DNA of 64,000 nucleotides, taken from positions 1 to 64,000 of the IMG/VR virus record IMGVR_UViG_3300036801_000174; one strand, written 5' to 3'. Positions 1-64,000 of the stretch are shown here, piece after piece (within the stretch, counting starts at the first letter, position 1; every line of letters begins with the position of its first letter). The stretch is from a virus. Under the pieces are notes generated by a model. That model worked only from the letters and a program-made list of their open reading frames with translations, did no database searches and was not told where the DNA came from. Made by a program: the position numbers and the translations under genes.

Positions 1-239
1 CTGGCCAGCGGGGTTACCGCGTAGGCGGGTTCCTCGGCGTACTCACCGGACCCGCCGCCGCCAGCGCAGAAGTTGGTGTAGGTGTCCGGGGATGAGTCGG
101 AGCTGCCGAAGTGGGCGACCGTCGCCAGGCCGAGGCCACCCCCGCCGCCCGCTCCCCAGCACTGCACGTCCAGCGATGTGATACCGGCCGGGACTGAGAA
201 AGTGAAGCTGCCGTGGGTGCTGAAGGCCTGCGAGGGCAC
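1..239 (-). CDS. glycine-rich tail protein, C-terminus beyond window
   Basis: The start is GTG at 239, with a purine-rich AGGGGG tract 12 nt upstream; the reading frame leaves the window at position 1. The visible residues contain FTFSVPAGITSLDVQCWG followed by a poly-glycine tract. The same module occurs twice in the 1600-aa minor tail protein at 3715-8517. This Gly-rich β-domain is common in actinophage tail appendages. It is the last visible gene of the leftward structural operon and probably a tail fibre or receptor-binding protein; the end is missing. Confidence 0.75.
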   Translation of the reverse strand, partial: MPSQAFSTHGSFTFSVPAGITSLDVQCWGAGGGGGLGLATVAHFGSSDSSPDTYTNFCAGGGGSGEYAEEPAYAVTPLA

Positions 240-296
240 CGCTAACCCGCACCCCCTGGGGTAGGCGCGTGCGGGCGTTATTGCAGGTCAGTGCGG

Positions 297-302
297 TAGA
301 AT
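297..302 (+). promoter_or_regulatory. possible -10 hexamer for the HNH gene
   Basis: TAGAAT lies 78 nt upstream of the ATG at 381, in the gap between the Gly-rich tail gene and the HNH gene. No convincing -35 box is seen, so this is only a candidate. Confidence 0.3.
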
Positions 303-380
303 CGTGCCCAGAAACGATACGGGCGCGACCGGTGTGTCAGCACCATGTGGCCGCGCCCTAACCGAGAGGAACCCTCGGCT

Positions 381-1187
381 ATGGACAAGTGTGGCACGCC
401 CGAATTGCCGTTCCCGACCGGCGAGCCCGAGCCGCCGGAGGAGTGGCGGTGGGTAGTTCGTTATGAGGGACTCTATGAAGTCAGTTCGTATGGGCGCATA
501 CGCAGGGTGCCGGGGCTTGACTGCCGAGGGCAGTACGCGCGCGGCGGCGTCCTTAGGCCCAAACTCACGAACGGTTACCCGACGGTACAACTCTACGGCC
601 GAGGGCCGAGCAGTTCGAGCGTAACGCGACTCGTCCACAAACTTGTTGCCGAAGCCTTCATCGGGCCGTGCCCTCCGGGGCAGGAGGTGTGCCACGGCCG
701 GAACGGGAAGGCAGACAATCGGGCGTCGCAGCTCCGCTACGGCACGCATCGTGAGAACGAACACGACAAGATCGTCTTCGGTACGCTGCTCACCGGGGAG
801 CGCAACCCGCTGGCGAAACTGACCGATAAAGACGTGGCAAGCATCCGGCAGCGGCGAATAGACGGCGAGAAGAACGTAACGCTTGCGCGGGAGTTCGGTG
901 TGTCGCGCGGGGTGATCACTCGCATCACGACGGGACTCAACTGGCGACGGGACGGTAATCCGTCCCTGGTGCGCCCTCCGCAGAAGCGGAGGCTGTCCGC
1001 CGCTGACATCATGGTTATCCGGACGCGATATGCCGCAGGGGGCATCCGTCAAGATGAACTGGGCGCCGAGTTCGGGATGCCGCAGACGTCCGTCAGTGGG
1101 ATAGTCCGTGGTCGGCTCTATCCGGATTGCCCCGGACCTATCACGCGCTCAGCACGCGCTCCCCGGCGTGCTGCTCAGATGGCTTGA
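381..1187 (+). CDS. NUMOD4/HNH (HNH_3-type) endonuclease with HTH repeats
   Basis: A 268-aa free-standing nuclease of homing type. Near the N-terminus YEGLYEVSSYGRIRRV matches the NUMOD4 DNA-binding motif. It is followed by an HNH_3-like core (VHKLVAEAFIG, then CHGRNGKADNR). The C-terminal half carries two HTH-like units (LAREFGVSRGVITRI and LGAEFGMPQTSVSGI). The ATG at 381 was chosen because GAGAGGA lies just upstream; an in-frame ATG at 345 lacks this. The gene runs against the tail operon and its end overlaps the converging tail-fibre gene by 13 bp. It is probably a selfish gene inserted between tail genes. Confidence 0.85.
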   Translation: MDKCGTPELPFPTGEPEPPEEWRWVVRYEGLYEVSSYGRIRRVPGLDCRGQYARGGVLRPKLTNGYPTVQLYGRGPSSSSVTRLVHKLVAEAFIGPCPPGQEVCHGRNGKADNRASQLRYGTHRENEHDKIVFGTLLTGERNPLAKLTDKDVASIRQRRIDGEKNVTLAREFGVSRGVITRITTGLNWRRDGNPSLVRPPQKRRLSAADIMVIRTRYAAGGIRQDELGAEFGMPQTSVSGIVRGRLYPDCPGPITRSARAPRRAAQMA

Positions 1188-3406
1188 ACGGTCATGACAA
1201 CCGGAGCGCCCGCGCTGCCAGTGGGCGTCGCGGAAGTCGTGCCCAGTGCCTGGATGGACATCGACCCTGAGGCGATGGCGCCGAGCAGGTCGAAATTATA
1301 GGACGAAGTGGGCGTAAGGCCGGTCACGACGAAGCTCGCCGAGTAGGGCAGCTGGATCGCCGCCGAGCTGATCTTGCTGGTGATCGCGTTGCAGACCGGC
1401 GTGACCCCGCCGTGCGCGGCGAGGCCGAAGGAGAAGTTGACATTGGCAGTGGCCATCGAGAGCAGGAACGTCGCGGTAACCACGACACTGCCGCTTGAGG
1501 GTGCAGCCCACGACCCGGTGTTCACATTGGCGCTTGAGAACGCGGCAAGAGTCGTCGAGGAGACCGCGAGCGCGGTGAGGGTGCCGGGCTGGTAGCTCGT
1601 GGGTGCCGTGAGGTACGAGCCCGAGACCGTCCCGCCAGTGACGCCGGGGTTCTGCCACGTTCCATCAGCCCGCAAAAACAGGCTCGTCCCGCCGGGTGGC
1701 TGCGTGATCTGGGGAATCGGCGCCGAGGCGGAGTCAATCAGGGTTGAGATGAACGATCCGCCGGCCCCGAACGTGACGTTCCCGTCCCACCGGCCACCAT
1801 TCGGCACCCCCGCATGGGCACTGGACTGGAGAAGGGCGGTTACGGATGAACTGTTGAGGTTGGCCTCATTGCCCTGGAACGACAGTTCCGCAGGTGAGCC
1901 GACCGTGACCTTGACCAGGCTGACCGCCGTAGATGTGGACGTAGCCAGGAAGTGGTTCGAGTTGAAAACGCCTTTATCGTTGGCAAGCTGGACGGGAACG
2001 GCGCTTCCGTCCTGGTCGAAGTAGTTCCCGACAATCGTGTAGTCGCCGGCTTGCGAGCCGAGGGACAGGTGCCAGCCGCTCGACGGGGAGCCCGTGTAGG
2101 TGAAGTGCGTGCCGGCGGTCATCTGCAGGCCGCCACCGCCAGCAGTAGCGCCAAGGGTCAGGTTTTCGGTGCAGGCGTGGAACAGGCCGCCCCGGATGCG
2201 GATGTCCGTGATCCCGGCGCCGTCACCGTAGACGCCGCGCCAGGATGCCGAGAAGATGCATCCGTTCGTCTCGAAGCCGACGCCGTTCCCAGCCGAGGCC
2301 GAGGTGAGATTCACACAGGTTCCGGTAGCGCCACCACGGTCGAAGTTCCCGAAGAAGCACCGCTCCAGGTAGACATCCGAGGTGTCGGTGATCTGGACGC
2401 CGATGCAGTTGGCCGCCGCCGACCCGGTGCCCCCGGCGAGGCCGTTCATGGCCAGCCCGCGGATCTTCATGCCGTTCGGGTTGGTGGTGGGTGCGCTGGC
2501 GGTACCGATCTGCAGCAGTGGCGTCGGGGATCCGGTGGGGAACGTTGAGGACGGGCAGACTGAGCCGCCCAGGAACGTGTCGGGAAAATTCTGCCGGTTG
2601 CCCTGGCCGGTGCAGTCGATGTCCACGCCAACCGGGATGGTGACGGTGGAGTCGAACGCGTACCGCTGTGACAGGACCAGCGGGCCCGGCACGAGGCCCG
2701 AATTGATGGCCGTGGCTGCTGCGCTGACTGCTGCCTGGTCTCCCGAGACTCCCGTGATCGTCCCGAACCATTCTGGCCGCGTGCCCCACAGGCCGCTCCA
2801 CGCCGCAGCCGTGGAGCCCGTAGCGACGGCCGCCTGGCCTGCTGACGGTGTGCCTGAGAGGGTCACCCCGAGCCCCGACCCGCCGCCGCCTACTGTCCCG
2901 CCGATGAACCGCCAGAGGGCTTCAGCGGCGTTGTAGGTGAATCCGACGAGATCAACGGCGCTGGCGGTCGTTGACAATGTCGGTGCCGAGGCGCCCCCGA
3001 AGTTAAATTGCGACGCCCAGCTCAGCGTCCGGGAGCCGGTGGCGTCCTGGGCGATCCAGAATTTGATCGTCTGCCCGTCCTCAGGCGAGGTGGGGTTGGC
3101 GATCGTGGCCGTGGACCCGGTGAGGGTGAGGCGGAAGTCATTCCCGGCCGCGGCGTTGACGGCGACTGAGGTGCCGTAGGTGAGGGTGACGACAGCGGGT
3201 GCGACGAAGCCGGTGAAGTCCGCGCCGGCGAGAGGGGCGTAGACCCCGGACCCGCCGCCGCCGCCGGACCCGGAGCCGAGGTTGGCGACCGTAATCTGCT
3301 TGGTGGTGCCCGTTGGCGACTGGGAGGTGTCGCTTACGTCAACGATGACCAGGACGTCGTCAGGGCCGGGTGTGTCCAGCGCCGGGTAGTTGGTGATCTG
3401 CGGCAA
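1175..3406 (-). CDS. tail fibre protein with β-helix-like middle
   Basis: 743 aa, TTG start at 3406 with GGGAG 9 nt upstream. The N-terminus (DDVLVIVDVSDTSQSPTGTTKQ) is of the virion-attachment kind seen in phage tail fibres. Residues about 210-560 are rich in short Gly/Asn/Thr β-strand repeats, consistent with a right-handed β-helix (pectate-lyase-like) fold. The last 140 residues look like a separate β-sandwich receptor-binding tip. It lies downstream of the minor tail protein, as expected for host-recognition genes. No catalytic residues could be assigned. Confidence 0.8.
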   Translation of the reverse strand: MPQITNYPALDTPGPDDVLVIVDVSDTSQSPTGTTKQITVANLGSGSGGGGGSGVYAPLAGADFTGFVAPAVVTLTYGTSVAVNAAAGNDFRLTLTGSTATIANPTSPEDGQTIKFWIAQDATGSRTLSWASQFNFGGASAPTLSTTASAVDLVGFTYNAAEALWRFIGGTVGGGGSGLGVTLSGTPSAGQAAVATGSTAAAWSGLWGTRPEWFGTITGVSGDQAAVSAAATAINSGLVPGPLVLSQRYAFDSTVTIPVGVDIDCTGQGNRQNFPDTFLGGSVCPSSTFPTGSPTPLLQIGTASAPTTNPNGMKIRGLAMNGLAGGTGSAAANCIGVQITDTSDVYLERCFFGNFDRGGATGTCVNLTSASAGNGVGFETNGCIFSASWRGVYGDGAGITDIRIRGGLFHACTENLTLGATAGGGGLQMTAGTHFTYTGSPSSGWHLSLGSQAGDYTIVGNYFDQDGSAVPVQLANDKGVFNSNHFLATSTSTAVSLVKVTVGSPAELSFQGNEANLNSSSVTALLQSSAHAGVPNGGRWDGNVTFGAGGSFISTLIDSASAPIPQITQPPGGTSLFLRADGTWQNPGVTGGTVSGSYLTAPTSYQPGTLTALAVSSTTLAAFSSANVNTGSWAAPSSGSVVVTATFLLSMATANVNFSFGLAAHGGVTPVCNAITSKISSAAIQLPYSASFVVTGLTPTSSYNFDLLGAIASGSMSIQALGTTSATPTGSAGAPVVMTVQAI

Positions 3407-3429
3407 CCGGTTCCGCTCCCTTCGGGCGC

Positions 3430-3435
3430 TAGGGT
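3430..3435 (+). promoter_or_regulatory. leaderless -10 hexamer (TAGGGT, N6, ATG)
   Basis: TAGGGT ends exactly 6 nt before the ATG at 3442, so the transcript should start at the start codon. The flank CGCTCCCTTCG, which is the RBS of the opposite gene, also precedes the small gene at 8963. Confidence 0.6.
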
Positions 3436-3441
3436 GCGGTC

Positions 3442-3681
3442 ATGGCGATCTTTAAACAGGTAGAGGAGAAGCCCGGCGGAGCGCGGAACGTCGTCAAGTG
3501 GGACGTGCGGACCGTCCGCGACTACCGGCCGCTGTACTTCCTTGACCGGACCCGGGCGGGCTATGACCCGGACGGCGGCCAGTTCGTGACGGTGAACATC
3601 GGCGTGGAGTTCGAAGATGATGAGTCGGCCCAGGACTTCGAGGCCAAGGTCCGCGCCTTGCTGCCTGAGATGAAGCCGTGA
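3442..3681 (+). CDS. small antisense-oriented protein, unknown
   Basis: 79 aa, leaderless start, lying opposite the tail operon between two tail genes. No known domain was recognised. The sequence is mixed charged and β-prone (VTVNIGVEFEDDESAQDFEA), with no membrane segment. A separate promoter inside a late operon is typical of a moron gene. Confidence 0.65.
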   Translation: MAIFKQVEEKPGGARNVVKWDVRTVRDYRPLYFLDRTRAGYDPDGGQFVTVNIGVEFEDDESAQDFEAKVRALLPEMKP

Positions 3682-3714
3682 GCATCCCGTACCCGGGCAC
3701 CTGAAGTACCCGGC

Positions 3715-6700
3715 CTACTCCATCACCAGCCCCGTCTGATCGGTGACATCGTTCCCTGCTTCGTCCTCGATTTCCTCGAGCGACGGCACGCCCCACATCG
3801 ACGGCGGGTACCAGTCCGCGACGACTTCGGCCGACGCGGTGCCCTGCGCGAAGTTGATCTTCCGTTTAACCTGGGTGACCCGCCACACGGACGTGAACGG
3901 GGGCTGGCCGGGCATCTGCTGGGTCACCTGGATCACGTCGCCCGGGTTGACCGCGAGCACGTATTCCCAGGCTTGCGGGACGGTCTGCGCCATGCCCGCC
4001 GCGTCCACCGTCAGGGACGTGATCCGCTGCCGGGGCACCCCGAACTGGCCGAAGATCCACGACGCCTGCGCCTGGATCTGGGTGGTGTCCTGCAGGTAGC
4101 TGGTGAACTGCTGCTGGTTGTCGCCGAACTGCGCCAGCGACGCCTGCACCGCCGCCGCGTACTGGGCACCGGGCCCGAACACCAGCCCGCCGTGGGTTTC
4201 CGCCGACCCGGTCGCTGACCCGGCCTGGCCCGCCGGGACGGCGAAGACGTCAAATTGGGTGACCGCGATGTCGTTGAACACTCTCTGCGGGTCCGTGTCG
4301 AAACTGACGTCGCCGGAGTAGGGGATCTGGCCGTAGGTGACGAACGGGCCAAGGTGCCAGGCGACCTGCTGGGCGGCGAGGTGCTCGCGGGAGAAGTAGC
4401 ACAGGTTCCCGCAGGTGTCGGTGTGCAGGAACCCGTCGTCGGAGGCGGTGATGTTGCCGATCGAGTCGCCGGAGGACTGGCCCCCGGTGTCGAGCTCGGC
4501 CACCACAGCGAGACTGGCGGGGTCGATGCACCTTTGCGGGCTGGTGATGCCGCCGGACAGCAGCAGCCGCTCGATCCGCTGCGCCACCGTGTCCCCGAGC
4601 GCCGACGCCGCCGCCGGGGGGCTGGCCCCGGTGCCGTAGGAGGTGACGTACAGGTAGGGCTGGACGGTGCGGGCGTGCAGCTGTTCCGCCCCGCCCGCGT
4701 TCCCGGTCCAGTAGCTGTACTCCGGCGCCAGGCCGGTGACGGCCAGCCACGCTTCGCCGCTGACCGGGTCGGTGAACAGGTTCACGCTTTCGGGCTGGCT
4801 GACCGCCGAGGTGTAGTCCCCGGCGGAGTTCGTGACGTACACCGACAGGACCGACCGGTCCCCGAGCGGGGAGCCACCCGACCCGGTGTCGTTGAAGAAC
4901 GGGATGCCGAGGTACAGCATCCCGTCGGGCAGCCAGTACGGGCCGCCGGTGCTGTTGGACAGGAACTGGCAGGTCACGGCCGGGGCGGGGAGCTGCCCGA
5001 ACGCGGCGTAGGCCGCCATGAAATGGGCCATGATCCGTGCCCCGGGCAGGACCCTCGGGTAGATCGCCAGGTGGCTGTAGGACACGTTGCCGCACCCGGC
5101 CAGCGTGCCCGCCGCCGGTGGTGCGCCCATGTTCCCGGTCCCGGCGCCGGCGAGGAACCACTGCCACTGGGCCGCCATGGCGGCGGGCCCGGAGACGGTG
5201 GCGACGACGCCGCCGTTGACGTACACCACCCAGCTGCTCTGGGTCATGGTGACCGTGACACCCATCCACGCGTTGTCCCACAGGTACTGCTGCGGGTACA
5301 GGGTGTAGATGACGGTGGAGGTGGGGGTGGTGCCAGCCCAGGTGGTGAACGTCAGCTGTGATTTCGCGTCCATCGACAACTGGGCCAGGGGGGCGTCAGC
5401 GGAGGCGATGGTCCACAGCACGATAGGCCCGGGGCTGACCAGGGGGCCGGACGTCGCGGCGGGCTGGCCGAGGTAACCTTCCGGCTCGTTCCCGCCGCTG
5501 GCCGTGGCGGGCCGGATGGGGATCCCGGCGGTGGCGAGGGCGGGTTTGAACCAGCCCTCGATGGTGACACCCCCGCTGAGCGGCGGGAACGTTGCGTCCT
5601 GGCAGGACAGGTACCGGCCGGCGGAGGAGACGCCGTTGCCGGCCTGCTGCCAGGCCGCGGAGTCCGGGTCGCCGTACATCCAGCCCTGCTCCTGCGCGAA
5701 GGCCTGGGTGGCGATGTAGGCGAAGACGCTCTGCGGGTTCCCGCCGGGTGAGAACGGCCCGTAACTCGTCAGGCCGGCCGGGGAGATGACGATCTGCAGC
5801 GGGTTGCCGGACGCGGGGGCGGCGTTGACCAGGTCCGTGGCCTGGTTGACGCCGGAGTCGTCGCATGGCCACCACCAGCCGGACCCGGTGGCGAGGTCGG
5901 CGAGCACCTCGGCCCGGTAGGAGGTGGGCAGCAGCCGGTTCGCCACGCTCCACAGGTCCGTGGCGGAGGCGTTGGAGATCCCGCGGTAGGTTTTCTCCCA
6001 GGTCTGCGGCCAGCGTTCCATGTTGCGCTGGATGACATGCCACCTGGTGCCGCCGGGGGGGACGGCACGGATCCGCACCGGGGTTCCGGGGGTGATGTGC
6101 GGGTAGTAGGGGCTGGCGGGGTTGAACGGCGAGACCGCGCCTTCGGGGTTGTCGAGGGCCAGGGTGACTTCGGACGCTTGCAGGGCGTCGAGTTCGTACT
6201 GGACCCCGGTGGTCTCGTCCCATGACCGGAGCCGGTGGGCGCGGGTCTGCAGGTCGGTCCATTCCATCTGGTCGGCGGGGGTCTGGAACCCGGCCCCGAA
6301 CGCCGCCTCGAAGATCAGGTACGGCCAGGAGGGGTTGAGGCCGTACGGCACCGGGGACGGGGCGCCGATGACGACGGCGATGATGACGCCGGACAGGTCT
6401 TCGGGTGAGGTGGAGGTGGCGGTGACCGTCTGGCCGCTGCTGGCGACCGCGCAGGCGGAGGCCAGGACGGTGTCGGAGGTGAAGTCGTGGCCGTTGGTGC
6501 AGGTCACGGTTTCCAGCTGGGTGTAGCCGGGCGGGGCGAACGTGGTCCCGGCGGACACCGAGTCCCCGGTGACGGCGGCGAGGAAGAACGTCAGCTGCGG
6601 GACCGCCGTGCCGCCCGTGTCCGTGATCGGGTGCAGGACCGGGGACGGCACCCCGGCGGAATACTCCAGGCCGGTGACCCCGGCGGGGGCGAACAGGGCC

Positions 6701-8517
6701 AGGGACTCCGCCGCCGCAGAGTAGGCGGTGACGGCCACGGTTTCGTCCCAGGTCCCGAGGCCGCCTACCTCGGTGACCAGGACACTGAACCCGGCTGCGT
6801 AGCCGCTGGGGGCGACGTAGACGGCCTGCGGGACGCCGATGAGGTTGGGGGTGAACCAGACGGTGGTCCGGCATGCCCCAGTGGGGTCTGAGGGTGCCTG
6901 GGGCCGCCAGTAGGAGTGCAGGTCGTCGCCCACGGACACGGTGACCGGCGGGGAACCGGGGGCGGCGTGCCACCCCACGACGGCGAACAGCCAGTTCCCG
7001 GCCGTCGCGGTGCCGGTCCCGCCGCCCACGCTCGAGGACGGGGCGAGCGGCACGACGGTGGAGGCGTTCGCGGGCAGGCTGGGGCCGAACACGGGGTTCT
7101 GGGTGGTGACCCCGGCCCACTGGTTGAGTACTTCCGGCGGCCCGTACTGCGACGCGGTCAGGGTGGCATTGCCGGAGAACGACGCGATGGCCCAGGTGAG
7201 CGTGACCCGCCCGGCGAACCCGTTCCCGCCCGGTGAGCTCTTCCCCCCGCCACCACCGCCACCGGGCCCGGTGAGCGGGCTCAGGCCACCAGCGGGAGCA
7301 GTGCCGCCATCCCCACCCGGGCCGCCCGTGGACACCGCCACAGCCCCGGCACCGCCGTGGGTGGTGGTAGCCGCTGTGCCGGCGGTCCCGGCCGCACCCG
7401 GGCAGCCTGACCCGCCGCCGCCGCCACCACCTCCGCCGGCCCCGGCACCGCCAGCGCCCCCGTTGTGATGCGAGGTAGCCGAGGAGCCGGTTCCGCCTGC
7501 GCCTCCGGATGTTCCGGACCCGCCGGAACCGCCGTGCGCGGTGACCGTGACCGAATCGCCAGCGAAGACCGTGGACTGCCCGCCAGCACCGGCCCCGGAT
7601 GACGTAGCGCCGAGACCGCCAGCCCCAACGGTGACCGGGTAAACCGTTCCCGGGGTTACCGCCAGCAGCGGCGTGGCAGCCCACTCACCACCGCCGCCAG
7701 CCCCGCCACCAGACGACGACCACGCCCCGCCGGCACCGCCGCCCCAGCATTCGGCCAGGACCGCGAACACCCCGGCCGGGCACGTCCATGACGGCGGCAG
7801 GACGTAGGTGACCAGGATCTGGCCAGCGGAACCGTCCCCACCAGAGGAACCCTGGCCCTTGCCGGTGCCGCAGCACCCGCCCCCGCCACCGCCCGGTGAC
7901 CCGCCACCGGTCCCGTTCGCACTGAACGCGCCGTTGTAAAGACCGCCCGCACCCCCGGCGCCGCCACCAGCTACGGCAGCCGCACCGGGACCCCCGGCGC
8001 CGGCGGGGTTGCCCCCGGTTCCGGCCCTGCCCGCCGACGCGACCCCAGCTCCCCCGCCACCACCGCCGCCGCCGGACGCGGGGGAGAACAGGCCGGTGTT
8101 CCCGGCCCCGCCCGCCCCGCCGGCCCAGGCAACCGAACTGGACCCGGCCGCTGCCCCGGCCGGCGCGGTGGCGCTTACCGCCCCGGGCCCGCCGAGGGCC
8201 GAAACGGTGACCGAGTCCCCGGTGAACGTGGTCGTGGCGCCGTTGCCGCCGGGGAACGTCCCCGCCGACGTCAGCAGGCCCCCGGCTCCCCCGGTGCCGA
8301 CGCTGAACGTGTAGGTATGGGCCGGGGTAACCGCCAGGGCCCGTTCAGCGGCGTAAGCACCCCCGCCGCCGCCCGCGCCCGCGAACGTGGTGGAGGCGCA
8401 CCCGCCACCGCCGCCGCCCCAGCACTGGACCGTGACCGACGTGACCCCGGCCGGGCACGTCCAGGTCCCGGAGGCCAGGAACGAAAGGGTCTGCGGCCCG
8501 AAGGTGACCGAGGCCAT
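3715..8517 (-). CDS. large minor tail protein (Gly-rich N-terminus, LamG-like and Tal-like regions)
   Basis: 1600 aa. Two Gly-rich modules come first, each opening with WTCPAGV and a CWGGG motif (about residues 17-235 and 241-440). A β-sandwich region follows (about 450-725). The next segment begins LIFEAAFGAGFQTPADQMEW, typical of siphophage minor tail proteins. Residues about 950-1170 contain GVTIEGWFKPAL and resemble a LamG/concanavalin fold that may bind carbohydrate. The last 300 residues resemble baseplate hub or tail-associated proteins. It sits directly downstream of the tape measure and a small structural protein. The fusion of adhesive modules to a hub is unusual in length but fits an actinophage tail tip. 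Confidence 0.8.
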   Translation of the reverse strand: MASVTFGPQTLSFLASGTWTCPAGVTSVTVQCWGGGGGGCASTTFAGAGGGGGAYAAERALAVTPAHTYTFSVGTGGAGGLLTSAGTFPGGNGATTTFTGDSVTVSALGGPGAVSATAPAGAAAGSSSVAWAGGAGGAGNTGLFSPASGGGGGGGGAGVASAGRAGTGGNPAGAGGPGAAAVAGGGAGGAGGLYNGAFSANGTGGGSPGGGGGGCCGTGKGQGSSGGDGSAGQILVTYVLPPSWTCPAGVFAVLAECWGGGAGGAWSSSGGGAGGGGEWAATPLLAVTPGTVYPVTVGAGGLGATSSGAGAGGQSTVFAGDSVTVTAHGGSGGSGTSGGAGGTGSSATSHHNGGAGGAGAGGGGGGGGGSGCPGAAGTAGTAATTTHGGAGAVAVSTGGPGGDGGTAPAGGLSPLTGPGGGGGGGKSSPGGNGFAGRVTLTWAIASFSGNATLTASQYGPPEVLNQWAGVTTQNPVFGPSLPANASTVVPLAPSSSVGGGTGTATAGNWLFAVVGWHAAPGSPPVTVSVGDDLHSYWRPQAPSDPTGACRTTVWFTPNLIGVPQAVYVAPSGYAAGFSVLVTEVGGLGTWDETVAVTAYSAAAESLALFAPAGVTGLEYSAGVPSPVLHPITDTGGTAVPQLTFFLAAVTGDSVSAGTTFAPPGYTQLETVTCTNGHDFTSDTVLASACAVASSGQTVTATSTSPEDLSGVIIAVVIGAPSPVPYGLNPSWPYLIFEAAFGAGFQTPADQMEWTDLQTRAHRLRSWDETTGVQYELDALQASEVTLALDNPEGAVSPFNPASPYYPHITPGTPVRIRAVPPGGTRWHVIQRNMERWPQTWEKTYRGISNASATDLWSVANRLLPTSYRAEVLADLATGSGWWWPCDDSGVNQATDLVNAAPASGNPLQIVISPAGLTSYGPFSPGGNPQSVFAYIATQAFAQEQGWMYGDPDSAAWQQAGNGVSSAGRYLSCQDATFPPLSGGVTIEGWFKPALATAGIPIRPATASGGNEPEGYLGQPAATSGPLVSPGPIVLWTIASADAPLAQLSMDAKSQLTFTTWAGTTPTSTVIYTLYPQQYLWDNAWMGVTVTMTQSSWVVYVNGGVVATVSGPAAMAAQWQWFLAGAGTGNMGAPPAAGTLAGCGNVSYSHLAIYPRVLPGARIMAHFMAAYAAFGQLPAPAVTCQFLSNSTGGPYWLPDGMLYLGIPFFNDTGSGGSPLGDRSVLSVYVTNSAGDYTSAVSQPESVNLFTDPVSGEAWLAVTGLAPEYSYWTGNAGGAEQLHARTVQPYLYVTSYGTGASPPAAASALGDTVAQRIERLLLSGGITSPQRCIDPASLAVVAELDTGGQSSGDSIGNITASDDGFLHTDTCGNLCYFSREHLAAQQVAWHLGPFVTYGQIPYSGDVSFDTDPQRVFNDIAVTQFDVFAVPAGQAGSATGSAETHGGLVFGPGAQYAAAVQASLAQFGDNQQQFTSYLQDTTQIQAQASWIFGQFGVPRQRITSLTVDAAGMAQTVPQAWEYVLAVNPGDVIQVTQQMPGQPPFTSVWRVTQVKRKINFAQGTASAEVVADWYPPSMWGVPSLEEIEDEAGNDVTDQTGLVME

Positions 8518-8520
8518 TGC

Positions 8521-8925
8521 CTAGCCCTCAAACAGCGAGATGGCTTGCACGGCCACAGGGAAGGTGTCACCTGGCACGACCACGATGGGTGCGCCGACCC
8601 AGACCGTCCACCACAGCCGCAGGGGCGTCCCGGCGGTCGTCCAGACCTCGCCGCCGACAACGTCCGGCCAGTCCGTGGACCCGCTGTTCGTCCACGTCAG
8701 CGACGCCGTGTTGTGGCTGGCTGCGGGGTTCCCGGACGGCGAGGCCCAGGTGAGCGCCATGCCGCCAGCGGTGTACCCGGTGGCCACCAGTTCGGTCATG
8801 TGCGATGTGGCCGTGGGCGTGGTCGTGCCGAGGCGCAGGTGGGTTCCGCCGACCGTGGGGAACGAGGAGAGGCCGAGGACGGCGGACAGGAACGTGGCCG
8901 CCGTGGTGCTGTCCCAGTCCGCCAT
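8521..8925 (-). CDS. small virion structural protein
   Basis: 134 aa, ATG start preceded by GGGAG. β-rich and Thr/Gly-rich (GTHLRLGTTTPTATSHMTEL; WWTVWVGAPIVVVPGDTF), without Cys or membrane segments. It lies between tape measure and minor tail protein, separated from the latter by only 3 nt, so it is probably a tail tip or tail fibre component. The function is inferred from position. Confidence 0.65.
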   Translation of the reverse strand: MADWDSTTAATFLSAVLGLSSFPTVGGTHLRLGTTTPTATSHMTELVATGYTAGGMALTWASPSGNPAASHNTASLTWTNSGSTDWPDVVGGEVWTTAGTPLRLWWTVWVGAPIVVVPGDTFPVAVQAISLFEG

Positions 8926-8950
8926 GCCGCAGCGCTCCCTTCGCGGGCGT

Positions 8951-8956
8951 TACGCT
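8951..8956 (+). promoter_or_regulatory. leaderless -10 hexamer (TACGCT, N6, ATG)
   Basis: TACGCT is followed by 6 nt and the ATG at 8963. Upstream CGCTCCCTTCG matches the region before the small gene at 3442. Confidence 0.6.
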
Positions 8957-8962
8957 GCGTGG

Positions 8963-9157
8963 ATGACCGAGCCGGGCATGCTGGACGCGCGCGTGGACTA
9001 CCTGACCCTGCGCATCGAGGAGTTGCACGACCGCCTGATACTGCGCGCTGATGAACTGGACCGGCTGAAGCACGAACTGCCGGTCGGCAGCGCTCAGCGG
9101 TTGTTTGCCGTGGGCATCGCGGCCGAGTTCCGGCAGCTCGCCGACGTGCTGGAGTAG
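8963..9157 (+). CDS. small coiled-coil protein
   Basis: 64 aa, leaderless, opposite the tail genes. Most of it is a charged helix (YLTLRIEELHDRLILRADEL), predicted to form a coiled coil and so perhaps a dimer. No known family was recognised. Confidence 0.6.
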   Translation: MTEPGMLDARVDYLTLRIEELHDRLILRADELDRLKHELPVGSAQRLFAVGIAAEFRQLADVLE

Positions 9158-9161
9158 CAAG

Positions 9162-12100
9162 CTAACTGCTGCGCCCGGCCAGCTTCAGCCCTGAGCCGGT
9201 GTTCCGGTGCGCCCGCTGAAGCGTGTAGGTTTGCACCGCATTGGCGATTTCCTTGCCGTCCAGGTTCACGTGAACGTTGATCACCTGGCCCGGCCCGCTG
9301 GCATTGCCGCCGCCCTGCACAATGATCGGCATCGGCTGAACCCCGCCGCCAGCGCCCACATGCGGGCTCACCAGCTTCCCGCCAGCAGCCTTCTTGTGAG
9401 CCTCCGCCGCGCCCTTGCCCACCCCGTCCGCGAACTGCTTGCCGAGGTCTTTCCCCAGTTCGGCCAGGGACTTGCCGTCCTTCCCGCCCTTCAGCGCCTT
9501 CACAATCGACTTCGCCAGGTCCTTGATCGACGCCTCAACCCCGGACAGCGCCGACTTCAGGCCCGCGGCCAGGCCCTTCCCGATATCCGCACCGGACTCA
9601 TACGCCGCATTCGCGCCGGTCACACCAAGCTGCTTCGCCGCCTTCGCAAGCTGGTTCTGCAGCTGCGCGACCTCTTTCACGCCCCCCGGCCCCCCGGACA
9701 GCAGCGTCTTCGCCGCCGGCAGCCCGGTCGTCACCCCCGCCTGCAGCAGCTGCTTGATGCTGGTCTTGTCCAGGCCCTCTTTCTTCAGCTTCACGATGTC
9801 GTTCTTGAACGCGCGGACCTGGCCGATGTACTTCTTCAGCTGCGACTGGACCGACTGGTTCACCGGACCGGGGTCGGTGCCCTGTTCTTCCTCGTAAACC
9901 CGCTCACCCTCGGTTTTCACGTTCCCGGCGAGGGTGACGATGTTGCCGCCCTCGATCGCCGAGGACTGCACCGACTTGAACAGCGAGTCGGCGGCCTGGA
10001 TCTGCGACTCGAGATCCTTCCGCTGCCCCGCGAGCTGCTGGAGTTTGGCGGTGTCAGATTTCAGCCACGACGAGATCGCCGAGTCCTCGCCCCCGGTGAT
10101 CTTCTTGTCTTTCAGCGCCTTCGCCAGATCCGACTCGAGCTTGCGCATCGTGTCGGCGATGGTCTTGTCATTGAACGGCTTCAGCGTCCCGACCGCGAGA
10201 TCCTTGGCGGCCTGCTGGACGGCGGCCTTCCCGCCTTCGAGGCCCTGGGCCAGTCCTTCGGCGTCGTTCTTGCCGATGCCCTTGAACACCTTGCTTGGGC
10301 TCTGCGTGGCGTGCGCGGCTTTCACGGCCGAGGTGACTGCGTTGGCCATGGCGGTAGCTGCTGCGACAGCGGCGCCCGTGCCCGCCCGGATCCCGGCTGC
10401 GAGCCCGGCGCCCAGGGCGGACCCGGCAGCGTTCCCGGCTGCAGCCATCCCGGACAGGGCGCCGCGGATCTGGCCCACGATGGCCCGTGCCGCGCCGACT
10501 GCGGCACCGCCGCCGGACTGGATGGCGTTCGTCAGCCCGGAATCGAACGCGCGGCCCGCCGACGCCCCGGCGGCCGACATGGCACCGGACAGGGCACCGA
10601 GGCCGGACAGTTTCGCGCTGGACAAATCGACAGTGACGCCGTGGATCTTGACGTTCTTCGCCGCGGCCTGGATCCCCGACGTGTCAACCTTGTCGACCTT
10701 CGCGGTCGCGGGGACCTTGGCGTCCTTCACGCCCGAGGCGTCGGCGTGGGTGATCTTCGCTTTGGCGTTCACCGAAGGCGGCGCCAGGCCCCCGGCGGTC
10801 AGGGACTTCGCGAGCGCCGCCTTGTCGACGTGGATCTTGGCAGTGACCGGGATGTTCATCGGCCCGCCAGCGGTCAGGGAGGCCCGCAGCGCGCCCTTGT
10901 CGACCTTGGGGTGGACCGGGATGCTCAGCGGCCCGGCGCTCCCGGTCAGCGACCGCCGCAGCGCCTCACCGCCTACCGGCTTCGGGGCGACGGGAATATG
11001 CAGCGGGCCGGCGGCAGGAGACAGGGACTTCGCCAGCGCGCCCTTGTCAAGGTGCGGGGTGACCTTGACCGGCACCTGGGCGGCCTTGCCCGCGAACCCG
11101 TGCTGCGTGAATTCCTTCAGCCACGGCGGCTCCCAGGAGCCGGTGAGCGCCGGCTTCCAGAACTTGCTGATGGAGAACTCGCTGGCCTTCTCCAGGCCGC
11201 TGGCGGCCTTGCCGAAGCCCTTGAAAATGTTGTCGAGGATGTGCCCGGCGCCCTTGGTGACAGGGCTGTTCAGCACCGTGTTCAGGCCGTTGATGGCACC
11301 CGTCATGAGCTTGATGCCGTTCACGGCGGCGGTCACCAGGCCAGGGCTCACGGTCTTGATCAGCTGCGACACGCTCTTGACGAACTGGTTACCCGGCCCT
11401 GCGCCCTTGCCCACCAGCTGGCTGATGAACCCGCCGACCGCCCCGCCCAGCTGCTTGAACGAGGCCGCAGCCGGCCCCATGTCCTTCTTCAGCGAGGAGA
11501 TGAAGTGCAGGAACCCGGCGGACTTCTCCTGCTTGTCCAGGGCACCCAGCATGTTGCTGATGACCGGCGCCGCGCCCTTCGCCAGGGACACCAGCGACGG
11601 GATGGCGTCCTGGGCGGCCTTGAGCGCCTTGGGGATGTCGTGCAGGAAGTCCTTCTGGATTCCGGACTTGGCGCTGGCCTGCGAGAACGCGTGCCCGAAC
11701 TGCTGGATGGACCGCACCGAGGCCGCGATGGGCTTCGGCATCCCGGCCCACGTGTTCTGCAGGCTGGTCAGGGCCTTCTGCTCGGCCTTCAGGTTCGCCT
11801 TGGTCGGGTCACGCTCAGCGGCGACCTGGGCGGTGTGGTACTTCGCCTGGGCTGCCGTGACGGCGGTGAGGCCGTTCTTGACCTTCTCCAGCGCCGGGGC
11901 CGCGAGCAGGCCGAACGACCCGAAACCCGCGCCGAGGGACAGGACCCCCGGGGTGACGGCGACGACGGCTTCGACCAGGGCACCGATCCCTGCGGCCATG
12001 ACGGGGATGTCCAGGCTGCCGAGACCGCCCATGATCTTGCCCATGCGGCCGAGCTCGTTGTCCGCGTTCTCGGCGTCGTGGGCGAGCCGTTCGACGTCGC

Positions 12101-12584
12101 TTCCGCCACCCCGTCCGCCCCGGCCGCCGAACAGCCCTCCGGCGCCGCTGGAGATGCCGCGCTGCGCCAGGGCCGCCTCGGCGGCGTTGTCGCGGACCTT
12201 CCCCAGCGCCTCGGCGTACGCTTCCGCACCGACAGCGGACCGGCCCAGGCTCGGTGCCTTGACCGCCTTCAGCGCAGCAGCGGCCTCAGCGGCGTCGTCG
12301 CGTACCCTGGCCAGTCCCTCGGCTGCCGCTTCCGCCCCGGTGCCGATCTCGCCGAGCTTGACCCCGGAGTCCCGGATCGACTTCAGCGCCTTCGCGGCTT
12401 CCGCTGCGGCGTTGCGCAGCGACCCCAGCGACTTCGCTGCGGCACCGAACGAGCCCGCGATCTCCCCGGCAGCATCCCGGGCGTCCTTCAGGGACTTCGC
12501 GAGCTCCCGGGCCGCCGCTGCGGCGTCCTGGAGGGAGCCTGCCCCGTGGACCGAGATGTCTACGGACGCGGAGACATCAGCCAC
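9162..12584 (-). CDS. tail tape measure protein
   Basis: 1140 aa, the expected size and position (after the tail chaperone). The N-terminal 160 residues are Ala/Lys/Glu coiled coil. A hydrophobic stretch follows (about 188-240, including IGALVEAVVAVTPGVLSLGA). The middle holds five copies of a roughly 30-residue unit (KGALAKSL...GPLxIPVxPK) at about 497-610. The C-terminus is again helical and Ala/Lys-rich. It sets tail length and is ejected with the DNA; at about 1.5 Å per residue, length near 170 nm is expected. Confidence 0.92.
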   Translation of the reverse strand: MADVSASVDISVHGAGSLQDAAAAARELAKSLKDARDAAGEIAGSFGAAAKSLGSLRNAAAEAAKALKSIRDSGVKLGEIGTGAEAAAEGLARVRDDAAEAAAALKAVKAPSLGRSAVGAEAYAEALGKVRDNAAEAALAQRGISSGAGGLFGGRGGRGGGSDVERLAHDAENADNELGRMGKIMGGLGSLDIPVMAAGIGALVEAVVAVTPGVLSLGAGFGSFGLLAAPALEKVKNGLTAVTAAQAKYHTAQVAAERDPTKANLKAEQKALTSLQNTWAGMPKPIAASVRSIQQFGHAFSQASAKSGIQKDFLHDIPKALKAAQDAIPSLVSLAKGAAPVISNMLGALDKQEKSAGFLHFISSLKKDMGPAAASFKQLGGAVGGFISQLVGKGAGPGNQFVKSVSQLIKTVSPGLVTAAVNGIKLMTGAINGLNTVLNSPVTKGAGHILDNIFKGFGKAASGLEKASEFSISKFWKPALTGSWEPPWLKEFTQHGFAGKAAQVPVKVTPHLDKGALAKSLSPAAGPLHIPVAPKPVGGEALRRSLTGSAGPLSIPVHPKVDKGALRASLTAGGPMNIPVTAKIHVDKAALAKSLTAGGLAPPSVNAKAKITHADASGVKDAKVPATAKVDKVDTSGIQAAAKNVKIHGVTVDLSSAKLSGLGALSGAMSAAGASAGRAFDSGLTNAIQSGGGAAVGAARAIVGQIRGALSGMAAAGNAAGSALGAGLAAGIRAGTGAAVAAATAMANAVTSAVKAAHATQSPSKVFKGIGKNDAEGLAQGLEGGKAAVQQAAKDLAVGTLKPFNDKTIADTMRKLESDLAKALKDKKITGGEDSAISSWLKSDTAKLQQLAGQRKDLESQIQAADSLFKSVQSSAIEGGNIVTLAGNVKTEGERVYEEEQGTDPGPVNQSVQSQLKKYIGQVRAFKNDIVKLKKEGLDKTSIKQLLQAGVTTGLPAAKTLLSGGPGGVKEVAQLQNQLAKAAKQLGVTGANAAYESGADIGKGLAAGLKSALSGVEASIKDLAKSIVKALKGGKDGKSLAELGKDLGKQFADGVGKGAAEAHKKAAGGKLVSPHVGAGGGVQPMPIIVQGGGNASGPGQVINVHVNLDGKEIANAVQTYTLQRAHRNTGSGLKLAGRSS

Positions 12585-12630
12585 GGGTCACCCCCGGCCG
12601 GTGGCGTGACGTGGGAGAATGGTGTTTGCG

Positions 12631-12783
12631 ATGAGGCGGATTCGGTGGTGCGATGCCCGCACGCTGAGGAACGGTCTCCCGTGGCAACTGGCGGTGTACC
12701 TCGGCGTGGCCTGCTCGCCGTCGCTGCATCTCTCGCTCAGCAGGTGCACGTTCCACCGGCTCAAGGGGTGGCGGGAGAGTTAG
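12631..12783 (+). CDS. possible 50-aa basic peptide
   Basis: ATG at 12631 (in-frame GTG at 12622) to TAG at 12783. It begins MRRIRWCDARTLRNG and ends FHRLKGWRES; basic, with two Cys. The upstream GTGACGTGGGA (12606-12616) is identical to the sequence before the DUF6221 gene at 15641, suggesting a shared promoter. The end overlaps the converging tail-completion gene by 4 nt. No family was recognised. Confidence 0.4.
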   Translation: MRRIRWCDARTLRNGLPWQLAVYLGVACSPSLHLSLSRCTFHRLKGWRES

Positions 12784-13202
12784 ATGCCGGACTCCTCGAG
12801 GATCTGCTGCACGATGTCGTCGCAGGCGGGGCCTATCGCACCCCGGGCCCACGCGATGGTGCTCTCCACGTAATGCGAGCCCTTCTGGGTGACGCTCTTC
12901 CCGAAGAACGACGAGCCGTCCGTGAGCACCTTCGCGTGCTTGACGGTGATCGTGCCGCCGTCGTTCCTGAACGACGCGTACAGCGGCAGGTGCGTGGACA
13001 CCTTCACCTCAGCGTGGCCGCCGCCGCCTTCCAGGTCCGAATGCTCAGACCCGGCCAGGGCACCTGACCGCTTCGGCGTGTTGCGCTGGAACTCGGCGAG
13101 GAACTTGGGCTGGAACTCCTGGGCGCACCGCAGCGCGCCTTTCTCCTCCAGGTCCCTGGCCGCGCGGGACAGGGCATCAGCGAACGCGTCGAGGCTGGAC
13201 AT
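12780..13202 (-). CDS. HK97 gp10-like tail completion protein
   Basis: 140 aa. The opening helix (LDAFADALSRAARDLEEKG) followed by KRSGALAGSE and a small β-domain resembles the HK97 gp10 family. These proteins join or complete the tail near the neck. It begins 1 nt after the stop of the chaperone frameshift product, so translation is coupled. Assignment rests on motif shape, length and order. Confidence 0.55.
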   Translation of the reverse strand: MSSLDAFADALSRAARDLEEKGALRCAQEFQPKFLAEFQRNTPKRSGALAGSEHSDLEGGGGHAEVKVSTHLPLYASFRNDGGTITVKHAKVLTDGSSFFGKSVTQKGSHYVESTIAWARGAIGPACDDIVQQILEESGI

Positions 13203-13203
13203 G

Positions 13204-13847
13204 TCACCCGCTCCCGTTGCGGATCGCGTTCATCGTGGTCCCGATCGGGCCGAGCCACCGGCCCATCTTCAGCGGCAACTGCTGGGTCTCCCAGGGCTTG
13301 AGGCCGTAGTCGATCAGATAGAAGCAGTCTCGGGCAGTTCGGGCGTCGAGTCCGGGAGGTGGTTCTGCGACTCGTCCGGTGAGCCATTCCTTGAGCCACC
13401 ACCATCCGTCGAACTCTCCGGACTGGCTGGCTCTTTTGGGCCGCTCTCAGCGTTCAGTGCCTCCTGGTATGGCTCAATCGCGGTCTTCAGTACCTTCGAG
13501 GCCGGGAGAGGAAGCACCTTCCGGGAGTCCGCCGAGTAGGGCAGCGGGATATGCGGCATTGCGTCAGGGGCCGCATAAGACCAGTCCGTGATCAGCGAGG
13601 CGAGCAGGTCATCGCGGCGCTGCAGGAGCATCTCCGCGGTCACGCGCATGCGGGGCGTCTTCTTCGGCGCCACGCTCACGCCATCCGCGGACACCTCGTC
13701 CTCTTCGTTGGCCTCGTCCTCGATCTGCCTGGCGTAGGCGCGCGTGAAGACCGCCTGGTAGGCGTCATCGTCGGCGGCTGTCAGGGCATCGATGTCCCGG
13801 AGCTCGACCCAGTGCTCCCCGGTACCACCCGGGACCTCAACGCGCAT
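13204..13847 (-). CDS. tail assembly chaperone, -1 frameshift product (G-T type)
   Basis: A predicted 214-aa fusion made when ribosomes slip -1 at the heptamer CCCAAAA (13434-13440). The new frame adds 76 residues, including FDGWWWLKEWLTG and CFYLIDYGLKPWE, and stops at 13204, 1 nt before the next ATG. This added part has no start codon or RBS of its own and its residues look conserved. By analogy with λ G-GT the fusion links tail tube and tape measure during assembly. Confidence 0.8.
13314..13847 (-). CDS. tail assembly chaperone, zero-frame product (G type)
   Basis: 177 aa, starting MRVEVPGGTGEHWVEL. Acidic and helical; it lies between the tail tube gene and the tape measure, the standard place for the chaperone. 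The slippery codons are residues 137-138 (P-K), after which the zero frame ends in low-complexity sequence. It is translated in excess over the frameshift form in comparable phages. Confidence 0.82.
   Translation of the reverse strand: MRVEVPGGTGEHWVELRDIDALTAADDDAYQAVFTRAYARQIEDEANEEDEVSADGVSVAPKKTPRMRVTAEMLLQRRDDLLASLITDWSYAAPDAMPHIPLPYSADSRKVLPLPASKVLKTAIEPYQEALNAESGPKEPASPESSTDGGGSRNGSPDESQNHLPDSTPELPETASI
13434..13440 (-). promoter_or_regulatory. -1 ribosomal slippery heptamer CCCAAAA
   Basis: On the coding strand the zero-frame codons read CCA AAA, preceded by C, giving the X XXY YYZ pattern. Slippage to CCC AAA joins the two chaperone frames. Confidence 0.8.
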
Positions 13848-13923
13848 GGCAAGCCTTTCCTTGAACGTGTATGTCAGCCGTTAATGACAGGCCGTGGCGC
13901 GGCCCAGAGAAGGCCACATCGGC

Positions 13924-15189
13924 TTAATACGTAGCGACTGCGTTTTGCAAGGTGATGGTGCATATGCCCCATCCACCAGAGTTGCCAACATTGGAGGTAT
14001 TGCCCAGAAGTATCCCAGTGGTGTTGTATCCGAACAATGTCTTGTCCGCAGTCAGCTTCGCGCTGTTGAAGGCGCCGATCTGGGCCGACATCGAGAACGA
14101 GACCAGGCTCGAACCGCTCAGGCCGTTGCTGGTCGTCCAGACCAAAGTAGGACGAACATTGGACAAATAGTTGTTAAGCGCACTTTGATCAGACGCCGGA
14201 GCGTAGTCAATCGTGAAAGTCCCGTCCAAAGGACCACGAGCTATGACATAGGGGGCCTGCTGGCCATCGACTGCGGGGATCGGCTCGACCTCGCGGACGA
14301 GGTCAATCTCCCAGCTCATGATGTTGTAGATGCCGGTCCCGCCGATGGTGGACGTGCCCATCCACGCCGGGATCGAGTTCACCGAGGAGAGCGAGGGCGT
14401 GATGGTCCCGGCCGGAGCGGTCTGCGGCCAGCAGGTCACCGCGCCTTCCCACGTGAGCAGCCCGGTCGCGGCCCCGGAAATCTTCAGCGAGCTGAAGCAC
14501 GAGAAGGGATACAGGTCCCCGTAGAATCCGCCGCTGCCCGCGGTCTGGTTGCGGTCGAACAGTGCGTGAGACGGCGGCTGGCCATTGACGAGGCCTGTGG
14601 CCGAAGCCGGGTTCAGGGTATTGAAAACGTGCGTAAACGGGGCCACGACGGTCGTGACGGCGATGCCGGTCAGGTGCGAGAACCGGATCGGCGTGGTGGC
14701 GTCGACCACGATGGACGTGGCTGTCGAGCCGGTGCCGACCTTGACGATCTCGGCCGTGGTCGTAGTGCCGATCTGGATGTAGGTCCCGGCGACCGCCGAG
14801 GATGCCGAGGTGACGGCGATCGGCCCGGCCCCCGGTGACAGGGCACCGGAGGTGGTCCACGTCGGCGTCCCGGCTGTCCCGGTGGCGGTGTAGTCGCCGA
14901 ATACGTTCAGGAGCACATGCCCGATGGTGTCGCCGAACAGCGGCGACGCCGGGATGGCGACCTCGGTCCAGTACGACCCGAGCTGCAGGTCGTAGACGGA
15001 CGTCATGGCGCCCCGCAGGCCCTTGTCCTCAAGCAGCCCCAGCTTCGGGTCGGGATTGAAGCCGGCCACTGGCAACTCGACATACCCGCTCGAAGGTGGC
15101 GTACCGGTCGTCGCTTCCTTGGCGATGCCGACGAACCGCTCGGCAACCGGGTATATGGCAGTAGGCACGGCCAAAGTCATGGAACTCAC
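13924..15189 (-). CDS. major tail (tube) protein
   Basis: 421 aa. The N-terminal segment (AVPTAIYPVAERFVGIAKEA, then GTPPSSGYVELPV) and β-rich Ser/Thr body match actinophage tail tube proteins. It sits directly upstream of the chaperone gene. The GTG at 15189 and an ATG at 15180 are both possible starts. The long insertion around residues 95-170 is Thr/Ala-rich and may be an outward Ig-like decoration. Confidence 0.85.
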   Translation of the reverse strand: MSSMTLAVPTAIYPVAERFVGIAKEATTGTPPSSGYVELPVAGFNPDPKLGLLEDKGLRGAMTSVYDLQLGSYWTEVAIPASPLFGDTIGHVLLNVFGDYTATGTAGTPTWTTSGALSPGAGPIAVTSASSAVAGTYIQIGTTTTAEIVKVGTGSTATSIVVDATTPIRFSHLTGIAVTTVVAPFTHVFNTLNPASATGLVNGQPPSHALFDRNQTAGSGGFYGDLYPFSCFSSLKISGAATGLLTWEGAVTCWPQTAPAGTITPSLSSVNSIPAWMGTSTIGGTGIYNIMSWEIDLVREVEPIPAVDGQQAPYVIARGPLDGTFTIDYAPASDQSALNNYLSNVRPTLVWTTSNGLSGSSLVSFSMSAQIGAFNSAKLTADKTLFGYNTTGILLGNTSNVGNSGGWGICTITLQNAVATY

Positions 15190-15238
15190 CCATTTCTGTC
15201 AGGGCAGGCTGGAAGGCCGTCCGGATGCTGGGAGTGGT

Positions 15239-15604
15239 CTAGTCGTCGCTCTCGGAACCGCCCTCAGGCGGCGTCACGCTGACCGCAGCCGGGCTCTTGG
15301 CCCTGGGCGCGGGTGCTGGCACGGCCGGGGTCTTAGAGACCGCCTCAGCGCTGTCCCCGCCCTCGTCCTCCGGCTCCGGGTCGGCCAGCCGCTTCGGCAG
15401 CGGGCCGTCCGAGGGGAACCAGTCCGCGGTCGGCGGCGGGAACCACGCGGCGGCCTCGTCCGGGTCCTCCGGCACCATCACGCCGAACGGGCCGGAGAAC
15501 TCCCGCTCCTCGCCCGGCTTCACGTAGCCGACAATCACGGCGCGGGCGTCCCGGGTCTCAGGAAAGGAGCACGGGGTGGTCCCGCAGAAGGTGAACTCGG
15601 GCAT
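15239..15604 (-). CDS. small virion protein with acidic Pro/Ala tail
   Basis: 121 aa, ATG at 15604 with GGAGG at ideal spacing. Residues 1-75 form a folded β-type domain (MPEFTFCG, VIVGYVKPGEEREF, then a WFPPP segment); the rest is Pro/Ala/Ser-rich and acidic. Proteins of this shape sit between connector and tail tube genes in actinophages. The function is unknown. Confidence 0.65.
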   Translation of the reverse strand: MPEFTFCGTTPCSFPETRDARAVIVGYVKPGEEREFSGPFGVMVPEDPDEAAAWFPPPTADWFPSDGPLPKRLADPEPEDEGGDSAEAVSKTPAVPAPAPRAKSPAAVSVTPPEGGSESDD

Positions 15605-15628
15605 GGGACCTCCAGCGACGTGACGTGG

Positions 15629-15634
15629 GAAGAT
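15629..15634 (+). promoter_or_regulatory. extended leaderless -10 (TGGGAAGAT, N6, ATG)
   Basis: GAAGAT with upstream TGG forms an extended -10 and ends 6 nt before the ATG at 15641. The preceding GTGACGTGGGA is repeated at 12606-12616. Confidence 0.55.
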
Positions 15635-15640
15635 GCGGGG

Positions 15641-16030
15641 ATGATCAGCGAGGAGCAGGTGGCATTCCTGGCCGCGCGGCTTGACGAGGACGAGACGAGT
15701 GCCAAACTGGCTGCCCGCGAGGGTGGCACGTGGACGCAAGACGATCCCGCACGCTTCCCGGGTTCGATCTCAAGCCTTGGCGGCCCGGTCGTTTACGACG
15801 AAGGCGCACCGGATGAGAACCAGGCTCCGCACATCGTTCGGTTTGACCCGAACCGTATGCTCCGCGACGTGGCGGCCGACCGGCAGCTGCTCGCCGCCTG
15901 GCAGCAAGCGGAGGCTGCTACACCTGCTAGCGCCTGGGAGAGCGACTACGCGCAGGCGCTAGAACGGGCCGTCAGGATCCGGGCCGCCGTCTACAGCGAC
16001 CACCCGGACTACGGGAAGTTGTTCGGCTAG
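15641..16030 (+). CDS. DUF6221 family protein
   Basis: 129 aa, leaderless. It shows the DUF6221 layout: an N-terminal helix (VAFLAARLDEDE), a Trp-containing central part (GGTWTQDD), then HIVRFDPNRMLRDVAADRQL and a C-terminal helix ending HPDYGKLFG. The role is unknown; the family is confined to actinomycetes and their mobile DNA. A longer copy lies at 24061. It overlaps the converging gene at 16027 by 4 nt. Confidence 0.8.
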   Translation: MISEEQVAFLAARLDEDETSAKLAAREGGTWTQDDPARFPGSISSLGGPVVYDEGAPDENQAPHIVRFDPNRMLRDVAADRQLLAAWQQAEAATPASAWESDYAQALERAVRIRAAVYSDHPDYGKLFG

Positions 16031-16647
16031 ACCGGGATATTGGGCACCGGAACAAGCCTCGGGCAATACGCCCAGAACTCGAACGTCGCGTCGCCTGCGT
16101 ACCGGCCCCGCGCGTCAGCCCTGCCCTCGGCGTTGACGACCGGCTGGAATGGCATGGACGCGTCCTGCCCGGCCATGCCATCGGTGACGCGGCCGAAGAA
16201 GTTCTCCCCGGCTTCCTCGATCAGCCGCCCCTCCGGCGTGGAGGTGCCGAGGGTGGGGTCGGCGTACAGCAGGTTCAGCATGGCGTCGAGCAGGTCATCA
16301 AGGCCGGCTTCGGCGGTCTCCACGTGCTGTTCCTCGGAGATCACCACGAGGCGGCACTGCACGTTGTACCAGTGATTGAACCAGCCGCCCATTGCGAGGC
16401 GCTGGCGCTGGCGCTGGAAGCCCGCGACGCCCATGACCGCGCCCCAGCCGTGACCGTCGGGCATCCCTGCTGTGTAGTACGGGTCGGGGACGCCTTTGGG
16501 TGCGTACGGGTAGGCGGTGCCCAGCCCGGAGGCCGTGAGGGGGCCGTTCTGGTATGCGATCCCAGCGTCCGTCGTGACCAGCAGGCCACCGAAGTAGGCG
16601 GCGATGGCCTCGCGGACCTGCTGCCGCTCGCCGGTTTCCCCGGTCAC
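16027..16647 (-). CDS. probable tail terminator / neck protein
   Basis: 206 aa, GTG start that overlaps the stop of the upstream connector gene (GTGA). The opening helix (QQVREAIAAYFGGLL) and the β-segment WYNVQCRLVVISEEQHVE resemble tail terminator proteins. Order (connector, this gene, small protein, tail tube) supports a neck role. The family was not firmly recognised. Confidence 0.6.
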   Translation of the reverse strand: MTGETGERQQVREAIAAYFGGLLVTTDAGIAYQNGPLTASGLGTAYPYAPKGVPDPYYTAGMPDGHGWGAVMGVAGFQRQRQRLAMGGWFNHWYNVQCRLVVISEEQHVETAEAGLDDLLDAMLNLLYADPTLGTSTPEGRLIEEAGENFFGRVTDGMAGQDASMPFQPVVNAEGRADARGRYAGDATFEFWAYCPRLVPVPNIPV

Positions 16648-17600
16648 GGCCGCCAGCCAGGCCTATAGGGCTCGAGGAAACCCAAGGCGTCATTGATGAG
16701 GCCGCCCGCCTGGCCGCCCCTGCCTTCCTCGGTGAAGCGCTTCCCGGTGCCGAAGGCGTCCACGGGCAGTTCCTCGGACACGTCCTCACGCATCAGGAAC
16801 GCGATGGCGAAGCAGATCACGGCCTGCAGGATGCCCCGCGGCATGCCGGTGACCAGGACCCCGCCGTCGTGGGCGTTCACGACCGGGGCAGCGAGCGGGA
16901 CCGTGGTCACCGCGGGGGGCACCGTGGGCACACCCGGCACGTACGAGGAGCCGACGGTGACCACCTCGGACTTGCCGAGGTCGTAGAACCGCAGCTGGTC
17001 ACCGGGCAGGACACTGGTCGCGTCGGTCAGGGACAGCGAGTCATCCGAGGCGGCGCATGCGGAGTTCAGCACGGTCGACGGGAATCCCGCCACATACGAC
17101 ATCGCGATGAACACCCGCCGTCCCGGGCGGGGTGCCTGCGGGCCGAAGATGCGGGGCATGACGGGGCCGGGCGGGACATCGCCGCCGGGGCGGAAGGAAT
17201 ACTGCCGGCCCCACGTCATCCACGCGGTCGGGTTCGGCAGCGGGTCGGTCTTCATCTCCGCCGGGTCGGTGCCGTACGACACGGCGGTGATGCCGCGGAC
17301 CGGGACGTCACGGGGCCGGACCGTCACCCGGCCGTCGTGGCTGACCGGCACCTGGTGGTTCTCGCCCTGCACGTAATGCCCGTCGAGGCGCATCGTGCGG
17401 CCCTCGTCGAGGTCCAGGCACGCTTGCGTGGCGGCGAGCAGGACGTCGGCGAGCTCGCCTTCCTGGGCGTCCTCGAACAGGCCGGGGACGAGGTTGTCCA
17501 GGTCGAGCCAGTGCGGGTACGCCCTGAACGCGTCGTCAGTGAGGTAGGGCTCGGTGAGGACCGCGGCGGGTGGCGGGGTGAGGACCGGGATTGCTGCCAT
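16644..17600 (-). CDS. probable head-tail connector protein
   Basis: 318 aa, ATG with GAGG upstream. The N-terminal part (PYLTDDAFRAYPHWLDLDNL and LADVLLAATQACLDLDEG) resembles gp6-like connector proteins that dock under the portal. A β-rich insertion (about 150-250) and a C-terminal helix follow. It is translationally coupled to the terminator-like gene. Confidence 0.6.
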   Translation of the reverse strand: MAAIPVLTPPPAAVLTEPYLTDDAFRAYPHWLDLDNLVPGLFEDAQEGELADVLLAATQACLDLDEGRTMRLDGHYVQGENHQVPVSHDGRVTVRPRDVPVRGITAVSYGTDPAEMKTDPLPNPTAWMTWGRQYSFRPGGDVPPGPVMPRIFGPQAPRPGRRVFIAMSYVAGFPSTVLNSACAASDDSLSLTDATSVLPGDQLRFYDLGKSEVVTVGSSYVPGVPTVPPAVTTVPLAAPVVNAHDGGVLVTGMPRGILQAVICFAIAFLMREDVSEELPVDAFGTGKRFTEEGRGGQAGGLINDALGFLEPYRPGWRP

Positions 17601-17614
17601 GGGCCCTCACCGCC

Positions 17615-17863
17615 TCACGCTGCGACGGTCCTGGGTTTGGGGTGCAGGGCCTTCTTGTTCTTCGCGGCCTTGCTGCCGTGCGGCGCCGGGGCATGACCCT
17701 GTCCCTGACCGTGTCCCTGCCCGTGCCCGTGCGCGGGCTTGGCACCCTTCTTGTGGCGTGCCGGGGGTGCCCGCTTTTTGCCGGCCTTCCCCTTGGCGCC
17801 CTTGCCGCCCTTGGCTCCGGGCTTCGCTGCCTTCCCCTTGGCGCGGTGTTTGGGGTGGTGCAC
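17615..17863 (-). CDS. Lys/Ala/His-rich basic protein, histone H1-like composition
   Basis: 82 aa, GTG start 14 nt after the preceding stop. It is made of Lys, Ala, Gly, Pro and His repeats (AKPGAKGGKGAKGKAGKKRA; HGHGQGHGQGQGH) with no acidic residue, so it is strongly cationic and probably disordered. Such proteins bind nucleic acid. Its place among virion genes suggests a DNA-condensing or packaged protein. Low complexity means function cannot be shown from sequence. Confidence 0.55.
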   Translation of the reverse strand: MHHPKHRAKGKAAKPGAKGGKGAKGKAGKKRAPPARHKKGAKPAHGHGQGHGQGQGHAPAPHGSKAAKNKKALHPKPRTVAA

Positions 17864-17876
17864 AGCGGGAGCGGGC

Positions 17877-18299
17877 CTAGCTCGTGATAACGACGTACGA
17901 GACGAGGAAGGTGTGCGAGGCCGTCATCGACGCCGTGTTCTTGATCGTGATCGCCGTGGCCGTAACCGAGGCGATCACCGTGGCGACGTTGGTCAGCGTC
18001 GAGGTCGTGTCCACCAGGGACACCAGCACCGCTGCCGGGGCGGCGGCGTAGGTGTTCCCGAACGTGACCGTGGCGATCGTGCCCGCCGTGACCGATGTGC
18101 CGTCCGTGGTCAGGACGAACGACCCGCCGAGGTCATGGCCCACGGGCGCCGAGGAGACGCAGTGGGTGACGCCCGCGACAGTGGGGGCTGTCCCTGCGCC
18201 GCCGAGCTGGGGCACGCCGAGCGGGCCGGTCAGGGTGCCGCCCCAGATGGGGAGCGTGTCGGCGTACGCGGCAACGATGCCGTCGTTCGGGTTGGGCAT
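17877..18299 (-). CDS. small virion protein, decoration or fibre-like
   Basis: 140 aa, ATG with GGGAG 7 nt upstream. The segment TLTGPLGVPQLGGAGTAP is typical of phage fibre/decoration proteins. The rest is Thr/Val/Ala β-strand (TIATVTFGNTYAAAPAAVLV). It lies downstream of the major capsid gene; head decoration or head fibre is likely but not proven. Confidence 0.6.
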   Translation of the reverse strand: MPNPNDGIVAAYADTLPIWGGTLTGPLGVPQLGGAGTAPTVAGVTHCVSSAPVGHDLGGSFVLTTDGTSVTAGTIATVTFGNTYAAAPAAVLVSLVDTTSTLTNVATVIASVTATAITIKNTASMTASHTFLVSYVVITS

Positions 18300-18332
18300 G
18301 GTGATGCTCCCTGGGGTCGTTGCCTGACGGGG

Positions 18333-18674
18333 TTACTTGGCGGCTGCCTTCGCTGGCGCTGCCTTGGCGGCAGGTGCCTTGGCGTGCTCGGCCGGTGCCT
18401 CAGCCTCCGCCGGGGCGGTTGCCTGGGCGGCCTTGACCAGCTGGTTCACGGCGTCGAGGAGTGTGGCCGGGTCCTTGCGGCGCTCCAGTTCCTCGCTGAT
18501 GAGCCGGCGCTGCCGGCCGATGTCGGTCTCCCACTGCGGCTGCCCCGCGGTGGCGAAGCCGGCCAGGCGCTGGCCAAGTTCCTCGGGCAGGTCGAACGCG
18601 CCGTCCTTGCCTGCGGTGTAGTGCTCGCCGGAATCGTCGATGGCGATGGCGCCTGTGCGCGAGTAGAGGCGCAT
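18333..18674 (-). CDS. small capsid-region protein with Ala/Lys tail
   Basis: 113 aa. The ATG at 18674 has AAGGAG 6 nt upstream. The N-terminal 75 residues fold (MRLYSRTGAIAIDDSGEHY, DLPEELGQRLAGF); the C-terminus is an Ala/Lys/Pro repeat. Similar small proteins with an N-terminal β-strand lie just after actinophage capsid genes. Function unknown. Confidence 0.65.
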   Translation of the reverse strand: MRLYSRTGAIAIDDSGEHYTAGKDGAFDLPEELGQRLAGFATAGQPQWETDIGRQRRLISEELERRKDPATLLDAVNQLVKAAQATAPAEAEAPAEHAKAPAAKAAPAKAAAK

Positions 18675-18743
18675 GCGTGCTCCTTCGGGCATGACAAAGG
18701 CCAGACGCAGGGCCCGGCCTCGTCAGCGAGTAGGTGGATACGA

Positions 18744-19541
18744 TCAGGCGGCGCGGCGGTTCTTCCGCAGCGCGAGGTTCCGTGAGCGCGTCACGGCTTC
18801 AAGGTGAACCGGGTTCACGCAGTGCCGGACATGGCAGGTGTGATGCACGTCGTGCTTGTCGGGGATCGGCCCGTTGGCCAGTTCGTATGAGAAGCGGTGC
18901 GCGTCAACAGGCTCACCGTGGCGGCGAAAGAACTGGCCGTACCTGGTCTTCTGGTTGAGGCTCGCGGTCCACAGCCAGCATGATTCGGTCTTCTCGACCT
19001 TGGCCCAGAACCGGTCTTCCGCCGTCAGCGACCTCGGTCGGACGACGTCCGGATCCTTGAGCCACTTCCGGTAGCAGGGTCGGCAGAGATCCCGCTTGTA
19101 GACCGGCTTGTCCGTCCGGCCGCACTCAGTGCAGACGGTCGGCTTCTCCGCCCTGGGCTTCGCCGGAATGACATCCGGAACGTAGCCCCAGGAGTCGCCG
19201 CCCCGGCCCCTGGCAAGGTTCATGCGGCGCGTCACGGGCTCCAGGTGCGCCGGGTTGCAGCAACGGCGGTGGGCGCACCTGTCCGTAACATCGCAGTCCG
19301 GCTCGCGCGTGTGGCACAGATGGTCGAGCACCAGGCGGCCGGGGATCTCGCCAACCAGGAACTGGTACGCGAGGCGGTGCGGCAGGCGCGTGCCGTTCGG
19401 CATGCCGAACTGGCCGTAGCCGTTCGGCGCGATGTAGCCGGTCCAGGGCCAGCACTCGCCCGGCCCGCGCTTGTCTACCTTGGTCCAGAACAGGCGCTCG
19501 CGTGACATCGCGGACGCCCGGGCAGGCGTAATCTCGGTCAT
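18744..19541 (-). CDS. tandem HNH (HNH_3) endonuclease
   Basis: 265 aa, ATG at 19541 with GGGAG upstream. Two HNH units are fused. The first has ECWPWTGY, then LPHRLAYQFLVG, DHLCH and CCNPAHLEPVT. The second has SCWLWTAS, AHRFSYELANGPIP, HHTCHVRHCVNPVHLEAVT. A zinc ribbon (CTECG...CRPC) links them. The duplication inside one protein is uncommon. It sits after the capsid gene terminator, a usual place for a homing-type gene. Confidence 0.85.
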   Translation of the reverse strand: MTEITPARASAMSRERLFWTKVDKRGPGECWPWTGYIAPNGYGQFGMPNGTRLPHRLAYQFLVGEIPGRLVLDHLCHTREPDCDVTDRCAHRRCCNPAHLEPVTRRMNLARGRGGDSWGYVPDVIPAKPRAEKPTVCTECGRTDKPVYKRDLCRPCYRKWLKDPDVVRPRSLTAEDRFWAKVEKTESCWLWTASLNQKTRYGQFFRRHGEPVDAHRFSYELANGPIPDKHDVHHTCHVRHCVNPVHLEAVTRSRNLALRKNRRAA

Positions 19542-19573
19542 GTCTGCTCCCGGTAGAAGCGGGCTGGCAGGCA

Positions 19574-19605
19574 GACCCGGCCGGTGCACCACCACCGGCC
19601 GGGTC
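19574..19605 (-). terminator. 13-bp hairpin after the major capsid gene
   Basis: GACCCGGCCGGTG (19574-19586) and its exact complement (19593-19605) enclose a 6-nt loop. No T-run follows, as often in actinobacteria. It lies between capsid and HNH genes and may stop or thin the capsid transcript. Confidence 0.6.
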
Positions 19606-19672
19606 ACGCCATTCTTGCCACGATCCTACCATGACAGACGGTCGTACTCAGCGCGTTTGCGCAGGTCAGGGC

Positions 19673-21169
19673 CTATGCTACGTTCTGCAGCATGCCCATA
19701 GCCACAGGAGCCCGGCAAACCAGGGCACCTACGGACCTTATCTCAAATTCACGACGCGGACCTCCGCCAGCCGTGTTCGCCACGCGCGAGATGCCATAGT
19801 CGAACTGCGCGGTGTCCCGCAGGTTGCGGTACTCCAGCACCGAGGAGATGTTGGCCTGCGGGAACGGCACCCGGTCAGTCCGGGCGATGATCGTGCCCGG
19901 GGGCAGCGACACGTGGACCTCGATCGGCACCGTCACGCCGCCAGCGGGGGCGTTGACGATCTCCCCGACCCGCCCGCCCGCGGTCACGCTGATGCGGCCC
20001 GTGGAGTCGGTGTTCAGGAACGTGGTAGCCGAGTTCGTGCCCAGGATCAGGTTGGCGATCTCCTGCGCCTGCGCGGCGTTGACCATGATCGCGGTCGGCG
20101 AGCACTTGACCTGGTTCCACAGCGGCAGGAACAGCTTGGCCTCGATCTCCGTCACGGTGCCACCGGTGAGGGTCAGCGCGGCGCCGTCGAGGGAGGCGTT
20201 GATGGACGGGTTGGTGGTCCCGGTCCCGGACTGCACCCACTGGCCGGTGCCGTTGTAGTCGCCGGTCAGGTTGGCCACGAAGCCGTCGTAGTCGTTGGCG
20301 TTCGCCGAGCCGTTGTCCGCGCTGGTGTTGATGGTCGGGACCGAGTTCGCGGTGCCCTTCCAGCTGGTGGACATGTCCGGGCACTGCGTCGCCGGCGGCA
20401 GCGTGTTGTTGCTGGAGATCGTGGAGGTGATCGTGGCGGTGTTGGTGGTCGTGGTCGTGTAGTAGTACCACGTGGAGGCGTCCGCCGAGTAGAACCAGTC
20501 GTAGGCCACGGCGCCCCGCACGGAGGCTACGGTGGCGGTGACCGAGTTCGTGGACCCGGACCCGAATGTGGACACCAGGCTGGAGGTGCCCTGGCTGTTG
20601 CCCGAGCCGTAGTAGTAGCCCGAGCCGGTCCGCGCGGCCACGCCCACGTACAGGCTGACAGCGCCGATGGAGCCGCCCGTGGTGTGCTGGGCCAGCGTCG
20701 GCGCGGCAGGGTGGGCCAGCGCGAACGACTGGGCGCCGAGGAGCTTGCGGTCGTCGGCGATCAGTACCTGGTTCAGGACGTTGAACGTCGTTATGGCATA
20801 GGGGTCCCCGTACCCCTTCGCCAGGTCGAAGGCGTCCTGCGTGACCAGGCCGGCGAGGCCGGTGGGCTTGTACCGGGCCTGGAAGTCCTGCTCGAGGAAC
20901 ACGGTCTCGTTGGCGGCGTAGTCGAAGCCCATCGACGGGTCCGGCTGCGAGTTGGTCAGGTTCATGATCGCGCGCCATACCGCGAACGGGTTCCCGTCAG
21001 GGCTGGCCTTGCGGGAGACGATGTCCCGGAACGGGGTCACCACCGGGATCAGGGTGACGAGACCGGACAGGTCGTAGCTGTAGATGCCGGTGGACTCGAG
21101 GATGCCCGTGGTCTGCGCCTTGTGGATGGCCGACAGGGTTTCCTCGGTCACGTTTTCAAGACCGCTCAT
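19673..21169 (-). CDS. major capsid protein (HK97-fold expected)
   Basis: 498 aa. The N-terminal SGLENVTEETLSAIHKA helix, TTGILESTGIYSYDLSGL, and the C-terminal FDYGISRVANTAGG with a β-strand end match actinophage major capsid proteins. The middle (about 180-330) is a Ser/Thr/Tyr-rich insertion, probably an Ig-like surface domain. It follows the scaffold gene and is followed by a strong hairpin. No separate delta domain was identified. Confidence 0.85.
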   Translation of the reverse strand: MSGLENVTEETLSAIHKAQTTGILESTGIYSYDLSGLVTLIPVVTPFRDIVSRKASPDGNPFAVWRAIMNLTNSQPDPSMGFDYAANETVFLEQDFQARYKPTGLAGLVTQDAFDLAKGYGDPYAITTFNVLNQVLIADDRKLLGAQSFALAHPAAPTLAQHTTGGSIGAVSLYVGVAARTGSGYYYGSGNSQGTSSLVSTFGSGSTNSVTATVASVRGAVAYDWFYSADASTWYYYTTTTTNTATITSTISSNNTLPPATQCPDMSTSWKGTANSVPTINTSADNGSANANDYDGFVANLTGDYNGTGQWVQSGTGTTNPSINASLDGAALTLTGGTVTEIEAKLFLPLWNQVKCSPTAIMVNAAQAQEIANLILGTNSATTFLNTDSTGRISVTAGGRVGEIVNAPAGGVTVPIEVHVSLPPGTIIARTDRVPFPQANISSVLEYRNLRDTAQFDYGISRVANTAGGGPRREFEIRSVGALVCRAPVAMGMLQNVA

Positions 21170-21252
21170 GTGCTGCTGCCCCTTTCTGCGGGCATGCGGA
21201 ACAGGCCCCGGCGCTGAGCGCGGGACCTGGAAGTGTCAGGTGAGAAGCGGGG

Positions 21253-23241
21253 TTACCTGCGGCCGGCGTGGATCGCCGAGAGGGCGTCGATGGCCATGGT
21301 CTGCATCTCCCTGGCCACCTCGTTCTGCTCGGGCGCGGTGCCCCGGTAGAGCGTGTTCTTCATCTCGCGGGCCTTGGCCACGTCCACGGGCTGACTGCCT
21401 GCGGGCGTGCGGTCCTGGCCGCGGAGCGTCCCCGGCGGGGGAACTGCCCCGTTGGTGAACACCTTCGGCGCGGCGGGCTGCTCGCCGATCCTCGCGACCT
21501 CGGCCTTCAGCGTCTCGACCTGATCGCTGAGCCCGCTGACGTCCGCCGCCTTGGCGATGTCCTCCGGGGCCCGTGCGTCGAGCGCTGCTGCGACCGCGTC
21601 CACGATGAGGCCCTTCAGCACCTCGTGCGCGTCGGTGGTGTCGTTCGTGGTGGCGGGCTCTTCTGCCTTCGCCACGTCGTCTGTGTCATCGCCCTTGGCC
21701 ACGTCCGCGTCAGCGGCAGGCTCAGGCTCGCCCTTGGCGACGCCGTCAGCGGGAGTGCCCGCGTCAGCGGCCGGGGCCGGGGTCATGTCGGTGGGGTCGG
21801 GAGCCGGGGCGTCCATGCTGTCCTCCGGGCTGTCATCATCGGGCTCGGCGCCGCCCTGAACGGGTGTGACCTGGTCCGGGGGCACGACACCGATGAGCTT
21901 GCCGTTGCAGTCGTAGACGGCGCACAGGGCGTCCTGCCCGTCCTTGGCTACCACGGCGGGCTCAGCGGGCGCCTCAGGCGTCACCGCGTCTTCTTTGGCC
22001 ACCGCGTCAGCCGGGGCCTCCGCGGCCTCCGGGGCAGTCTCAGCGGCGTCCTTGGCGACGGCCTCCGGCACGCCAGCGGTCTCGGTCTGGTCAGCGGCCA
22101 CAGCCGTCTCCTTCTGCTTGGCAACGTTGTCATCAGCCATGGGCGCCGATGGGAGAGATTGGAGCACCTTGTTCAGCGACTCGCCGGCAGTGCGGATCAG
22201 CTTCTCGTTCGCCGACGACAGCACCCGCCCGGCCTTCGCCACCTGGGCGAGTGCCTCGATCACGTCCAGCGGCGCGGGGTCGAACCCGGCCATCGCCTTG
22301 CCGATCATCGCCATCGCGTCCGCGCCGCAGTCCGCCTCCGACTGCTCAGCCACAGCGAACGGGGCCAGCACACCGATGGCGTAGTCGATGGCGATGCACG
22401 CGTCGTTCAGATTCCACGCGTTCTCCGCGTCGCCGGGGTCCGCGACGGCGGCCTCGATGAGTTCCCGGTCGGACAGCACGCCCAGCGCGACCTGGGCGCG
22501 GGACAGGATGCTGCACCACTTCTGTGCCGTGGCCGCGTCTATGGCCTCCCACGCGGGGGAACCCGGGTCGGCGGGGTCGCCGGGGGCGTCACCATCGGGA
22601 GCGGCGAGAGGAACAGTGGGGTCCAGGCCGTCGATGCCGGCGTCGAGCTCGGTGCCGTCAGCCTTGCTCACCGTCTCCTTGAGGCTGCCGTCGCTGGCCC
22701 AGTTGTCCGGGATCATGGACGACGCGCCGAGGGCCTTCGCTCTGCGGATGACGTACGCACGGATGCGGTCATGGTCGGTGCCTCCGCGCCCTACGGCGCT
22801 GATCGCCTTGGACAGGTCGTCCTTGTCGCCGATCGGGTACGACGGGTCGCCGTTGTCGTTCTTGATGGCCGTGCCGGCGGCCAGCATCTTGCGCTTGTCC
22901 TCGGCGCTGTACTTGGCCTTGATCACGGCCTCGTACTCAGCGAGCGCCTTGGCGACCTCATCCAGTTCAGGCGCCGGGGGCTTCTGCGCAGCGTCGTGGA
23001 TCAGCTTGGCGATGGCCGCCGGGCTACCCGTCATGGTCACCTTCTCTTCGGTGCGCTCCGGCTCTGCCTTGGCGATCAGGTCCCGCACGAACTCGGGCTC
23101 CAGGAGGCCAGCGGACTCCCCGTCCTGCTTGGCGATGAGGAAGCGCGGGATGCCGTTGGCGCCCTTGCCGACCAGGTCAATACGGTTGAAATCGGCATCA
23201 ACCAACTCGGTCAGTTCGTCCTCGTCGGCGGTTGTGGTCAC
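21253..23241 (-). CDS. capsid scaffolding protein
   Basis: 662 aa, GTG start. The N-terminus (FNRIDLVGKGANGIPRFLIA) is the segment that opens XkdF-type prohead proteins. Residues about 100-175 hold a known motif of actinophage scaffold proteins (YPIGDKDDLSKAISAVGRGG, then RAYVIRRAKALGASS). The rest is Ala/Glu/Asp/Pro-rich and helical, as in scaffolds that are cleaved and expelled. It lies between protease and capsid genes. Confidence 0.75.
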   Translation of the reverse strand: MTTTADEDELTELVDADFNRIDLVGKGANGIPRFLIAKQDGESAGLLEPEFVRDLIAKAEPERTEEKVTMTGSPAAIAKLIHDAAQKPPAPELDEVAKALAEYEAVIKAKYSAEDKRKMLAAGTAIKNDNGDPSYPIGDKDDLSKAISAVGRGGTDHDRIRAYVIRRAKALGASSMIPDNWASDGSLKETVSKADGTELDAGIDGLDPTVPLAAPDGDAPGDPADPGSPAWEAIDAATAQKWCSILSRAQVALGVLSDRELIEAAVADPGDAENAWNLNDACIAIDYAIGVLAPFAVAEQSEADCGADAMAMIGKAMAGFDPAPLDVIEALAQVAKAGRVLSSANEKLIRTAGESLNKVLQSLPSAPMADDNVAKQKETAVAADQTETAGVPEAVAKDAAETAPEAAEAPADAVAKEDAVTPEAPAEPAVVAKDGQDALCAVYDCNGKLIGVVPPDQVTPVQGGAEPDDDSPEDSMDAPAPDPTDMTPAPAADAGTPADGVAKGEPEPAADADVAKGDDTDDVAKAEEPATTNDTTDAHEVLKGLIVDAVAAALDARAPEDIAKAADVSGLSDQVETLKAEVARIGEQPAAPKVFTNGAVPPPGTLRGQDRTPAGSQPVDVAKAREMKNTLYRGTAPEQNEVAREMQTMAIDALSAIHAGRR

Positions 23242-23264
23242 GGCTCACCTCGGTTCGGGCGTGG

Positions 23265-23270
23265 GACGAT
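23265..23270 (+). promoter_or_regulatory. extended leaderless -10 (TGGGACGAT, N6, ATG)
   Basis: GACGAT ends 6 nt before the ATG at 23277; the TGGGA context matches the DUF6221 promoter at 15629. Confidence 0.4.
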
Positions 23271-23276
23271 GACGGG

Positions 23277-23495
23277 ATGAGCAGTGAGGAGCCGGAGAGG
23301 CACACCGGGCTGCCGGTGCTAGTCGTCGTCCCCGCAGTCGGGACAAGCGCAGTCATTGCCGTCGCACCGGTCGCATCTGCCCTTGCGGCATGGCGGGCAG
23401 ATGAGATCCCAGGTGACGCTCACGGCCCGGTCCTGGCGCGTCGGCGGCGCGCTACGCCCTGCGGCGAGAAGCCGCCGATCTTGCCGGCCTTGTAG
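23277..23495 (+). CDS. doubtful 72-aa ORF antisense to capsid genes
   Basis: The start fits the leaderless pattern, but the frame runs antisense through two well-supported minus-strand genes (23319-23423 and 23420-24040). It has a hydrophobic stretch (LPVLVVVPAVGTSAVIAVAP). It may be a real overlapping gene, a remnant, or chance. Confidence 0.25.
   Translation: MSSEEPERHTGLPVLVVVPAVGTSAVIAVAPVASALAAWRADEIPGDAHGPVLARRRRATPCGEKPPILPAL
23319..23423 (-). CDS. 34-aa zinc-binding peptide
   Basis: The GTG at 23423 overlaps the protease stop as GTGA. The peptide has seven Cys in paired CxxC-like spacing (CPPC, CDRC, CACPDC), suggesting a zinc knuckle. Tiny Cys-rich proteins recur in this element. 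It lies between prohead protease and scaffold genes. Confidence 0.55.
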   Translation of the reverse strand: MSVTWDLICPPCRKGRCDRCDGNDCACPDCGDDD

Positions 23496-24040
23496 AGATC
23501 CCATGCCCTGGGCGTCAAAACCGCACCCACCAGCCAGTCACCCTTGCGGACGACGATCCCGTCACCGAGATCCCACGGCTGCTCGTTGCGGTAGATGTAG
23601 CTCTCCACGATCTGCGCCGCTCCGCCGTCCGCGTCGGTCCCGTCTATGTGGAACAGCCCGGAACGCGGGCCATTGAACATCAGGCTCCAGGCCGCTTTCT
23701 CCAGCTCAATTTCGCTGAAAAAATCACGTCCGCCGTCGAGGCCCTTGGCGATGCGGGGATCGGGGCCGGCCTGGTAGGCAACGCCGAGGACGTAGCGCTG
23801 CTCCTCGCCGTCACCCTTAGCGATGCCGTCGCTGTCCGCCAGCACGACCTGGGGGACGGTGGCGGCCAGGAGGCTGGCGCTGACCGTGGCCGCTACCATC
23901 TCAGGGCTCGTGCCATTGGCGTTCGCCGCCGCAGCGAGGTCGCTGAGAACGATCTGGCGCGGGTCGCCGTGGTCATCATCAGGAACACCGGACGGAGGGT
24001 CGGTCAATACGCATCCGCATGAGCAGCAGATGGCCGCCAC
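23420..24040 (-). CDS. prohead protease, XkdF/S78_2-like
   Basis: About 206 aa from GTG 24040; a TTG at 24007 is also possible and the N-terminus is uncertain. The C-terminal half carries the family signature: IVESYIYRNEQPWDLGDG, VVRKGDWLVGAVL and KAGKIGGFSPQGVARRR. These serine proteases cleave scaffold and capsid during maturation. It follows the portal gene and precedes the scaffold, the standard order. Confidence 0.8.
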   Translation of the reverse strand: MAAICCSCGCVLTDPPSGVPDDDHGDPRQIVLSDLAAAANANGTSPEMVAATVSASLLAATVPQVVLADSDGIAKGDGEEQRYVLGVAYQAGPDPRIAKGLDGGRDFFSEIELEKAAWSLMFNGPRSGLFHIDGTDADGGAAQIVESYIYRNEQPWDLGDGIVVRKGDWLVGAVLTPRAWDLYKAGKIGGFSPQGVARRRRARTGP

Positions 24041-24047
24041 CCCCTGC

Positions 24048-24053
24048 CAGACT
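24048..24053 (+). promoter_or_regulatory. leaderless -10 hexamer (CAGACT, N7, ATG)
   Basis: CAGACT ends 7 nt before the ATG at 24061. GGAG lies inside the spacer, so a very short leader is possible too. Confidence 0.4.
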
Positions 24054-24060
24054 GGAGCGC

Positions 24061-24609
24061 ATGAGCGATGACCTGGTGACATGGCTGCGGGAGCAGATCA
24101 CGGCCGACCTGGAAGCGGCGAGGATCGTCGGCGCGGGAGGCTTTGAGCCGGAGCGATGGGATACCGACCCGCCGGGACAGGTGAACCCGGCACCCGCCCC
24201 CTACGGAGACCAGATCAACGCCGTGCTTGTGCCAGATCCCGAGGACCGGCGTGATCGCGAAAGCCTGCCCGGCTGGGTGGAGGTCGTCAGCTATAACCGG
24301 ATGCTCGGCAAACCACCTGAGGCCGACTGCCGGGACGATGACCTGCCGGTCGCGCTTGTCGACTATGGGCGGCGCGAGGTGGATCACATCTGCCGTCACG
24401 ACCCGCGCAACGTGGTCGCCCGCTGCGAGGCGGAACTGGCCATCCTGGATGAGTGCGACCTGCTGCTGAAGGTCGGCATCGCCTTCCCGGATGAGGCAGG
24501 CGTCGAGTCAGCGGAGCGGATCATGCGCCTGATCGGCGCGGCCTACCGTCACCGTGACGGCTACCTGGAGGAGTGGGCACCCGCCGCTGCCCTCCAGGGC
24601 AGCGGCTAG
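24061..24609 (+). CDS. DUF6221 family protein (long form)
   Basis: 182 aa. It shares the DUF6221 plan with the gene at 15641: LVTWLREQITADLEAARI, HICRHDPRNVVARCEAELAI and a C-terminal segment with YRHRDGYLEEW. It sits antisense between portal and protease genes and overlaps the portal stop by 4 nt. The role is unknown; two copies in one element suggest useful cargo. Confidence 0.8.
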   Translation: MSDDLVTWLREQITADLEAARIVGAGGFEPERWDTDPPGQVNPAPAPYGDQINAVLVPDPEDRRDRESLPGWVEVVSYNRMLGKPPEADCRDDDLPVALVDYGRREVDHICRHDPRNVVARCEAELAILDECDLLLKVGIAFPDEAGVESAERIMRLIGAAYRHRDGYLEEWAPAAALQGSG

Positions 24610-27600
24610 CCCGGGATCAGGCTGCAGTTGCACCGGGGATGAGCCGGCGGCATGGTGTCGCCGCTTGAGAACGGCTGCCCGAGCGGGACGCGCCCCTCCG
24701 CCTCATTGTCCAGGCAGACCGGGCAGACGATCCCCGCCGCCGGGTCGGTGAGCCAGAGGCTGTACTCCACGCCGTTCTCCGGGTACGTGTCCATGGCAGC
24801 CTGCGCCGACGCCCCGGTGACCTGATCCATGGCCGCGCCTTCAGCCACGTCCGGGGCTGCCACGGCTCCGGCCAGCTGGTCTCCGAGGTCCCGCATGCTG
24901 GTGCCGCCGGTCACGCCACCCAGGACCCGGCTGAGCACCGCCGTGAACGCGCCCGTGATGGCTGTGACCGCGGCAGCCACAGCACCAGCCAGGAACGCGC
25001 TGAGCGCCGCGTCAAGGCCGAGAGAGGCAACCTGCCGCACGGCACCCTGGGTGTCCCCGGGCGGGGCGGCCTGCACGACCCTGTCATGGCCGTTCACCAG
25101 TGCCGTGGCGGAAACCGCGCCGATGAGATAGCCGCCGGTCACGATGCCCTCAGCGACCGCAGCCAGCGGCAGCGTGATGCCCGAGGCGGCCAGCCACTCC
25201 GCCAGCCATGCGGCTGCGGCACCGTTGCGGTCCCGCTTGCCCGGTGCGTCTCCTTGCTGTGCCGGGTTGGCTGCCAGGTAGGACATGGCCATCCGGTCCA
25301 GCACGGCGGGAGTCAGTGCCCGGGAGACGGCAGCGGTGACCTGGGGTGCCCAGTAGGCGACTGCCGGGCCGTCATGTTCCCAGCCCGGCCAGACTTTTGG
25401 GGGGCTCGCAGCTTTGGTGACCTCGGCGGCGCCGAGAGGGAAGCGGCCGACATCATTGCCGCAGTGCACTGACAGGTGAGTGAACGTCACCGGGGTCTCA
25501 GGCACGGCGGCGGGGAGCGGGTCACCGGGCTCCGTGTAGGCCAGGGTGACATGCGGGTGCCAGTCAGCATGCTCGCTGGCGGACAGGTCCGCCAGCGACT
25601 CCCGGAGCTGCTCAGCACCAGGGAGCACGACCCCGGCCCATGCGGGAGTCTTCCCGTCGCTGCTGTCCGATGGCGGGAACGTGCCGATGCCGCCCACGGT
25701 CCCGGTCAAGGGCCCGGGCATTGCTGCCGCTGCGGTGCCCGCGCGTTCGCACGCTTGCATCAGTGCTACCTCGTCCACGTCCGGGCCGAGGTAGACGATG
25801 GTGATGTGGTGATCCGTGACGCCGCCCGGGACCGGATCAATCAGCCCTTCCGGCAGGTCCAGCGAGATCATGCCCGAGCGCGGGCCCAGGTCATAGCCGC
25901 TGGTGTCCTTGCGGACTTTCACCCGGGCTGCGGCGTTCAGCTGTGCCGCCTCGGCAGCGTCCACGTGGCGGAACTCGAAGTCGCGCCACGTCCCGGCCTT
26001 GCGCCGTGCCTTCTCGAACCGGCGGAACGCGGCGAGTTCGGACTTCACCACTGCGGCCTGATCCTCCGGGCCGTCCTCGTCGTCGTCCTGCCCGATGAGG
26101 TCGTAGCTGGTGATGCCGGTGTCAGCGGTGATCCCCGTTGTGGGGGTGCCGCCTTCGCCTGCTTCCTTGGCGACCGTGCCCGGCTGCGGCGGCGGCGCGG
26201 GAGGCAGCGCCTTCGGCCCGTACTCCTGCTCAGCGAGGGGCTCGGCCACCAGCGGCGGGTTCGGCAGCACACCCTGAACACCCGTGAACGCCTCGTGCGG
26301 CAGCGGGGCATCCGGGTCCGGGGCGGCGGTCTGCGCGTCGACCGGCCCGGCAACCCCGTACAGCGCCGAGAGGGGGATGGGGCCGCCGCGTGTGGTGAAG
26401 AACACCCGCGGCACCGTCTGGCCCTCGGGCTCGGCCAGGCCGAACCGCATCTCCCGGATCTCAGACGCGCCGACGACGCCGTTCTGGATGTAGATCTGGT
26501 CGGACTGGGCGACGTTGAGCTGGTCGTCCTGTTCCTCGCCGCGGTCGAACTCGAACTCCAGCGGCAGGCCCAGGTCGTCGATGATGAATGCGGACAGGAT
26601 GCCCTCGATGTGCTCCATCAGGGGCAGGTCGCCGACGCGGTGCTGCACGTCGGCCTGCGACTCGCCGGAGGAGCGGTTGACATCCTCGGTGAAGCCCAGG
26701 TCCGACGGGACCACGTGGAAACTTGCGCAGGTCTTCCGCATCAGGAAGAGGCTGAAGGTGTCGGTGAACTCTTTCTCGTTGCTCCACGTGAACTGGCTGC
26801 CGCCGGGCAGCCAGCGGATCTGGTGTTTGGCGGCCTGGTCGCCGTAGATCATGGAGTCCCAGTAGGCTTGGAAGGTCTCGATCTGGTCGGGGTTCCACGA
26901 CTCCGGGGCGCTGGCGAAGGCTTCCGGTATGTTTCCTTCCGTAAAGCGCTGCAAAAAGTAGATCTGGAAGCGTATGTCCGTATTCGCATTGAGCATGATC
27001 GACTCAATAGGCGCGTGGCCGTAGGGCGAGTCGCTGTGCGGGCGGAAAGGCTCGTAGATCAGGTCATCCCTGGTCAGCCAGCCCCACGGCAGCCCGTTCG
27101 CGTACTGGACGTACGCCTCGGCGGGCGGCTCCGGCGAATCGCCCCAGTAATCCAGCAGCGGCGCGATCAGCGTCCCGTCAACCGGCTTCAGCCCGATGCA
27201 CTGCCCCGCGCGGTTGCGCATCCGGTACAGCGCCCCGGCGTCGTAGGCGAGAATGTCGTACGCGTACTTGGCGAACCAGGCCTTGAAACTCTGCTTGCGG
27301 TCAGGCTTCTTCAGCGCCTTCTGCGCAAGCGCAATCGCGCCGGTAACGTCCCCGGTGTAGCCCTGGGTAGCGATCAGCTTCCACTTCAGGCTGCGGATCG
27401 AGTCAATCCTGTGCCAGATACATATGTCCGCAACGTCGTAGGCCCCTATAAGGCCCTTGAGCGCATCGAAACTGACCCGCTCATGCGTCCTCGGGCGGGT
27501 CGCCACGTTGTACGACGTGGTGTAATCAAGGACGCGGGGAGTGCGGGAATACCCGTCATACGGCCCGACCGGCTCACCTGGGGAGAACGGGTGATCGGGG

Positions 27601-27731
27601 CCCATCTGCGAGACGCCGGCCGCCGCCTGGTGCATCGCTTCGGGACCGGGCCCGGCCAGTGTCTCCACGTCAGTGCCGAGGGCTTTGGCGGCGCGGGTCA
27701 GCGTCCCTGCGATGCGAGTGCGGACGCCCAT
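24606..27731 (-). CDS. portal - 2H phosphoesterase - MuF-like fusion
   Basis: 1041 aa. Residues 1 to about 440 are a portal protein (WHRIDSIRSLKWKL, RDDLIYEPFRPHSDSPYGH, FTWSNEKEFTDTF, and a C-terminal VVPSDLGFTEDVNRSSGE). Residues about 615-770 carry the two HxT motifs of 2H phosphoesterases (HHIT at 641-644, HPHVT at 725-729), each after a β-strand. The C-terminus (about 900-1041) ends with the MuF-type Cys/His pattern CPVC...PPAHPRCNC. Portal-MuF fusions are known; a 2H domain between them is unusual and its two motifs are intact. The portal is the DNA gate; the MuF part goes into the head. Confidence 0.88.
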   Translation of the reverse strand: MGVRTRIAGTLTRAAKALGTDVETLAGPGPEAMHQAAAGVSQMGPDHPFSPGEPVGPYDGYSRTPRVLDYTTSYNVATRPRTHERVSFDALKGLIGAYDVADICIWHRIDSIRSLKWKLIATQGYTGDVTGAIALAQKALKKPDRKQSFKAWFAKYAYDILAYDAGALYRMRNRAGQCIGLKPVDGTLIAPLLDYWGDSPEPPAEAYVQYANGLPWGWLTRDDLIYEPFRPHSDSPYGHAPIESIMLNANTDIRFQIYFLQRFTEGNIPEAFASAPESWNPDQIETFQAYWDSMIYGDQAAKHQIRWLPGGSQFTWSNEKEFTDTFSLFLMRKTCASFHVVPSDLGFTEDVNRSSGESQADVQHRVGDLPLMEHIEGILSAFIIDDLGLPLEFEFDRGEEQDDQLNVAQSDQIYIQNGVVGASEIREMRFGLAEPEGQTVPRVFFTTRGGPIPLSALYGVAGPVDAQTAAPDPDAPLPHEAFTGVQGVLPNPPLVAEPLAEQEYGPKALPPAPPPQPGTVAKEAGEGGTPTTGITADTGITSYDLIGQDDDEDGPEDQAAVVKSELAAFRRFEKARRKAGTWRDFEFRHVDAAEAAQLNAAARVKVRKDTSGYDLGPRSGMISLDLPEGLIDPVPGGVTDHHITIVYLGPDVDEVALMQACERAGTAAAAMPGPLTGTVGGIGTFPPSDSSDGKTPAWAGVVLPGAEQLRESLADLSASEHADWHPHVTLAYTEPGDPLPAAVPETPVTFTHLSVHCGNDVGRFPLGAAEVTKAASPPKVWPGWEHDGPAVAYWAPQVTAAVSRALTPAVLDRMAMSYLAANPAQQGDAPGKRDRNGAAAAWLAEWLAASGITLPLAAVAEGIVTGGYLIGAVSATALVNGHDRVVQAAPPGDTQGAVRQVASLGLDAALSAFLAGAVAAAVTAITGAFTAVLSRVLGGVTGGTSMRDLGDQLAGAVAAPDVAEGAAMDQVTGASAQAAMDTYPENGVEYSLWLTDPAAGIVCPVCLDNEAEGRVPLGQPFSSGDTMPPAHPRCNCSLIPG

Positions 27732-27747
27732 TAAGCCGCCCCCTCCG

Positions 27748-28086
27748 CTACTGCTGCCGTTCTGCCAGCCACGCGGCGGGATCCATGACGAGCGCCATCG
27801 TGACCGTGTCCGGCTCGAGGCCCGTCACGCGCTTCCAGTCCCGCAGGAAGGACACGATCTGCTCAAGGTGCGCATCGCCATCTTCCCCGGCGACGGGCCA
27901 CGGGCCGTAGGTTTCCTGCCTGGCGGTGCTGCCCTCGGTCCACCAGAAGTGCAGCACGATCGCCTGCGGCCGGGGTGTCACGACCGCGCCGGGCGGCAGC
28001 CAGCGGAGTTTGTCCTTGTCGGCCTGGTCCCAGGCTTCCCGGAACGCGGCGGTCTGCTCGGGCGTCCAGTCATCCGCCAGCTGCAC
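27748..28086 (-). CDS. small protein between terminase and portal, unknown
   Basis: 112 aa from GTG 28086, without a clear RBS. The segment DWTPEQTAAFREAWDQADKD resembles part of the portal protein (NPDQIETFQAYWDSM, then HQIRWLPGG versus KLRWLPPGA), so it may be a fragment or paralogue of that portal region. The rest is LHFWWTEG and a helix with VSFLRDWKRVTGLEP. Confidence 0.55.
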   Translation of the reverse strand: MQLADDWTPEQTAAFREAWDQADKDKLRWLPPGAVVTPRPQAIVLHFWWTEGSTARQETYGPWPVAGEDGDAHLEQIVSFLRDWKRVTGLEPDTVTMALVMDPAAWLAERQQ

Positions 28087-28131
28087 GTACGCCGCAGGCT
28101 GTTCGTCGCTGGCCGTTTTGCACCGCTCCCT

Positions 28132-29816
28132 CTAGCCGCTTGACACCATGAACCGCTGGTCCCTGAACGCCACGTCACGCAGCCGCTTGCGGGCCTCTTC
28201 CGGGGTCTCGGGGGCTGGCCCGGGCTCTGGTGAGGGCAGGGCTGGAGGCTCGTCAGCGAGCGGCTCAGGACCGGCTGCGGCCAGTTGCTCGGCCTTGCGC
28301 TTGGCCCAGTCGATCCACGCATCGGCTCCGCCGCCGCCGAGGTTGACCGTCAGGTACCTGAGAGCATCACAGGCATGATCGGCCGCTTTGGGGTCGGCGT
28401 CCTCAGGTGATCCAGAACGGGCGTATGGGAGGTTCTCAAGTTCCTCGATCAGCTTCGGGCAGGTCCGGAAGATATGAATCCGCGGGCACGTCTCGAGCCC
28501 GTTTGCCCGGTGGTGAGGACACGCCGGTGCTTCGGCCATGTACGAATGGATCCGCTGCCAGCCCGTGATCCGGCTGCCCGGCCCCTTGCCCGCCTTGGTC
28601 AGGTATACGCCGTTCTGCGCATACATCCGCTCCTTTGGCAGGGCATCGCCTTCAAGGTTCCACATTGAGTCGTCAGCCCAGCGTGTCATGACGTGCTCGT
28701 CGCTGGCCTCGGCCGCCAGGATGCGCCTGGCCTGGTCCGACTCGCGGACGCCTGACTCGTAGATCTCTCTGTAGACCCACAGACGCTTGTCGGGGTCAAC
28801 CGAGCCCCAGAGCACCGCGAACGGGCTGGCGAACCCCCAGTCAATCCCGTTGTAGCGGTTCCACGATGGCGGCAGCGCGATGGGGTCCATGGTGTGGCGC
28901 TCGTAGTCGTACTCGGTGAAGATCTGGCCGGCGAACAGGTCCCACCTGCCGTCCCGCATCGCGGCCTGGCGCGCCGGGTCGGTGATGGCGTCCAGACGGC
29001 GGAAGTACGCCTCGTCCAGCCACGGGTTATCAGTGGCCTTCGCCTGGATGAACCGCACCGTGAGGCCGTGCTTATCGGTGATGACCTTGGAGCCATGCTC
29101 AGTTGGCTTTATATACCGTTCGCGAACCTCGCCGTGAGACGGGCCGCCCGGGTTTGTGGTGCAGCGCACCCCGATCACCGGCACGTCGCCAGCGGCACGC
29201 AGGCGCTCGTAGCGGAGGATGTCAACTACCCCTGGCGCCAGGAGCGTGAGTTCGTCTACCAGCAAAAGTTGGTATTCTCCACCTTGACGCCTAGAAGCGT
29301 CGTCTTTGGTCTCAAGGTAGCGGAACCGGAATTTGCTCCCATTAGGAAAGCTCAGTTCCCGGGAACTGCCGTTCCAGTGACCGCCGACGGCCTCGCCGAA
29401 CTCGAACTTCCGCAGCGCGGGGAAGATGGACTCCTCGAGCTCGTCATACGTGCGGCGCACCAGCAGGACGCGCAGCCCCGGATGTCTCGCACAAGCCCGG
29501 ATGCCCTCGGCCACGAGGGCCGCACTTTTCCCCCACCAGCCGCCCCTCCGTAGAGGACGTCGGCTTCAGTGGCGGCGTGGAAACGCTCCTGCGGGCACTT
29601 CCCGCAAGGCTCAGGCACCGGCACTGCGGCGCCGTTCCGCACCGCGATCTGCGCCAGGGCGCGCGGCTTGCAGATCGGCTCGTAGCCGATCAGCGAGAAC
29701 ACGTCCATCGCGGCCATGTGCGCCGTGTCCCGGCGTTCCTTCTCGGCACGCAGGGACCGCAGCTCGACGAGCTTCGCAGCCCGGATCTCAGTTAGCGAGC
29801 GGAAGTCCGGCATCAT
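28132..29816 (-). CDS. terL: large terminase (TerL), split by -1 frameshift at Walker A
   Basis: The first frame (29816-29352) encodes the N-terminus up to LYGGAAGGGK and then runs into nonsense. The second frame is open from there to 28132 and continues exactly with SAALVAEGIRACARHPG. Joined at AAA/AGT the product is 561 aa with Walker A GGAAGGGKS, Walker B LLLVDEL, and nuclease motifs GIDWGFASPFAVLWG and AADHACDALRYL. The junction is G5A4 on the coding strand, containing GGGAAAA (29526-29532), a possible slippery heptamer. It could be programmed slippage, a real indel or a homopolymer sequencing error. Confidence 0.85.
29526..29532 (-). promoter_or_regulatory. possible slippery heptamer GGGAAAA in terL Walker A
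   Basis: Zero-frame codons GGA AAA are preceded by G; slippage to GGG AAA restores the ATPase frame precisely between Lys and Ser of Walker A. Confidence 0.45.
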
Positions 29817-30225
29817 CCTGCAGGGCCATCTCCAGTTTCAGTTCCTCGAGCTGGCGGTCAATCTCGGAGATCGCCAGGTACTCGTGCCGGTCAGGCGCAT
29901 CCAGGCCCAGCAGCTTGGAGCGGCGCTCCGACCATCCGCGAGCCCCGGTCCATGCCTCCACCTTCGTGCGCGGCGACGTGTGCTCGTCCCGCGCGATCAC
30001 CAGCAGCGCCGAGAGCGCGTCCTCGATCAGCAGCAGTTCCTCGGCGCGGGCTTCCTCAACGTGCGCGGCCGGGATCATCGCCAGGGCCTTGGAGTACAGC
30101 TGGCTCACACGCGGCTGCGAGATGCCGAGCCGGCGCGCGATCTCGTCCTGCGTGAGGCGCTGGCGGCGCATCTCGACGACCTGCGCCAGGCGGTCGGCCT
30201 GAGAGGGCGTCATGCGCCGTGCCAT
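29788..30225 (-). CDS. terS: small terminase subunit (TerS)
   Basis: 145 aa. A HTH near the N-terminus (LTQDEIARRLGISQPRVSQL) is followed by long helices (EELLLIEDALSALLVIA; AISEIDRQLEELKLEMA), typical of TerS DNA recognition and oligomerisation. It overlaps the start of terL by 29 nt. Confidence 0.85.
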   Translation of the reverse strand: MARRMTPSQADRLAQVVEMRRQRLTQDEIARRLGISQPRVSQLYSKALAMIPAAHVEEARAEELLLIEDALSALLVIARDEHTSPRTKVEAWTGARGWSERRSKLLGLDAPDRHEYLAISEIDRQLEELKLEMALQDDAGLPLAN

Positions 30226-30254
30226 AACCCCCCCAGGAATTACTTATAGGCGGG

Positions 30255-31364
30255 TCAGGCTGCGAACAGTTCGCCCTGCACCCACTTGAGGGTGGCGGGT
30301 TCTGGCTTAGCGGCCGATCGCTCAGGCGCCGCCAGCCACGCATCAGCAATGTCGAGGACTAGCGCCAGGCACGAGACGTCGAAGTATTCGCGGCCTCTGA
30401 CGGGGGCTTCTCTGGCCAGCGAGAGTGCACCCTTCACGGCATTCTCCGTGTCGAGTGCCAGCGTGCCGGGCAGCCCGGTGACCAGCCGCACCACGTCGCC
30501 GTAGCCGTCCTTAGCGTGCGCGAGCAGCCGCTGCTTGCCGTTGCCGGTCGTGACGCCGAACTTGACCACGGAGTTGCCCGTGACGACGTAGAACGCGTCG
30601 AACTCGGTGCGGGCGCAGAGCCGGCAGAGGCCGTCCCCGGACAGCACGTAGTGCGGCTTCGGGTAGCAGTCGTGGCCTGCCTTGCAGCGAACGTGCAAGG
30701 CGTGCTCTACGCCTCGGTACTCGTCGTAGATCGGCGTCGCGCCCAGTTCGGCAAGGCGCGCCCGGAACGCCGCATCGATTACCGCGGGATCACGCCCGCT
30801 GCAGATGGCGCAGATTGCCTTGCCTTGCTGCACGGACTGCCCGGTCGGATAACAATCGTGACCCTCGGAGCACTGGACATGAACCTTGGTGCGGGCGTTC
30901 CGGTAGGGCTCAAGCGCCACCGCACCCATTGCTTTCACGCGGGCATAGAACTCGGCCTCTGCTGTGTCCCGATCAAGACCCACACAGATCCGGCATGCCC
31001 CGCGCCCGCGCTGAAGTTCCCCGGGGCGCGTACGGCAGCGATGCCCGGCGGGGCAGAGAACATCGTGGGGGGTGTTCCGGCCGCGATACCTCTCGTACAG
31101 CGACGTGCAGCCGAGTTCCGCCAAGCGCTTGAGGAACGCGGCCTCTGTGGCAACGGGATCCTTGCCGGCGCATTTGATGCAGATGCCCCGGCCCTGCTGG
31201 ACGCAATTCGGGCGCGGTCGGCAATCATGACCTGCGCGGCAGCGCGCGCGGTGGGGTTGCTGAGCACCAAGCCACTCGGTCTCGAGTAACTCCGCCCCGA
31301 GTTCCTTGAGGCGGTGGCGGAAGGCCGACTCGGCCGCCAGCGACTGGGCGGTGCGTCCGGCCAC
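30255..31364 (-). CDS. four-repeat zinc protein with GIY-YIG-like C-terminus
   Basis: 369 aa. Four tandem units of about 60 aa (roughly 13-72, 73-134, 135-195, 196-255) each begin with a F-x2-R-x3-LG helix, then CxxGHxC and a C-terminal CxxC, so each can bind zinc. The C-terminal segment (about 258-340) reads FYVVTGNSVVKFGVTTG, RLLAHAKDGYG, close to the T5orf172/MUG113 branch of the GIY-YIG nuclease fold. It lies just upstream of terS. The repeats may read DNA, as in homing enzymes. Function is inferred. Confidence 0.7.
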   Translation of the reverse strand: MAGRTAQSLAAESAFRHRLKELGAELLETEWLGAQQPHRARCRAGHDCRPRPNCVQQGRGICIKCAGKDPVATEAAFLKRLAELGCTSLYERYRGRNTPHDVLCPAGHRCRTRPGELQRGRGACRICVGLDRDTAEAEFYARVKAMGAVALEPYRNARTKVHVQCSEGHDCYPTGQSVQQGKAICAICSGRDPAVIDAAFRARLAELGATPIYDEYRGVEHALHVRCKAGHDCYPKPHYVLSGDGLCRLCARTEFDAFYVVTGNSVVKFGVTTGNGKQRLLAHAKDGYGDVVRLVTGLPGTLALDTENAVKGALSLAREAPVRGREYFDVSCLALVLDIADAWLAAPERSAAKPEPATLKWVQGELFAA

Positions 31365-31588
31365 TAGTGCTCACCCGACACGCGGGCGATCTCCTCGCGG
31401 ACGGCGCGGCGGACCTCATCCACGCCGACAGCGAGTTCCTCGCGGACGATAGCGCGAAGCGCTACCGCATCAGGAGGGGAGCCGGGGATCGGCGCGTCAA
31501 TACCTCGCCTGACTAGCTCAGCGAGTGAGACGCCCGTCGCTTTCCACGGTTCAACAAGATCGTCGGGAAGCCAGATACTCGTCTTCAT
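31364..31588 (-). CDS. RHH/CopG-like small regulator
   Basis: 74 aa. MKTSIWLPDDLVEPWKATG then LAELVRRGID fits a ribbon-helix-helix fold, with a charged helix following. The ATG at 31588 sits 6 nt after TATGCT and inside the palindrome ATGCTatgAGCAT, so autoregulation is plausible. The stop overlaps the next gene start. Could be an antitoxin-type repressor; no toxin partner was seen. Confidence 0.6.
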   Translation of the reverse strand: MKTSIWLPDDLVEPWKATGVSLAELVRRGIDAPIPGSPPDAVALRAIVREELAVGVDEVRRAVREEIARVSGEH

Positions 31589-31614
31589 GCTATGAGCATA
31601 CCAGCATGGCATGC
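31587..31614. promoter_or_regulatory. palindromes over the RHH gene start
   Basis: ATGCTatgAGCAT (31587-31599) overlaps the start codon and spacer of the RHH gene; GCATGgCATGC (31604-31614) lies just upstream. Both are built from GCAT/ATGC half-sites and are likely operator sites. Confidence 0.45.
31595..31600 (-). promoter_or_regulatory. leaderless -10 hexamer (TATGCT, N6, ATG)
   Basis: On the minus strand TATGCT ends 6 nt before the ATG at 31588. Confidence 0.6.
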
Positions 31615-31659
31615 CGTTGCGATGACCTGCGAGAACACTCTCAATGAGCTTGACTAGGG

Positions 31660-31679
31660 ATACCGTCACGGTATACCGT
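31660..31679. promoter_or_regulatory. operator: three ATACCGT half-sites
   Basis: ATACCGT (31660-31666), its complement ACGGTAT (31668-31674) and a second ATACCGT (31673-31679). The first pair is a perfect palindrome around one base. They cover the -10 of the plus-strand gene at 31687. Confidence 0.5.
31674..31679 (+). promoter_or_regulatory. leaderless -10 hexamer (TACCGT, N7, ATG)
   Basis: TACCGT ends 7 nt before the ATG at 31687 and lies within the ATACCGT operator repeats. Confidence 0.45.
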
Positions 31680-31686
31680 CAGTCTC

Positions 31687-31971
31687 ATGAACACCACGGG
31701 GGCCAAGAACCACACCGCGCACTTCGACACCCTGGCCTGGACCGCCGGGCCGCTGACCGGTATCGACGAGGACCAGCGCTGCGTCAGCTGCTCGCACCTT
31801 CCCGGATGCCCTTGTCCCGAAGACTGCGTCACCCAGGCCGAGGCGGAGGCCGTTGAGGCCGCCGTCGTCGAGGAGCCGTGGGAGCGCGAGTTCGTCCGCG
31901 CAGCGATCCTGATGAGCGCGCTTGACGTCCTCGCCGGGGAGCCGCTGGCAGCCGAAGGGCGTGACCGCTGA
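31687..31971 (+). CDS. small Cys-rich protein, unknown
   Basis: 94 aa. CVSCSHLPGCPCPEDC supplies six Cys, likely a zinc site, followed by an acidic helix (AEAEAVEAAVVEEPWEREF). It leads a plus-strand set 31687-32446 transcribed away from the RHH gene, and overlaps the next start by 1 nt (TGATG). Confidence 0.65.
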   Translation: MNTTGAKNHTAHFDTLAWTAGPLTGIDEDQRCVSCSHLPGCPCPEDCVTQAEAEAVEAAVVEEPWEREFVRAAILMSALDVLAGEPLAAEGRDR

Positions 31972-32264
31972 TGCCCGCGCTGGCGCCGGTCGTGCAGACC
32001 GTGATGCTGCCCACGCCGCGCGGAACCCAGTGCTGGGCGGCCCGCACCATCGACGGAGTGTGGGACCTCGAGCGCGACGAAGACCGCCGCAGCGACTGGG
32101 CCGTGACCCACCGCGCCACGCAGATCCAGGTGAACCTGCTGGGCAGCCTGCGGGACTGCCGGGCCTACGTCGCCTCAGGCGGGGCCGCTGAAGACCTGGG
32201 CCTCATCCAGGCCCACGAACGGGGCGCCCACGCTGTGCGGGTGCCCAGATGCCGGAGGTGCTAA
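31971..32264 (+). CDS. small protein, unknown
   Basis: 97 aa, coupled to the gene before by a 1-nt overlap. It has a Trp/Asp central part (GVWDLERDEDRRSDW), a helix TQIQVNLLGSLRDC and a C-terminal RVPRCRRC. No family was recognised. Confidence 0.6.
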   Translation: MPALAPVVQTVMLPTPRGTQCWAARTIDGVWDLERDEDRRSDWAVTHRATQIQVNLLGSLRDCRAYVASGGAAEDLGLIQAHERGAHAVRVPRCRRC

Positions 32265-32405
32265 ATGGGGCTCGCCGGCTGGGCAGCCCACAAAATGTTC
32301 TGGCGCTCGGTCAGGACAAGCCGCAGGTCGGCTGCACGCAGGCGCCGCCAGCGGAAAGCCAGGAACAGGAAGGGGGGACGGAGATGCCCGCATTGCGGAA
32401 GATAG
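32265..32405 (+). CDS. 46-aa Arg-rich peptide with CPHC motif
   Basis: The ATG follows the previous stop directly. Residues 16-40 contain about 15 Arg/Lys; the end is CPHCGR. A nucleic-acid-binding peptide is likely by composition. It overlaps the 20-aa ORF at 32384. Confidence 0.45.
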   Translation: MGLAGWAAHKMFWRSVRTSRRSAARRRRQRKARNRKGGRRCPHCGR

Positions 32406-32446
32406 CGCGCGTGCTGCTGCCCGCGAAGGGCAGGCACCGCCGGTAA
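32384..32446 (+). CDS. 20-aa basic peptide MPALRKIARVLLPAKGRHRR
   Basis: It has a very strong RBS (GGGGGGACGGAG) before its ATG and ends 10 nt before a terminator hairpin. Amphipathic and basic. The good RBS argues that it is translated, despite its size. Confidence 0.45.
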   Translation: MPALRKIARVLLPAKGRHRR

Positions 32447-32456
32447 CGACAGCAAG

Positions 32457-32490
32457 CCAGCGCCCCCGGTCATACGGCCTGGGGCGCTGG
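32457..32490. terminator. bidirectional terminator hairpin
   Basis: CCAGCGCCCC (32457-32466) pairs perfectly with GGGGCGCTGG (32481-32490). It separates the plus-strand set ending at 32446 from the minus-strand gene ending at 32497. Confidence 0.75.
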
Positions 32491-32496
32491 TCTGTG

Positions 32497-32862
32497 CTAG
32501 CTGACTGCCGGAATGCTGCCGTCGTCAGGCGGGGTACTGCCGTCGCCGGAGTCCACGGGCGGCACGGTGGCCGGGTCCGCGGCCTGCAGCTGCGCGACCG
32601 TCGAGGCCATGTCATCGGCCACGGCCTGGATCGCCGGGTCGTTCGCCGAGCCAGCGGCGGCGAGCGCGGCCTGCCAGTCGGAGATGGCCTGCACGACCTC
32701 GGCCTTCAGGGCAGCGTCGGCAGCCTGCAGTGCATCCAGTGCGGTCATGATCTTCTCCTGGTTCGTCTCGGTGCGCGACAGGCGCGCGAGGATCTGGTCG
32801 AGCTGGCAGCGGATGCTCTCCAGCGGGTCGTGATGAGGGCAGCACGGGTGGTGGAAGTCCAC
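32497..32862 (-). CDS. small coiled-coil protein near holin
   Basis: 121 aa, GTG start. A His/Cys-rich N-terminus (FHHPCCPHHDP) precedes a long helix (LDQILARLSRTETNQEK, then ALDALQAADAALKAEVVQAI) and an acidic Pro/Ser tail. The shape is that of small actinophage structural or lysis-cassette proteins. Function unknown. Confidence 0.6.
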   Translation of the reverse strand: MDFHHPCCPHHDPLESIRCQLDQILARLSRTETNQEKIMTALDALQAADAALKAEVVQAISDWQAALAAAGSANDPAIQAVADDMASTVAQLQAADPATVPPVDSGDGSTPPDDGSIPAVS

Positions 32863-32888
32863 GGGTCACCTCCGGGGCTGCAGGGGCA

Positions 32889-33074
32889 CTACGCGGGCGG
32901 GGCCTGGCGCACGCGGGTTACGATCCAGGTCCCGAACCCGGCGAGGTGCAGGGCCAGGAAGAACAAGCCCAGCAGGATCATCGAAGTGGGCGCGATCCAC
33001 GACGGGGTAGAGACCTTTGCCACGTGGAAGATGAAGCCGAACAGGAAGATCAAGGACGCCACTACGGCGAGCAC
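32889..33074 (-). CDS. holin-like membrane protein
   Basis: 61 aa with two membrane helices: residues 1-18 (MLAVVASLIFLFGFIFHV) and about 30-50 (SMILLGLFFLALHLAGFGTW), a short polar loop and a basic C-terminus (VTRVRQAPPA). This is the size and form of class II holins. No endolysin gene is in the window, so the lysis role is inferred. Confidence 0.6.
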   Translation of the reverse strand: MLAVVASLIFLFGFIFHVAKVSTPSWIAPTSMILLGLFFLALHLAGFGTWIVTRVRQAPPA

Positions 33075-33083
33075 GGCGCCTCC

Positions 33084-33335
33084 CTACGCTGCGGTCGGAC
33101 GGATGGTGCGCCTGGCTCGCACGGCGGTCGCGTGCTCGGCCTTCGCTACCTCAACCGGGTCGAGCATGATGCGGCCCCGGAAGCGGAAGGCCACGGGCAG
33201 TTTGCGGATGCCGTCGTCGGTGTGCCAGCCGCGGTTGATCCAGTTGCGCACCGTGATTGGGCTCACGCCGCACAGCAGCGCGGCCTGCTCAGTCGTGATG
33301 CAGCCGCTGGGGCCGGGTACAACGGGATCCACCAT
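33084..33335 (-). CDS. MerR/excisionase-type HTH protein
   Basis: 83 aa from ATG 33335. TTEQAALLCGVSPITVRNWI is a clear HTH, followed by a β-wing region (GIRKLPVAFRFRGRIMLDP). Proteins like this include recombination directionality factors and small regulators. It starts just after a strong intrinsic terminator. Confidence 0.7.
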   Translation of the reverse strand: MVDPVVPGPSGCITTEQAALLCGVSPITVRNWINRGWHTDDGIRKLPVAFRFRGRIMLDPVEVAKAEHATAVRARRTIRPTAA

Positions 33336-33351
33336 CACCCCCAGGGAAACG

Positions 33352-33386
33352 AAAAACGCCCCGCCAGGGGCTCCTGGGCGGGGGCG
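33352..33386 (-). terminator. intrinsic terminator of the transfer-region operon
   Basis: On the minus strand a GC stem (arms 33373-33386 and 33357-33368, loop of 4 nt, two bulges) is followed by TTTTT (33352-33356). It ends leftward transcripts from the 33475-34443 gene and marks the border between transfer and phage genes. Confidence 0.8.
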
Positions 33387-33474
33387 CATTGCTCCAAGGC
33401 GGACGATACAAGAAGCAAGCCAAGGGGGGCAAGTTAGCGCGTGAGACCGCTGGGAAACACCCCGGTTGGTGAGG

Positions 33475-34443
33475 CTACGTGACGTGCTCAAGCAACACTG
33501 GCGTCGCGTGCGCTCGGTGATACGCCACCCACCGCTTGGCATTGATGTCGTACTCCTCGGCGGTCATCTCGTCCTGGCAGTTGTCGCAGCGGCTGTAGAG
33601 ATTCCGGTCACCGTCCGGCCACGCCCGCCGCAGGCTCCGCCACGTGCACTGCCTGCACGGCACGATCAGCAGCTCCGGTGGCGGGCTGGTCTCAAGCAGC
33701 AGCGAACGGGACCGGTAGTGCAGCCACTGGATGTCCCGCCCGGCGTCTTCCCCGCCAGCGAGTACCTGCGGCTGGAGGCTGTCGATCGTGACCCGCACCA
33801 GCTCGCGGTCACCGAACTCCTCGACCAGATCGGCCGGGATGGGCTCGGCGGGTTCCCGGGGCGGCAGCACATCCGCTGACGGCAGCCAGTCGGTGCCGAG
33901 GGCGCGCATGTCCTCATCGCGGGGCATCGGCGGCATGAAGACCTGCCTCGTCATCCAGGTGTCCTGCAGGGCGATCAGCGGAGTGATGTGCCGGGCCAGC
34001 ACCCGTGCGTTGTCGCGCACTCCCCTGGCGCTGCCGTGCGGGTGCTTCAGCGGGGACAGTGACAGTCCGGGCACCGACCTGACCCGCGCTGCCCACCCGC
34101 CGAGGGTGAACGCCATGAACGCCATGTGGGCCTCGACGTCTTCGCGCAGGATCACCTGCGGGCCGGCCGGCGAGTGGATCTGCACCTCCGCGACCAGCGG
34201 GTCACCGATCGCCGCGGCGAGGCGCACCCAGTAGCCGGGGAGATCCCTGGCGCAGTCGGCGAGGAACGTGGCGCAGCGGTCGCAGTAGGGCCGCGGGGAG
34301 CGGGCCGGGGTGACGATCCGCTCGCCATCCACGAAGGTGACGGTGCGGGCACTGCACCATTGATCTCTGGCGCACTCCTGGCCTGCGGATTCCGGCTCAT
34401 TATCTGACGCTGAGTGTGCCCGGTAAGGGCCGTCCCTCCGCAT
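33475..34443 (-). CDS. Cys-rich protein of the transfer region, unknown
   Basis: 322 aa, leaderless start. Cys pairs near the N-terminus (CDRC) and C-terminus (CRQC, CDNC) suggest zinc binding; the end MTAEEYDINAKRWVAYHR looks like a small helical domain. No known family could be named. It has its own promoter and the strong terminator at 33352. Confidence 0.65.
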   Translation of the reverse strand: MRRDGPYRAHSASDNEPESAGQECARDQWCSARTVTFVDGERIVTPARSPRPYCDRCATFLADCARDLPGYWVRLAAAIGDPLVAEVQIHSPAGPQVILREDVEAHMAFMAFTLGGWAARVRSVPGLSLSPLKHPHGSARGVRDNARVLARHITPLIALQDTWMTRQVFMPPMPRDEDMRALGTDWLPSADVLPPREPAEPIPADLVEEFGDRELVRVTIDSLQPQVLAGGEDAGRDIQWLHYRSRSLLLETSPPPELLIVPCRQCTWRSLRRAWPDGDRNLYSRCDNCQDEMTAEEYDINAKRWVAYHRAHATPVLLEHVT

Positions 34444-34449
34444 CCTTGG

Positions 34450-34455
34450 AGGGTA
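34450..34455 (-). promoter_or_regulatory. leaderless -10 hexamer (TACCCT, N6, ATG)
   Basis: On the minus strand TACCCT ends 6 nt before the ATG at 34443. Confidence 0.55.
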
Positions 34456-34484
34456 GCCGACCTGTCACAGTCGGTGACCGAGCC

Positions 34485-34676
34485 TTACTGCAGGCCCTCA
34501 GCCCGAAGGTCGATCACTTTTGAATCGGCATTCAGTTCAGCGAGGGTTTTTGTGGGGTTCCAGGTCAGGATCGGGCAGTCATCGGTCTGGCACCACGCCT
34601 GGGTGCCGCCGCCCATCAGCCATACTGGCGGCTCACCGCAGGCGGGGCACTTCAGCCCCACCGGCTCGCTGTTCAC
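34485..34676 (-). CDS. 63-aa zinc-ribbon protein
   Basis: GTG start just after the DUF2637 gene. CPACGEPP and WCQTDDCP give a four-Cys zinc ribbon; the end is polar. It is likely co-transcribed with the DUF2637 gene. Confidence 0.6.
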   Translation of the reverse strand: MNSEPVGLKCPACGEPPVWLMGGGTQAWCQTDDCPILTWNPTKTLAELNADSKVIDLRAEGLQ

Positions 34677-34680
34677 CTGC

Positions 34681-35832
34681 TCATCCTCCCTCGGCGACCG
34701 CGTGAAGCGGGCGCGGCGCCCTCTCGGCCTGCACCTCGGCCAGCAGTCGCCCGGCCGTCTTATCGCCGACAGGAAGCTCCTTCATCACCAGGTACTTGGA
34801 GACCTTGCCGCGGTCGGCGAACAGTTCCCGGATGCCTTCCCGGATGTCCTCGTCGGTTGCCTTCCGGCCACCCTTCCGGCGTGCCTTCTGGACGGCACCT
34901 GCGGGTGGCTTCTGCGGGGCAGTTGCGGATGCCTTCCGGGGGGCCGTCTGTGGTGCATCCCCAGCGGGTAGCTCAGGTGCCGCCTGAGTGACCGTCTCGG
35001 GTGCAGTCTGGAGGTCGTTCGAGATGGCCTCCGAGAGGGCCTCCGAGAGCCCCAGGCGGCGTGACAGCCAGCTGTCCAAGACCGGCTCCCAGTGAGCCGC
35101 TCCGCCCCACGTAAGGCCGTCCTCGATGGCCTGGCGCACATCGGCCGGGAAGCGGCCCGTGCGCATGGCCGTGGCCACCGACAGCGGCACCGGCAGGCCA
35201 GGCTTGCGGGCCAGCACCGCGGCCACGGTGTCGCGCAGGTAGACGCGGGCGTCCTCAATGGCGTTCATCAGCGGCCAGGTGGTGACGCCGAGCAGGTTCT
35301 TGCGGCGCCACATGAAAAACGTCGGGCCCGGCGATGCCATCCAGCGCCGGAGCGGGATCGCGTCGACTGGCTCGGGCGGCGGCTTGCGGAGCGCCTTCCA
35401 GATCAGCCGGAGCACCTCGATGCCGAGGACCCAGGCTGTGGGGCAGGCCGCAGCGAGGATGACCCACAGCAGCGAGTCCGCGAGCGTGGCTGCCCCGTTG
35501 CCGAAGATGGTCAGTGCGGCGAATCCCCAGGCCGCGATCCTGGCCAGCCGCGACGGCCAGCCCAGGGCAACCAGGAGGTGATCGGCGATGACGTAGGTCG
35601 GGATGCCCAGGTCGATCATCAGGGGCAGCAGCCACGGCGAGTGCCAGCCATGGGCCGCAGCTGCGGCGGACAGGTTCCAATACGAGAACCAGGCGCCGGC
35701 GGCCATGGAGGCGATGACGAACGCGACTGCCACGCCGAGCCAGAGCTTCTGGGTGTCGCTGAGACGGCTGCGTCGGGCGTGGGCGGGCAGTGCAGGTGTC
35801 GGTGCGTGCATGCCGTCCATGTTGGCGGTCAC
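34681..35832 (-). CDS. DUF2637 membrane protein with C-terminal HTH (Spd-like)
   Basis: 383 aa from GTG 35832, with GAAGGA upstream. About four membrane helices occupy residues 30-140 (LWLGVAVAFVIASMAAGAWF ... SLLWVILAAACPTAWVLGI), the DUF2637 plan common to Streptomyces plasmids and AICEs, where such genes neighbour spread/transfer functions. After an Ala/Pro/Thr linker, the C-terminus has a HTH (KVSKYLVMKELPVGDKTAGR). It is the strongest plasmid marker beside the FtsK-type gene. Confidence 0.8.
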   Translation of the reverse strand: MTANMDGMHAPTPALPAHARRSRLSDTQKLWLGVAVAFVIASMAAGAWFSYWNLSAAAAAHGWHSPWLLPLMIDLGIPTYVIADHLLVALGWPSRLARIAAWGFAALTIFGNGAATLADSLLWVILAAACPTAWVLGIEVLRLIWKALRKPPPEPVDAIPLRRWMASPGPTFFMWRRKNLLGVTTWPLMNAIEDARVYLRDTVAAVLARKPGLPVPLSVATAMRTGRFPADVRQAIEDGLTWGGAAHWEPVLDSWLSRRLGLSEALSEAISNDLQTAPETVTQAAPELPAGDAPQTAPRKASATAPQKPPAGAVQKARRKGGRKATDEDIREGIRELFADRGKVSKYLVMKELPVGDKTAGRLLAEVQAERAPRPLHAVAEGG

Positions 35833-35869
35833 GGGTGATCCTTCCTCGGATTTCCGGCTCAATGCGTGG

Positions 35870-36118
35870 TCAGTGGTGCCTGCGGGGCAAATGCGACTCC
35901 CGGCCACCACCTGGCCCGGGGCCAATCGCACGCTGGCGCTCAGCCTTGAGCCGGCGGAACGCCTCGGCGTCGGGACCGCGGTTCTGCCATCCGAACGCGC
36001 CTTCCCAGAACAGGTCAGTCATTACGCGGTCAATCTGGTGCGGGTCGCCGTTCTCGGCGCCCTGGCCGGCCACACCAGCAGGGGGGCGTACCGGCTCAGA
36101 ACCTGGCTTGTGAGTCAT
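35870..36118 (-). CDS. small protein, unknown
   Basis: 82 aa; ATG 36118 with AAGGAG upstream. The second half (QIDRVMTDLFWEGAFGWQNR, then AEAFRRLKAERQ) is helical. It belongs to the leftward transfer operon. No family was recognised. Confidence 0.6.
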   Translation of the reverse strand: MTHKPGSEPVRPPAGVAGQGAENGDPHQIDRVMTDLFWEGAFGWQNRGPDAEAFRRLKAERQRAIGPGPGGGRESHLPRRHH

Positions 36119-36130
36119 GATCATTTCTCC

Positions 36131-36295
36131 TTAATTTCCGGGGCGCCGGGCCACGGGTACGACACGGTGAGCACGCTCGCCCCGGACGATCATGAGGACG
36201 ACCGCAGCGATCATGAGCACGCAGATGGCTGCGATGAGCCAGGTGGGCAGGGCGCCGATAGCGGCGACGATGGGCCAGGGATGGGTGTTTGTCAT
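36131..36295 (-). CDS. 54-aa single-pass membrane protein
   Basis: ATG 36295 with GGGAG upstream. One membrane helix (LIAAICVLMIAAVVLMIV) precedes a basic cytosolic tail (RGERAHRVV). Small membrane proteins of this type accompany tra genes in Streptomyces plasmids. Confidence 0.6.
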   Translation of the reverse strand: MTNTHPWPIVAAIGALPTWLIAAICVLMIAAVVLMIVRGERAHRVVPVARRPGN

Positions 36296-36307
36296 GGGGT
36301 GCTCCCT

Positions 36308-36451
36308 TCAGAAGCGCTTAGTGATCCTTATCCAGGTATGGAACGGTCCCCTGAGGCTGTAGAACACCCCGAAACCGCGCCTGCGGTGATGCCGGAAGAG
36401 CAGGACGTGGACCACGAAGTAGCCCAGGACGATTGCGGCGAGGATGTGCAT
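36308..36451 (-). CDS. 47-aa membrane protein
   Basis: ATG 36451 with GGAG 6 nt upstream. The N-terminal helix HILAAIVLGYFVVHVLL is followed by a basic stretch (FRHHRRRG). An alternative GTG at 36532 overlaps the previous stop as GTGA and would add 27 residues; the internal RBS favours the short form. Confidence 0.55.
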   Translation of the reverse strand: MHILAAIVLGYFVVHVLLFRHHRRRGFGVFYSLRGPFHTWIRITKRF

Positions 36452-36528
36452 TGCTTGCTCCTTGAACTGGGGGCCCCGGCGCGGGCCCCGGCGGCTGGTG
36501 ATTGCCCGCGCCGGGGCGTCTGTGGTGG

Positions 36529-37464
36529 TCACCGCGATCTGCCTCCCCGGGGAGGGCGGTTACGGTAGGTGACTTCGGCTGGGAGCGGCACATGCGGCCG
36601 GTCTGGGCGGTTACGCTCTGCGACATCCTGTGTCCCTGATGTCCTAGATTGTCCTAGCTTTCGGTCCGGGGAGACCCGCCCGAAGGGCGCTGTGCCGGCC
36701 CTCCCGGCTTGCTGGCGCTCCGGCTGTGACCCTGCGTCACTTCGGCGCAGGCGCCCGCGCACCTTGGCAGTCACCCGCTGTAGCCGTCCCCGGTGCTGCG
36801 CCCACGCCTCGTCCTTGGACCCGGTGTAGCCGCCATGCTTGACGGCCAGCCCGAACACCCAGTCGGTGCTCTTAAAGCCGAAGTGATCCCTGACCTTGCT
36901 CAGGTTCTCGCCGTCGCGGAGCATCTGCCCGGCGTCGCGGCCGACCTGCTCAACGCACGGGACGCACCGCTTGCCGGGGTTGCGCGTCTTGCCGCGGCAG
37001 CGCTCGTGGTTGATGCAGTCGTGCTGCGGCGGGGGCACCGGGAGCGGCCTGCCGCCGTTGTTGCGCACCTTGTCCTGGTGCTGCTTCGGGCCGTCCCCGG
37101 TGAACAGGTTGCCGCCCCGGGCGCGGGACTCCTCCTCCGTCGTACCGGGACGCCAGGAATTGTGGGTTCCCACATCGTCCCAGTGCCGCGACTGCAGGCC
37201 TTCTGGGATCGGGCCGCCTTTGAATGCGAAGTTCTCCAGCACCACGCGGTGCGCCTGGCGGGTCACCCGCTTGCCGTCCTTGTCCAGGTACTTCACCAGG
37301 ACGTAACCGTCATCAGTGGTGGTGGTGGCGATCGGCTGGGCCTTGAGGTTGCGGCCCGAGGGGGACTTGCGGGCGTCGGCGTAGAAGTTGCCGTCCCAGC
37401 TGACCCGGAACCCGGGCCACGCGTCCCAGATCGGTTTCCACTGCTCGGGTTCGTGGTCGGTCAT
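36529..37464 (-). CDS. HNH/NUMOD4-like endonuclease in transfer operon
   Basis: 311 aa. WPGFRVSWDGNFYA resembles NUMOD4, followed by QAHRVVLENFAFKG and LQSRHWDDVGTHNSWRP, an HNH_3-like core with weak conservation. A central CRGKTRNPGKRCVPC may bind zinc, and the tail is Arg-rich. It overlaps the previous and next genes by 4 nt, so it is embedded in the operon. Confidence 0.6.
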   Translation of the reverse strand: MTDHEPEQWKPIWDAWPGFRVSWDGNFYADARKSPSGRNLKAQPIATTTTDDGYVLVKYLDKDGKRVTRQAHRVVLENFAFKGGPIPEGLQSRHWDDVGTHNSWRPGTTEEESRARGGNLFTGDGPKQHQDKVRNNGGRPLPVPPPQHDCINHERCRGKTRNPGKRCVPCVEQVGRDAGQMLRDGENLSKVRDHFGFKSTDWVFGLAVKHGGYTGSKDEAWAQHRGRLQRVTAKVRGRLRRSDAGSQPERQQAGRAGTAPFGRVSPDRKLGQSRTSGTQDVAERNRPDRPHVPLPAEVTYRNRPPRGGRSR

Positions 37465-38291
37465 CGTGACCTCCCGGTGTGCGAGTGGTGCCTGCCGCCG
37501 CTCTTCGGCCTGTCGTCGTGTCCCTGCAAGGCCATTACGAACAGGTCACGGATTGTGGCGGCGCGCTCCGTGCGGGCATCAAGGGCCGAGCGGAGGCGCT
37601 CAAGCGACCGGGGGTCGTTGTAATCGGCGAGCTTCCAGAACTGCCACCAGCGCGGGTTCCGCGCCAGCGCCCGGCGCACTTTGGCAGCTTCGGCCTTCGC
37701 CTGCTCGTGGGTAGCGTTCCAGTAGTAGGCGCACATCTGGCCCGTATCAGCCCACGGGGAGTGCTCCTCCGCGGTTGCCCCGAGGAACACCAGGCGCCCG
37801 ATGAGGCCTGCGGCCTTCTCCTCATCGAACGGGCCGCTGGCGACGGCCAGGCCCTTCAGTTCGGCGTCCAGGGCGACCGGATCGCCGACTTCCGCCCGGG
37901 GCATGAGGCTGAAGGGGAGACCCTTCTGCACGGCGCGCCTGGAGGCACCACGCCACAGGCCGAGGAAGAACATGAGGCTGTCGTCAAGGCGGAACAGTTC
38001 AGCGCGGCCGTCTCCGGTGATCTGGCTGTCCGCGAAGCGCTTGTGGAAGGCGTCCTCCACGTCCTCGCCGCCTGGCACCAGCATGAGCACGTCCTCAAAT
38101 GAGAGGTAGAAGCCCCGCAGCCGCGCCTTCAGGCTGGTGGACGTGCCGATCTTGACGTTGTCACCCATGCGCACGAAGTAGACGACCGGCAGGTGATTCT
38201 CGCCTGCGAGGATGCGGGCCAGTTCAACACCACCCGCATAGCTGCGCTTGTCCATTCCCTGCTCCCCCTCAGGTCGGTTACGGCTTGTCAT
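37461..38291 (-). CDS. GIY-YIG nuclease-like protein (T5orf172/MUG113 type)
   Basis: 276 aa. The core VYFVRMGDNVKIGTSTSLKA, then ARLRGFY and EDAFHKRFADSQITGDGRAE, matches the T5orf172 branch of GIY-YIG. The rest is helical and Arg-rich. ATG 38291 overlaps the FtsK-type stop (ATGA) and has GGGAG 7 nt upstream; ATG 38255 is also possible. Confidence 0.75.
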   Translation of the reverse strand: MTSRNRPEGEQGMDKRSYAGGVELARILAGENHLPVVYFVRMGDNVKIGTSTSLKARLRGFYLSFEDVLMLVPGGEDVEDAFHKRFADSQITGDGRAELFRLDDSLMFFLGLWRGASRRAVQKGLPFSLMPRAEVGDPVALDAELKGLAVASGPFDEEKAAGLIGRLVFLGATAEEHSPWADTGQMCAYYWNATHEQAKAEAAKVRRALARNPRWWQFWKLADYNDPRSLERLRSALDARTERAATIRDLFVMALQGHDDRPKSGGRHHSHTGRSR

Positions 38292-40162
38292 CGCGCTGCG
38301 CTCCCTATCAGGCGGCGCTCCTCTTCCCAGTCGGCGATCTCAACCGGGTCGTAGGCGGGTGCGGATCCCTTCTTGCGGACCGGTTCCGGGACGGGCTTCC
38401 CGGCCGCCCGGTCGCGCTGCATCTGCTTCTTGACCGCGTCGGGAGTCGGCCCGGTGATCTCGCGGTCGACCAGCTCGGCGATCGTCAGGGGCTCCGGCGG
38501 AGGGGGCAAAGCGGGCATATGTCCACGACTTGCCGGGACATCCGGGCCAGATTCCCCGGTGTCCGCGACTTGACCGCTGTCCGGGACAAGGCGCAGGGCG
38601 AGCTTGCGGGCCGTGCCGGAGGCTTCCTGGGCAGCGCGCTCAGGAGTGCCTAGCGGTGCGAGGGTGCCTTCGATGCCGAGACACGGCATGTCGCCGGCTG
38701 CGCTGGCGATGACGCCTGCCGTGGCCCAGGCGCGGGCCTCGGCGCCGGTCATGAAGGCAGCCTGGATCTCGGTGCTGGTCTTCGCGGTGACCACATGGAG
38801 GCGCCCCTTGACATCCGACCCGGCCGGCAGCGGGTGACGGTCGCCGACGAGCATCTTCCAGGTGGACGCGGCCGGGTTGGAGATGAGCTTGAGGCCCAGG
38901 TTCTCGCGGCTGTCCGCCGAGCCGCCGCCGGTTGCCTTCGCTGACAGCCGCTGGCCGATGTAGACCAGGTTGACCGCGACGGCGCGGCCGGTGAACGCAA
39001 CCCGGTCCAGCGCGATCACGGCCGGTGACATGCCCTTGCCGCCGATGGACCGCCAGTAGGACTTGAGTTCCGCCGCGGTCGCGTTCAGTTCTTCCAGGAG
39101 GGCGACGATCCTCGGGCCGGGGTTGGCGTGGACCTTGCCCTCAACGTCGGCGTGCAAGACGGCCAGGGCGTTGCGGCGGTCCACTTCGGCGGCCAGCCAG
39201 AGTGCCAGCTGGTGCACATCCTCGATCGTGCGGGCGTAGGCGACGTTGGGCAGGCCCGCCGCCCACTGGTGGCTCACGAGTTTGCGGTCCAGGACAACGG
39301 TGAGGGCGCCGTGATAGGCAAGCTGGGCGGCAGCGAGGCGGGCCGTGACACTTTTGCCATCCCCTGTGGGCATCGACAGGCCCAGGTGCGGGGAGTCGCT
39401 GTCGACGCTGACGATGAACGGGTCACTGGCGCCCTTGCGGGTCAGGCCCAGCACCATCTCGTGCTCGGCCGCTGCCTCCGCAGCGGCCAGGATCTCGGCC
39501 CAGGCGACGAAGCCGGGCATCGGCTCCGCCTTGGTGAACACGGCAACCGGACGGCGCCGCAGCGGCGACTGCGACCAGGCAATGCCGGGCGGCCCGGCGA
39601 TCGCGATCCGCGGCACGGCGGCGAGGACAGCCTGGCTGACCTTCTCCTTGGCCTGGACGTCGAAGTCAGGCCCGAACTCAAGCCACACCTTGCTGTGGTC
39701 GCGTGCGACCTGGGCGTCGCGGGCAGGGATCCCGGCAGTGGCGAGGGACTGTTCCAGCGGCTGAACGTTGTCTTTGACGTGGGTCCAGTTCCGCACGGTC
39801 CAGGTGAAGTGCCATATCCCGGCGAGGATCGCCACGGCGGCGATGACAGCAAAGACGCGGAGGGTGGCAGTGCGGTGCGCTGCGAGACCCCATGCGGTCG
39901 CGAGGATGGCGATGGTGGCCAGATGGCGGGCCAGGGCACGCCGGGATGCGTCGGGGTGCTTCTTGCCGGTGCCCCGGCGGGCCGCGTCCCTGCCTGCGGG
40001 AGTGCGGGGCTGACCGTCAAGCGGGATACCGGCAATCCACCGTCCCGCCGCTGTCAGCTTGCCGTGCTTGCGGCTGTGCTCCGCAATCCGTGACACGACC
40101 GCAAGAACCACCACAACGCAGACGATGATGACCGCGAGCGTGACAATGCTGCTAGTGCTCAT
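38288..40162 (-). CDS. FtsK/SpoIIIE-type DNA translocase (TraB/TraSA-like)
   Basis: 624 aa. Membrane helices at about 5-25 and 82-118 are followed by a cytosolic ATPase: Walker A PTGDGKS (265-271), Walker B-like VALLEELN (353-360), and a late motif LVYIGQRLSAKATG. The C-terminus ends with a HTH-like segment (ITGPTPDAVKKQMQRDRAAG), as in TraB winged-helix DNA binding. In Streptomyces such single proteins move double-stranded DNA between mycelia. It is the core of the transfer module. Confidence 0.85.
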   Translation of the reverse strand: MSTSSIVTLAVIIVCVVVVLAVVSRIAEHSRKHGKLTAAGRWIAGIPLDGQPRTPAGRDAARRGTGKKHPDASRRALARHLATIAILATAWGLAAHRTATLRVFAVIAAVAILAGIWHFTWTVRNWTHVKDNVQPLEQSLATAGIPARDAQVARDHSKVWLEFGPDFDVQAKEKVSQAVLAAVPRIAIAGPPGIAWSQSPLRRRPVAVFTKAEPMPGFVAWAEILAAAEAAAEHEMVLGLTRKGASDPFIVSVDSDSPHLGLSMPTGDGKSVTARLAAAQLAYHGALTVVLDRKLVSHQWAAGLPNVAYARTIEDVHQLALWLAAEVDRRNALAVLHADVEGKVHANPGPRIVALLEELNATAAELKSYWRSIGGKGMSPAVIALDRVAFTGRAVAVNLVYIGQRLSAKATGGGSADSRENLGLKLISNPAASTWKMLVGDRHPLPAGSDVKGRLHVVTAKTSTEIQAAFMTGAEARAWATAGVIASAAGDMPCLGIEGTLAPLGTPERAAQEASGTARKLALRLVPDSGQVADTGESGPDVPASRGHMPALPPPPEPLTIAELVDREITGPTPDAVKKQMQRDRAAGKPVPEPVRKKGSAPAYDPVEIADWEEERRLIGSAAR

Positions 40163-40331
40163 CCGTCCCTCCCGCGATGGCCTTGACGTGATGGAAGACC
40201 CATACGGCGCCCTGCTTCACGAGCCAGCCAGCCATGCACGCCGCAGCCAGGGCGGTGAGCATGACCGCGCGGGCCTTGTGGCGGCGCCACAGGCCGTCTG
40301 CCCGGCTCAGGTACTGGCTGGCTCGCTGCAT
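40152..40331 (-). CDS. 59-aa membrane protein
   Basis: ATG 40331, AAGGAG 10 nt upstream. Basic N-terminus (LWRRHKARA), then one helix (VMLTALAAACMAGWLV). It overlaps the start of the FtsK-type gene, so it is probably translated with it. Confidence 0.6.
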   Translation of the reverse strand: MQRASQYLSRADGLWRRHKARAVMLTALAAACMAGWLVKQGAVWVFHHVKAIAGGTDEH

Positions 40332-40353
40332 GGGTAACTGGCTCCTTGCCGGT

Positions 40354-41007
40354 TCAGCGGCTACGGGCACGGGTGGGCTGGCGGATGGTCTCGTGAGGCA
40401 GCGGGTGCGCGGTCCTGGCAGGTGCCGGTGCGCTGCGCTCCTCCGGGGCGTGGCCGTTGGTGGCGGCCTTGCCGGGCTCGCTGCGGGTGACGTCCTTCTG
40501 GGCGCCATCGGGGCGCGGGTCGCGGCCACGGGGCATCGGGTGGTCCTCCTGGCCAGGCCGGGTCCGTGCGCTGAGACGCTGGCGCAGCGACGGACGCCCG
40601 GTGCGCTCCTTACGGGGCTTCTGGCCCTTCTCCCGGCGCTCCGCCCGCTGGTCCCGGTCCCGCTGCCTGAGGTCGGCTTTGGCCAGCGGGCGGTCAGTGA
40701 GCGGGGTGTAGCCGCGCCAGGGAGTGGCCGGGCCGGGTGCCTGGCGCTTCGGCGCCTTCGCTGGCTCAGCGCGGACGCCGAGGGTCTTGTGCATCCGCTT
40801 CGGCGTGACCTTGCGCACCGCAGCCTTAGCCACCGCCGCGCTCCGGACCCTGGCACCGCGCTGGCGGTGCAGGATCTTCTGGATCTCGCGGTGGGCCGCT
40901 ACCCGCACTGAGTGGAACGGAGAGCGCAGCGCCTTGATCGCCTTCTGCAGCTTCAGCTTGTCGCGGACGCTGAGGGGGCGGTAACTGGATCCTTTTCCTG
41001 TAGCCAC
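40354..41007 (-). CDS. basic, largely disordered protein of the transfer operon
   Basis: 217 aa, rich in Arg/Lys/Pro. The N-terminal part is helical (VRDKLKLQKAIKALRSPF; HREIQKILHRQRG), the rest low complexity. It overlaps the coupling-ATPase gene by 55 nt. DNA binding is plausible by charge; no family was recognised. Confidence 0.6.
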   Translation of the reverse strand: MATGKGSSYRPLSVRDKLKLQKAIKALRSPFHSVRVAAHREIQKILHRQRGARVRSAAVAKAAVRKVTPKRMHKTLGVRAEPAKAPKRQAPGPATPWRGYTPLTDRPLAKADLRQRDRDQRAERREKGQKPRKERTGRPSLRQRLSARTRPGQEDHPMPRGRDPRPDGAQKDVTRSEPGKAATNGHAPEERSAPAPARTAHPLPHETIRQPTRARSR

Positions 41008-42782
41008 TGCGGGCTCCTTGCTTCAGACGGGATCTTGCTGCCATCGGAGACGGCAGGCGGGACGGGTACGGCGGGCATCGGGATGGCCTGGCGGTGCGGG
41101 GCCTCGATCGCGGGCTGCGGCTGCGGTGCGCAGGCCGGGAAATTCTCGGGGCCGAGAGGGGCGGCGCAGTAACCGCGGCGCTCCCACACGGGCGTGACGC
41201 GGGCGAACACCGGGCGGGTAGACCGGTGCAGCACCAGGGCCTCGAACTTGGCCAGCATGCGGATGCGCTCCGGCGGCACGGCGCGCTCCTGGCGTGGCTG
41301 CCTGGTTTTCCCGCCGCCGGGGTTCTTGACGTGATCCCAGGTGTCGCGTGGCCCGCACACCGCAGAGATGGCCTCAAGATCCTGGTGGTTCGTCTCCCCG
41401 CCGAAAATGACCTTCACTGTGGCGTTGGTGAAAATCGTCTGGCCGTCCTGGTCGCCCCAGCGTGACCGCAACTGCGAGAGTGCCTGGATAGACGCCATAA
41501 CGGTGACGCCATGGCCGCCGGACTCACTCATCCACTTGTGCAGCGGCACCGGGCAGGTGATCGGCGCCTCGTCCAGGGCCAGGGTCAGCGGGCGGGGCAG
41601 GCGCGTGCGGGGGCTGGAGGACGCGACCCTCTTCGCGGTCTCAAACAGGTGCGCGGTGAACGTGGCGAAGTAGGGGGCCAGGGAACCGTGCGGCTTGTCG
41701 GCGCCGATCAGGTAGATCGTGCCGGTGCCATCGCGCACGAAGCGCTCAGCATCGAACTCCGTCCCCGGCGCGGGGCATGCAGCGGCGGCCATGGCCGGGT
41801 CGGACAGCCACGCCAGGGCGGTCATCACGCCCGTGGACGTGTAGCCGCCGTAGTTCTCGTCAGTGTTCATGCGCTCGGCCATCGCGGCGATCTCGTCGCC
41901 CCACCCGGGCGCCGCGTTAGCGTGCGTGGCCAGCACCCTGAGGGGGGTGGGGTCGGCGAGAACGGCAGCGGCCCAGCGGCGCACTTCCCAGATCGTCGCG
42001 CCGGGGATCAGGGCGGCCGCATGAAGCAGATACTGCAGGAAAGTCTTGGACTGGTGATCCCACCATGCGTCCTTGCCGGAGGAGTCCTTCGGCGCGGCGT
42101 TGATCAGGTATCCGGCGCGCTGCATCGCCACCGCCGGGTTCTCGCAGCCGCGTACAGGCGACCACGACAGGGTTGAGGGGATGCCGCCATCGCCGTCAGG
42201 GTTCAGCACCCAGATGGGCCCGTGGGCGCTGCGCGGGACGGCGGTATTGGCGTACAGGTCGGTGCGCGTCGAGGTGGCCAGTACCGCCCCGGGGGCATCA
42301 GAAATCCAGCAGCCCAGCAGCCCGGACTTCCCGGTCCGGGGCGGCGCTATGAGGATGTAGGTGTCTTCGGCGCTGCCAGCGAGCGTTCGGCCTTTCGCGT
42401 CGCCGATGACGACGTGTGATGTGTGGATGCCCGCGGTGCGGCGGCTGGCGGCGCGGGGTGACAAGTTGCCGCTGATCTCGCTGCGCGACGCTGTGCCCTG
42501 GTACTTGCGGCGCCTGCGCTCGGCCACCTTCCCGCCGGCGCGGCGCAAGCGCACAGCGTCGGTCACACCACGGACCCGCAGTACCGTGACCCCGCCAAGC
42601 GCTACCCAGCCGTAGGGGATGCCCGGGGCCATGTGGGCCGCCTCGGCGATGATCCCGGCGGTCAGGATGACGGCCGGTGGTGCGGTGCCCCTGATGGCCG
42701 AGCGCTTGGCCCTGCTGGCGCGGTCACGGACGGACCGCGGCAGGACGCTGCGCTTGGCCTTCGGGGCGGCGTTGGTCTTCAC
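40953..42782 (-). CDS. VirD4/TraG-like coupling ATPase
   Basis: 609 aa, GTG start. Short hydrophobic N-terminal helices precede a VirD4-type motor: Walker A APPRTGKS (146-153), Walker B LTLALDEAP (399-407) and the downstream VTVMASIQALSQLRSRWG motif. In type IV secretion this ATPase feeds DNA to the channel, but no VirB4 or VirB6 gene is present here. Related actinomycete genes sit beside DUF2637, WhiB and FtsK-type genes in plasmids and AICEs. Confidence 0.85.
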   Translation of the reverse strand: MKTNAAPKAKRSVLPRSVRDRASRAKRSAIRGTAPPAVILTAGIIAEAAHMAPGIPYGWVALGGVTVLRVRGVTDAVRLRRAGGKVAERRRRKYQGTASRSEISGNLSPRAASRRTAGIHTSHVVIGDAKGRTLAGSAEDTYILIAPPRTGKSGLLGCWISDAPGAVLATSTRTDLYANTAVPRSAHGPIWVLNPDGDGGIPSTLSWSPVRGCENPAVAMQRAGYLINAAPKDSSGKDAWWDHQSKTFLQYLLHAAALIPGATIWEVRRWAAAVLADPTPLRVLATHANAAPGWGDEIAAMAERMNTDENYGGYTSTGVMTALAWLSDPAMAAAACPAPGTEFDAERFVRDGTGTIYLIGADKPHGSLAPYFATFTAHLFETAKRVASSSPRTRLPRPLTLALDEAPITCPVPLHKWMSESGGHGVTVMASIQALSQLRSRWGDQDGQTIFTNATVKVIFGGETNHQDLEAISAVCGPRDTWDHVKNPGGGKTRQPRQERAVPPERIRMLAKFEALVLHRSTRPVFARVTPVWERRGYCAAPLGPENFPACAPQPQPAIEAPHRQAIPMPAVPVPPAVSDGSKIPSEARSPQWLQEKDPVTAPSASATS

Positions 42783-43039
42783 CGTGACCGCCCCTTGCTG
42801 CGGGGCGCCCGCCGATCGCGCACCCGGTCAGGCTGGCGGTCTTCATCTGTCTGCTCACGCCAGGCGAGGTAGGAGTCACGATGGAGTTCCAGGTCGCTGA
42901 GATCACGCACGCCGTGTACTTCCTTCAGGTAACTGGCACGCTGCTCCTCGCTGTAGCCGGCCTTGCGCAGGCGCATCATGGCCCGGTCTGGTGATCCGTG
43001 ACGCCATTCGTCCCTGGCTGCACGCTCGGTGTCGTTCAC
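42779..43039 (-). CDS. small protein upstream of the coupling ATPase
   Basis: 86 aa; GTG 43039 with GAGG 6 nt upstream, 8 nt after the previous stop. Helical centre (DRAMMRLRKAGYSEEQRASY, then LYLAWREQ-type end) and an Arg-rich tail. It overlaps the ATPase start by 4 nt. Confidence 0.6.
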   Translation of the reverse strand: MNDTERAARDEWRHGSPDRAMMRLRKAGYSEEQRASYLKEVHGVRDLSDLELHRDSYLAWREQTDEDRQPDRVRDRRAPRSKGRSR

Positions 43040-43047
43040 TGGACGCC

Positions 43048-43638
43048 TCACCGGGTCCTCCCCCGCTGGACTGGCTCCCGGTCTTCCCACGGGTTGACGC
43101 GGGACTGCCTCAGGGCCTCTGCGGCACGGTCAGCCCTGCCGGGGCCCAGCACCTTGTCTGCGCGCTCGCGGGCGTCCACGGGCTGGCGCTGTGCGAGCGG
43201 GCAGTGCTCGTTGTGCTGCCTGGTGAGCCGCTCATTACGCTCCTGCGCCGACTCGCGCGGCTGTGCGGGAAGGGCCCGGTAGGCGTCGGGACCGTGCTCC
43301 CATGCGCCGGTGCCGGGAGTGAACGCACCCGACTTCCGCATCCGGGCGAACTGCTCGTCGCGGCGCCGGTAGATCTCGGCGTCATCGCGGCGGGGCCTGC
43401 CTGTGGCCGGGTTGATGCGGTCCCGGTAACCCGGCAGCGAGGAGCGGAGGCCGCGGGTGGCGCGCTCGGCCCAGAAGCCCTTGCCAGTCTCGGCGAACCG
43501 GCGGCGGCGCCAGTTGCCCACCTGGCCGGAGACGGTTCGCAGCGGACGCGTGGCCCGGTAGAGACCGTTCTGCAGGGGCACTGTGGCCTTGCGCGCGTAC
43601 CAGGGAGCGTCGTGAGCGTAGTCAGACAGGCGGCTCAT
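43048..43638 (-). CDS. Arg-rich protein of the transfer operon
   Basis: 196 aa, highly basic (GNWRRRRFAETGKGF; RRDEQFARMRKSG), with many Glu as well. Predicted helical and soluble. No family was recognised; position suggests a relaxosome or DNA-binding accessory role. Confidence 0.55.
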   Translation of the reverse strand: MSRLSDYAHDAPWYARKATVPLQNGLYRATRPLRTVSGQVGNWRRRRFAETGKGFWAERATRGLRSSLPGYRDRINPATGRPRRDDAEIYRRRDEQFARMRKSGAFTPGTGAWEHGPDAYRALPAQPRESAQERNERLTRQHNEHCPLAQRQPVDARERADKVLGPGRADRAAEALRQSRVNPWEDREPVQRGRTR

Positions 43639-43856
43639 CGTGACCTCCCTCGCCGCTGCGCTCGCTCAATGGCGGCGTGCGCTTCGTTGGTCACGGAGTT
43701 ACGGCGCACGGCGGAGCGGTCTCGGCCCACGTTGCGGGAGAAGTTCTCCATGAACTCGTGGAAGGCGACCCTGCTGCCGCGCGCCGGGTCATGCGGGATG
43801 TTCCAGATCTCGGCGAAGCGGTCGTACAGCCGCTCGACTTCGCCAGGCTTCCTCAT
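43635..43856 (-). CDS. small protein of the transfer operon
   Basis: 73 aa, coupled on both sides by 4-nt overlaps. EVERLYDRFAEIWNIP and VAFHEFMENFSRNVGRDRSA are helical. No family was recognised. Confidence 0.6.
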   Translation of the reverse strand: MRKPGEVERLYDRFAEIWNIPHDPARGSRVAFHEFMENFSRNVGRDRSAVRRNSVTNEAHAAIERAQRRGRSR

Positions 43857-44305
43857 GGCAATTCCTTCCGTGGCACCGGCACCGCGTCCGTGATGACGTA
43901 GGGCACCTGGATGGGTGGCTTGGTCTCGATGACCTGGACGGCGGGGGTGTTCATCGCGGCGAGGATGTGCCGCACGCTCGCCAGTTCGGCCTGCGTCAGC
44001 CCGGCCACTGCGGCACGCGCAGCAACGGGCGCGGCCAGCCGCGCGGGGCGGACGCCGCGGCGGAACACCAGCACCGTGCAGAAGCGGTGCAGGATCCAGA
44101 CCTCAGCGACGACGACACCGCAGGCCAGCGCCAGGCCGATACCCAGCACGATGGCGTATGCCACCACCCACTGGGCAACGAAGTAGAGGACGAAGGCGGC
44201 AGCCGCCACGGGTGCGACCACCATCACGAACTCGGCCAGCACCTCCAGCGGGCCGCCGGTCTGGACGGTGACCCTGGCCGGGCGGGTGTACTCGTGGGTA
44301 GGCAT
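43853..44305 (-). CDS. two-pass membrane protein of the transfer operon
   Basis: 150 aa. Two adjacent membrane helices (VMVVAPVAAAAFVLYFVAQW and AIVLGIGLALACGVVVAEVW) and a cytosolic Arg/Ala helix. It probably sits in the membrane with the FtsK-type motor. Confidence 0.65.
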   Translation of the reverse strand: MPTHEYTRPARVTVQTGGPLEVLAEFVMVVAPVAAAAFVLYFVAQWVVAYAIVLGIGLALACGVVVAEVWILHRFCTVLVFRRGVRPARLAAPVAARAAVAGLTQAELASVRHILAAMNTPAVQVIETKPPIQVPYVITDAVPVPRKELP

Positions 44306-44677
44306 CTAGGCCACCTCTTCCGTTCCGCAGCACTTGCCGCGCCGGGCGGCCTCGCACTCGGTGCACTCCAGGCGCCCGTCGCTGCGGACCCTGGTGTTCG
44401 CCGCGGAGCGCCAGTGCCCGTTGTCGCACAGCGGGGAGGGCGGCAGGGAGCCGTGACCGGAGCCCTCGAAGTCCACGCCCGCCCAGATCCCCCATCGCTG
44501 GTCTGTCGCCAGGGCGTACTCCAGGCACGGCGGCCGTGACGGGCACGCCTGGCAGACCTGCTTGGCTGCGTCGATGCCTGCCGGGTCCTCAGGGAACTGC
44601 CGGTCAGGGTCGGCGCCACACGGGAGGCCGGGGGCGTCCCGGACGGCGCGCAGGAAGACGGCAGCCGGGCTGGTCAT
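44306..44677 (-). CDS. WhiB-family iron-sulfur regulator
   Basis: 123 aa from ATG 44677, GAGGAG upstream. The four WhiB Cys are at 20, 42, 45 and 51 (LPCGADP, VCQACPSRPPC), followed by the WGIWAGVD turn. A C-terminal extension adds more Cys (CDNGH, CTEC, CCG), unusual for the family. WhiB proteins act with σ factor; phage and plasmid copies often tune host or element genes. Confidence 0.88.
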   Translation of the reverse strand: MTSPAAVFLRAVRDAPGLPCGADPDRQFPEDPAGIDAAKQVCQACPSRPPCLEYALATDQRWGIWAGVDFEGSGHGSLPPSPLCDNGHWRSAANTRVRSDGRLECTECEAARRGKCCGTEEVA

Positions 44678-44811
44678 GACGACTCCTCGCCGCGGACGTA
44701 GCGTCCGCCCTGGACCTGCCACCCGAAGGAGGCCAGCAGCGGATTGGGATGCGGTGTGCCGTCCTTGGCATCCTCCCGGCCCTGAAGGGGCCAGGATTCC
44801 CGGGCGCTCAT
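44674..44811 (-). CDS. possible 45-aa peptide between TnpB and WhiB
   Basis: ATG 44811 overlaps the TnpB stop (ATGA), has GGAG 6 nt upstream, and its stop overlaps the WhiB start. It reads MSARESWPLQGREDAKDG at the start. The region could instead hold the TnpB right end and guide RNA. Confidence 0.4.
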   Translation of the reverse strand: MSARESWPLQGREDAKDGTPHPNPLLASFGWQVQGGRYVRGEESS

Positions 44812-46055
44812 GCCGCGCTCCGGGCGGTTCCCGCCGCCGCGAACTGCGCGGGCTTCTGCGGGCATAGAGCCGGGTGCCCCCCGGCGTGCGCAGGGATTTC
44901 GCCGCCAGTGGCGATGAGTCCCCGGGCAAGTACATTGCGCGCGGCATTTACATCGGCGTGGTCTTCGTGGCCGCACTCCTGGCACCGGAAGACCGCTTGG
45001 CTCTCGCGGTTCAGGGCGTTGGTGTGGCCGCAGATGTGGCACTGCTGCGAGGTGAATCTAGGGTTGACGAACAGGACCGTGACATCGGACGCCGCAGCCT
45101 TTTGCTCTAGCCGAGTGGCGAGGGTGCCCCAGCAGGAAGTCAGAATGCCCCGGCTCAGGCTGGCCTTGGCCCGGGCTCCGTTGCGAAGGAATGCGCTTGG
45201 CTGGCCAGGATCAGGCTTCGGCGCGGGCCTTCGGGTCATGCCCGCGATGTTCAGCTTCTCCAGCACGATCAGGTCGTTCTCACGGACCATGCGCGTGCTG
45301 ACCTTCTCCGCCCAGTCCTTGCGCCGGTCGACAGTGCCCGCAGTGATGCGTGCCATGGCCAGCACGGTGCGCTTCCGTTTCGCTGAGCCCTTCTGCTGCC
45401 GGGCCCGCTTGCGAGCGAGGGTGCAATAGCGTGCGGCGTCCCGGTCACCGATCCTCGGGGCCCGGTAGTGCTGGCCGCCCGAGGTCACCAGTGCAGTACG
45501 AACGCTGCGGTCAATACCGATGCGGCTGCCCGAGGGCTCACGGACAACGGCAGGCTGCAACGCAGCGAATGACACGTGCCACCGCCCGGCCCGGTCCAGG
45601 GTGACCCGGTAAGACTTGGCCTCGGGGACCGAACGGGACCAGCGGAAACGTACCCAGCCAAGCTTGGGAATCTGAACTGCGCCCCAGTGCCGCGACTGGC
45701 GCTTGACGCGGTAGCCGCGCCCTAGGTCATGAACCCGGAATCCCTCATTGCGCCCGGCCTTGCGCCAGGTCGGGTGCCCATGCGTGCGACCGAAGAAGTT
45801 CTGCATCGCCTGAGCGAAATCCCTGAGCGCTTGGCCCTGGACTTCAGAACTGCCAGCGCGCAGCCAGTCGAATTCGCTACGGGCCTCGGTAAGTTGCCGC
45901 GACTGCTCTGCGTAGCCGGGTGCGTTCTTGCGCCCGGGCCGCCACCAGGACTGCTGCTCGACCGCCAGGTTCCAGACGAACCGGGCGTGGGCGCAGTGCT
46001 CGCGCAGGATCAACTCCTGGGCAGGCGTCGGGTAGAGCCGGTATCGGGTGCTCAT
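44808..46055 (-). CDS. tnpB: TnpB RNA-guided nuclease (IS200/IS605 type)
   Basis: 415 aa, full length. RuvC residues are intact: D182 in GIDRSVRTALV, E266 in IVLEKLNIAG, D368 in DHADVNAARN. The zinc finger is C339-x2-C342...C358-x2-C361. No tnpA is beside it. Both ends overlap neighbouring genes by ATGA, so there is no room for an IS left end upstream. Its guide RNA, if present, would overlap the 3' end near 44700-44900. It may be domesticated. Confidence 0.9.
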   Translation of the reverse strand: MSTRYRLYPTPAQELILREHCAHARFVWNLAVEQQSWWRPGRKNAPGYAEQSRQLTEARSEFDWLRAGSSEVQGQALRDFAQAMQNFFGRTHGHPTWRKAGRNEGFRVHDLGRGYRVKRQSRHWGAVQIPKLGWVRFRWSRSVPEAKSYRVTLDRAGRWHVSFAALQPAVVREPSGSRIGIDRSVRTALVTSGGQHYRAPRIGDRDAARYCTLARKRARQQKGSAKRKRTVLAMARITAGTVDRRKDWAEKVSTRMVRENDLIVLEKLNIAGMTRRPAPKPDPGQPSAFLRNGARAKASLSRGILTSCWGTLATRLEQKAAASDVTVLFVNPRFTSQQCHICGHTNALNRESQAVFRCQECGHEDHADVNAARNVLARGLIATGGEIPAHAGGHPALCPQKPAQFAAAGTARSAA

Positions 46056-46234
46056 GACCAGTCCCCGAACAGGCGGTCAAGGGCGCTGAACACGCCCTCG
46101 GCGCTTTCCTCATGCAGGACGCAAGCCTGCTGGCCTTCCGGCACAGGCTCGCCGCAGACCCGGCCGTGACCCATGGAGACCTGGCAGGTACGGGGACGGG
46201 GGTTAAGGAGGTCATCGATGGTGACGGTGCTCAT
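46052..46234 (-). CDS. 60-aa small protein with Cys/His site
   Basis: ATG 46234 overlaps the previous stop; the end overlaps tnpB. TCQVSMGHGRVCGEPVPEG then ACVLHE gives a C-x8-C-x10-C-x2-H site, probably zinc-binding. No family was recognised. Confidence 0.6.
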   Translation of the reverse strand: MSTVTIDDLLNPRPRTCQVSMGHGRVCGEPVPEGQQACVLHEESAEGVFSALDRLFGDWS

Positions 46235-46506
46235 GACGCACGCCCCTTCCTCGGTGCGAACGGGAAGACGTTGGACGCCGGCGAGATGGGCGTGATGCCG
46301 ATGCCGGAGGGGAGTTTGGTGCGGCCCCGGCGGGCGGAAGCCGCAGCAGCCATAGCCTCGCCCGTGCTCTCGTCGAGCCGGAGGACGCTGCGCCGGAAGG
46401 CTTCCACCTGGCCGCTGAGGACGTCCATCTGGTCGCGGAGGGCAGCGAGCTCGGAGGCGCGGGCTGCACAAGACGGGCAGCAAGGGGAGGGAGCGGGAGT
46501 GGTCAT
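46231..46506 (-). CDS. 91-aa CxxC coiled-coil protein
   Basis: CCPSC at residues 9-13, then a helix (ELAALRDQMDVLSGQVEAF) and a basic Ser/Pro tail. It overlaps both neighbours by 4 nt. It may bind DNA or a partner; function unknown. Confidence 0.6.
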   Translation of the reverse strand: MTTPAPSPCCPSCAARASELAALRDQMDVLSGQVEAFRRSVLRLDESTGEAMAAAASARRGRTKLPSGIGITPISPASNVFPFAPRKGRAS

Positions 46507-46676
46507 GACGCCGCCTCGGCGTGCTCGTCGCAGGTGCGAATGCGGCGGGAGACCGAGTCAACCCAGCGGCCGAGGGGGCCGCCATCCACGCTCGCGGTCT
46601 CCTCGAAGACGATCACGCAGCCGCAGGAAGCGGTGAAGGGCTCTGGCTCGGGGAGGCGAACGCGCTTGGTGGTCAT
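46503..46676 (-). CDS. 57-aa Cys-containing protein
   Basis: ATG 46676 overlaps the previous stop and its TGA overlaps the next ATG. Contains TASCGCVIVFEE and a C-terminal TCDEH, a likely metal site. No family was recognised. Confidence 0.6.
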   Translation of the reverse strand: MTTKRVRLPEPEPFTASCGCVIVFEETASVDGGPLGRWVDSVSRRIRTCDEHAEAAS

Positions 46677-46954
46677 GCCGACACCTCACAAACGGTTAGC
46701 TCGAGGTCCGGGTCGGCCGCTACGGCGCTGAGCCGGTCGTCAAGGTCCGCGCGGCCGTAGCACGTGCGGAAGGCTGAGGAGCCGAGAGTCAGCGGGTTGA
46801 TGCGCTGCCCGGTCTTGCTCGTGACCTCGACCATGTGGCTGACGTCGAGCACAGAACCGTGGACGTCGTGACGGCAAGCGGGGCACCAGAAGACAACTGG
46901 GCCACCGTCGAGCGGGATGCAGCAGGAAGGGCAGACGGTCTGGGCGGGAGTCAT
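46673..46954 (-). CDS. 93-aa zinc-ribbon protein
   Basis: CPSCCIPL and FWCPACRHDVH form a zinc ribbon; the rest is αβ (RINPLTLGSSAFRTCYGRAD). Overlaps both neighbours. Such ribbons are abundant in this operon. Confidence 0.65.
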   Translation of the reverse strand: MTPAQTVCPSCCIPLDGGPVVFWCPACRHDVHGSVLDVSHMVEVTSKTGQRINPLTLGSSAFRTCYGRADLDDRLSAVAADPDLELTVCEVSA

Positions 46955-47133
46955 GACGCGATCTCCGTCTCCTGCAGTTCGCCGACAAGTTCGGGGAGCT
47001 CGGGGAGCGTCTTCTTGAGCGAGTCGTTCACGAGGCGCCAGACGTGGCCGCCGCGGATGGCGGCTGTCAGGCGCAGGCGCTTAGCGACGTCTGGCTCAAG
47101 CCAGGTGCCCAGCGGGACGGTGCCGTTTGCCAC
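46951..47133 (-). CDS. RHH-like small regulator, first gene of the operon
   Basis: 60 aa, GTG 47133 with GGGAG upstream. TVPLGTWLEPDVAKRLRLTA then HVWRLVNDSLKKTL fits a ribbon-helix-helix (Arc/CopG-like) fold. As the first gene of a 13-gene leftward operon, facing a dyad at 47154, it is a good candidate for an autoregulator. Confidence 0.65.
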   Translation of the reverse strand: MANGTVPLGTWLEPDVAKRLRLTAAIRGGHVWRLVNDSLKKTLPELPELVGELQETEIAS

Positions 47134-47153
47134 GCGCTCGCTCCCTTGCTATC

Positions 47154-47180
47154 TAGCGATCTCCAGTGCTGGATTGCTAT
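47154..47180. promoter_or_regulatory. imperfect dyad in divergent promoter region
   Basis: TAGCGATCTCCAG and CTGGATTGCTA form an inverted repeat around TG. It lies between the leftward operon and the GntR gene at 47292, so it may be an operator for either regulator. No clear -10/-35 pair was identified. Confidence 0.4.
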
Positions 47181-47291
47181 ACGCTCACTGTGCCACCATG
47201 CGCGTAAGGTTGTCAAGCGGGACATCCCTAAGCTGGTGAGGTACCGTGTCCGCTAAGCGCACGTAGCCGCACATGGTGCTAAAGGGGACGC

Positions 47292-47708
47292 ATGAGCATC
47301 GGGCCGTCGTACCAGCTGGTGGCCGATGACATCTGCGCCCAGATCACCTCAGGCCGCCTGGCAGTAGGCAAGCCGATCCCGTCAACGCGCGAACTCATGG
47401 CCCAGTACAAGGTGTCCAGCACCGTCGCGCGCCATGCCGTGGAAGTCCTCAAGGACGCTGGCGTGCTCGACGGCCACCCCGGGAAAGGCGTCTACGTCAA
47501 GGCCCTCCCCAAGCAGGCCGCAGCGGAGCGGGCCGACGCGCAGGCGCTGGCAAAGGAAGTCGCCGAGTTCCGCGACGAGGTCGATGAGCGCTTCGCCGAG
47601 ATCTACCGGCGGATGGGCTGGGATGAGCACAGCCAGGAAGGACAACACGATGAGCAGCGACACAACGGGCGTCGTCTCCCTGGCGCTGCGGGAGGCCTAC
47701 AAGCCTGA
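47292..47708 (+). CDS. GntR-family regulator (KorSA-like)
   Basis: 138 aa; ATG with AAAGGGGA upstream. The winged HTH of GntR is clear: YQLVADDICAQITSGRLAVG, PSTRELMAQYKVSSTVARHA, VLKDAGVLDGHPGKGVYV. A short coiled tail follows instead of a large ligand domain. In AICEs such as pSAM2 the GntR protein KorSA represses transfer and activation. Its end overlaps the next gene by 59 nt. Confidence 0.82.
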   Translation: MSIGPSYQLVADDICAQITSGRLAVGKPIPSTRELMAQYKVSSTVARHAVEVLKDAGVLDGHPGKGVYVKALPKQAAAERADAQALAKEVAEFRDEVDERFAEIYRRMGWDEHSQEGQHDEQRHNGRRLPGAAGGLQA

Positions 47709-48441
47709 CTTCCGCTCCCTGGCATCCGGGCAGGTCCGCGCGACCAGGGAGAAACTCGGTTTAGACCATGAAGAGTTCGCCGCTCACCTGACAAGCATGC
47801 TGGGCTGGGCGGTGCAGCCTGGCGTCGTCGCCCGCTGGGAACGGGGCGAAGGCACGCCGCCCGGCGACGTGGTCAAGGCCGCAGAGGTGGCAGCACAGTC
47901 AGGACCGGACGACCCTGAGCCCAGTGGCGTCATGCCCTACGCCGACCGGGGCCTGATCTCCCGCCAGCAGTGGAACGGGATGATCGCCGGGTCGCAGGAG
48001 TTCTTGTGGCTGTACGGGATGGCCGAGCTCGGGTACGCCGAAGACGACGAGACCCCGGTCATCATCAGCGCGGCGGCAGAGGCCGGGTGCGAGGTGCGGG
48101 TGCTGCTGCTCGACCCCGCCTACCCGGGGATACCGGACATCGACGCGGCCGAAGGCAACCCGCCCGGGACGCTTGCGGCGAGGATCGGGGCCTCCCTGGC
48201 GCGGTTCTCGCGGATCCGGCAGGCCAGCGGCGGCCAGATGCAGCTGCGGGTCTACGGCACCCACCCGACCGTGAGCGTGGTGCGCGGCGATGACGAGATG
48301 CTGATCACCCACTACATGCGGTCGTTCGCCGGGTCCAACAGCCCGACGATCGGCGCGACGGCTTCGTCGGCGCCGCGGATGTTCGCGCGCTACGCTCGCC
48401 ACTTCGCTGCGGCATGGGACGGCGCGAGGGAGGCGGCGTGA
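47650..48441 (+). CDS. XRE-type HTH protein with DUF5919/PLD-like domain
   Basis: 263 aa; ATG 47650, AAGGA upstream. An N-terminal XRE-type HTH (REKLGLDHEEFAAHLTSMLG, WERGEGTPP) is followed by a sensor-like domain with CEVRVLLLDPAYPGI and LRVYGTHPTVSVVRGDD. In actinomycetes this architecture is often next to a Nudix hydrolase, as here. It may sense a nucleotide-type signal. Confidence 0.7.
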   Translation: MSSDTTGVVSLALREAYKPDFRSLASGQVRATREKLGLDHEEFAAHLTSMLGWAVQPGVVARWERGEGTPPGDVVKAAEVAAQSGPDDPEPSGVMPYADRGLISRQQWNGMIAGSQEFLWLYGMAELGYAEDDETPVIISAAAEAGCEVRVLLLDPAYPGIPDIDAAEGNPPGTLAARIGASLARFSRIRQASGGQMQLRVYGTHPTVSVVRGDDEMLITHYMRSFAGSNSPTIGATASSAPRMFARYARHFAAAWDGAREAA

Positions 48442-49028
48442 CGCTCACTAGGGACCACGGTTGCGTTATGAGCATGCAGGACGCCGAGATCGCGGACACC
48501 GAAGTGCTGCTCGACGGGCCCAAGCGGTTCGTCCGCCAGGCCCTGGTGATGCCGGACGGGGAGAAACTCGACTGGTACTACCAGGACACCCCCGCCAGCG
48601 TGATGGTCGTCCCGGTACTGCCCGGCGGCCAGTTCGTGATGGTGTACCAGTACCGATGGAATTTGCGTCACTATGCGCTGGAGTTCCCGGCCGGTGAGGT
48701 CGCGCCAGGGGAGACGCTCGAGGTGGCGCTCAAGCGGGAGCTCGCCGAGGAGACCGGGTTCGCTCTCGGCGAGGGCGGGACGATGAAGCAGCTGGGCTCG
48801 TTCTACAGCCTGCCTTCCGAGACGAACAAGGTGACCCACGTTTTCCTGGCACGGCCCGTGGTATCGGCCGGGCCGGCCCGCAAGGACGACGAGATCGAGA
48901 AGTATTTCAACCTGACGGTGCATATCACAGCGCCAGGTCTGGCCATGGCACAGATCGGGAAGTCGGTTGCGGGGACCGAGACCATCACCGCGCTGATGCT
49001 GGCCAGGGACGCTATGGGGCGGGAGTAG
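48438..49028 (+). CDS. Nudix hydrolase (Pif-like position)
   Basis: 196 aa; GTG 48438 overlaps the preceding stop (GTGA); ATG 48468 is also possible. The Nudix box is intact (GEVAPGETLEVAL, then KRELAEETGF). Nudix enzymes cleave nucleoside diphosphate derivatives; ADP-ribose-like substrates are common for this kind. In pSAM2 the immunity factor Pif is a Nudix protein beside KorSA, so a transfer-immunity role is possible. Its stop codon forms part of the next promoter. Confidence 0.85.
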   Translation: MTLTRDHGCVMSMQDAEIADTEVLLDGPKRFVRQALVMPDGEKLDWYYQDTPASVMVVPVLPGGQFVMVYQYRWNLRHYALEFPAGEVAPGETLEVALKRELAEETGFALGEGGTMKQLGSFYSLPSETNKVTHVFLARPVVSAGPARKDDEIEKYFNLTVHITAPGLAMAQIGKSVAGTETITALMLARDAMGRE

Positions 49029-49031
49029 CCT
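49026..49031 (+). promoter_or_regulatory. leaderless -10 hexamer (TAGCCT, N6, ATG)
   Basis: TAGCCT begins with the stop codon of the Nudix gene and ends 6 nt before the ATG at 49038. Confidence 0.6.
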
Positions 49032-49037
49032 GCGGGC

Positions 49038-49268
49038 ATGGACAGCGGCGATCACTTCGCAGACCCGCAGGAGGTGGCTCACGCCTGCGCCTGCACCATG
49101 GCCAAGGCGGTGGGCCAGCTGGCTGGCCCCGGCGACGGGGAGATCGTCGTCATCCTGCGGGCCAGCGTGGACATGGACGGGGCCTCTGAGAGCGATCTGT
49201 TCTACTCATGGGACTGGTTCTGGCGGCCGAAGACGGAGAAGGCCGCAGGTGGCAAGGGGCTAGCCTGA
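49038..49268 (+). CDS. small protein, unknown
   Basis: 76 aa, leaderless. Starts with a helix (HACACTMAKAVGQLAG) and has a β-segment (GEIVVILRASVDMDG). No family was recognised. Confidence 0.6.
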   Translation: MDSGDHFADPQEVAHACACTMAKAVGQLAGPGDGEIVVILRASVDMDGASESDLFYSWDWFWRPKTEKAAGGKGLA

Positions 49269-49270
49269 AA

Positions 49271-49327
49271 GTGGCCGGGACCATCTCGGTGCTGCAGCTG
49301 GCGCGGGATGCGCTGGGGCGCGAGTAG
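49271..49327 (+). pseudogene. relic of a Nudix gene 3' end
   Basis: The 18 codons from GTG 49271 read AGTISVLQLARDALGRE, close to the end of the Nudix protein (AGTETITALMLARDAMGRE). The following TAGCCT is also repeated. It looks like a duplicated gene end plus promoter, left after unequal recombination. Confidence 0.6.
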
Positions 49328-49330
49328 CCT
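49325..49330 (+). promoter_or_regulatory. -10 hexamer TAGCCT, 8 nt before ATG
   Basis: TAGCCT includes the stop of the Nudix relic and lies 8 nt before the ATG at 49339; it is a copy of the hexamer at 49026. Confidence 0.45.
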
Positions 49331-49338
49331 GCCTGAGC

Positions 49339-49686
49339 ATGAGCGATACGGCCGAGCACGTCAGGGGGTTCATCTGCCGCTGCGGCGACGAGAACGCCAG
49401 CGCGGACGCCCTGATGGCCGAAGTCCGCGCCCGGCTCGCCGAGGGCAGCGTGCACCAGATCCCGCAGCCGGTCACCGACACCAACTTCATCACCCGCGTG
49501 GTCTGCTCGCTGGAATGGGACTACGGCGCCTATATCACCGGCATCCTTAACGACCAGTGGTCTGCCGTGACCGCGCAGGACCGCGGCGGGCTGAGCGTGC
49601 TCATTGAGTGCGACGACGTGGAAGACGGCTTCGCAGCCGTGTGGAAAGCGTTCGCTGACCGGAAGCCGGACATCCCTGCTCGCTGA
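49339..49686 (+). CDS. small protein, unknown
   Basis: 115 aa. FICRCGDENASADALMAEVR, then EWDYGAYITGILNDQW and VLIECDDVEDGFAAVWKAF. Compact αβ, no membrane segment. No family was recognised. Confidence 0.6.
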   Translation: MSDTAEHVRGFICRCGDENASADALMAEVRARLAEGSVHQIPQPVTDTNFITRVVCSLEWDYGAYITGILNDQWSAVTAQDRGGLSVLIECDDVEDGFAAVWKAFADRKPDIPAR

Positions 49687-49718
49687 CTCCGCCCCTGGAC
49701 CTCGCGCCCCTCGCGGGT

Positions 49719-49724
49719 GACAAT
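49719..49724 (+). promoter_or_regulatory. leaderless -10 hexamer (GACAAT, N6, GTG)
   Basis: GACAAT ends 6 nt before the GTG at 49731. Confidence 0.5.
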
Positions 49725-49730
49725 CCGGAT

Positions 49731-49931
49731 GTGCACCATCCCTTCTGGGTTGTCCTGCTCATCGGCGGATCCACCTTTGGGTGGATTTTCAAGCGGATGA
49801 AGTATGCCTGGGAAGACCACATCGGCGCGAAGATCCGGTTAAAGAACGCCAAGCGGGAACGGCGGAGGGCTGCGTTATGGGCCCTGGCGTTCGGGGTGGC
49901 GGGGCTGCTGATCCTTCACGTGCTGCTCTGA
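49731..49931 (+). CDS. 66-aa two-pass membrane protein
   Basis: Leaderless GTG start. Membrane helices at about 5-20 (FWVVLLIGGSTFGWIF) and 47-66 (LWALAFGVAGLLILHVLL), with a basic loop (KNAKRERRR). Its end overlaps a minus-strand ORF. Confidence 0.6.
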   Translation: MHHPFWVVLLIGGSTFGWIFKRMKYAWEDHIGAKIRLKNAKRERRRAALWALAFGVAGLLILHVLL

Positions 49932-50060
49932 CCTGGCGCCGTCCAGTTGCCCGGCAACAGCATCAGCGAGGACAGCCTGCCGTGTGGGCACCCGCCTGCC
50001 GGCGATGTAGTACCAGGGCCGGAGCTTCAGCCAGCGTGAGGGAAGCCGGTCCGGGCGCAC
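49875..50060 (-). CDS. possible 61-aa protein
   Basis: GTG 50060 follows directly after the stop of the next upstream gene. LKLRPWYYIAGRRVPTRQAV may be a folded part; the C-terminus overlaps the plus-strand membrane gene and looks like antisense noise. Confidence 0.4.
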   Translation of the reverse strand: MRPDRLPSRWLKLRPWYYIAGRRVPTRQAVLADAVAGQLDGARSEQHVKDQQPRHPERQGP

Positions 50061-50327
50061 CTAGGCCGTGGGCAGCGCGGCCGGGTGCGGGACGTAGCCG
50101 AGATGCTCCTGGCACTGGCAGCCGTCGGCCGGGCCCCATGACGGGCACAGGTTCCCGTAGTCGCCGTAGTGGCCGCAGGGCATGTTCATCGGGCGCGTGA
50201 TGCCGCAGCCGCAGCGGTCGTCGTGGAACGCCTCGGCGCGCTTGCCGCAGGTGGCGCAGGCGAGGAACGGGTTCGCTGGCGTGATCACCAGATGGGTGTG
50301 CGTATGGGTCAGGGTGGTCACGGTCAT
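50061..50327 (-). CDS. 88-aa zinc-binding protein
   Basis: Leaderless ATG. Eight Cys in CATCGKRAEAF, CGCGITRPMNMPCG and CQCQEH pattern, plus His, suggest two zinc sites. It lies beside the iteron region. No named family. Confidence 0.65.
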   Translation of the reverse strand: MTVTTLTHTHTHLVITPANPFLACATCGKRAEAFHDDRCGCGITRPMNMPCGHYGDYGNLCPSWGPADGCQCQEHLGYVPHPAALPTA

Positions 50328-50333
50328 AGGCCA

Positions 50334-50339
50334 ATTCTG
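50334..50339 (-). promoter_or_regulatory. leaderless -10 hexamer (CAGAAT, N6, ATG)
   Basis: On the minus strand CAGAAT ends 6 nt before the ATG at 50327. Confidence 0.5.
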
Positions 50340-50389
50340 CCATCACACGCAGCCGCCGGGCTGATGCACACGGTGTTGCCGTGGGCGTG

Positions 50390-50428
50390 GCTCGCGGCGG
50401 TTTTGAAACTCGCCGCGCCGCCGCGAGC
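50390..50428. repeat. 11-bp inverted repeat beside iterons
   Basis: GCTCGCGGCGG (50390-50400) and its exact complement (50418-50428) flank a 17-nt loop starting TTTTGAAAC. It could be a terminator or part of a replication origin. Confidence 0.5.
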
Positions 50429-50488
50429 TAGCGAGCGGCGGAGACGTTAACTTCCTCCGTTAGGTACGTCGTTGGTTACTACGTTGGG

Positions 50489-50591
50489 CGGAACTGACTA
50501 CCGGGTGCTGGCGGTAACCACTTCCGCGACGTACCGGTAATGACTTCCGGGTGCTGGCGGTAGTGAGTTCCGGTACCGGTAATGAGTTCCG
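50489..50591. repeat. iteron-like array, possible replication origin
   Basis: Four direct 14-mers of the form GGTARYSASTTCCG start at 50513, 50536, 50559 and 50578 (steps 23, 23, 19), and one inverted copy at 50489-50502. Two helical turns between copies is typical of iterons that bind Rep. The array ends 12 nt from the stop of the replication-type gene. A degenerate GTTAACTTCCTCCG lies further left. Confidence 0.65.
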
Positions 50592-50603
50592 CTAGCACGC
50601 TGG

Positions 50604-51203
50604 CTACCACTCGTCATGGCGGGCCTTCTTAAACAGGTCCCAGGCGCCGTCTCCGCCCCACCGGCCGTTCGCCGCTTCCCACATGCTCAGGCAGCTGCGG
50701 TCCTTCCTCGGCGGCGGGCAGAACGTGGCGGCAGGGAGCCGCCAGCGCACCTGCCGGTTGCCGGTCTCGGGACTGATGACGGGGTGGCCATCCTTGCCCA
50801 GCAGGAAGGTGTTGCATGGCTGCGGGTTGAACTTCTTCTGGCACTGCTGGCAGGTGAACCTGCCACCGTGGGGGCCGAGGATCGGGAAGCCGCGCCAGTG
50901 GTCGGGTATTACGAGTTCGTACAGGTCCGCCGTCCGGTGATCACCGGTCCAGGCGCTCGGGAGGCCGCGGACCGCCATGCCTGCACCGCGCATGAAGTGC
51001 CACGCCTCGCGGACTGTCTTCTCGCTGAGCCCTGTCTGCCGCGCCAGCCGCTCGTTGCCCGGGTAGATCTCCTCACCGTCAGCCACGCCGTACTGCGCGG
51101 CCTGGTAAGCGACAAGCTTGATCGACGGCTCGACTAAGAGCGCGCCGACCAGGACGTTCCAGCGCGCGACGAAAAGCCTGTCCTCGTCATCTGGCGTGAT
51201 CAT
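50604..51203 (-). CDS. HTH replication-type protein (Rep-like)
   Basis: 199 aa. The N-terminal half has a winged-HTH segment of the kind found in plasmid replication proteins (ERLARQTGLSEKTVREAWHF). The C-terminal half has a zinc site (FTCQQCQKKFNPQPC) and ends in a helix. It lies right beside an iteron-like array. In AICEs a similar gene controls replication. Initiator function is inferred; no catalytic motif of rolling-circle Reps is present. Confidence 0.6.
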   Translation of the reverse strand: MITPDDEDRLFVARWNVLVGALLVEPSIKLVAYQAAQYGVADGEEIYPGNERLARQTGLSEKTVREAWHFMRGAGMAVRGLPSAWTGDHRTADLYELVIPDHWRGFPILGPHGGRFTCQQCQKKFNPQPCNTFLLGKDGHPVISPETGNRQVRWRLPAATFCPPPRKDRSCLSMWEAANGRWGGDGAWDLFKKARHDEW

Positions 51204-51241
51204 GGTGCTCCGTGGACAACAGAGTTGACACGGCTTACCAT
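51200..51241 (-). CDS. 13-codon leader ORF of the Rep-like gene
   Basis: ATG 51241 has AAGGAG at good spacing; the ORF reads MVSRVNSVVHGAP and its TGA overlaps the Rep-like ATG (ATGA). It may couple or attenuate Rep translation. Confidence 0.45.
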   Translation of the reverse strand: MVSRVNSVVHGAP

Positions 51242-51323
51242 CAAGGTGCTCCTTGACTTAGCGGGGCAGCGTGGGGCCGGGAATCGTTAGCCAGCGATCC
51301 GGCCCTGCTGCATGTCTGGGCAA

Positions 51324-51521
51324 TTACTTGGCCTTGCGGTCCCGGATCCTCTTGATGTACTCGTCGGTCCAGTGGGCATACCTGCCGATGCGCCCCGGGG
51401 AGCGCCCGGCGTCCAGTGCCTCGTAGATCGCGGCCATCAGATCGGCGCGGCCAGTGTCCATCCGCTTGCGTGCCCGTTCGATGCGCCTGTCCAGGTCATC
51501 GGGCTCCATGTCGTCGGTCAT
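51324..51521 (-). CDS. small HTH-type regulator
   Basis: 65 aa from ATG 51521. DLMAAIYEALDAGRSPGRIG then YAHWTDEYIKRIRDRKAK is HTH-like. Its -10 overlaps one arm of a perfect inverted repeat shared with the divergent methyltransferase gene, so it likely represses both. Confidence 0.6.
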   Translation of the reverse strand: MTDDMEPDDLDRRIERARKRMDTGRADLMAAIYEALDAGRSPGRIGRYAHWTDEYIKRIRDRKAK

Positions 51522-51523
51522 GG

Positions 51524-51559
51524 CCAACACTGTATCAAACTTGGTTGCGACAGTGTTGG
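51524..51559. promoter_or_regulatory. divergent operator: CCAACACTGT inverted repeat
   Basis: CCAACACTGT (51524-51533) and ACAGTGTTGG (51550-51559) are perfect complements 16 nt apart. The left arm covers the -10 of the regulator gene; the right arm lies upstream of the -10 of the methyltransferase gene. Confidence 0.65.
51529..51534 (-). promoter_or_regulatory. leaderless -10 hexamer (TACAGT, N7, ATG)
   Basis: On the minus strand TACAGT ends 7 nt before the ATG at 51521 and overlaps the operator arm. Confidence 0.5.
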
Positions 51560-51567
51560 GATAGTGC

Positions 51568-51573
51568 TACGTT
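51568..51573 (+). promoter_or_regulatory. leaderless -10 hexamer (TACGTT, N6, ATG)
   Basis: TACGTT ends 6 nt before the ATG at 51580. Confidence 0.6.
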
Positions 51574-51579
51574 GATTTC

Positions 51580-52350
51580 ATGACCGAGACACTTGCCGAA
51601 GTCCACGCCTGGGCATTACAGGCCGCCCTCGCCGAGTTCTGGCAGAACCCGCAGGCGAACCGGATCACGAGCCGGGTGCCGGGCCGGATCGCGGGCAGCG
51701 ATCATGACCAGCTAGTCCCTGAGGGCGTCAGCAATCCTTACTGGGAACTCGTCCGCCAGATGCCCTCGGACACCATTGGCGACCCGTGGCGCAAGATCCC
51801 CGGCCCGGACCCCTACTTTGGCGCGCTGGACGGCCGCTGCCTCGTGGACCGTCACTCGCTGTGCGGCATGTACTCCTGGGCGATCCCCTCGCCGGGCGAC
51901 ATCGCGTGGATCTCTGAGCGCCTGGACGGGAAGGGCATCGTTGAGCCGGGCGCGGGCAGTGGCTACTGGGCGTGGCAGCTCGTGCAGGCCGGCGTTGACA
52001 TCGTGGCTTATGAGCCGGTCGCCCCGGAGGACAACAAGTTCGTGACCGGCCCTCAGTGGCATCCGGTCCTGCCCGACGACCACGGCGTGACTGCGCAGCA
52101 CCCGGACCGCTCCCTGCTGCTGTGCTGGCCGTCCTACAGCGAGCCATGGGCCGCATGGTCACTGGCCGCCTACAAGGGGGACCAGCTTTTCTACATCGGT
52201 GAGGGACCGGGTGGCTGCTGCGCCGATGAGGAGTTCTTCAGCCTGCTTGACGCCGAGTGGGAGGAAGCCGGGGACTGCCCGGCGCATGTCAGCTACTCCT
52301 GCATTCACTGCTACCTGACCGAGTACCGCCGAAAGTCAGCAGGCCAGTGA
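51580..52350 (+). CDS. class I SAM-dependent methyltransferase-like protein
   Basis: 256 aa, leaderless. Motif I is clear: IVEPGAGSGYWAWQLVQAGV, followed by DIVAYEP. A later segment SLLLCWPSYSEPW may be the catalytic loop. The C-terminus has CC and CIHC Cys pairs. Substrate cannot be read from sequence; DNA modification is not shown (no DPPY/NPPY). It leads the rightward accessory operon. Confidence 0.7.
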   Translation: MTETLAEVHAWALQAALAEFWQNPQANRITSRVPGRIAGSDHDQLVPEGVSNPYWELVRQMPSDTIGDPWRKIPGPDPYFGALDGRCLVDRHSLCGMYSWAIPSPGDIAWISERLDGKGIVEPGAGSGYWAWQLVQAGVDIVAYEPVAPEDNKFVTGPQWHPVLPDDHGVTAQHPDRSLLLCWPSYSEPWAAWSLAAYKGDQLFYIGEGPGGCCADEEFFSLLDAEWEEAGDCPAHVSYSCIHCYLTEYRRKSAGQ

Positions 52351-52415
52351 ACGCCATCCTCCGTGAAGCCCTGTCGGACCTGCGCGAGAAGATCGAGAAG
52401 GAGAGCAAGCCATGA
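52347..52415 (+). CDS. 22-aa coupling ORF
   Basis: GTG 52347 overlaps the methyltransferase stop (GTGA) and its TGA overlaps the next ATG (ATGA). It reads MNAILREALSDLREKIEKES. It carries the RBS AAGGAG of the next gene. Probably a coupling ORF rather than a functional protein. Confidence 0.5.
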   Translation: MNAILREALSDLREKIEKESKP

Positions 52416-52663
52416 GCACCATCACCCGCAAGCCGTCCAAGCCCTGGCGCGTCGAGGGCAACACATCCCCCGTTGACTGCACCAGCAAGGCCGATGCCTA
52501 TGAGGTCGTCTCGGCGCTGGCCAAGGCTGGCGTCAGGACCGTCGTGCATCAGTGGATAAGCGGCTGCTGGGTGCTGTACGAGATCGCCGAGCCCGGCCTG
52601 ACCGCCAAGACCTCCCGGTACCCAGACACCAAGGAGAACGACGATGCCACTTCCGGTCGCTAG
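52412..52663 (+). CDS. small protein, unknown
   Basis: 83 aa, strong RBS AAGGAG. Compact αβ (PWRVEGNTSPVDCTSKADAY; VHQWISGCWVLYEIAEPG). No family was recognised. Confidence 0.6.
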   Translation: MSTITRKPSKPWRVEGNTSPVDCTSKADAYEVVSALAKAGVRTVVHQWISGCWVLYEIAEPGLTAKTSRYPDTKENDDATSGR

Positions 52664-53114
52664 CAGCGACGGCCTCACCATCCCCGCCGGGGACTTCAAC
52701 GACGACGGCCTGGCCGTGATCATCCTTCAGGGGGGCCGCTACGGCGGTGACTGGACCGTTCACGCCATGATCGACGGCGACAGTCTCGGCGAGTTCAGCA
52801 CCGAAGTGGACGCCCGGCGCAAGGCCGAACTGCAAACTGATCCCGGCTACCCGGACCGCGCCATCGAGACCGCATTCATCTGGCTCATGGGTGAGGCGAA
52901 GCGGCAGGGCATGCGCGTGGTCTTCTTCGAGTGCCTGAACAGCCGCTACGACGCGGAAAGCCGTCCGTACTTCTGCGCCGCGCAGGCACTGGTCGCCAGT
53001 GCGGCATTCACCCCGGAGGCCGGTGTCACTTACGCCGACGAGATGACCCTTGACGCGGTCATGGGCTACGCCACGGCCCCCGCTGACACCGGGTCCACAT
53101 CCTCTCCGGGATAG
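52644..53114 (+). CDS. 156-aa protein, unknown
   Basis: ATG 52644 with AAGGAG upstream, overlapping the previous gene by 20 nt. GLAVIILQGGRYGGDWTVHA and MRVVFFECLNSRYDAES are αβ. No known family was recognised. Confidence 0.6.
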   Translation: MPLPVASSDGLTIPAGDFNDDGLAVIILQGGRYGGDWTVHAMIDGDSLGEFSTEVDARRKAELQTDPGYPDRAIETAFIWLMGEAKRQGMRVVFFECLNSRYDAESRPYFCAAQALVASAAFTPEAGVTYADEMTLDAVMGYATAPADTGSTSSPG

Positions 53115-53160
53115 CCCGTACCACCATCGGCGAGATACTGAAGAAGGCGAGCGAGCAGCA

Positions 53161-53436
53161 ATGAAGATCACCGTCACGACAACGCCAGCCGAACTGATGG
53201 ACCGCGGCTGCTGGGATGCCGCCTGCGCAATGCTCGGCTTCAGCCCGCTGATCGTCAGCGAAGGCCAGATGGGCTCCGACTGCTCCATGATCCTTTCCGA
53301 GGCGCAAGCATGGAGGCTCGGGCTCATGCCATTCCGGCCCGGCCTAGAAGCTGAGCTTGAGGTCAACCACCTCGACGGCGATCCGACGAACAACGACCCC
53401 GGCAACCTTGAGCTACGGGAACGGGAGCAGTCATGA
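53161..53436 (+). CDS. short HNH-like protein
   Basis: 91 aa. The C-terminal VNHLDGDPTNNDPGNLEL matches the central part of HNH_3 (H-x-D-G-x-N pattern), but the first Cys-rich or NUMOD half is missing. The next gene at 53433 overlaps by ATGA and its C-terminus (NYAPSNLRWQDRS) may relate to HNH as well. Active or decayed: unknown. Confidence 0.55.
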   Translation: MKITVTTTPAELMDRGCWDAACAMLGFSPLIVSEGQMGSDCSMILSEAQAWRLGLMPFRPGLEAELEVNHLDGDPTNNDPGNLELREREQS

Positions 53437-53708
53437 GCACCGACGACAAGATCACGGTCCCGGTAATCCAAGTCGTGATGCTGGCCGTCGCAGCCCTCAA
53501 CGGCCGCAAACTCGACTACGTGCCAGACGCCATCTGGCGTGAACTGCCGGACGCCTGGAAGGGCGAGCTCAACCGCATCCGCACAGCCAGCGCCCGGGAG
53601 CCCTTGCTGACCACCCACGGCGGCAAGGTCGTTGACGCACGCGAGAACTACGCCCCCAGCAATCTGAGGTGGCAGGACCGCAGCGACCCGGAAGAGAGCA
53701 AGCGATGA
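53433..53708 (+). CDS. small protein, unknown
   Basis: 91 aa, ATGA overlap. Begins with KITVPVIQVVMLAVAALNG; ends with ENYAPSNLRWQDRS. The end recalls sequences after HNH cores. No clear function. Confidence 0.55.
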   Translation: MSTDDKITVPVIQVVMLAVAALNGRKLDYVPDAIWRELPDAWKGELNRIRTASAREPLLTTHGGKVVDARENYAPSNLRWQDRSDPEESKR

Positions 53709-53899
53709 GCCCCAAGGTCGACAGCCAGACTCCCGCATGGGTCCTGGACATCGTCACCGAGCAGATCGGCCGCGGTGAGCAGATGCTCATAGACCACATG
53801 CTGGAGACCGGCGAGGACGTCTCCGACACCGCGCTGTGGATTCACCGCCGGAGCCAGTTCCTGAGCCTTCTGGCTCAGCGGGCGATGGCACCGCGATGA
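53705..53899 (+). CDS. 64-aa helical protein, unknown
   Basis: ATG 53705 overlaps the previous stop. VLDIVTEQIGRGEQMLIDHM and LWIHRRSQFLSLLAQRAM are helices. No family was recognised. Confidence 0.55.
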   Translation: MSPKVDSQTPAWVLDIVTEQIGRGEQMLIDHMLETGEDVSDTALWIHRRSQFLSLLAQRAMAPR

Positions 53900-53934
53900 C
53901 CCAGGACCAGGAGAGCGCCGAGGAGAAGAGATGA
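53896..53934 (+). CDS. 12-codon coupling ORF
   Basis: ATG 53896 overlaps the preceding stop and its stop overlaps the next ATG. It reads MTQDQESAEEKR and contains the next gene's RBS. Like 52347-52415 it probably only couples translation. Confidence 0.45.
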   Translation: MTQDQESAEEKR

Positions 53935-54212
53935 GCGAGCCTGAAGCAGCCGCGAACGAGCCGACCGAGGCTCCCCAGGGCGCCCGGTGCCCTTCAACCT
54001 CGAGGGCAGGGCGCTACCGCTACCCGGCCGGCGTGCAGTACGTCGGCGTGCAGTGCAAGTTCACCGAAGGCCACGAAGGTGATCACGCGGCAGACGGGGA
54101 GAATAGCCGCGGCGATGTGTTCTGGTCGCAGGACTCTGCCCCGGAGGCGCGGGAGTGGGCCCCGACCGCCCGCGAACAGGTAGACCGTGCCATGCCCCGT
54201 TCGGCCGAATGA
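53931..54212 (+). CDS. 93-aa acidic protein, unknown
   Basis: Starts MSEPEAAANEPTEAPQ, then GVQCKFTEGHEGDHAAD with Cys/His. Mostly soluble. Last gene before the AT-rich block. Confidence 0.55.
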   Translation: MSEPEAAANEPTEAPQGARCPSTSRAGRYRYPAGVQYVGVQCKFTEGHEGDHAADGENSRGDVFWSQDSAPEAREWAPTAREQVDRAMPRSAE

Positions 54213-54333
54213 AACTTGCAATGCTTAATTCATCGCGAATTGCAATTGCGAAATACTACCTAAAGGCCATAGGCATTTCCTCCCGCACGGGCAATACTGC
54301 ATTGCGGCGGCACAACTCCCGGGAGGAACAACA
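54213..54333 (+). promoter_or_regulatory. AT-rich regulatory block
   Basis: An unusually AT-rich stretch in a GC-rich window. It holds TTGCAATGCTTAATTC and a near-palindrome TCGCGAATTGCAATTGCGA (54234-54252). It precedes the secreted-peptide gene and probably contains its promoter and operator, or a foreign insert. Confidence 0.4.
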
Positions 54334-54477
54334 ATGCGCAAACTCCGGGCCATAGCCGCCCCTGTCCTTGCTGCCGGTTTTCTTGCCGGTGCTCTCGCCA
54401 CCGTCGTGCCAGCCATCACATCGGCTCCGGCTGCGGTCGCGGCCGTCGCCGCGCCTGCGGTACACCTGCACTCATGA
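54334..54477 (+). CDS. 47-aa secreted peptide
   Basis: ATG with GGGAGG upstream. A Sec signal peptide is clear: KLRAIAAPVLAAGFLAGALA, then Ala/Val-rich sequence to HLHS. Few residues would remain after cleavage. The role is unknown; possibly a surface or signalling peptide. Confidence 0.6.
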   Translation: MRKLRAIAAPVLAAGFLAGALATVVPAITSAPAAVAAVAAPAVHLHS

Positions 54478-54626
54478 AGAGCCTCGCCAACGGGGACGGC
54501 CCTGGCGTCGTCCACGCCCTGGGCGCCAGCAGCCCCGGCACGCCCTACGGTCTGACGCTGACCGGCGTGACCCTCAACCAGCTGCCCGAGATCTGGGCAG
54601 GAGCGACTTCGCGCGGCTCGTTGTGA
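54474..54626 (+). CDS. 50-aa protein, possibly frameshifted
   Basis: ATGA overlap with the secreted-peptide gene. LTLTGVTLNQLPEIWAG is a plausible fold end; the other frame continues with SDFARLVVKPPQADPVTVQE, so this and the next ORF may be one gene with a frameshift. Confidence 0.45.
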   Translation: MKSLANGDGPGVVHALGASSPGTPYGLTLTGVTLNQLPEIWAGATSRGSL

Positions 54627-54727
54627 AGCCGCCCCAGGCAGATCCGGTGACCGTCCAGGAGCACCTGGTGCTGCTTGCCTTCCTGCGTGACCACGAGTAC
54701 CAGGATGGTGCCCGGCACCGCCCCTGA
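54623..54727 (+). CDS. 34-aa ORF in the next frame
   Basis: GTG 54623 overlaps the stop of the ORF before (GTGA). KPPQADPVTVQEHLVLLAFL then RDHEYQDGARHRP. Either a coupled peptide or the end of a frameshifted gene. Confidence 0.4.
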   Translation: MKPPQADPVTVQEHLVLLAFLRDHEYQDGARHRP

Positions 54728-54738
54728 CCCCCAGACCG

Positions 54739-54867
54739 GTGGCAAGCGGCGCCCAGGTCATCGCTGCCCGCGACCTGGGCGCCGTCCTGTCCCAGAGGCT
54801 TGACAACGGTCACCAGCACGTCACGCTGAAGGTGCGTGCTCCGTCCGTAGTCCGGCAGGGCAGGTAG
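54739..54867 (+). CDS. possible 42-aa protein
   Basis: GTG 54739 to TAG 54867: ASGAQVIAARDLGAVLSQRL then NGHQHVTLKV. No RBS is apparent. Composition is protein-like, but support is weak. Confidence 0.35.
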   Translation: MASGAQVIAARDLGAVLSQRLDNGHQHVTLKVRAPSVVRQGR

Positions 54868-54926
54868 GTGAGCCGGGAGCGGTTGACCTCCGATGCACCA
54901 AAACGACCGCTCCCGGGCTGCAGCGC

Positions 54927-54932
54927 TAGGCT
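54927..54932 (+). promoter_or_regulatory. leaderless -10 hexamer (TAGGCT, N7, ATG)
   Basis: TAGGCT ends 7 nt before the ATG at 54940. Confidence 0.5.
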
Positions 54933-54939
54933 GACCCCC

Positions 54940-55107
54940 ATGACCGCTGACGTGCTGGTTCCCCCCGCCTGCCCGGACCTGCGCGCCGCTCCCCTGGCGC
55001 AGCTGCCAGCCCTGGTCGCGGCCCTGGCTCCCGTGCTCGAGCGGCTGATGCCGGAAGTGCCGGTTGCCACGATCGTGCCGGTGGCGGCCTTCCAGTCGGC
55101 TATCTGA
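54940..55107 (+). CDS. 55-aa Ala/Pro/Val-rich protein
   Basis: Leaderless. LAQLPALVAALAPVLERLMP is an amphipathic helix. No family was recognised. Confidence 0.5.
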   Translation: MTADVLVPPACPDLRAAPLAQLPALVAALAPVLERLMPEVPVATIVPVAAFQSAI

Positions 55108-55120
55108 CACTTGTCCTGTT

Positions 55121-55270
55121 ATGCGTAGCGGCGTGACCTGGCGCCGTGGCCGCATCGACCCGCCGTTCTGGTGGCGTCCCTGGATCACGCCATGGAGCGC
55201 GTGGCTGGACTGGTGGACGCGGCCGAGGCCGGTCACGGCCAAGGACTTGCGCAAGACAGGTCCACCCTGA
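55121..55270 (+). CDS. 49-aa Trp-rich basic peptide
   Basis: ATG 55121. Eight Trp in 49 residues (FWWRPWITPWSAWLDWWTRP) with Arg/Lys. Such composition is typical of membrane-interface peptides. Upstream TGACACTTGTCC is repeated at 56148. Confidence 0.45.
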   Translation: MRSGVTWRRGRIDPPFWWRPWITPWSAWLDWWTRPRPVTAKDLRKTGPP

Positions 55271-55457
55271 CCGGCCAGTACAAGACGCGCTAATCGCCCC
55301 CGCATAAAAGGCCCAATGGTCTACCGCAAAACCGGCGCATGGGATTTCGCCCCCGCACAGTAGCGAATCGCTTTCAATCCGCGACATCCCGGCGTACTCT
55401 CCCAAGCGGGCCATTGCTCGCGGCAAAGCAATCGCCAAGGGGAGGAACCGCAGCGCC

Positions 55458-55886
55458 ATGACTGATCCGCTGCCAGGCGCGTCAATAGGCGCCCCGCACG
55501 AACTGATCTCCTTATACGAGGACTACGGCACCCGGTGGCAAATCTCACCAGTCTGCGACGGGGACAGCGGCTACCACCTCGAGGCACGGCCCCGGCCGCC
55601 CGTCGAGGACTTCGAGCCCGTCACCGCGGACACCCCAGCGGAGATGCGGGAACTGCTCACCGCCCGTGAAGCCCGCCCGGCCAGCGACGAGGGCGCACGG
55701 GTCCGCGCCGACATCGCCCGCCAGCTGGCCCGCGACTTCCCCGGCTGGGACGTCGGCTGTGACCCGGCCGGGTGGGTGGCCCGCAGAGGGCACCGGGCAC
55801 TGTGGGCCGGGTCCGCGGTAGCACTCGGGGCGAAGATCGCGGCAGAGAGCGGCCAGTACACCCGGCCCCGGTTACGGGAGCCATAG
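55458..55886 (+). CDS. 142-aa protein, unknown
   Basis: ATG 55458 with AAGGGGAGG upstream. Two αβ parts: HELISLYEDYGTRWQISPVC and VRADIARQLARDFPGWDVGC. The pattern of short domains with WQI/GW turns recurs in AICE small proteins. Function unknown. Confidence 0.6.
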   Translation: MTDPLPGASIGAPHELISLYEDYGTRWQISPVCDGDSGYHLEARPRPPVEDFEPVTADTPAEMRELLTAREARPASDEGARVRADIARQLARDFPGWDVGCDPAGWVARRGHRALWAGSAVALGAKIAAESGQYTRPRLREP

Positions 55887-56035
55887 TGCCGGGCTGGTTC
55901 TGGCCGTTCATCGGCATCTCCGCCGTGGTCTTCGCGATGGGCGTGGCCGTGGCCAGCATGCGCAGCAAGGGCCGTCACGCGGGCGGGGAGCAGTACCAGG
56001 ACCAGCCGGGCTGGTGGACGGACTGGGATCCCTAG
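55886..56035 (+). CDS. 49-aa single-pass membrane protein
   Basis: GTG 55886 overlaps the previous stop by 1 nt (TAGTG), with GGGAG upstream. GWFWPFIGISAVVFAMGVAV is the membrane helix; the tail is polar and ends WWTDWDP. Confidence 0.6.
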   Translation: MPGWFWPFIGISAVVFAMGVAVASMRSKGRHAGGEQYQDQPGWWTDWDP

Positions 56036-56040
56036 AGCGG

Positions 56041-56107
56041 GCATGGCAGCCCTGCCTCGTCCTGGCCGCCGTCACGGTCAGGGCCTCCCGGGGCGCGGCT
56101 GCCATGC
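56041..56107. repeat. 11-bp inverted repeat
   Basis: GCATGGCAGCC (56041-56051) and its exact complement (56097-56107) enclose 45 nt. It could form a long hairpin after the membrane-protein gene. A 35-codon ORF inside it is not supported. Confidence 0.4.
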
Positions 56108-56231
56108 CTTCCACGTCCCGGTGGCGGGTGGCGTATGGATGCGCACATGACACTTGTCCGCTGAGCGGGAAGTCGACTGGGAGACATCCGCCACCGGGAC
56201 TACGATGCCACGACCAGTCCAAGGGGGGACC

Positions 56232-56585
56232 GTGACCGAGATCGATGACGACCTGCTGGCCGCGCTGATGCGCCGGGCCGACCCGGTTGCCGCTGCTCTC
56301 GCCGAGGAGTTCGGCCTGGAGGCGTGCGACGGTGGCTACCGGGTCAAGGACACCGGCACGCACTGGGTTGATGTGACGCGCCAGATCTACAACTGGCGGA
56401 TCTGCCGCATCCCCAGGAACTCGCCGATGACATGGGACCGGGGCTGGTGCTATGCAGGGACCGGCCCGGCATCGTTCACGGCGGCTGTCCTCGCTGCGAT
56501 GGCGTGGGACGGTGCCGACGGCAGCGAGCCTGCCGGGTGGAACAAGAACATCCAGACCGGTGAGTGGCGACCGCCAGCGAGTTAG
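56232..56585 (+). CDS. 117-aa protein, unknown
   Basis: GTG 56232 after AAGGGGGGA. IDDDLLAALMRRADPVAAAL, then YRVKDTGTHWVDVTRQIYNW and a final WNKNIQTGEW. αβ with a Trp-rich end. No family was recognised. Confidence 0.6.
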   Translation: MTEIDDDLLAALMRRADPVAAALAEEFGLEACDGGYRVKDTGTHWVDVTRQIYNWRICRIPRNSPMTWDRGWCYAGTGPASFTAAVLAAMAWDGADGSEPAGWNKNIQTGEWRPPAS

Positions 56586-56667
56586 TCTGCCGCAGCGGTG
56601 GCCGGGCGCGCGCGGTTGTCCGGTCGCCGCTGCAGCTCAAAGACGCACCGAGGGAAAGGGGCTACGC

Positions 56668-57021
56668 ATGACCGAGCACACGACGGCCAAACTGGCGAAG
56701 GCACTCAGTGGCATCCCCGGAGTACCGCGCGAGATGATCCAGCGGGCCGTGGACGGCTACTACCACGATTACCTCTCGCCGCTGGCCCTCCCGGAGGTTC
56801 AGCTGGTGAGCGACCTGCGGGATCTCGCCTCACGGCCAGCGACACCACGTGACTCCCGGCCGCTGCTGAAAGCGCTCGCGCAGGCTGTCATCGACGGCGA
56901 GCACGACGCGACCAAGGAAGAGTCCGACGCCTGGGCCGCGTCTCCAGATGGCCAGGAGACGTTCCGCCAGTTGCGCGATGACGTCACCTTCGGCGGCATG
57001 GTCCGCGACATGGACCGCTAG
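56668..57021 (+). CDS. 117-aa protein, unknown
   Basis: ATG 56668 with AAAGGGG upstream. Helical: REMIQRAVDGYYHDYLSPLA and RPLLKALAQAVIDGEHDATK. Its TAG forms the start of the next -10 hexamer. No family was recognised. Confidence 0.6.
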   Translation: MTEHTTAKLAKALSGIPGVPREMIQRAVDGYYHDYLSPLALPEVQLVSDLRDLASRPATPRDSRPLLKALAQAVIDGEHDATKEESDAWAASPDGQETFRQLRDDVTFGGMVRDMDR

Positions 57022-57024
57022 CCT
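57019..57024 (+). promoter_or_regulatory. leaderless -10 hexamer (TAGCCT, N7, ATG)
   Basis: TAGCCT includes the stop codon of the gene before and ends 7 nt before the ATG at 57032. Confidence 0.55.
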
Positions 57025-57031
57025 TGCGGCC

Positions 57032-57211
57032 ATGATGAACCCGACCTATCACTTCACCCGGATGCGGGAACTGCTAGAAGAGTTCGAGCCCTCCCGCGAG
57101 CGCTCGCTGGCTGCCACGAAGCTCGACGAGTGCGAGATGTGGCTGGACCGCTGCAGCCCCACGGAAGAGGCGCGCAACCGCGACATGGCCGCTCCTGCGC
57201 CCCGGGCCTGA
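57032..57211 (+). CDS. probable Acb2/Tad1-type cyclic nucleotide sponge
   Basis: 59 aa. The helical hairpin signature SRERSLAATKLDECEMWLDR matches the RE-x-SLA-x-TKL-x-x-A-x-MW motif of the Acb2/Tad1 hairpin family. These small phage proteins bind and hold cyclic nucleotide signals from CBASS or Thoeris. It has its own leaderless promoter, as expected for an anti-defence gene. The usual Ala before Met-Trp is Glu here, so ligand binding needs testing. Confidence 0.65.
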   Translation: MMNPTYHFTRMRELLEEFEPSRERSLAATKLDECEMWLDRCSPTEEARNRDMAAPAPRA

Positions 57212-57243
57212 GTGCGCCTGGGCCAGCCTTATCCCCGGTGCCT

Positions 57244-57280
57244 GAGCGGCCCCGTCAGTCTCACGTCTGGCGGGGCGCTC
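57244..57280 (+). terminator. terminator-like hairpin
   Basis: GAGCGGCCCCGTCAG pairs imperfectly with CTGGCGGGGCGCTC over an 8-nt loop. It lies after the Acb2-like gene. Confidence 0.5.
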
Positions 57281-57311
57281 CGCTGTCCGGGGGCCAGCGC
57301 GAGCGAATCAC

Positions 57312-57317
57312 TAGACT
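57312..57317 (+). promoter_or_regulatory. leaderless -10 hexamer (TAGACT, N6, GTG)
   Basis: TAGACT ends 6 nt before the GTG at 57324. Confidence 0.55.
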
Positions 57318-57323
57318 GGATTC

Positions 57324-57617
57324 GTGACTCCGAGCGAGACCGAAGCGCAGAACGCCATCAACGCCGCTGGTGCGGCATCGTCGGCTGAGTACCTGCGGCG
57401 CCTGAAGGCAATGCCGCGCTGGCGTCAGTGGCTCGTGGGCAAACTCGCCCCGCGCTGGCCCTTCACGGTCGCCCAGGCCCCGCCCGGCGTGATTGAACTG
57501 ACCAAGCCTCTTGACGTGCCGCCCGGCGTCATCCTCACAGGGACCGTCGCTGACTCTGCCGAGATGGCCGCCTACCAGGAAGCGTCGAACGAACTGCACT
57601 ACCTGACGGGAGACTGA
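57324..57617 (+). CDS. 97-aa protein, unknown
   Basis: Leaderless GTG. A basic helix (YLRRLKAMPRWRQWLVGKLA) precedes a β-region (GVIELTKPLDVPPGVILTG) and a final helix. It converges with the GntR gene at 57636. Confidence 0.6.
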   Translation: MTPSETEAQNAINAAGAASSAEYLRRLKAMPRWRQWLVGKLAPRWPFTVAQAPPGVIELTKPLDVPPGVILTGTVADSAEMAAYQEASNELHYLTGD

Positions 57618-57635
57618 CCCAGCGCGGGCGGCCAC

Positions 57636-57878
57636 TCAGCCATCCGGAGGGCTGGCCACGAAAGTCCCCCAGCCGGGCCTCATCACGGCAAGCCGCTCGT
57701 CGACCAGCACCTTGAGCGCCTTCCTGGCTGTCAGCGCAGCCACTCCAGTCTCCTGCACAATCCGCTCCGCTGACGGCAGCCGGGACCGCGGCGGGTAGGT
57801 GCCGTCGCGGATGCCCTCGCGCAGCTGGGCCGCGATCTGCTGGTAGGGCGGCACGTCGCTGTCCCGGTCGACCTCCAT
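57636..57878 (-). CDS. GntR-family regulator (second copy)
   Basis: 80 aa, only the winged HTH: YQQIAAQLREGIRDGTYPPR, LPSAERIVQETGVAALTARK, then RPGWGTFVA. No ligand domain, as in small plasmid GntR proteins. Leaderless ATG 57878. The neighbouring GGACC dyad is a good candidate for its operator. Confidence 0.85.
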   Translation of the reverse strand: MEVDRDSDVPPYQQIAAQLREGIRDGTYPPRSRLPSAERIVQETGVAALTARKALKVLVDERLAVMRPGWGTFVASPPDG

Positions 57879-57885
57879 GATCGCA

Positions 57886-57891
57886 ACCGTA
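57886..57891 (-). promoter_or_regulatory. leaderless -10 hexamer (TACGGT, N7, ATG)
   Basis: On the minus strand TACGGT ends 7 nt before the ATG at 57878. Confidence 0.5.
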
Positions 57892-57913
57892 CGCGGGCAC
57901 TGTGGACGGGTCT

Positions 57914-57945
57914 GGACCGTATTGCACCATGGCGGAATATGGTCC
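57914..57945. promoter_or_regulatory. inverted repeat, probable GntR operator
   Basis: GGACCGTATT (57914-57923) and AATATGGTCC (57936-57945) match in 9 of 10 positions. It lies between the GntR gene and the divergent gene at 57966. Confidence 0.5.
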
Positions 57946-57953
57946 GCTAGGGC

Positions 57954-57959
57954 TAGGAT
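57954..57959 (+). promoter_or_regulatory. leaderless -10 hexamer (TAGGAT, N6, ATG)
   Basis: TAGGAT ends 6 nt before the ATG at 57966. Confidence 0.55.
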
Positions 57960-57965
57960 TGCCGC

Positions 57966-58178
57966 ATGGCAGGCCCCGACCCCGCCAGCCCCGTGCCGGC
58001 AGCCACACTCCGCGGCGACTGGTTCACCCGGGGCTGGACAGTGAGCAGCGACGGCACGCAAGCCACAGCCCCGGACGGCACACGCGTGACCGCCAGCTCC
58101 CCGGCAGTCCTGAGAGTGTTCATCCACGCCGCGTGGTGGGACCGGCAGGTCGGGGAAGTTGTGAGTTCAAGAACTTAA
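57966..58178 (+). CDS. 70-aa protein, unknown
   Basis: Leaderless. WFTRGWTVSSDGTQATAPDG and a C-terminal helix (VLRVFIHAAWWDRQVGEVV). It is divergent from the GntR gene and probably controlled by it. Confidence 0.6.
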   Translation: MAGPDPASPVPAATLRGDWFTRGWTVSSDGTQATAPDGTRVTASSPAVLRVFIHAAWWDRQVGEVVSSRT

Positions 58179-58257
58179 GAACCCGCTGACGACCAGGTTG
58201 CCGCCACATGGCAGGAACTACGGAAATCTTTGCCAATAGCCCCACCAGGGCCATACC

Positions 58258-58467
58258 TTAGATGCCCAAAGGTCTGAGCCGCCAGAGGTCAGACATCCGG
58301 CACCTCCGGCGGCCACCAATGACGCCGCGGCGGCGGGCGGTGAACTGACGGCCTGGCCGGCACGCACTCCCGGCAAGGAGGGCAACGGCCGGGACGACCA
58401 CCCCCGCCGCCACGGCCCTCGCATCTTCCCGGCGATCTTCCTGCGGCGACGTCTCAAGGTGTGTCAC
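58258..58467 (-). CDS. doubtful 69-aa ORF
   Basis: GTG 58467. Contains a hydrophobic stretch (AAGVVVPAVALLAG) and a basic Cys-containing tail. It lies in a 410-nt gap (58179-58587) that otherwise shows no gene. Weak support. Confidence 0.3.
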   Translation of the reverse strand: MTHLETSPQEDRREDARAVAAGVVVPAVALLAGSACRPGRQFTARRRGVIGGRRRCRMSDLWRLRPLGI

Positions 58468-58587
58468 CCTTGACTCTGCGTGATGCGCCGGTTACCTGGC
58501 GTTGCCCTCCTTGCCGACACACCAGCCGCCGCCCTCCGGATACGGGGCGGGGCTGCGTGTGGCTGGCGTGGTCTACGTGACGGGGGC

Positions 58588-58923
58588 ATGGCGGTGCGAC
58601 TCAGGGCGGCATGGGCCGCAGCAGGAGCGTTGTGGGCGGCACAGCTCGCCGAGGGCGTGCTTGCGCCGGGCCTGCTCAATGCCGAACTGGGCCTGCTGCT
58701 TGACAGCCTCACGATCGTCGTGACCGTGACCCTCGTCGGCTGGCACCTGCTCGACAGGTGCGGCCTGCGGCCAGCCGTGACACGCGCTGAGTATGAAGCC
58801 AACCGGGACGACATCGAGATGTTCAAGCGTAACTTCAGCCGGGCCAGGCAGGGTATCAAGGAGGCCACCGGGCCCGCAGGCCAGCCACTGCGGTGCGTCC
58901 GCGATGATGAGGCGGCCGGCTAA
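58588..58923 (+). CDS. two-pass membrane protein
   Basis: 111 aa from ATG 58588; an ATG at 58480 would add a non-conserved-looking part. Membrane helices LRAAWAAAGALWAAQLAEGV and LLLDSLTIVVTVTLVGWHLL, then a charged tail. It converges with the XRE repressor gene. Confidence 0.55.
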   Translation: MAVRLRAAWAAAGALWAAQLAEGVLAPGLLNAELGLLLDSLTIVVTVTLVGWHLLDRCGLRPAVTRAEYEANRDDIEMFKRNFSRARQGIKEATGPAGQPLRCVRDDEAAG

Positions 58924-59375
58924 GCGCCCTTGGCCTCCTCCGTCTGGTCCTCTCCGGCGCGTATCTCGGCGATCCGCTCACGGGCCCAGTCCACGATGCC
59001 CAGCCTGAGGTCGTAGTCCATGGCCTCGTCTTGCAGGATGTCCCTGAAGCTGGCCGGGTCGCCCGGCAGCAAGCCGGGGAGGTCCGGCTCCTCGCGGCGC
59101 TCGATCTCCCGCAGGATCTCGGCCGCGTCTGACCTCCCGGCTTCGTCAAGGCGGCCCGGGGTGACGCCGACCGCGTGAGCCATGTGGGCGAGGGTCACCG
59201 CCCTGGCCACGACGGGCTCGTAGGTGCCCTGGCGGGACTCGTAGCCGCTCTCGATCTGCGACCAGCGCGCCTTGCTGACGCCCGCCTCCCGCGCCGCGTC
59301 GGCGGTCCTGGTGTGCGCCGCCTCCCGGGCCAGCCTGATGAGAACGGCTTCGGGGGGCGGTTGCGGTTTGCTCAT
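58920..59375 (-). CDS. XRE-family repressor (CI-like)
   Basis: 151 aa from ATG 59375, TGAGG upstream. HTH at about 18-45 (TADAAREAGVSKARWSQIES), with a C-terminal helical part rich in Glu/Asp/Arg. Divergent from a second XRE gene across a set of TGAAC sites; this is the usual layout of a lysogeny switch. The longer N-terminus is not supported. Confidence 0.8.
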   Translation of the reverse strand: MSKPQPPPEAVLIRLAREAAHTRTADAAREAGVSKARWSQIESGYESRQGTYEPVVARAVTLAHMAHAVGVTPGRLDEAGRSDAAEILREIERREEPDLPGLLPGDPASFRDILQDEAMDYDLRLGIVDWARERIAEIRAGEDQTEEAKGA

Positions 59376-59398
59376 GCGCTGCCTCAGTCCGTAGGTCA

Positions 59399-59512
59399 CC
59401 CGCTGAACTGTACTGAACATATCGCACTGGACAAGCCACGCCGCACTTGCTAAACAATCTTGCAAATTCTGAACGGACTAGCTTGCCAACCCTGTTCAGT
59501 TCAGTCTAGTCT
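59399..59512. promoter_or_regulatory. switch region with TGAAC/GTTCA half-sites
   Basis: CTGAACTGTACTGAACA (59402-59418), TCTGAAC (about 59468), and CTGTTCAGTTCAGTC (59492-59506) repeat TGAAC in both directions. They flank the divergent promoters and are probable operators for the two XRE proteins. Confidence 0.6.
59507..59512 (+). promoter_or_regulatory. leaderless -10 hexamer (TAGTCT, N7, ATG)
   Basis: TAGTCT ends 7 nt before the ATG at 59520, next to the GTTCAGTTCA operator half-sites. Confidence 0.55.
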
Positions 59513-59519
59513 GTTCATC

Positions 59520-59783
59520 ATGACCGATGGAACACAATCAGTCAATCCGGGACCAGGCGGAGCAATCGCCCAGCACCCGGAACGGCTCAAGTGGCGGCGC
59601 ACCGCCAGGGGGCTCGGCCTCAATGAAGCCGCCCGCCGGGCCGAGGTATCCAAGGCCCACCTGTCCATGCTTGAGCGCGGCATCCACGGCGCTTCGCCAG
59701 CCGTCCTGCGGCGTCTCGCGAAGCTCTACAAGTGCAAGATCGCTGACCTCATGCCTGATGACCCTGGCAAGCGTGCGGCATGA
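59520..59783 (+). CDS. XRE-family regulator (Cro-like)
   Basis: 87 aa. HTH LGLNEAARRAEVSKAHLSML then ERGIHGASPAVLRRLAKLY. Small, single-domain, first gene of the rightward early operon, so Cro-like by position. Leaderless ATG. Confidence 0.8.
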   Translation: MTDGTQSVNPGPGGAIAQHPERLKWRRTARGLGLNEAARRAEVSKAHLSMLERGIHGASPAVLRRLAKLYKCKIADLMPDDPGKRAA

Positions 59784-59965
59784 CACTCACCGAGGCCCGC
59801 GAGCGCATCGGCGAAGAGGTCATCTACCGGGCGCATGGCGCCATCGCCGAGGACGGCACGATCTCCAGCGTCGGCGAGCGCTTCGTCTTCGTACGCTACG
59901 CCGGGGACCGGCACTCCAAGGCCACCGATCCGGCAGCACTCACCCTGCTGGCAGGTGCCGCATGA
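59780..59965 (+). CDS. 61-aa protein, unknown
   Basis: ATGA overlap. EEVIYRAHGAIAEDGTISSV and FVFVRYAGDRHSKATD form a small β-domain. Similar proteins follow repressor genes in actinophages. No function. Confidence 0.6.
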   Translation: MTLTEARERIGEEVIYRAHGAIAEDGTISSVGERFVFVRYAGDRHSKATDPAALTLLAGAA

Positions 59966-60117
59966 GCACCCTCGCAGCGTCCGAGCCCATGGACTACATC
60001 TGCCTCGACTGCAAGGGCCACTTCCAGTCCTTCAGCATCTCGCCCGATACCTGCCCGCTGTGCGGTGCAGATTTCCGCGAGCGCGATTGCGCCGACGACG
60101 ACCTGGACGTGACATGA
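59962..60117 (+). CDS. 51-aa zinc-ribbon protein
   Basis: ATGA overlap. CLDCKGHF and CPLCGADF form a four-Cys ribbon; the end is acidic. Part of the early operon. Confidence 0.6.
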   Translation: MSTLAASEPMDYICLDCKGHFQSFSISPDTCPLCGADFRERDCADDDLDVT

Positions 60118-60284
60118 CCGCCAAGCAGGTCCGGAACGACGCAGAGATACGCCTTGGCGGAGCCGACGCGGCGAAGCTCTGGCGGATGACGAGCAGCAAC
60201 GCACGCGGTCTCATCGGCCCGCTCGTGACGACGCTCACCTACCTGGACGAACAGGACAGCAGCAAGGAGACCGACGCGGCCTAG
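60114..60284 (+). CDS. 56-aa helical protein, unknown
   Basis: ATGA overlap. EIRLGGADAAKLWRMTSSNA and LIGPLVTTLTYLDEQD. Followed by a hairpin, so it may end a first transcript unit. Confidence 0.55.
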   Translation: MTAKQVRNDAEIRLGGADAAKLWRMTSSNARGLIGPLVTTLTYLDEQDSSKETDAA

Positions 60285-60293
60285 ACATGCCAC

Positions 60294-60318
60294 GGGCCCG
60301 CGTCAGCAGCGCGGGCCC
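60294..60318. terminator. hairpin, terminator or attenuator
   Basis: GGGCCCGCG (60294-60302) pairs perfectly with CGCGGGCCC (60310-60318) over 7 nt. It divides the early operon between 60284 and 60365. Confidence 0.6.
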
Positions 60319-60364
60319 GGCACGGCGAAACCGAGAACAGATTACCAGAAAGAGGCGAAACCAA

Positions 60365-60640
60365 GTGAACGACCCGATCATGACCCATCCTCCGGGCGCG
60401 GAACTCACCGCCCCCGGCATGGGCGCTCACATCCCGTTCAACTGCACTCCGCATGCGGGCGACGCCTGTCTCTGCAACGGCGTTCCGTCCGTCGTCCTCG
60501 TCATCGGCGAGATCTGCGGCCGGGACATCGCCCTGGTCATCACTGACCCGTCCGTCCTCGCTGAGCTTGAGTACGCGGCCCGGCTGGCGAACGCCCGGCT
60601 GGCGATGTGGGGTCAGGACCACAAGGAGGCTGCCGCATGA
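60365..60640 (+). CDS. 91-aa protein, unknown
   Basis: GTG 60365 with AAGAGG upstream. HIPFNCTPHAGDACLCNGVP then VVLVIGEICGRDIALVI; Cys-containing, αβ. No family was recognised. Confidence 0.6.
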   Translation: MNDPIMTHPPGAELTAPGMGAHIPFNCTPHAGDACLCNGVPSVVLVIGEICGRDIALVITDPSVLAELEYAARLANARLAMWGQDHKEAAA

Positions 60641-60831
60641 GCGTCAGCGCCACCCTCACCGACGATCCGTCCGGCGTGAAACTGACCGTCTACCGCGGCC
60701 CTGCTCTCCCTGGCGGCAGCATGCGCACCCGCTACAAGCTCACCAAGACCGACGGCTCGGAGATCGATCTCGGCATCACCGAGTGGCTTGGGGTGGTCCA
60801 CCTGGCCGAGCGCTGGGGTGAGGTCTCATGA
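60637..60831 (+). CDS. 64-aa protein, unknown
   Basis: ATGA overlap. β-type (SGVKLTVYRGPALPGG; TRYKLTKTDGSEIDLG). No family was recognised. Confidence 0.55.
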   Translation: MSVSATLTDDPSGVKLTVYRGPALPGGSMRTRYKLTKTDGSEIDLGITEWLGVVHLAERWGEVS

Positions 60832-61067
60832 CCGGCCCCGAGCACTACCGCGAGGCCGAAGCGACGCTTAAGCACGCTGAGACCTGCGGCTTCCCCCTGG
60901 CGCAGCAGACGATCATCTACCGCTGCGCCCAGGTCCACGCCACTCTCGCTCTCGCTGCCGCTACGGCCATGAACTTCCCTGTCGGCGACGGCATGACCCA
61001 GGCAGAGCGGACGGCATGGCGCGAGGCGGCGGGGACGCGGGCCAAGGCAGGTGTCTTCAATGCCTGA
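60828..61067 (+). CDS. 79-aa helical protein, unknown
   Basis: ATGA overlap. AEATLKHAETCGFPLAQQTI and AQVHATLALAAATAM give a helical hairpin typical of small actinophage proteins. Function unknown. Confidence 0.6.
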   Translation: MTGPEHYREAEATLKHAETCGFPLAQQTIIYRCAQVHATLALAAATAMNFPVGDGMTQAERTAWREAAGTRAKAGVFNA

Positions 61068-61308
61068 GGCCACTACCTTCCGCATCTCCACGTACCGCAA
61101 ACTCGCCAAGGGCGAGCTCGGGCTCACACAGGCGGCCAGCAACCGCGTGGCCGCAAGCGAAGCGCTCGCTTGGGTGCTGAACGAACTGCCCGATGATGCC
61201 TGGACCGTCACCCATGACGACTCCGGCGACGTCGCCACCATCGTCATTGACTGGTCGCAGGTTCCGGATTCGATCCGCCACCCGAAGATCACTGCGGGGC
61301 GGCGATGA
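61060..61308 (+). CDS. 82-aa protein, unknown
   Basis: Overlaps the previous gene by 8 nt. TFRISTYRKLAKGELGLTQA and DDSGDVATIVIDWSQVPD. No family was recognised. Confidence 0.6.
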   Translation: MPEATTFRISTYRKLAKGELGLTQAASNRVAASEALAWVLNELPDDAWTVTHDDSGDVATIVIDWSQVPDSIRHPKITAGRR

Positions 61309-61523
61309 CCGTCACCCTCGCCCCGGCCGTCCTCACTGACGCCCAGCGGGTCCTGCTCGCCGAGGCCATCGAAGACGCCGTTACGTACCGCCTGCCAGAC
61401 GGTGACTGCGCCGCCTGCCAGACCGCGCCGGACCGGACTTGCGGTGAGCACGTCGCTGACCTTGATAAGGCCGTTGCCTACCGCGTCCTCGCTGAGAACC
61501 TGCGTCTGGGGGCGGCGCTGTGA
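61305..61523 (+). CDS. 72-aa Cys-containing protein
   Basis: ATGA overlap. CAACQTAPDRTCGEH is a possible zinc site between two helices. Conserved-looking in shape with small early actinophage proteins; function unknown. Confidence 0.6.
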   Translation: MTVTLAPAVLTDAQRVLLAEAIEDAVTYRLPDGDCAACQTAPDRTCGEHVADLDKAVAYRVLAENLRLGAAL

Positions 61524-62221
61524 CCGAAACCAAACGCTGCTCAACTTGCGGCAAGACGAAGGCCGCCGATGAGTTCGGCTGGACGAGCAAGGCAAAGCGC
61601 GGGCGCCTGAGCCAGTGCCGCCGTTGCGCTGCCGACGCCGCCCTCAAGCGCTACCACGAGAACCGTGACGCATGTATCGCCCGGATGCGCAAGTACAAGG
61701 CGGAAAACAAGGACCGCCTGCGCGAGCAGGCTGCTGAATACCGGGCCAGGAATCGCGCCCAGCGCCTTGAGCAAGGCCGTCAGCGCTACGCCGAGAATCG
61801 AGAGCAGTACGCAGAACGCTGGGCGCGGTATTACGCGGAGAACCGTGAGCGACTCCTGGAGCGCCATCGCGAATGGGTCGCGGAGAACAAGGAGCAGCAG
61901 GCCGAGTACGGGCACCGGTACTTCCGGGAACTCAAGGGTGCCGTGCTGGCGCACTACGGCGATCCCTGCGCATGCTGCGGCGGCACTGACCGGCTGAGCA
62001 TCGACCACGTTAACGGAGACGGGGCCCAGCATCGTGCGGCTGACGGCCTGGGCAGCAGCGATGCCATGTACCGCTGGCTGATCAGCAACAACTTCCCGGA
62101 GGGCTTTCAGACCCTCTGCTCACGCTGCAACTCAAGCAAGAGCCGCGGCGACCAGTGCCGTCTTGACCATTCACCCGCAGCCTCCGCGCGGCTGCCCCAG
62201 CCCGCAGGGAGCCCGTCATGA
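61520..62221 (+). CDS. HNH endonuclease with coiled-coil linker
   Basis: 233 aa, GTG 61520 (GTGA overlap). N-terminal ribbon (CSTCGKTKAADEF ... CRRC), a long helix of RYAENRE-type repeats (about 40-140), and a C-terminal HNH core (CACCGGTDRLSIDHVNGDG, then LCSRCNSSKS). Zinc-stabilised HNH with intact His-Asn/Asp-type residues. Such enzymes can act in packaging, recombination or homing; here it sits in the early operon. Confidence 0.85.
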   Translation: MTETKRCSTCGKTKAADEFGWTSKAKRGRLSQCRRCAADAALKRYHENRDACIARMRKYKAENKDRLREQAAEYRARNRAQRLEQGRQRYAENREQYAERWARYYAENRERLLERHREWVAENKEQQAEYGHRYFRELKGAVLAHYGDPCACCGGTDRLSIDHVNGDGAQHRAADGLGSSDAMYRWLISNNFPEGFQTLCSRCNSSKSRGDQCRLDHSPAASARLPQPAGSPS

Positions 62222-62805
62222 CCGCCCCCGCAATCAAGCCACACGACAGAACCGGGAACGTGATCTTGCAGCCGAAGGAGCCCGCGGACGTGACCGAGGA
62301 GACGCCCGAGCAGTCCTGGCCCAAGCCACGCGGCGCCCACTTCTCCTTCACCGCCGCGATCCTCGTCGACCATCCGCACCTCGCAGACATTTTCCGCGCC
62401 AACCAGGTCCGGCCGCCGACACCGGACGAGGCCGCGATGTACGAGCAGCGGCTCAGCGACCCCAAGTGGGCGTGGTTGCTAGCCCTGGTTGGCGAGACTC
62501 ACCCGCTGCGGCCCACGGCTGGTCCTGAGCCCGGGCCGATCGTGATCACACGCGAGGAACTGACCCAGGTCTGGGACGAACAGCACCCGGCCGAGCCCGC
62601 TCCCGTCGCTGCCGATCCTGAGCCCGCAGGTGACCCAGCCGAGGCAGGCGAGGACGTCTCCCCGCAGCCGGAAGCCGCTGAGCCAGCACCTGACGCCACG
62701 CAGGTACTCAACCCGGGCGAGGCCATGACGGCGCTCCTGCCGCCCGTGGAGGCACCCACAGCGATGCTGCCGGTCGCGACAGACGAGGACGGGGGCGAGT
62801 CATGA
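62218..62805 (+). CDS. 195-aa acidic Pro/Ala-rich protein
   Basis: ATGA overlap. Residues 30-105 are folded (HFSFTAAILVDHPHLADIF; DPKWAWLLALVGETHPL); the rest is Pro/Glu/Ala-rich and probably disordered. No family was recognised. Confidence 0.6.
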   Translation: MTAPAIKPHDRTGNVILQPKEPADVTEETPEQSWPKPRGAHFSFTAAILVDHPHLADIFRANQVRPPTPDEAAMYEQRLSDPKWAWLLALVGETHPLRPTAGPEPGPIVITREELTQVWDEQHPAEPAPVAADPEPAGDPAEAGEDVSPQPEAAEPAPDATQVLNPGEAMTALLPPVEAPTAMLPVATDEDGGES

Positions 62806-63050
62806 GCACCGCCAGCAGTCAGCAGATGCTCAACATCCTTGCCGATGTCTCAATCGGTCTCGCCATTACGTCGGTGTGCCTGTTCCTGGTCGTCGCGCTC
62901 TGCGCGCTGGCCAAGGGCTACCGCCTGACGGTGTCGCCGCCAGCGCAGCCGAAGCAGGCGCAGCCCAAGCCCACCGTCCCGCCCGGCATGACGACGCCGG
63001 CCCAGCTGGACCGTGACCACGTGGTGAAGCCGGGCGGGGTGAAGTTCTGA
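62802..63050 (+). CDS. 82-aa single-pass membrane protein
   Basis: ATGA overlap. IGLAITSVCLFLVVALCALA is the membrane helix; a Pro/Lys/Gln tail follows. Function unknown. Confidence 0.6.
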   Translation: MSTASSQQMLNILADVSIGLAITSVCLFLVVALCALAKGYRLTVSPPAQPKQAQPKPTVPPGMTTPAQLDRDHVVKPGGVKF

Positions 63051-63433
63051 TGACGCTCGCAACCCTGCCGAACACCCGCCCCGTCTTCGTCCAGCGCCTG
63101 GACCCAGACCGCAGGGCCATTCTCCTGGCCTGGCTCGCAGCCGAAACCCTCGAGTACCCCGAGCGGCTTCCGCAGGCCGCCCAGCGCGTCCTGCTGGCCG
63201 CGTGGGCCGCCGAGACGCTCCAGGGCGTGGTGCTGCAGGAGGCATGGCTGGAGTACCTGTCAGCGGTCCGGCTGGAAGAGGACGTGGACTCCGGGCTCGT
63301 TTCGTGGCAGCAGGTCGAGCCTGAGCTGATCTGCCCGGAACCGGCCGAGGTCGTGCGCGAGATGGCGCATGCCGATGCAGCAGCAGCGCTGAGGATTCTC
63401 GTCCTCGGCGACACCAACGGGGGGACTGACTGA
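63050..63433 (+). CDS. 127-aa helical protein, unknown
   Basis: 1-nt overlap with the gene before. Ala/Leu-rich helices (RAILLAWLAAETLEYPE; AAWAAETLQGVVLQEAWLEY). It precedes the recombination-type gene and may work with it. No family was recognised. Confidence 0.55.
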   Translation: MTLATLPNTRPVFVQRLDPDRRAILLAWLAAETLEYPERLPQAAQRVLLAAWAAETLQGVVLQEAWLEYLSAVRLEEDVDSGLVSWQQVEPELICPEPAEVVREMAHADAAAALRILVLGDTNGGTD

Positions 63434-63434
63434 C

Positions 63435-64000
63435 ATGGAAGAGGCAGAGATCGTGACGGGGGAACTGGTGCCGGTGTCTCCAGCGGCCACGCTGGAGGAG
63501 TATCGGCCGCGGATCGTGATGGCGCCCGAAGAGGCCAAGGCGCTCGACGGCCAGCTGCGCAGCAACATGCGCGCGGTCCTGCACGAGGGCAGCGACTACG
63601 GCCAGATTCCCGGTGCCGGGGACAAGCCGGTCCTGCTGAAGCCGGGGGCGGAGAAGCTGCTCCAGTGGTTCGGGTTCGGACACGCCATGGAGCGCGCCGA
63701 GATCGACACCGACGCGGACGGCGGGCGGCTGGGGGTCACCTACCGCTGCACCGTCACCAAGGGCCTGCCCGATGGCCGCGTGGTCACCGTGGCCATGTGC
63801 GAGGGCTACGCGGGCTACGACGAGGACCGGTTCTTCACCAGCAAGGAGCGCTCCGAGGAGAAGGAACGCGCCAACGCCGAGCGCTACCGGCGCGCGGTCA
63901 ACCCGTCGAAGTGCATGGAGTACCGGGCCCCGTGGAACACGGTCATCAAGATGGCGCAGAAGCGCGCCATGGTCGGTGCCGCGCTCCAGGCCACCAGCGC
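63435..64000 (+). CDS. recombination-type early protein, C-terminus beyond window
   Basis: ATG 63435; at least 188 aa, cut by the window end. DYGQIPGAGDKPVLLKPGAE, LLQWFGFGH, and PWNTVIKMAQKRAMVGAAL match a family of phage/AICE early proteins with an N-T-V-x-K-M-A-x-K-R-A motif, often near RecT/Erf and single-strand DNA-binding genes. A role in DNA recombination or replication is inferred from this company. The missing part may settle it. Confidence 0.6.
   Translation, partial: MEEAEIVTGELVPVSPAATLEEYRPRIVMAPEEAKALDGQLRSNMRAVLHEGSDYGQIPGAGDKPVLLKPGAEKLLQWFGFGHAMERAEIDTDADGGRLGVTYRCTVTKGLPDGRVVTVAMCEGYAGYDEDRFFTSKERSEEKERANAERYRRAVNPSKCMEYRAPWNTVIKMAQKRAMVGAALQATS

What the first reader, a model, noticed from the sequence alone, without database searches (positions are those of the whole stretch)
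1..64000. Tailed-phage virion genes and AICE/plasmid transfer genes on one element
A full siphophage structural set (terminase to tail fibres) is joined, without visible integrase or att site, to an AICE-like set: FtsK/TraB-type motor, VirD4/TraG-like ATPase, DUF2637, KorSA-like GntR, Pif-position Nudix, Rep-like gene with iterons. A phage that also carries conjugation genes would have two ways to spread. Seen: gene content and order. Inferred: one unit.
Basis: partly seen in the sequence, partly recalled or inferred. Interest (0 to 1): 0.85.

Follow-up and report, generated by a model that had tools for sequence, protein, structure and literature searches.

The report
Actinobacterial phage carrying DNA-transfer motor genes
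This is a piece of a temperate phage of soil actinobacteria that carries, beside its particle genes, two membrane-anchored DNA pumps of the plasmid-transfer type, kept at the same place in several independent phage genomes, so it may spread both as a virus and by cell-to-cell DNA transfer, as the known Streptomyces plasmid-phage pZL12 does.

Summary
Confirmed: one contig (a 73.4 kb IMG/VR virus record) carries a tailed-phage structural set (1-34 kb) and, on the same strand just upstream of the terminase, a DUF2637 protein, an FtsK/TcpA-type motor and a VirD4/TrwB-type coupling protein (34.7-42.8 kb). No integrase is present, but in two complete relatives the integrase lies in the segment that this truncated record lacks.

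It is one unit, not a nested AICE or a misassembly. Motor genes and a terminase share a contig in at least six more virus records, two of which close as circles of about 99 and 101 kb. Phage VirD4 proteins form one clade (100/100) apart from plasmid and host ones. VirD4 is not universal: 30 of 33 virus records examined lack it.

It is not an AICE by definition: no integrase here, no AICE Rep found, no PF01580 match. No MobF or MobA/VirD2-type relaxase is detected, so transfer, if it happens, is probably FtsK/TraB-like double-stranded DNA transfer.

Precedent: pZL12, a Streptomyces plasmid-phage with an FtsK motor in the same position, for which conjugal transfer is reported. Verdict: new variant of a known kind. 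The genome structure is well supported; the transfer function is inferred.

The parts
3715..8517 (-). large tail fibre/tip protein with glycine-rich domain
   Evidence: PF21722 5.9e-25; 37-38% to the same gene in complete relative G003
9162..12584 (-). tape measure protein
   Evidence: phrog_305 8.5e-27
13924..15189 (-). probable tail tube protein
   Evidence: 45% to G003 5573-6844; related G003/G007 genes match the gene annotated as phage tail tube protein of pAmyja1
19673..21169 (-). probable major capsid protein
   Evidence: phrog_13692 7.3e-43, a family of unknown function; name inferred from position
24606..27731 (-). portal protein fused to a C-terminal head-morphogenesis-like domain
   Evidence: phrog_2662 2.8e-62; weak C-terminal hits to minor head protein
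28132..29514 (-). terminase large subunit
   Evidence: phrog_2 3.9e-28; 76% to G003, 69% to G007, 56% to plasmid pAmyja1
33475..34443 (-). conserved gene upstream of the terminase, DNA-binding-like
   Evidence: phrog_1568 2.2e-11; found upstream of TerL in about 40 loci
34681..35931 (-). DUF2637 membrane protein (accompanies transfer motors on Streptomyces plasmids)
   Evidence: PF10935 2.1e-11; next to VirD4 or FtsK genes on plasmids
36529..37464 (-). HNH/NUMOD-type endonuclease gene inside the cassette
   Evidence: phrog_1492 8.4e-9; 63% to the gene at the same place in G037
37461..38291 (-). GIY-YIG-like (T5orf172/MUG113) nuclease
   Evidence: PF13455 0.0011, PF10544 0.0014, both below cut-off
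38288..40162 (-). FtsK/TcpA-type membrane-anchored motor of the pRL2-11 family
   Evidence: Model matches TcpA 6o1x 3.2e-11 and FtsK 6t8o 1.6e-10; Walker A conserved in 7 phages; plasmid hits to pRL2-11
40354..41007 (-). small basic protein after VirD4
   Evidence: 62% over 45 residues to the gene at the same place in G037
40953..42782 (-). VirD4/TraG/TrwB-type coupling protein
   Evidence: PF12696 1.9e-19; model matches Cag-beta 1.3e-19 and TrwB 2.1e-16; one phage clade
43048..43638 (-). conserved small basic protein before VirD4
   Evidence: homologues before VirD4 in G001, G003 and G037
44808..46055 (-). TnpB-like nuclease (cargo)
   Evidence: PF07282 9.5e-22, PF01385
47434..49028 (+). XRE regulator followed by Nudix hydrolase
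   Evidence: HTH_31 0.001, DUF5919 1.6e-5; NUDIX 9.9e-14; an xre-nud pair occurs in several AICEs (PMC3218068)
50487..50591 (.). iteron-like array, about 4.5 units spaced 23/23/23/19 bp
57636..58127 (-). GntR regulator
   Evidence: PF00392 2.1e-14; 43% over 70 residues to pZL12 gp080

Best explanation
The window is most of one genome of a temperate, roughly 90-100 kb siphophage of actinobacteria. SHOWN: the FtsK, VirD4 and DUF2637 genes form a cassette placed directly upstream of the packaging genes, on the same strand, and inherited as part of the phage in a sub-lineage. INFERRED: in the lysogen (integrated, or as a circular plasmid-phage) the FtsK/TcpA-type motor, anchored in the membrane and helped by the DUF2637 protein and the VirD4 coupling protein, pumps the element's own DNA across cell-cell or hyphal contacts as double-stranded DNA, in the way of Streptomyces TraB. 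The element would then have two routes of spread, virions and mycelial DNA transfer. The missing integrase is most likely on the unsequenced part of the genome.
For: Same order in independent contigs: own, G001 (44 kb), G003 (99 kb), G037 (34 kb), G039 (20 kb) carry motor genes upstream of TerL; G042 (46 kb) carries FtsK and a TerL; G038 (101 kb) carries VirD4, FtsK, a different TerL and tail genes. G003 closes on itself: its capsid gene runs across the contig ends with a repeated stretch; G038 and G007 have 127-bp exact end repeats. Tyrosine integrases in G003 and G007. Phage VirD4s form one clade, 100/100 support, against 11 plasmid and 8 host rows. Motor folds are canonical. Purifying selection: FtsK dN/dS 0.067/0.281, VirD4 0.187/0.345. 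VirD4 and FtsK relatives otherwise sit on actinobacterial plasmids, with DUF2637 beside them. [quoted passage not shown]
Against: No MobF or MobA/VirD2-type relaxase in this or eight related records, so classical VirD4-dependent single-strand transfer is unlikely to be self-sufficient. The FtsK protein falls below the Pfam FtsK_SpoIIIE profile. VirD4 is absent from 30 of 33 related virus records. No partition genes were recognised among the proteins scanned. No clt/oriT site was identified. No experiment.
Confidence: 0.55

Rival explanations
1. The motors act inside the host mycelium only: they move prophage or plasmid copies through septa, securing inheritance and spread within a colony (a segregation or Spd-like role), with no transfer between strains.
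For: The motor fold is that of septal DNA translocases; the hosts of the family are mycelial actinobacteria; no MobF or MobA-type relaxase.
Against: Closest sequence relatives lie on plasmids beside DUF2637, several with a MobF relaxase nearby; the VirD4 fold is specific to DNA or protein export through the envelope.
Confidence: 0.2
2. VirD4 lets the phage genome ride on another element's conjugation machinery or relaxase (mobilisation in trans).
For: A coupling protein without a recognised relaxase; P1-like phage-plasmids rarely carry a relaxase or oriT, and plasmids derived from them often do (PMC10879196).
Against: Mobilisable elements usually bring an oriT or relaxase and borrow the coupling protein, the reverse of this case; VirD4 is regularly accompanied by its own FtsK motor.
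Confidence: 0.1
3. The motors serve the phage itself, for example superinfection exclusion at the membrane, DNA entry, or late intracellular DNA handling.
For: Same strand as, and immediately upstream of, the late packaging genes, with translational coupling inside the block.
Against: The sequence family lies on plasmids and was not found in phages: no VirD4 match in 50,697 phage records and one FtsK match; most terminase relatives lack VirD4.
Confidence: 0.1
4. An AICE or plasmid nested in the phage, or a chimeric assembly.
For: Most relatives have only the phage part.
Against: Same position and order in several independent metagenome contigs including closed circles, an old single phage clade of VirD4, no composition break, and no flanking att-like direct repeats seen in 29-56 kb.
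Confidence: 0.03

Closest known systems
Streptomyces plasmid-phage pZL12 (phage ZL12, NC_013420)
   Same: About 90-kb circular plasmid-phage with a full virion operon, an integrase/recombinase, a GntR regulator, and an FtsK-like gene (gp071) with a membrane protein (gp073) directly upstream of TerS/TerL/portal on the same strand; conjugal transfer reported (PMC3583192). The complete relative G007 has a gp071-type motor in that slot (24% over 282 residues, 2e-13).
   Different: gp071 is not detectably the window's FtsK, no VirD4 homologue was found among the pZL12 proteins tested, and pZL12 has ParA/ParB.
Streptomyces plasmid transfer operons (pRL2; S. tendae and GD-15H plasmids)
   Same: DUF2637 next to a pRL2-11-type FtsK, or DUF2637 followed by a VirD4-type coupling protein.
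   Different: No virion genes annotated in the stretches read; the two circular VirD4 plasmids carry a MobF relaxase; phage VirD4s are a separate clade.
AICEs (pSAM2, pMEA300 and others)
   Same: Single FtsK-type motor, GntR regulator, xre-nudix pair (PMC3218068).
   Different: No integrase in the record, no AICE Rep found, no PF01580 hit; AICEs have no virion genes.
pAmyja1 of Amycolatopsis japonica (NZ_CP008954, 92.5 kb circular)
   Same: Same virion family: TerL 56% to the window, portal 55-59% and capsid 54-56% to G003/G007; a cultured host in which the element is a circular replicon; ParB and integrase.
   Different: No VirD4, FtsK or DUF2637.

Membership tests
Tailed temperate phage (Caudoviricetes) | large terminase, portal and tail tape measure proteins on one genome | tested here: met
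Tailed temperate phage (Caudoviricetes) | integrase | tested here: not met
   none in the 73.4-kb record; present in complete relatives G003 and G007 in the stretch that this record lacks
AICE | tyrosine or serine integrase | tested here: not met
   (truncated record)
AICE | RepSA, RepAM (DUF3631) or Prim-Pol replication protein | tested here: inconclusive
   not seen among the proteins scanned with Pfam; the scan was not exhaustive. The only Rep candidate has sub-threshold HTH_36
AICE | FtsK/SpoIIIE-domain motor (PF01580) | tested here: not met
   no Pfam match, although the modelled fold matches FtsK and TcpA
T4SS-type conjugative element | VirD4-type coupling protein | tested here: met
T4SS-type conjugative element | relaxase | tested here: not met
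   no PF08751 or PF03432 in this record or eight relatives; other relaxase families not searched genome-wide
T4SS-type conjugative element | VirB4 ATPase and mating-pair genes | tested here: inconclusive
   none among the proteins scanned; no genome-wide search
pZL12-like plasmid-phage | virion operon with a transfer motor directly upstream of the terminase genes, same strand | tested here: met
pZL12-like plasmid-phage | ParA/ParB partition genes | tested here: inconclusive
   not found among the proteins scanned; about a quarter of the genome is probably missing
pZL12-like plasmid-phage | autonomous plasmid replication, inducible virions and conjugal transfer | not testable with these tools

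The most novel reading that the evidence does not exclude
A long-lived phage lineage that has made conjugation a standard second infection route: a phage-specific clade of VirD4 coupling proteins works together with an FtsK-type motor, without a recognised relaxase, to send the phage genome as double-stranded DNA from hypha to hypha.
Probability: 0.3. Interest if true: 0.8.

Novelty: new variant of a known kind. Interest (0 to 1): 0.55.

Why it matters
Phages and conjugative elements are usually treated as separate vehicles. Known phage-plasmids seldom carry conjugation genes (only two P1-like ones had a relaxase or oriT in PMC10879196), and pZL12 is the main experimental exception known to me. 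A lineage in which a transfer cassette has been kept at one genomic position through large sequence change and terminase replacement would show that dual transmission can be a stable phage strategy in mycelial actinobacteria. It gives concrete genes to delete. It also shows that sorting elements by terminase or by coupling protein alone will misclassify such genomes.

Tried and rejected
1) C-terminal 'GRSR' ends shared by many cassette proteins looked like an export signal for VirD4; the DNA shows they are the translated ribosome-binding site plus the overlapping start codon of the next gene (GGGAGGTCACGATGA), i.e. translational coupling. 2) Nested AICE or chimeric contig: rejected on independent contigs, closed relatives, tree and composition. 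3) Loss of integrase as biology: replaced by truncation. 4) DNA-level matches in phage and plasmid collections: none. 5) Sequence search for solved structures: none for either motor; structure models were needed. 6) pZL12 genes 18c-20c (annotated Tra3-like) as homologues of the cassette: no HMM match; profile alignment of 20c with either motor gave nothing. 7) Host genomes: the best VirD4 hits in 18 genomes with terminase relatives fall outside the phage clade. Order-wide FtsK hits were mostly on short contigs without recognisable phage genes, except a degraded prophage in G251 with FtsK, tape measure and integrase 85 bp from a tRNA-Arg.
Full report
WHAT WAS CHECKED. The window is bases 1-64000 of a 73,382-bp IMG/VR virus record classed as linear. 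A tailed-phage structural set lies on the minus strand between about 1 and 30 kb: TerL 28132-29514, portal 24606-27731, tape measure 9162-12584 and a glycine-rich fibre 3715-8517. The capsid gene is inferred by position at 19673-21169, since its family has no name. Reading on upstream on the same strand come a DNA-binding-like gene conserved in the family (33475-34443), DUF2637 (34681-35931), HNH and GIY-YIG-like nucleases, an FtsK-like motor (38288-40162) and a VirD4/TraG coupling protein (40953-42782). Farther right are a TnpB-like gene, an XRE-Nudix pair, an iteron-like array and a GntR gene. At the right end of the record are genes whose homologues in relatives lie together, including a DnaB-like helicase.

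ARE THE MOTORS REAL? The VirD4 protein passes three curated Pfam cut-offs and its model (mean pLDDT 76) matches Cag-beta and TrwB, E 1e-19 and 2e-16. The FtsK-like protein misses Pfam, but its model (mean pLDDT 63, motor core mostly 70-90) has the conjugative motor TcpA of pCW3 and FtsK as best PDB matches, E 3e-11 and 2e-10. G267, G269 and K270 of the FtsK Walker A are invariant in seven phage sequences. In VirD4 the Walker A lysine (K152) is invariant in eight sequences, although G002 and G003 lack the usual glycine before it. Between the related phages G001 and G039, dN and dS are 0.067 and 0.281 for FtsK and 0.187 and 0.345 for VirD4, against 0.167 and 0.613 for TerL, so both motor genes are under purifying selection.

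IS IT ONE UNIT? Yes. G003 (99,220 bp), from another metagenome, has 43048-homologue, VirD4, FtsK, a DUF2637-like protein, 33475-homologue, 33084-homologue, TerS-like gene, TerL, portal and tail genes in the same order, plus a DnaB-like helicase and a tyrosine integrase. Its capsid gene runs across the contig ends with a repeated stretch, so the genome is effectively closed. G038 (101,305 bp, 127-bp end repeat) has VirD4, FtsK, an integrase-like gene, a DnaB 65% identical to the window's, a tape measure gene, and a TerL of a different family (phrog_9). G001, G037 and G039 repeat the order with a second kind of TerL, and G042 has FtsK with a TerL. The cassette thus stays while virion genes are exchanged.

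WHY NO INTEGRASE? In G003 the integrase (33.6 kb) lies between the tail end (17 kb) and the DnaB gene (46 kb); in G007 it lies between the tail genes and the replication-side genes as well. The window's record runs from the tail genes at its left end to the DnaB gene at its right end, so exactly this segment is missing. The integrase position is not fixed in all relatives (G038 and G042 have it nearer the motors), so this is likely, not proven.

HOW WIDESPREAD? The terminase family includes members within long Streptomyces, Kitasatospora and Catenulispora contigs and the 92.5-kb circular plasmid pAmyja1 of Amycolatopsis japonica. Of 33 related virus records searched, only G001, G002 and G003 have VirD4, while 12 have DUF2637; G001 and G002 had themselves been found through VirD4, so among those found through the terminase only G003 has it. 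Phage VirD4 sequences form one clade with 100/100 support against plasmid and host sequences. This fits one acquisition followed by long residence in phages.

HOW IT MAY WORK. In Streptomyces, a single FtsK-like Tra protein moves double-stranded plasmid DNA between hyphae after binding a clt site (PMC3583192; PMC3218068). The window's FtsK belongs with pRL2-11 and related plasmid proteins, encoded next to DUF2637. The coupling protein has plasmid relatives next to DUF2637, in two circular plasmids with a MobF relaxase nearby. The phages have no MobF or MobA/VirD2-type relaxase, which argues against self-sufficient single-strand transfer and for the FtsK route. What VirD4 adds is the main unknown. 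Everything in this paragraph about the phage's function is inference.

COMPARED WITH THE KNOWN. pZL12 is the closest system: a Streptomyces plasmid-phage with an FtsK-like gene, a membrane protein and a GntR regulator beside TerS and TerL. Its transfer is reported to need a main tra gene and two neighbours (PMC3583192); the original paper was not held, so that these genes are gp071-gp073 is inferred. The complete relative G007 carries a gp071-type motor in the same slot. The window is therefore a new variant of a known kind: a different motor family plus a true VirD4. It is not an AICE by that family's published definition.

LIMITS. All phage relatives with VirD4 are metagenome contigs. Partition, Rep and VirB4 genes were not searched exhaustively. 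The FtsK model is of moderate confidence. The dN/dS values use a simple method that strong GC bias affects.

Noticed in passing
window 44306-46055: TnpB-like nuclease gene next to a WhiB regulator gene (44306-44947), with HNH and GIY-YIG-like nuclease genes nearby; no TnpA was noticed beside it.
   Followed up: partly
L017 10814-12235 (G003 30814-32235): IscB-like protein (RRXRR domain plus HNH, 7e-56) in the relative's genome, between the tail genes and the integrase.
   Followed up: no
window 36529-43856; L002; L161: Many cassette genes end in GRSR because a strong ribosome-binding site and an overlapping start codon lie at the gene end (GGGAGGTCACGATGA); marks a tightly translation-coupled operon.
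   Followed up: yes
NZ_CP008954 (pAmyja1), whole: Plasmid of a cultured Amycolatopsis that is in effect a phage-plasmid of this virion family, with ParB and an integrase; carries cytochrome P450 and radical SAM genes as cargo.
   Followed up: partly
L195 8559-10036 (G251 contig C97): Degraded prophage with FtsK, tape measure and integrase genes ending 85 bp from a tRNA-Arg (ACG): a probable attachment site for this phage group.
   Followed up: partly
L147, L149 (G040, G041; 149 and 146 kb contigs): Two larger virus records carry a VirD4 of the same phage clade but no matching FtsK was seen in the 20 kb read around it.
   Followed up: no
L160/L161 (G037 16648-18306): The terminase profile match in G037 reads through two in-frame TGA codons; an open 558-residue frame covers most of it, so the extent or start of this gene needs checking.
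   Followed up: no

Follow-up and report, generated by a model that had tools for sequence, protein, structure and literature searches.

Tandem -1 slippage on an X_XXY_YYZ heptamer is known in phage late genes from the lambda-type G/GT tail-assembly chaperone (Xu, Hendrix and Duda 2004, as cited in PMC5009743). The heptamer GGGAAAA has been proposed as the slip site in the tail chaperone of the Microbacterium phage Bush (PMC11749239), and corynephage phi16 combines GAGG, GGGGGAA and a pseudoknot (PMC5506516). In the dnaX-type signal, a slippery site is accompanied by an upstream Shine-Dalgarno (SD)-like element and a downstream hairpin, and both products are used. For terminase, recoding has been suggested for the Microbacterium prophage vB_MoxS-R1 (PMC9030533), where it is ascribed to GGT-AGC, and for Streptomyces phage Hau3, where it is ascribed to bypass of a UUA-linked coding gap (PMC5009743). 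A split terL in Gordonia phage Nyceirae (KX557282), mentioned in PMC9030533, is divided between the ATPase and nuclease domains. None of these lies at G_GGA_AAA in the P-loop. In the papers searched, which did not include most subscription articles and preprints, we found no report of a P-loop frameshift in TerL. The P-loop is also interrupted by inteins of the TerL1-a type, which sit exactly at the K|S/T junction (PMC5050341).

Here we examined a large terminase gene whose reading frame changes at this junction. The analysed window comprises 64,000 nt (positions 1 to 64,000) of the 73,382-base IMG/VR virus record IMGVR_UViG_3300036801_000174, has a GC content of 68% and carries portal, tape-measure and other long structural genes on the minus strand. 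A sequence-only reading had noticed that TerL is split inside Walker A at a slippery-like G5A4 run and had offered either frameshift-dependent synthesis or a disabling indel or sequencing error. The observation is correct. On the minus strand, the frame-0 ORF (29816->29352) reads through YGGAAGGGK (29526..29816, 97 codons) and then continues for 57 unrelated codons to its stop (29352..29525). The -1 frame (28132..29526, 464 codons) continues with AGT, the Ser of Walker A, as S-AALVAEG to the stop at 28132, base 29526 being read twice. The run is G5A4 at 29534-29526, and the heptamer G_GGA_AAA at 29532-29526 lies in the X_XXY_YYZ register of the zero frame. In contrast to translational bypassing as in T4 gene 60 or Hau3 terminase, there is no coding gap; a single base is re-read. 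No intein coding sequence is present between K and S.

To assess whether both parts encode one protein, the fusion was aligned with five single-ORF relatives. It aligned without a gap through the P-loop, with GGGKS across the join and LLLVDE, DWG, ADD and DH conserved. Fusing the parts improved the Pfam Terminase_3 (PF04466) hit from 1.9e-6 to 1.6e-9 and extended it from profile position 33 to 5, and the gene matches phrog_2, terminase large subunit, at 3.9e-28. The GC-frame plot switches its third-position signal at the same place; a codon-usage frame scan of the window gave mostly gene-junction calls. The heptamer is the only strict slippery heptamer in terL, and only 2 occur in the 7,429 codons of ten long minus-strand ORFs of the window, the -1 part of terL among them. 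In these ORFs GGA (34 of 832 Gly codons) and AAA (32 of 272 Lys codons) are rare, and the nearest relatives encode the same loop mostly with GGC/AAG codons in one frame. The record holds one terL copy. It lies between the portal region and an HTH gene (29788..30225, minus strand) that is by position the probable small terminase subunit. The portal protein (24606-27731, minus strand) has 1041 aa and an additional 2'-5' RNA ligase superfamily domain (PF13563) in its C-terminal half. Directly upstream of the terminase genes, an endonuclease-like gene (30255-31364, minus strand; phrog_559 HNH endonuclease, weak CapR domain) carries repeated Cys-rich units. The window also holds a tail-assembly-chaperone-like gene (13204-13847, minus strand) upstream of the tape-measure gene, with a canonical C_CCA_AAA heptamer (13440-13434) and a 76-codon -1 extension, an ordinary example of the same mechanism in the same genome. 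This gene has no PHROG match and is named by position and layout.

It is conceivable that the terL break is a sequencing or assembly indel in the G/A run, as the window is a single record on a long branch without reads. Exact-DNA searches found no second assembly of this virus in IMG/VR and only chance hits in gut Bacillota, and a single-protein search of genome contigs found no relative. We asked whether the break recurs elsewhere. An alignment-based scan gave 80 TerL loci (loci here and below are numbered with the prefix L). Nearly all have an intact P-loop, two (L039 and L040) have an intein at K|S/T, and one (L094) breaks at the same base. IMG/VR was then scanned, without a limit on the number of hits, for the P-loop with A4 followed by C or G, leaving the wobble base before GGA free, which gave 95 stretches. 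Every frame-broken TerL in the result has G at that base and resumes in the -1 frame with Ser or Thr, and none has A, C or T there. These are 28 records including the window, forming 20 clusters at 95%, 12 at 80% and 5 at 40% identity, and the frame-0 tail varies from 3 to 116 codons among relatives. The remaining TerL-like hits, about 30 loci besides three that were checked against Pfam, run on in frame 0 for several hundred codons, as intein insertions do, with any of the four bases at that position. LAGLIDADG/Hint domains were confirmed in these three (L039:755-3856, L040:854-3856 and L139:987-3659). First residues V, G, A or D of the insertions may point to class 3 inteins. Other hits are glycine-rich non-TerL proteins, and one pattern hit in 394 Bacillota genomes (L471) is not TerL. 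Intact GGN-GGA-AAA-AGT TerLs have G at the wobble position in 2 of 91 distinct sequences of a size-limited sample. This specificity alone is not proof, because intact G6A4 and G5A5 TerLs are common and a deletion in a G-run would also give G. No broken P-loop was seen in the few isolated-phage hits examined, and nearby phage and plasmid hits (Gordonia GMA6, Roseobacter CRP-235, Amycolatopsis pAmyja1) are annotated with a single terminase CDS.

The argument is instead carried by persistence and synonymous constraint. Pairs of broken genes differ at dS 0.24-1.5, while dN/dS is 0.06-0.11 in the -1 part for the close pairs and 0.07-0.26 in the frame-0 part; more distant pairs give 0.14-0.39. A break that has lasted that long in genes under purifying selection has to be read through. 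The same break is also found in two separate IMG taxa with 26-prefixed and 29-prefixed numbers (L094 and L107), and no broken TerL was found with A5 turned to A4 outside the slippery context. It seems unlikely, therefore, that the window's break is merely an error, although this cannot be excluded for the single record without reads. A real disabling deletion in a defective phage or prophage appears even less likely. A P-loop break without rescue would abolish packaging, and a transposase-like gene is present (44808-46055, minus strand; phrog_506, 3.2e-75). However, the other 1,395 nt of the -1 part are open and motif-complete, other long structural genes are intact, and identical breaks persist elsewhere with dN/dS of about 0.1. 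That two separate polypeptides, the second started at an internal GTG (29514), 12 nt downstream of the tract, or at an ATG, assemble into TerL is a remote possibility. It would cut the P-loop between K and S and leave the -1 codon directly after AAA free to vary, but this codon is Ser or Thr in all 28 records.

In a clade recovered by its TKALIMD motif, mostly from a few metagenome series, eight broken genes (L472, L473, L478, L514, L538, L539, L297 and L304) show synonymous change of 0/112 over codons -4 to -1 and 7/189 over +1 to +8, against 0.39 and 0.41 in the flanks. Fifty-two intact relatives show 0.46-0.49 everywhere. The constrained block is the heptamer, the 5-nt spacer and the hairpin. 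The eight genes share a nearly identical stretch of about 36 nt around the slip site although they are scattered over the tree of the C part (7 changes). Short-tract gene conversion of this cassette is thus an alternative to pure constraint, but either way it is retained as a unit.

To examine candidate stimulators, synonymous codons were redrawn with the protein sequence held fixed. Broken clusters fold more stably just after the slip site than intact ones, with a mean z of -1.33 at 60 nt, the length used beforehand (p=0.011), -1.62 at 40 nt (p=0.002) and -1.96 at 26 nt, which was chosen after inspection (p=1e-4). The window has a perfect 7-bp hairpin, GCCCTCG-TGGC-CGAGGGC (29503..29520, minus strand), beginning after a 5-nt spacer. 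Its stability (-13.7 kcal/mol, z -1.99) gives p=0.058 alone and is ordinary against dinucleotide shuffles. A Shine-Dalgarno-like GGAGG (29545..29549, minus strand) sits 12 nt upstream of the heptamer, inside the 9-14 nt range given for -1 shifts (PMC5009743), but its enrichment in broken clusters over intact genes is not significant (p=0.11). Transcriptional slippage on the G5A4 run could in principle supply the in-frame mRNA. In its favour, L493 and L495 (88% identical), two related TerLs, both carry a +1 break in a G6 run with low dN/dS (dN 0.085 against dS 0.9-1.3) and also seem to be maintained; L537 has another G-run indel. These three do not fit the -1 heptamer and may reflect +1 recoding, transcriptional slippage or error, and they indicate that such runs do break in other ways. 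However, the run is short and mixed, and the conserved downstream hairpin and the codon register fit tandem tRNA slippage. We consider transcriptional slippage very unlikely.

Our data favour the first alternative of the sequence-only reading, that TerL is made by programmed -1 ribosomal frameshifting inside the Walker A loop. We consider this very probable for this class of TerL and, somewhat less firmly, probable for the window. In this model, ribosomes decode GGG GGA AAA, the tRNAs on GGA in the P site and AAA in the A site slip back one base onto GGG AAA, and AGT is read next, which restores GGGKS. The hairpin, and possibly GGAGG, may raise the slip rate. Ribosomes that do not slip would make a short inactive N-terminal product, so that the slip would set the TerL dose. 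That the slip happens in this phage, its efficiency and the dosage role are inferred. Compared to the lambda-type chaperone, the target is the packaging ATPase, the shift lies near the start of the gene inside a catalytic motif, and the shifted product is the only functional one. Compared to dnaX, the candidate stimulators are arranged similarly, but the heptamer is G_GGA_AAA instead of A_AAA_AAG.

In the actinophage-type clade, the broken state needs at least four to five changes. The window is a single row, L094/L107 a pair, L281/L298/L325/L336 a quartet and L292 a recent single, and L284 groups with L315/L346. The state has therefore arisen, or been lost and regained, repeatedly. As TerL inteins can have active endonucleases (PMC5050341), one might speculate that the broken DNA escapes the homing endonucleases of inteins that invade exactly this K|S/T site, with the slippery heptamer making the escape viable and then becoming fixed as a dose control of the packaging motor. 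The coincidence of break and intein site, the repeated origins and the scatter of the 36-nt cassette would fit this idea, which remains doubtful. TerL is a widely used phage marker gene and the motor of genome packaging. If its synthesis in many phages depends on ribosome slippage inside the ATP-binding loop, then motor dosage is set at translation, gene callers and marker-gene surveys miss or split these TerLs, and frame-broken terminases now dismissed as errors are a testable class of recoding. It also offers an experimentally easy question about how phages set motor copy number, and possibly how they evade selfish elements.
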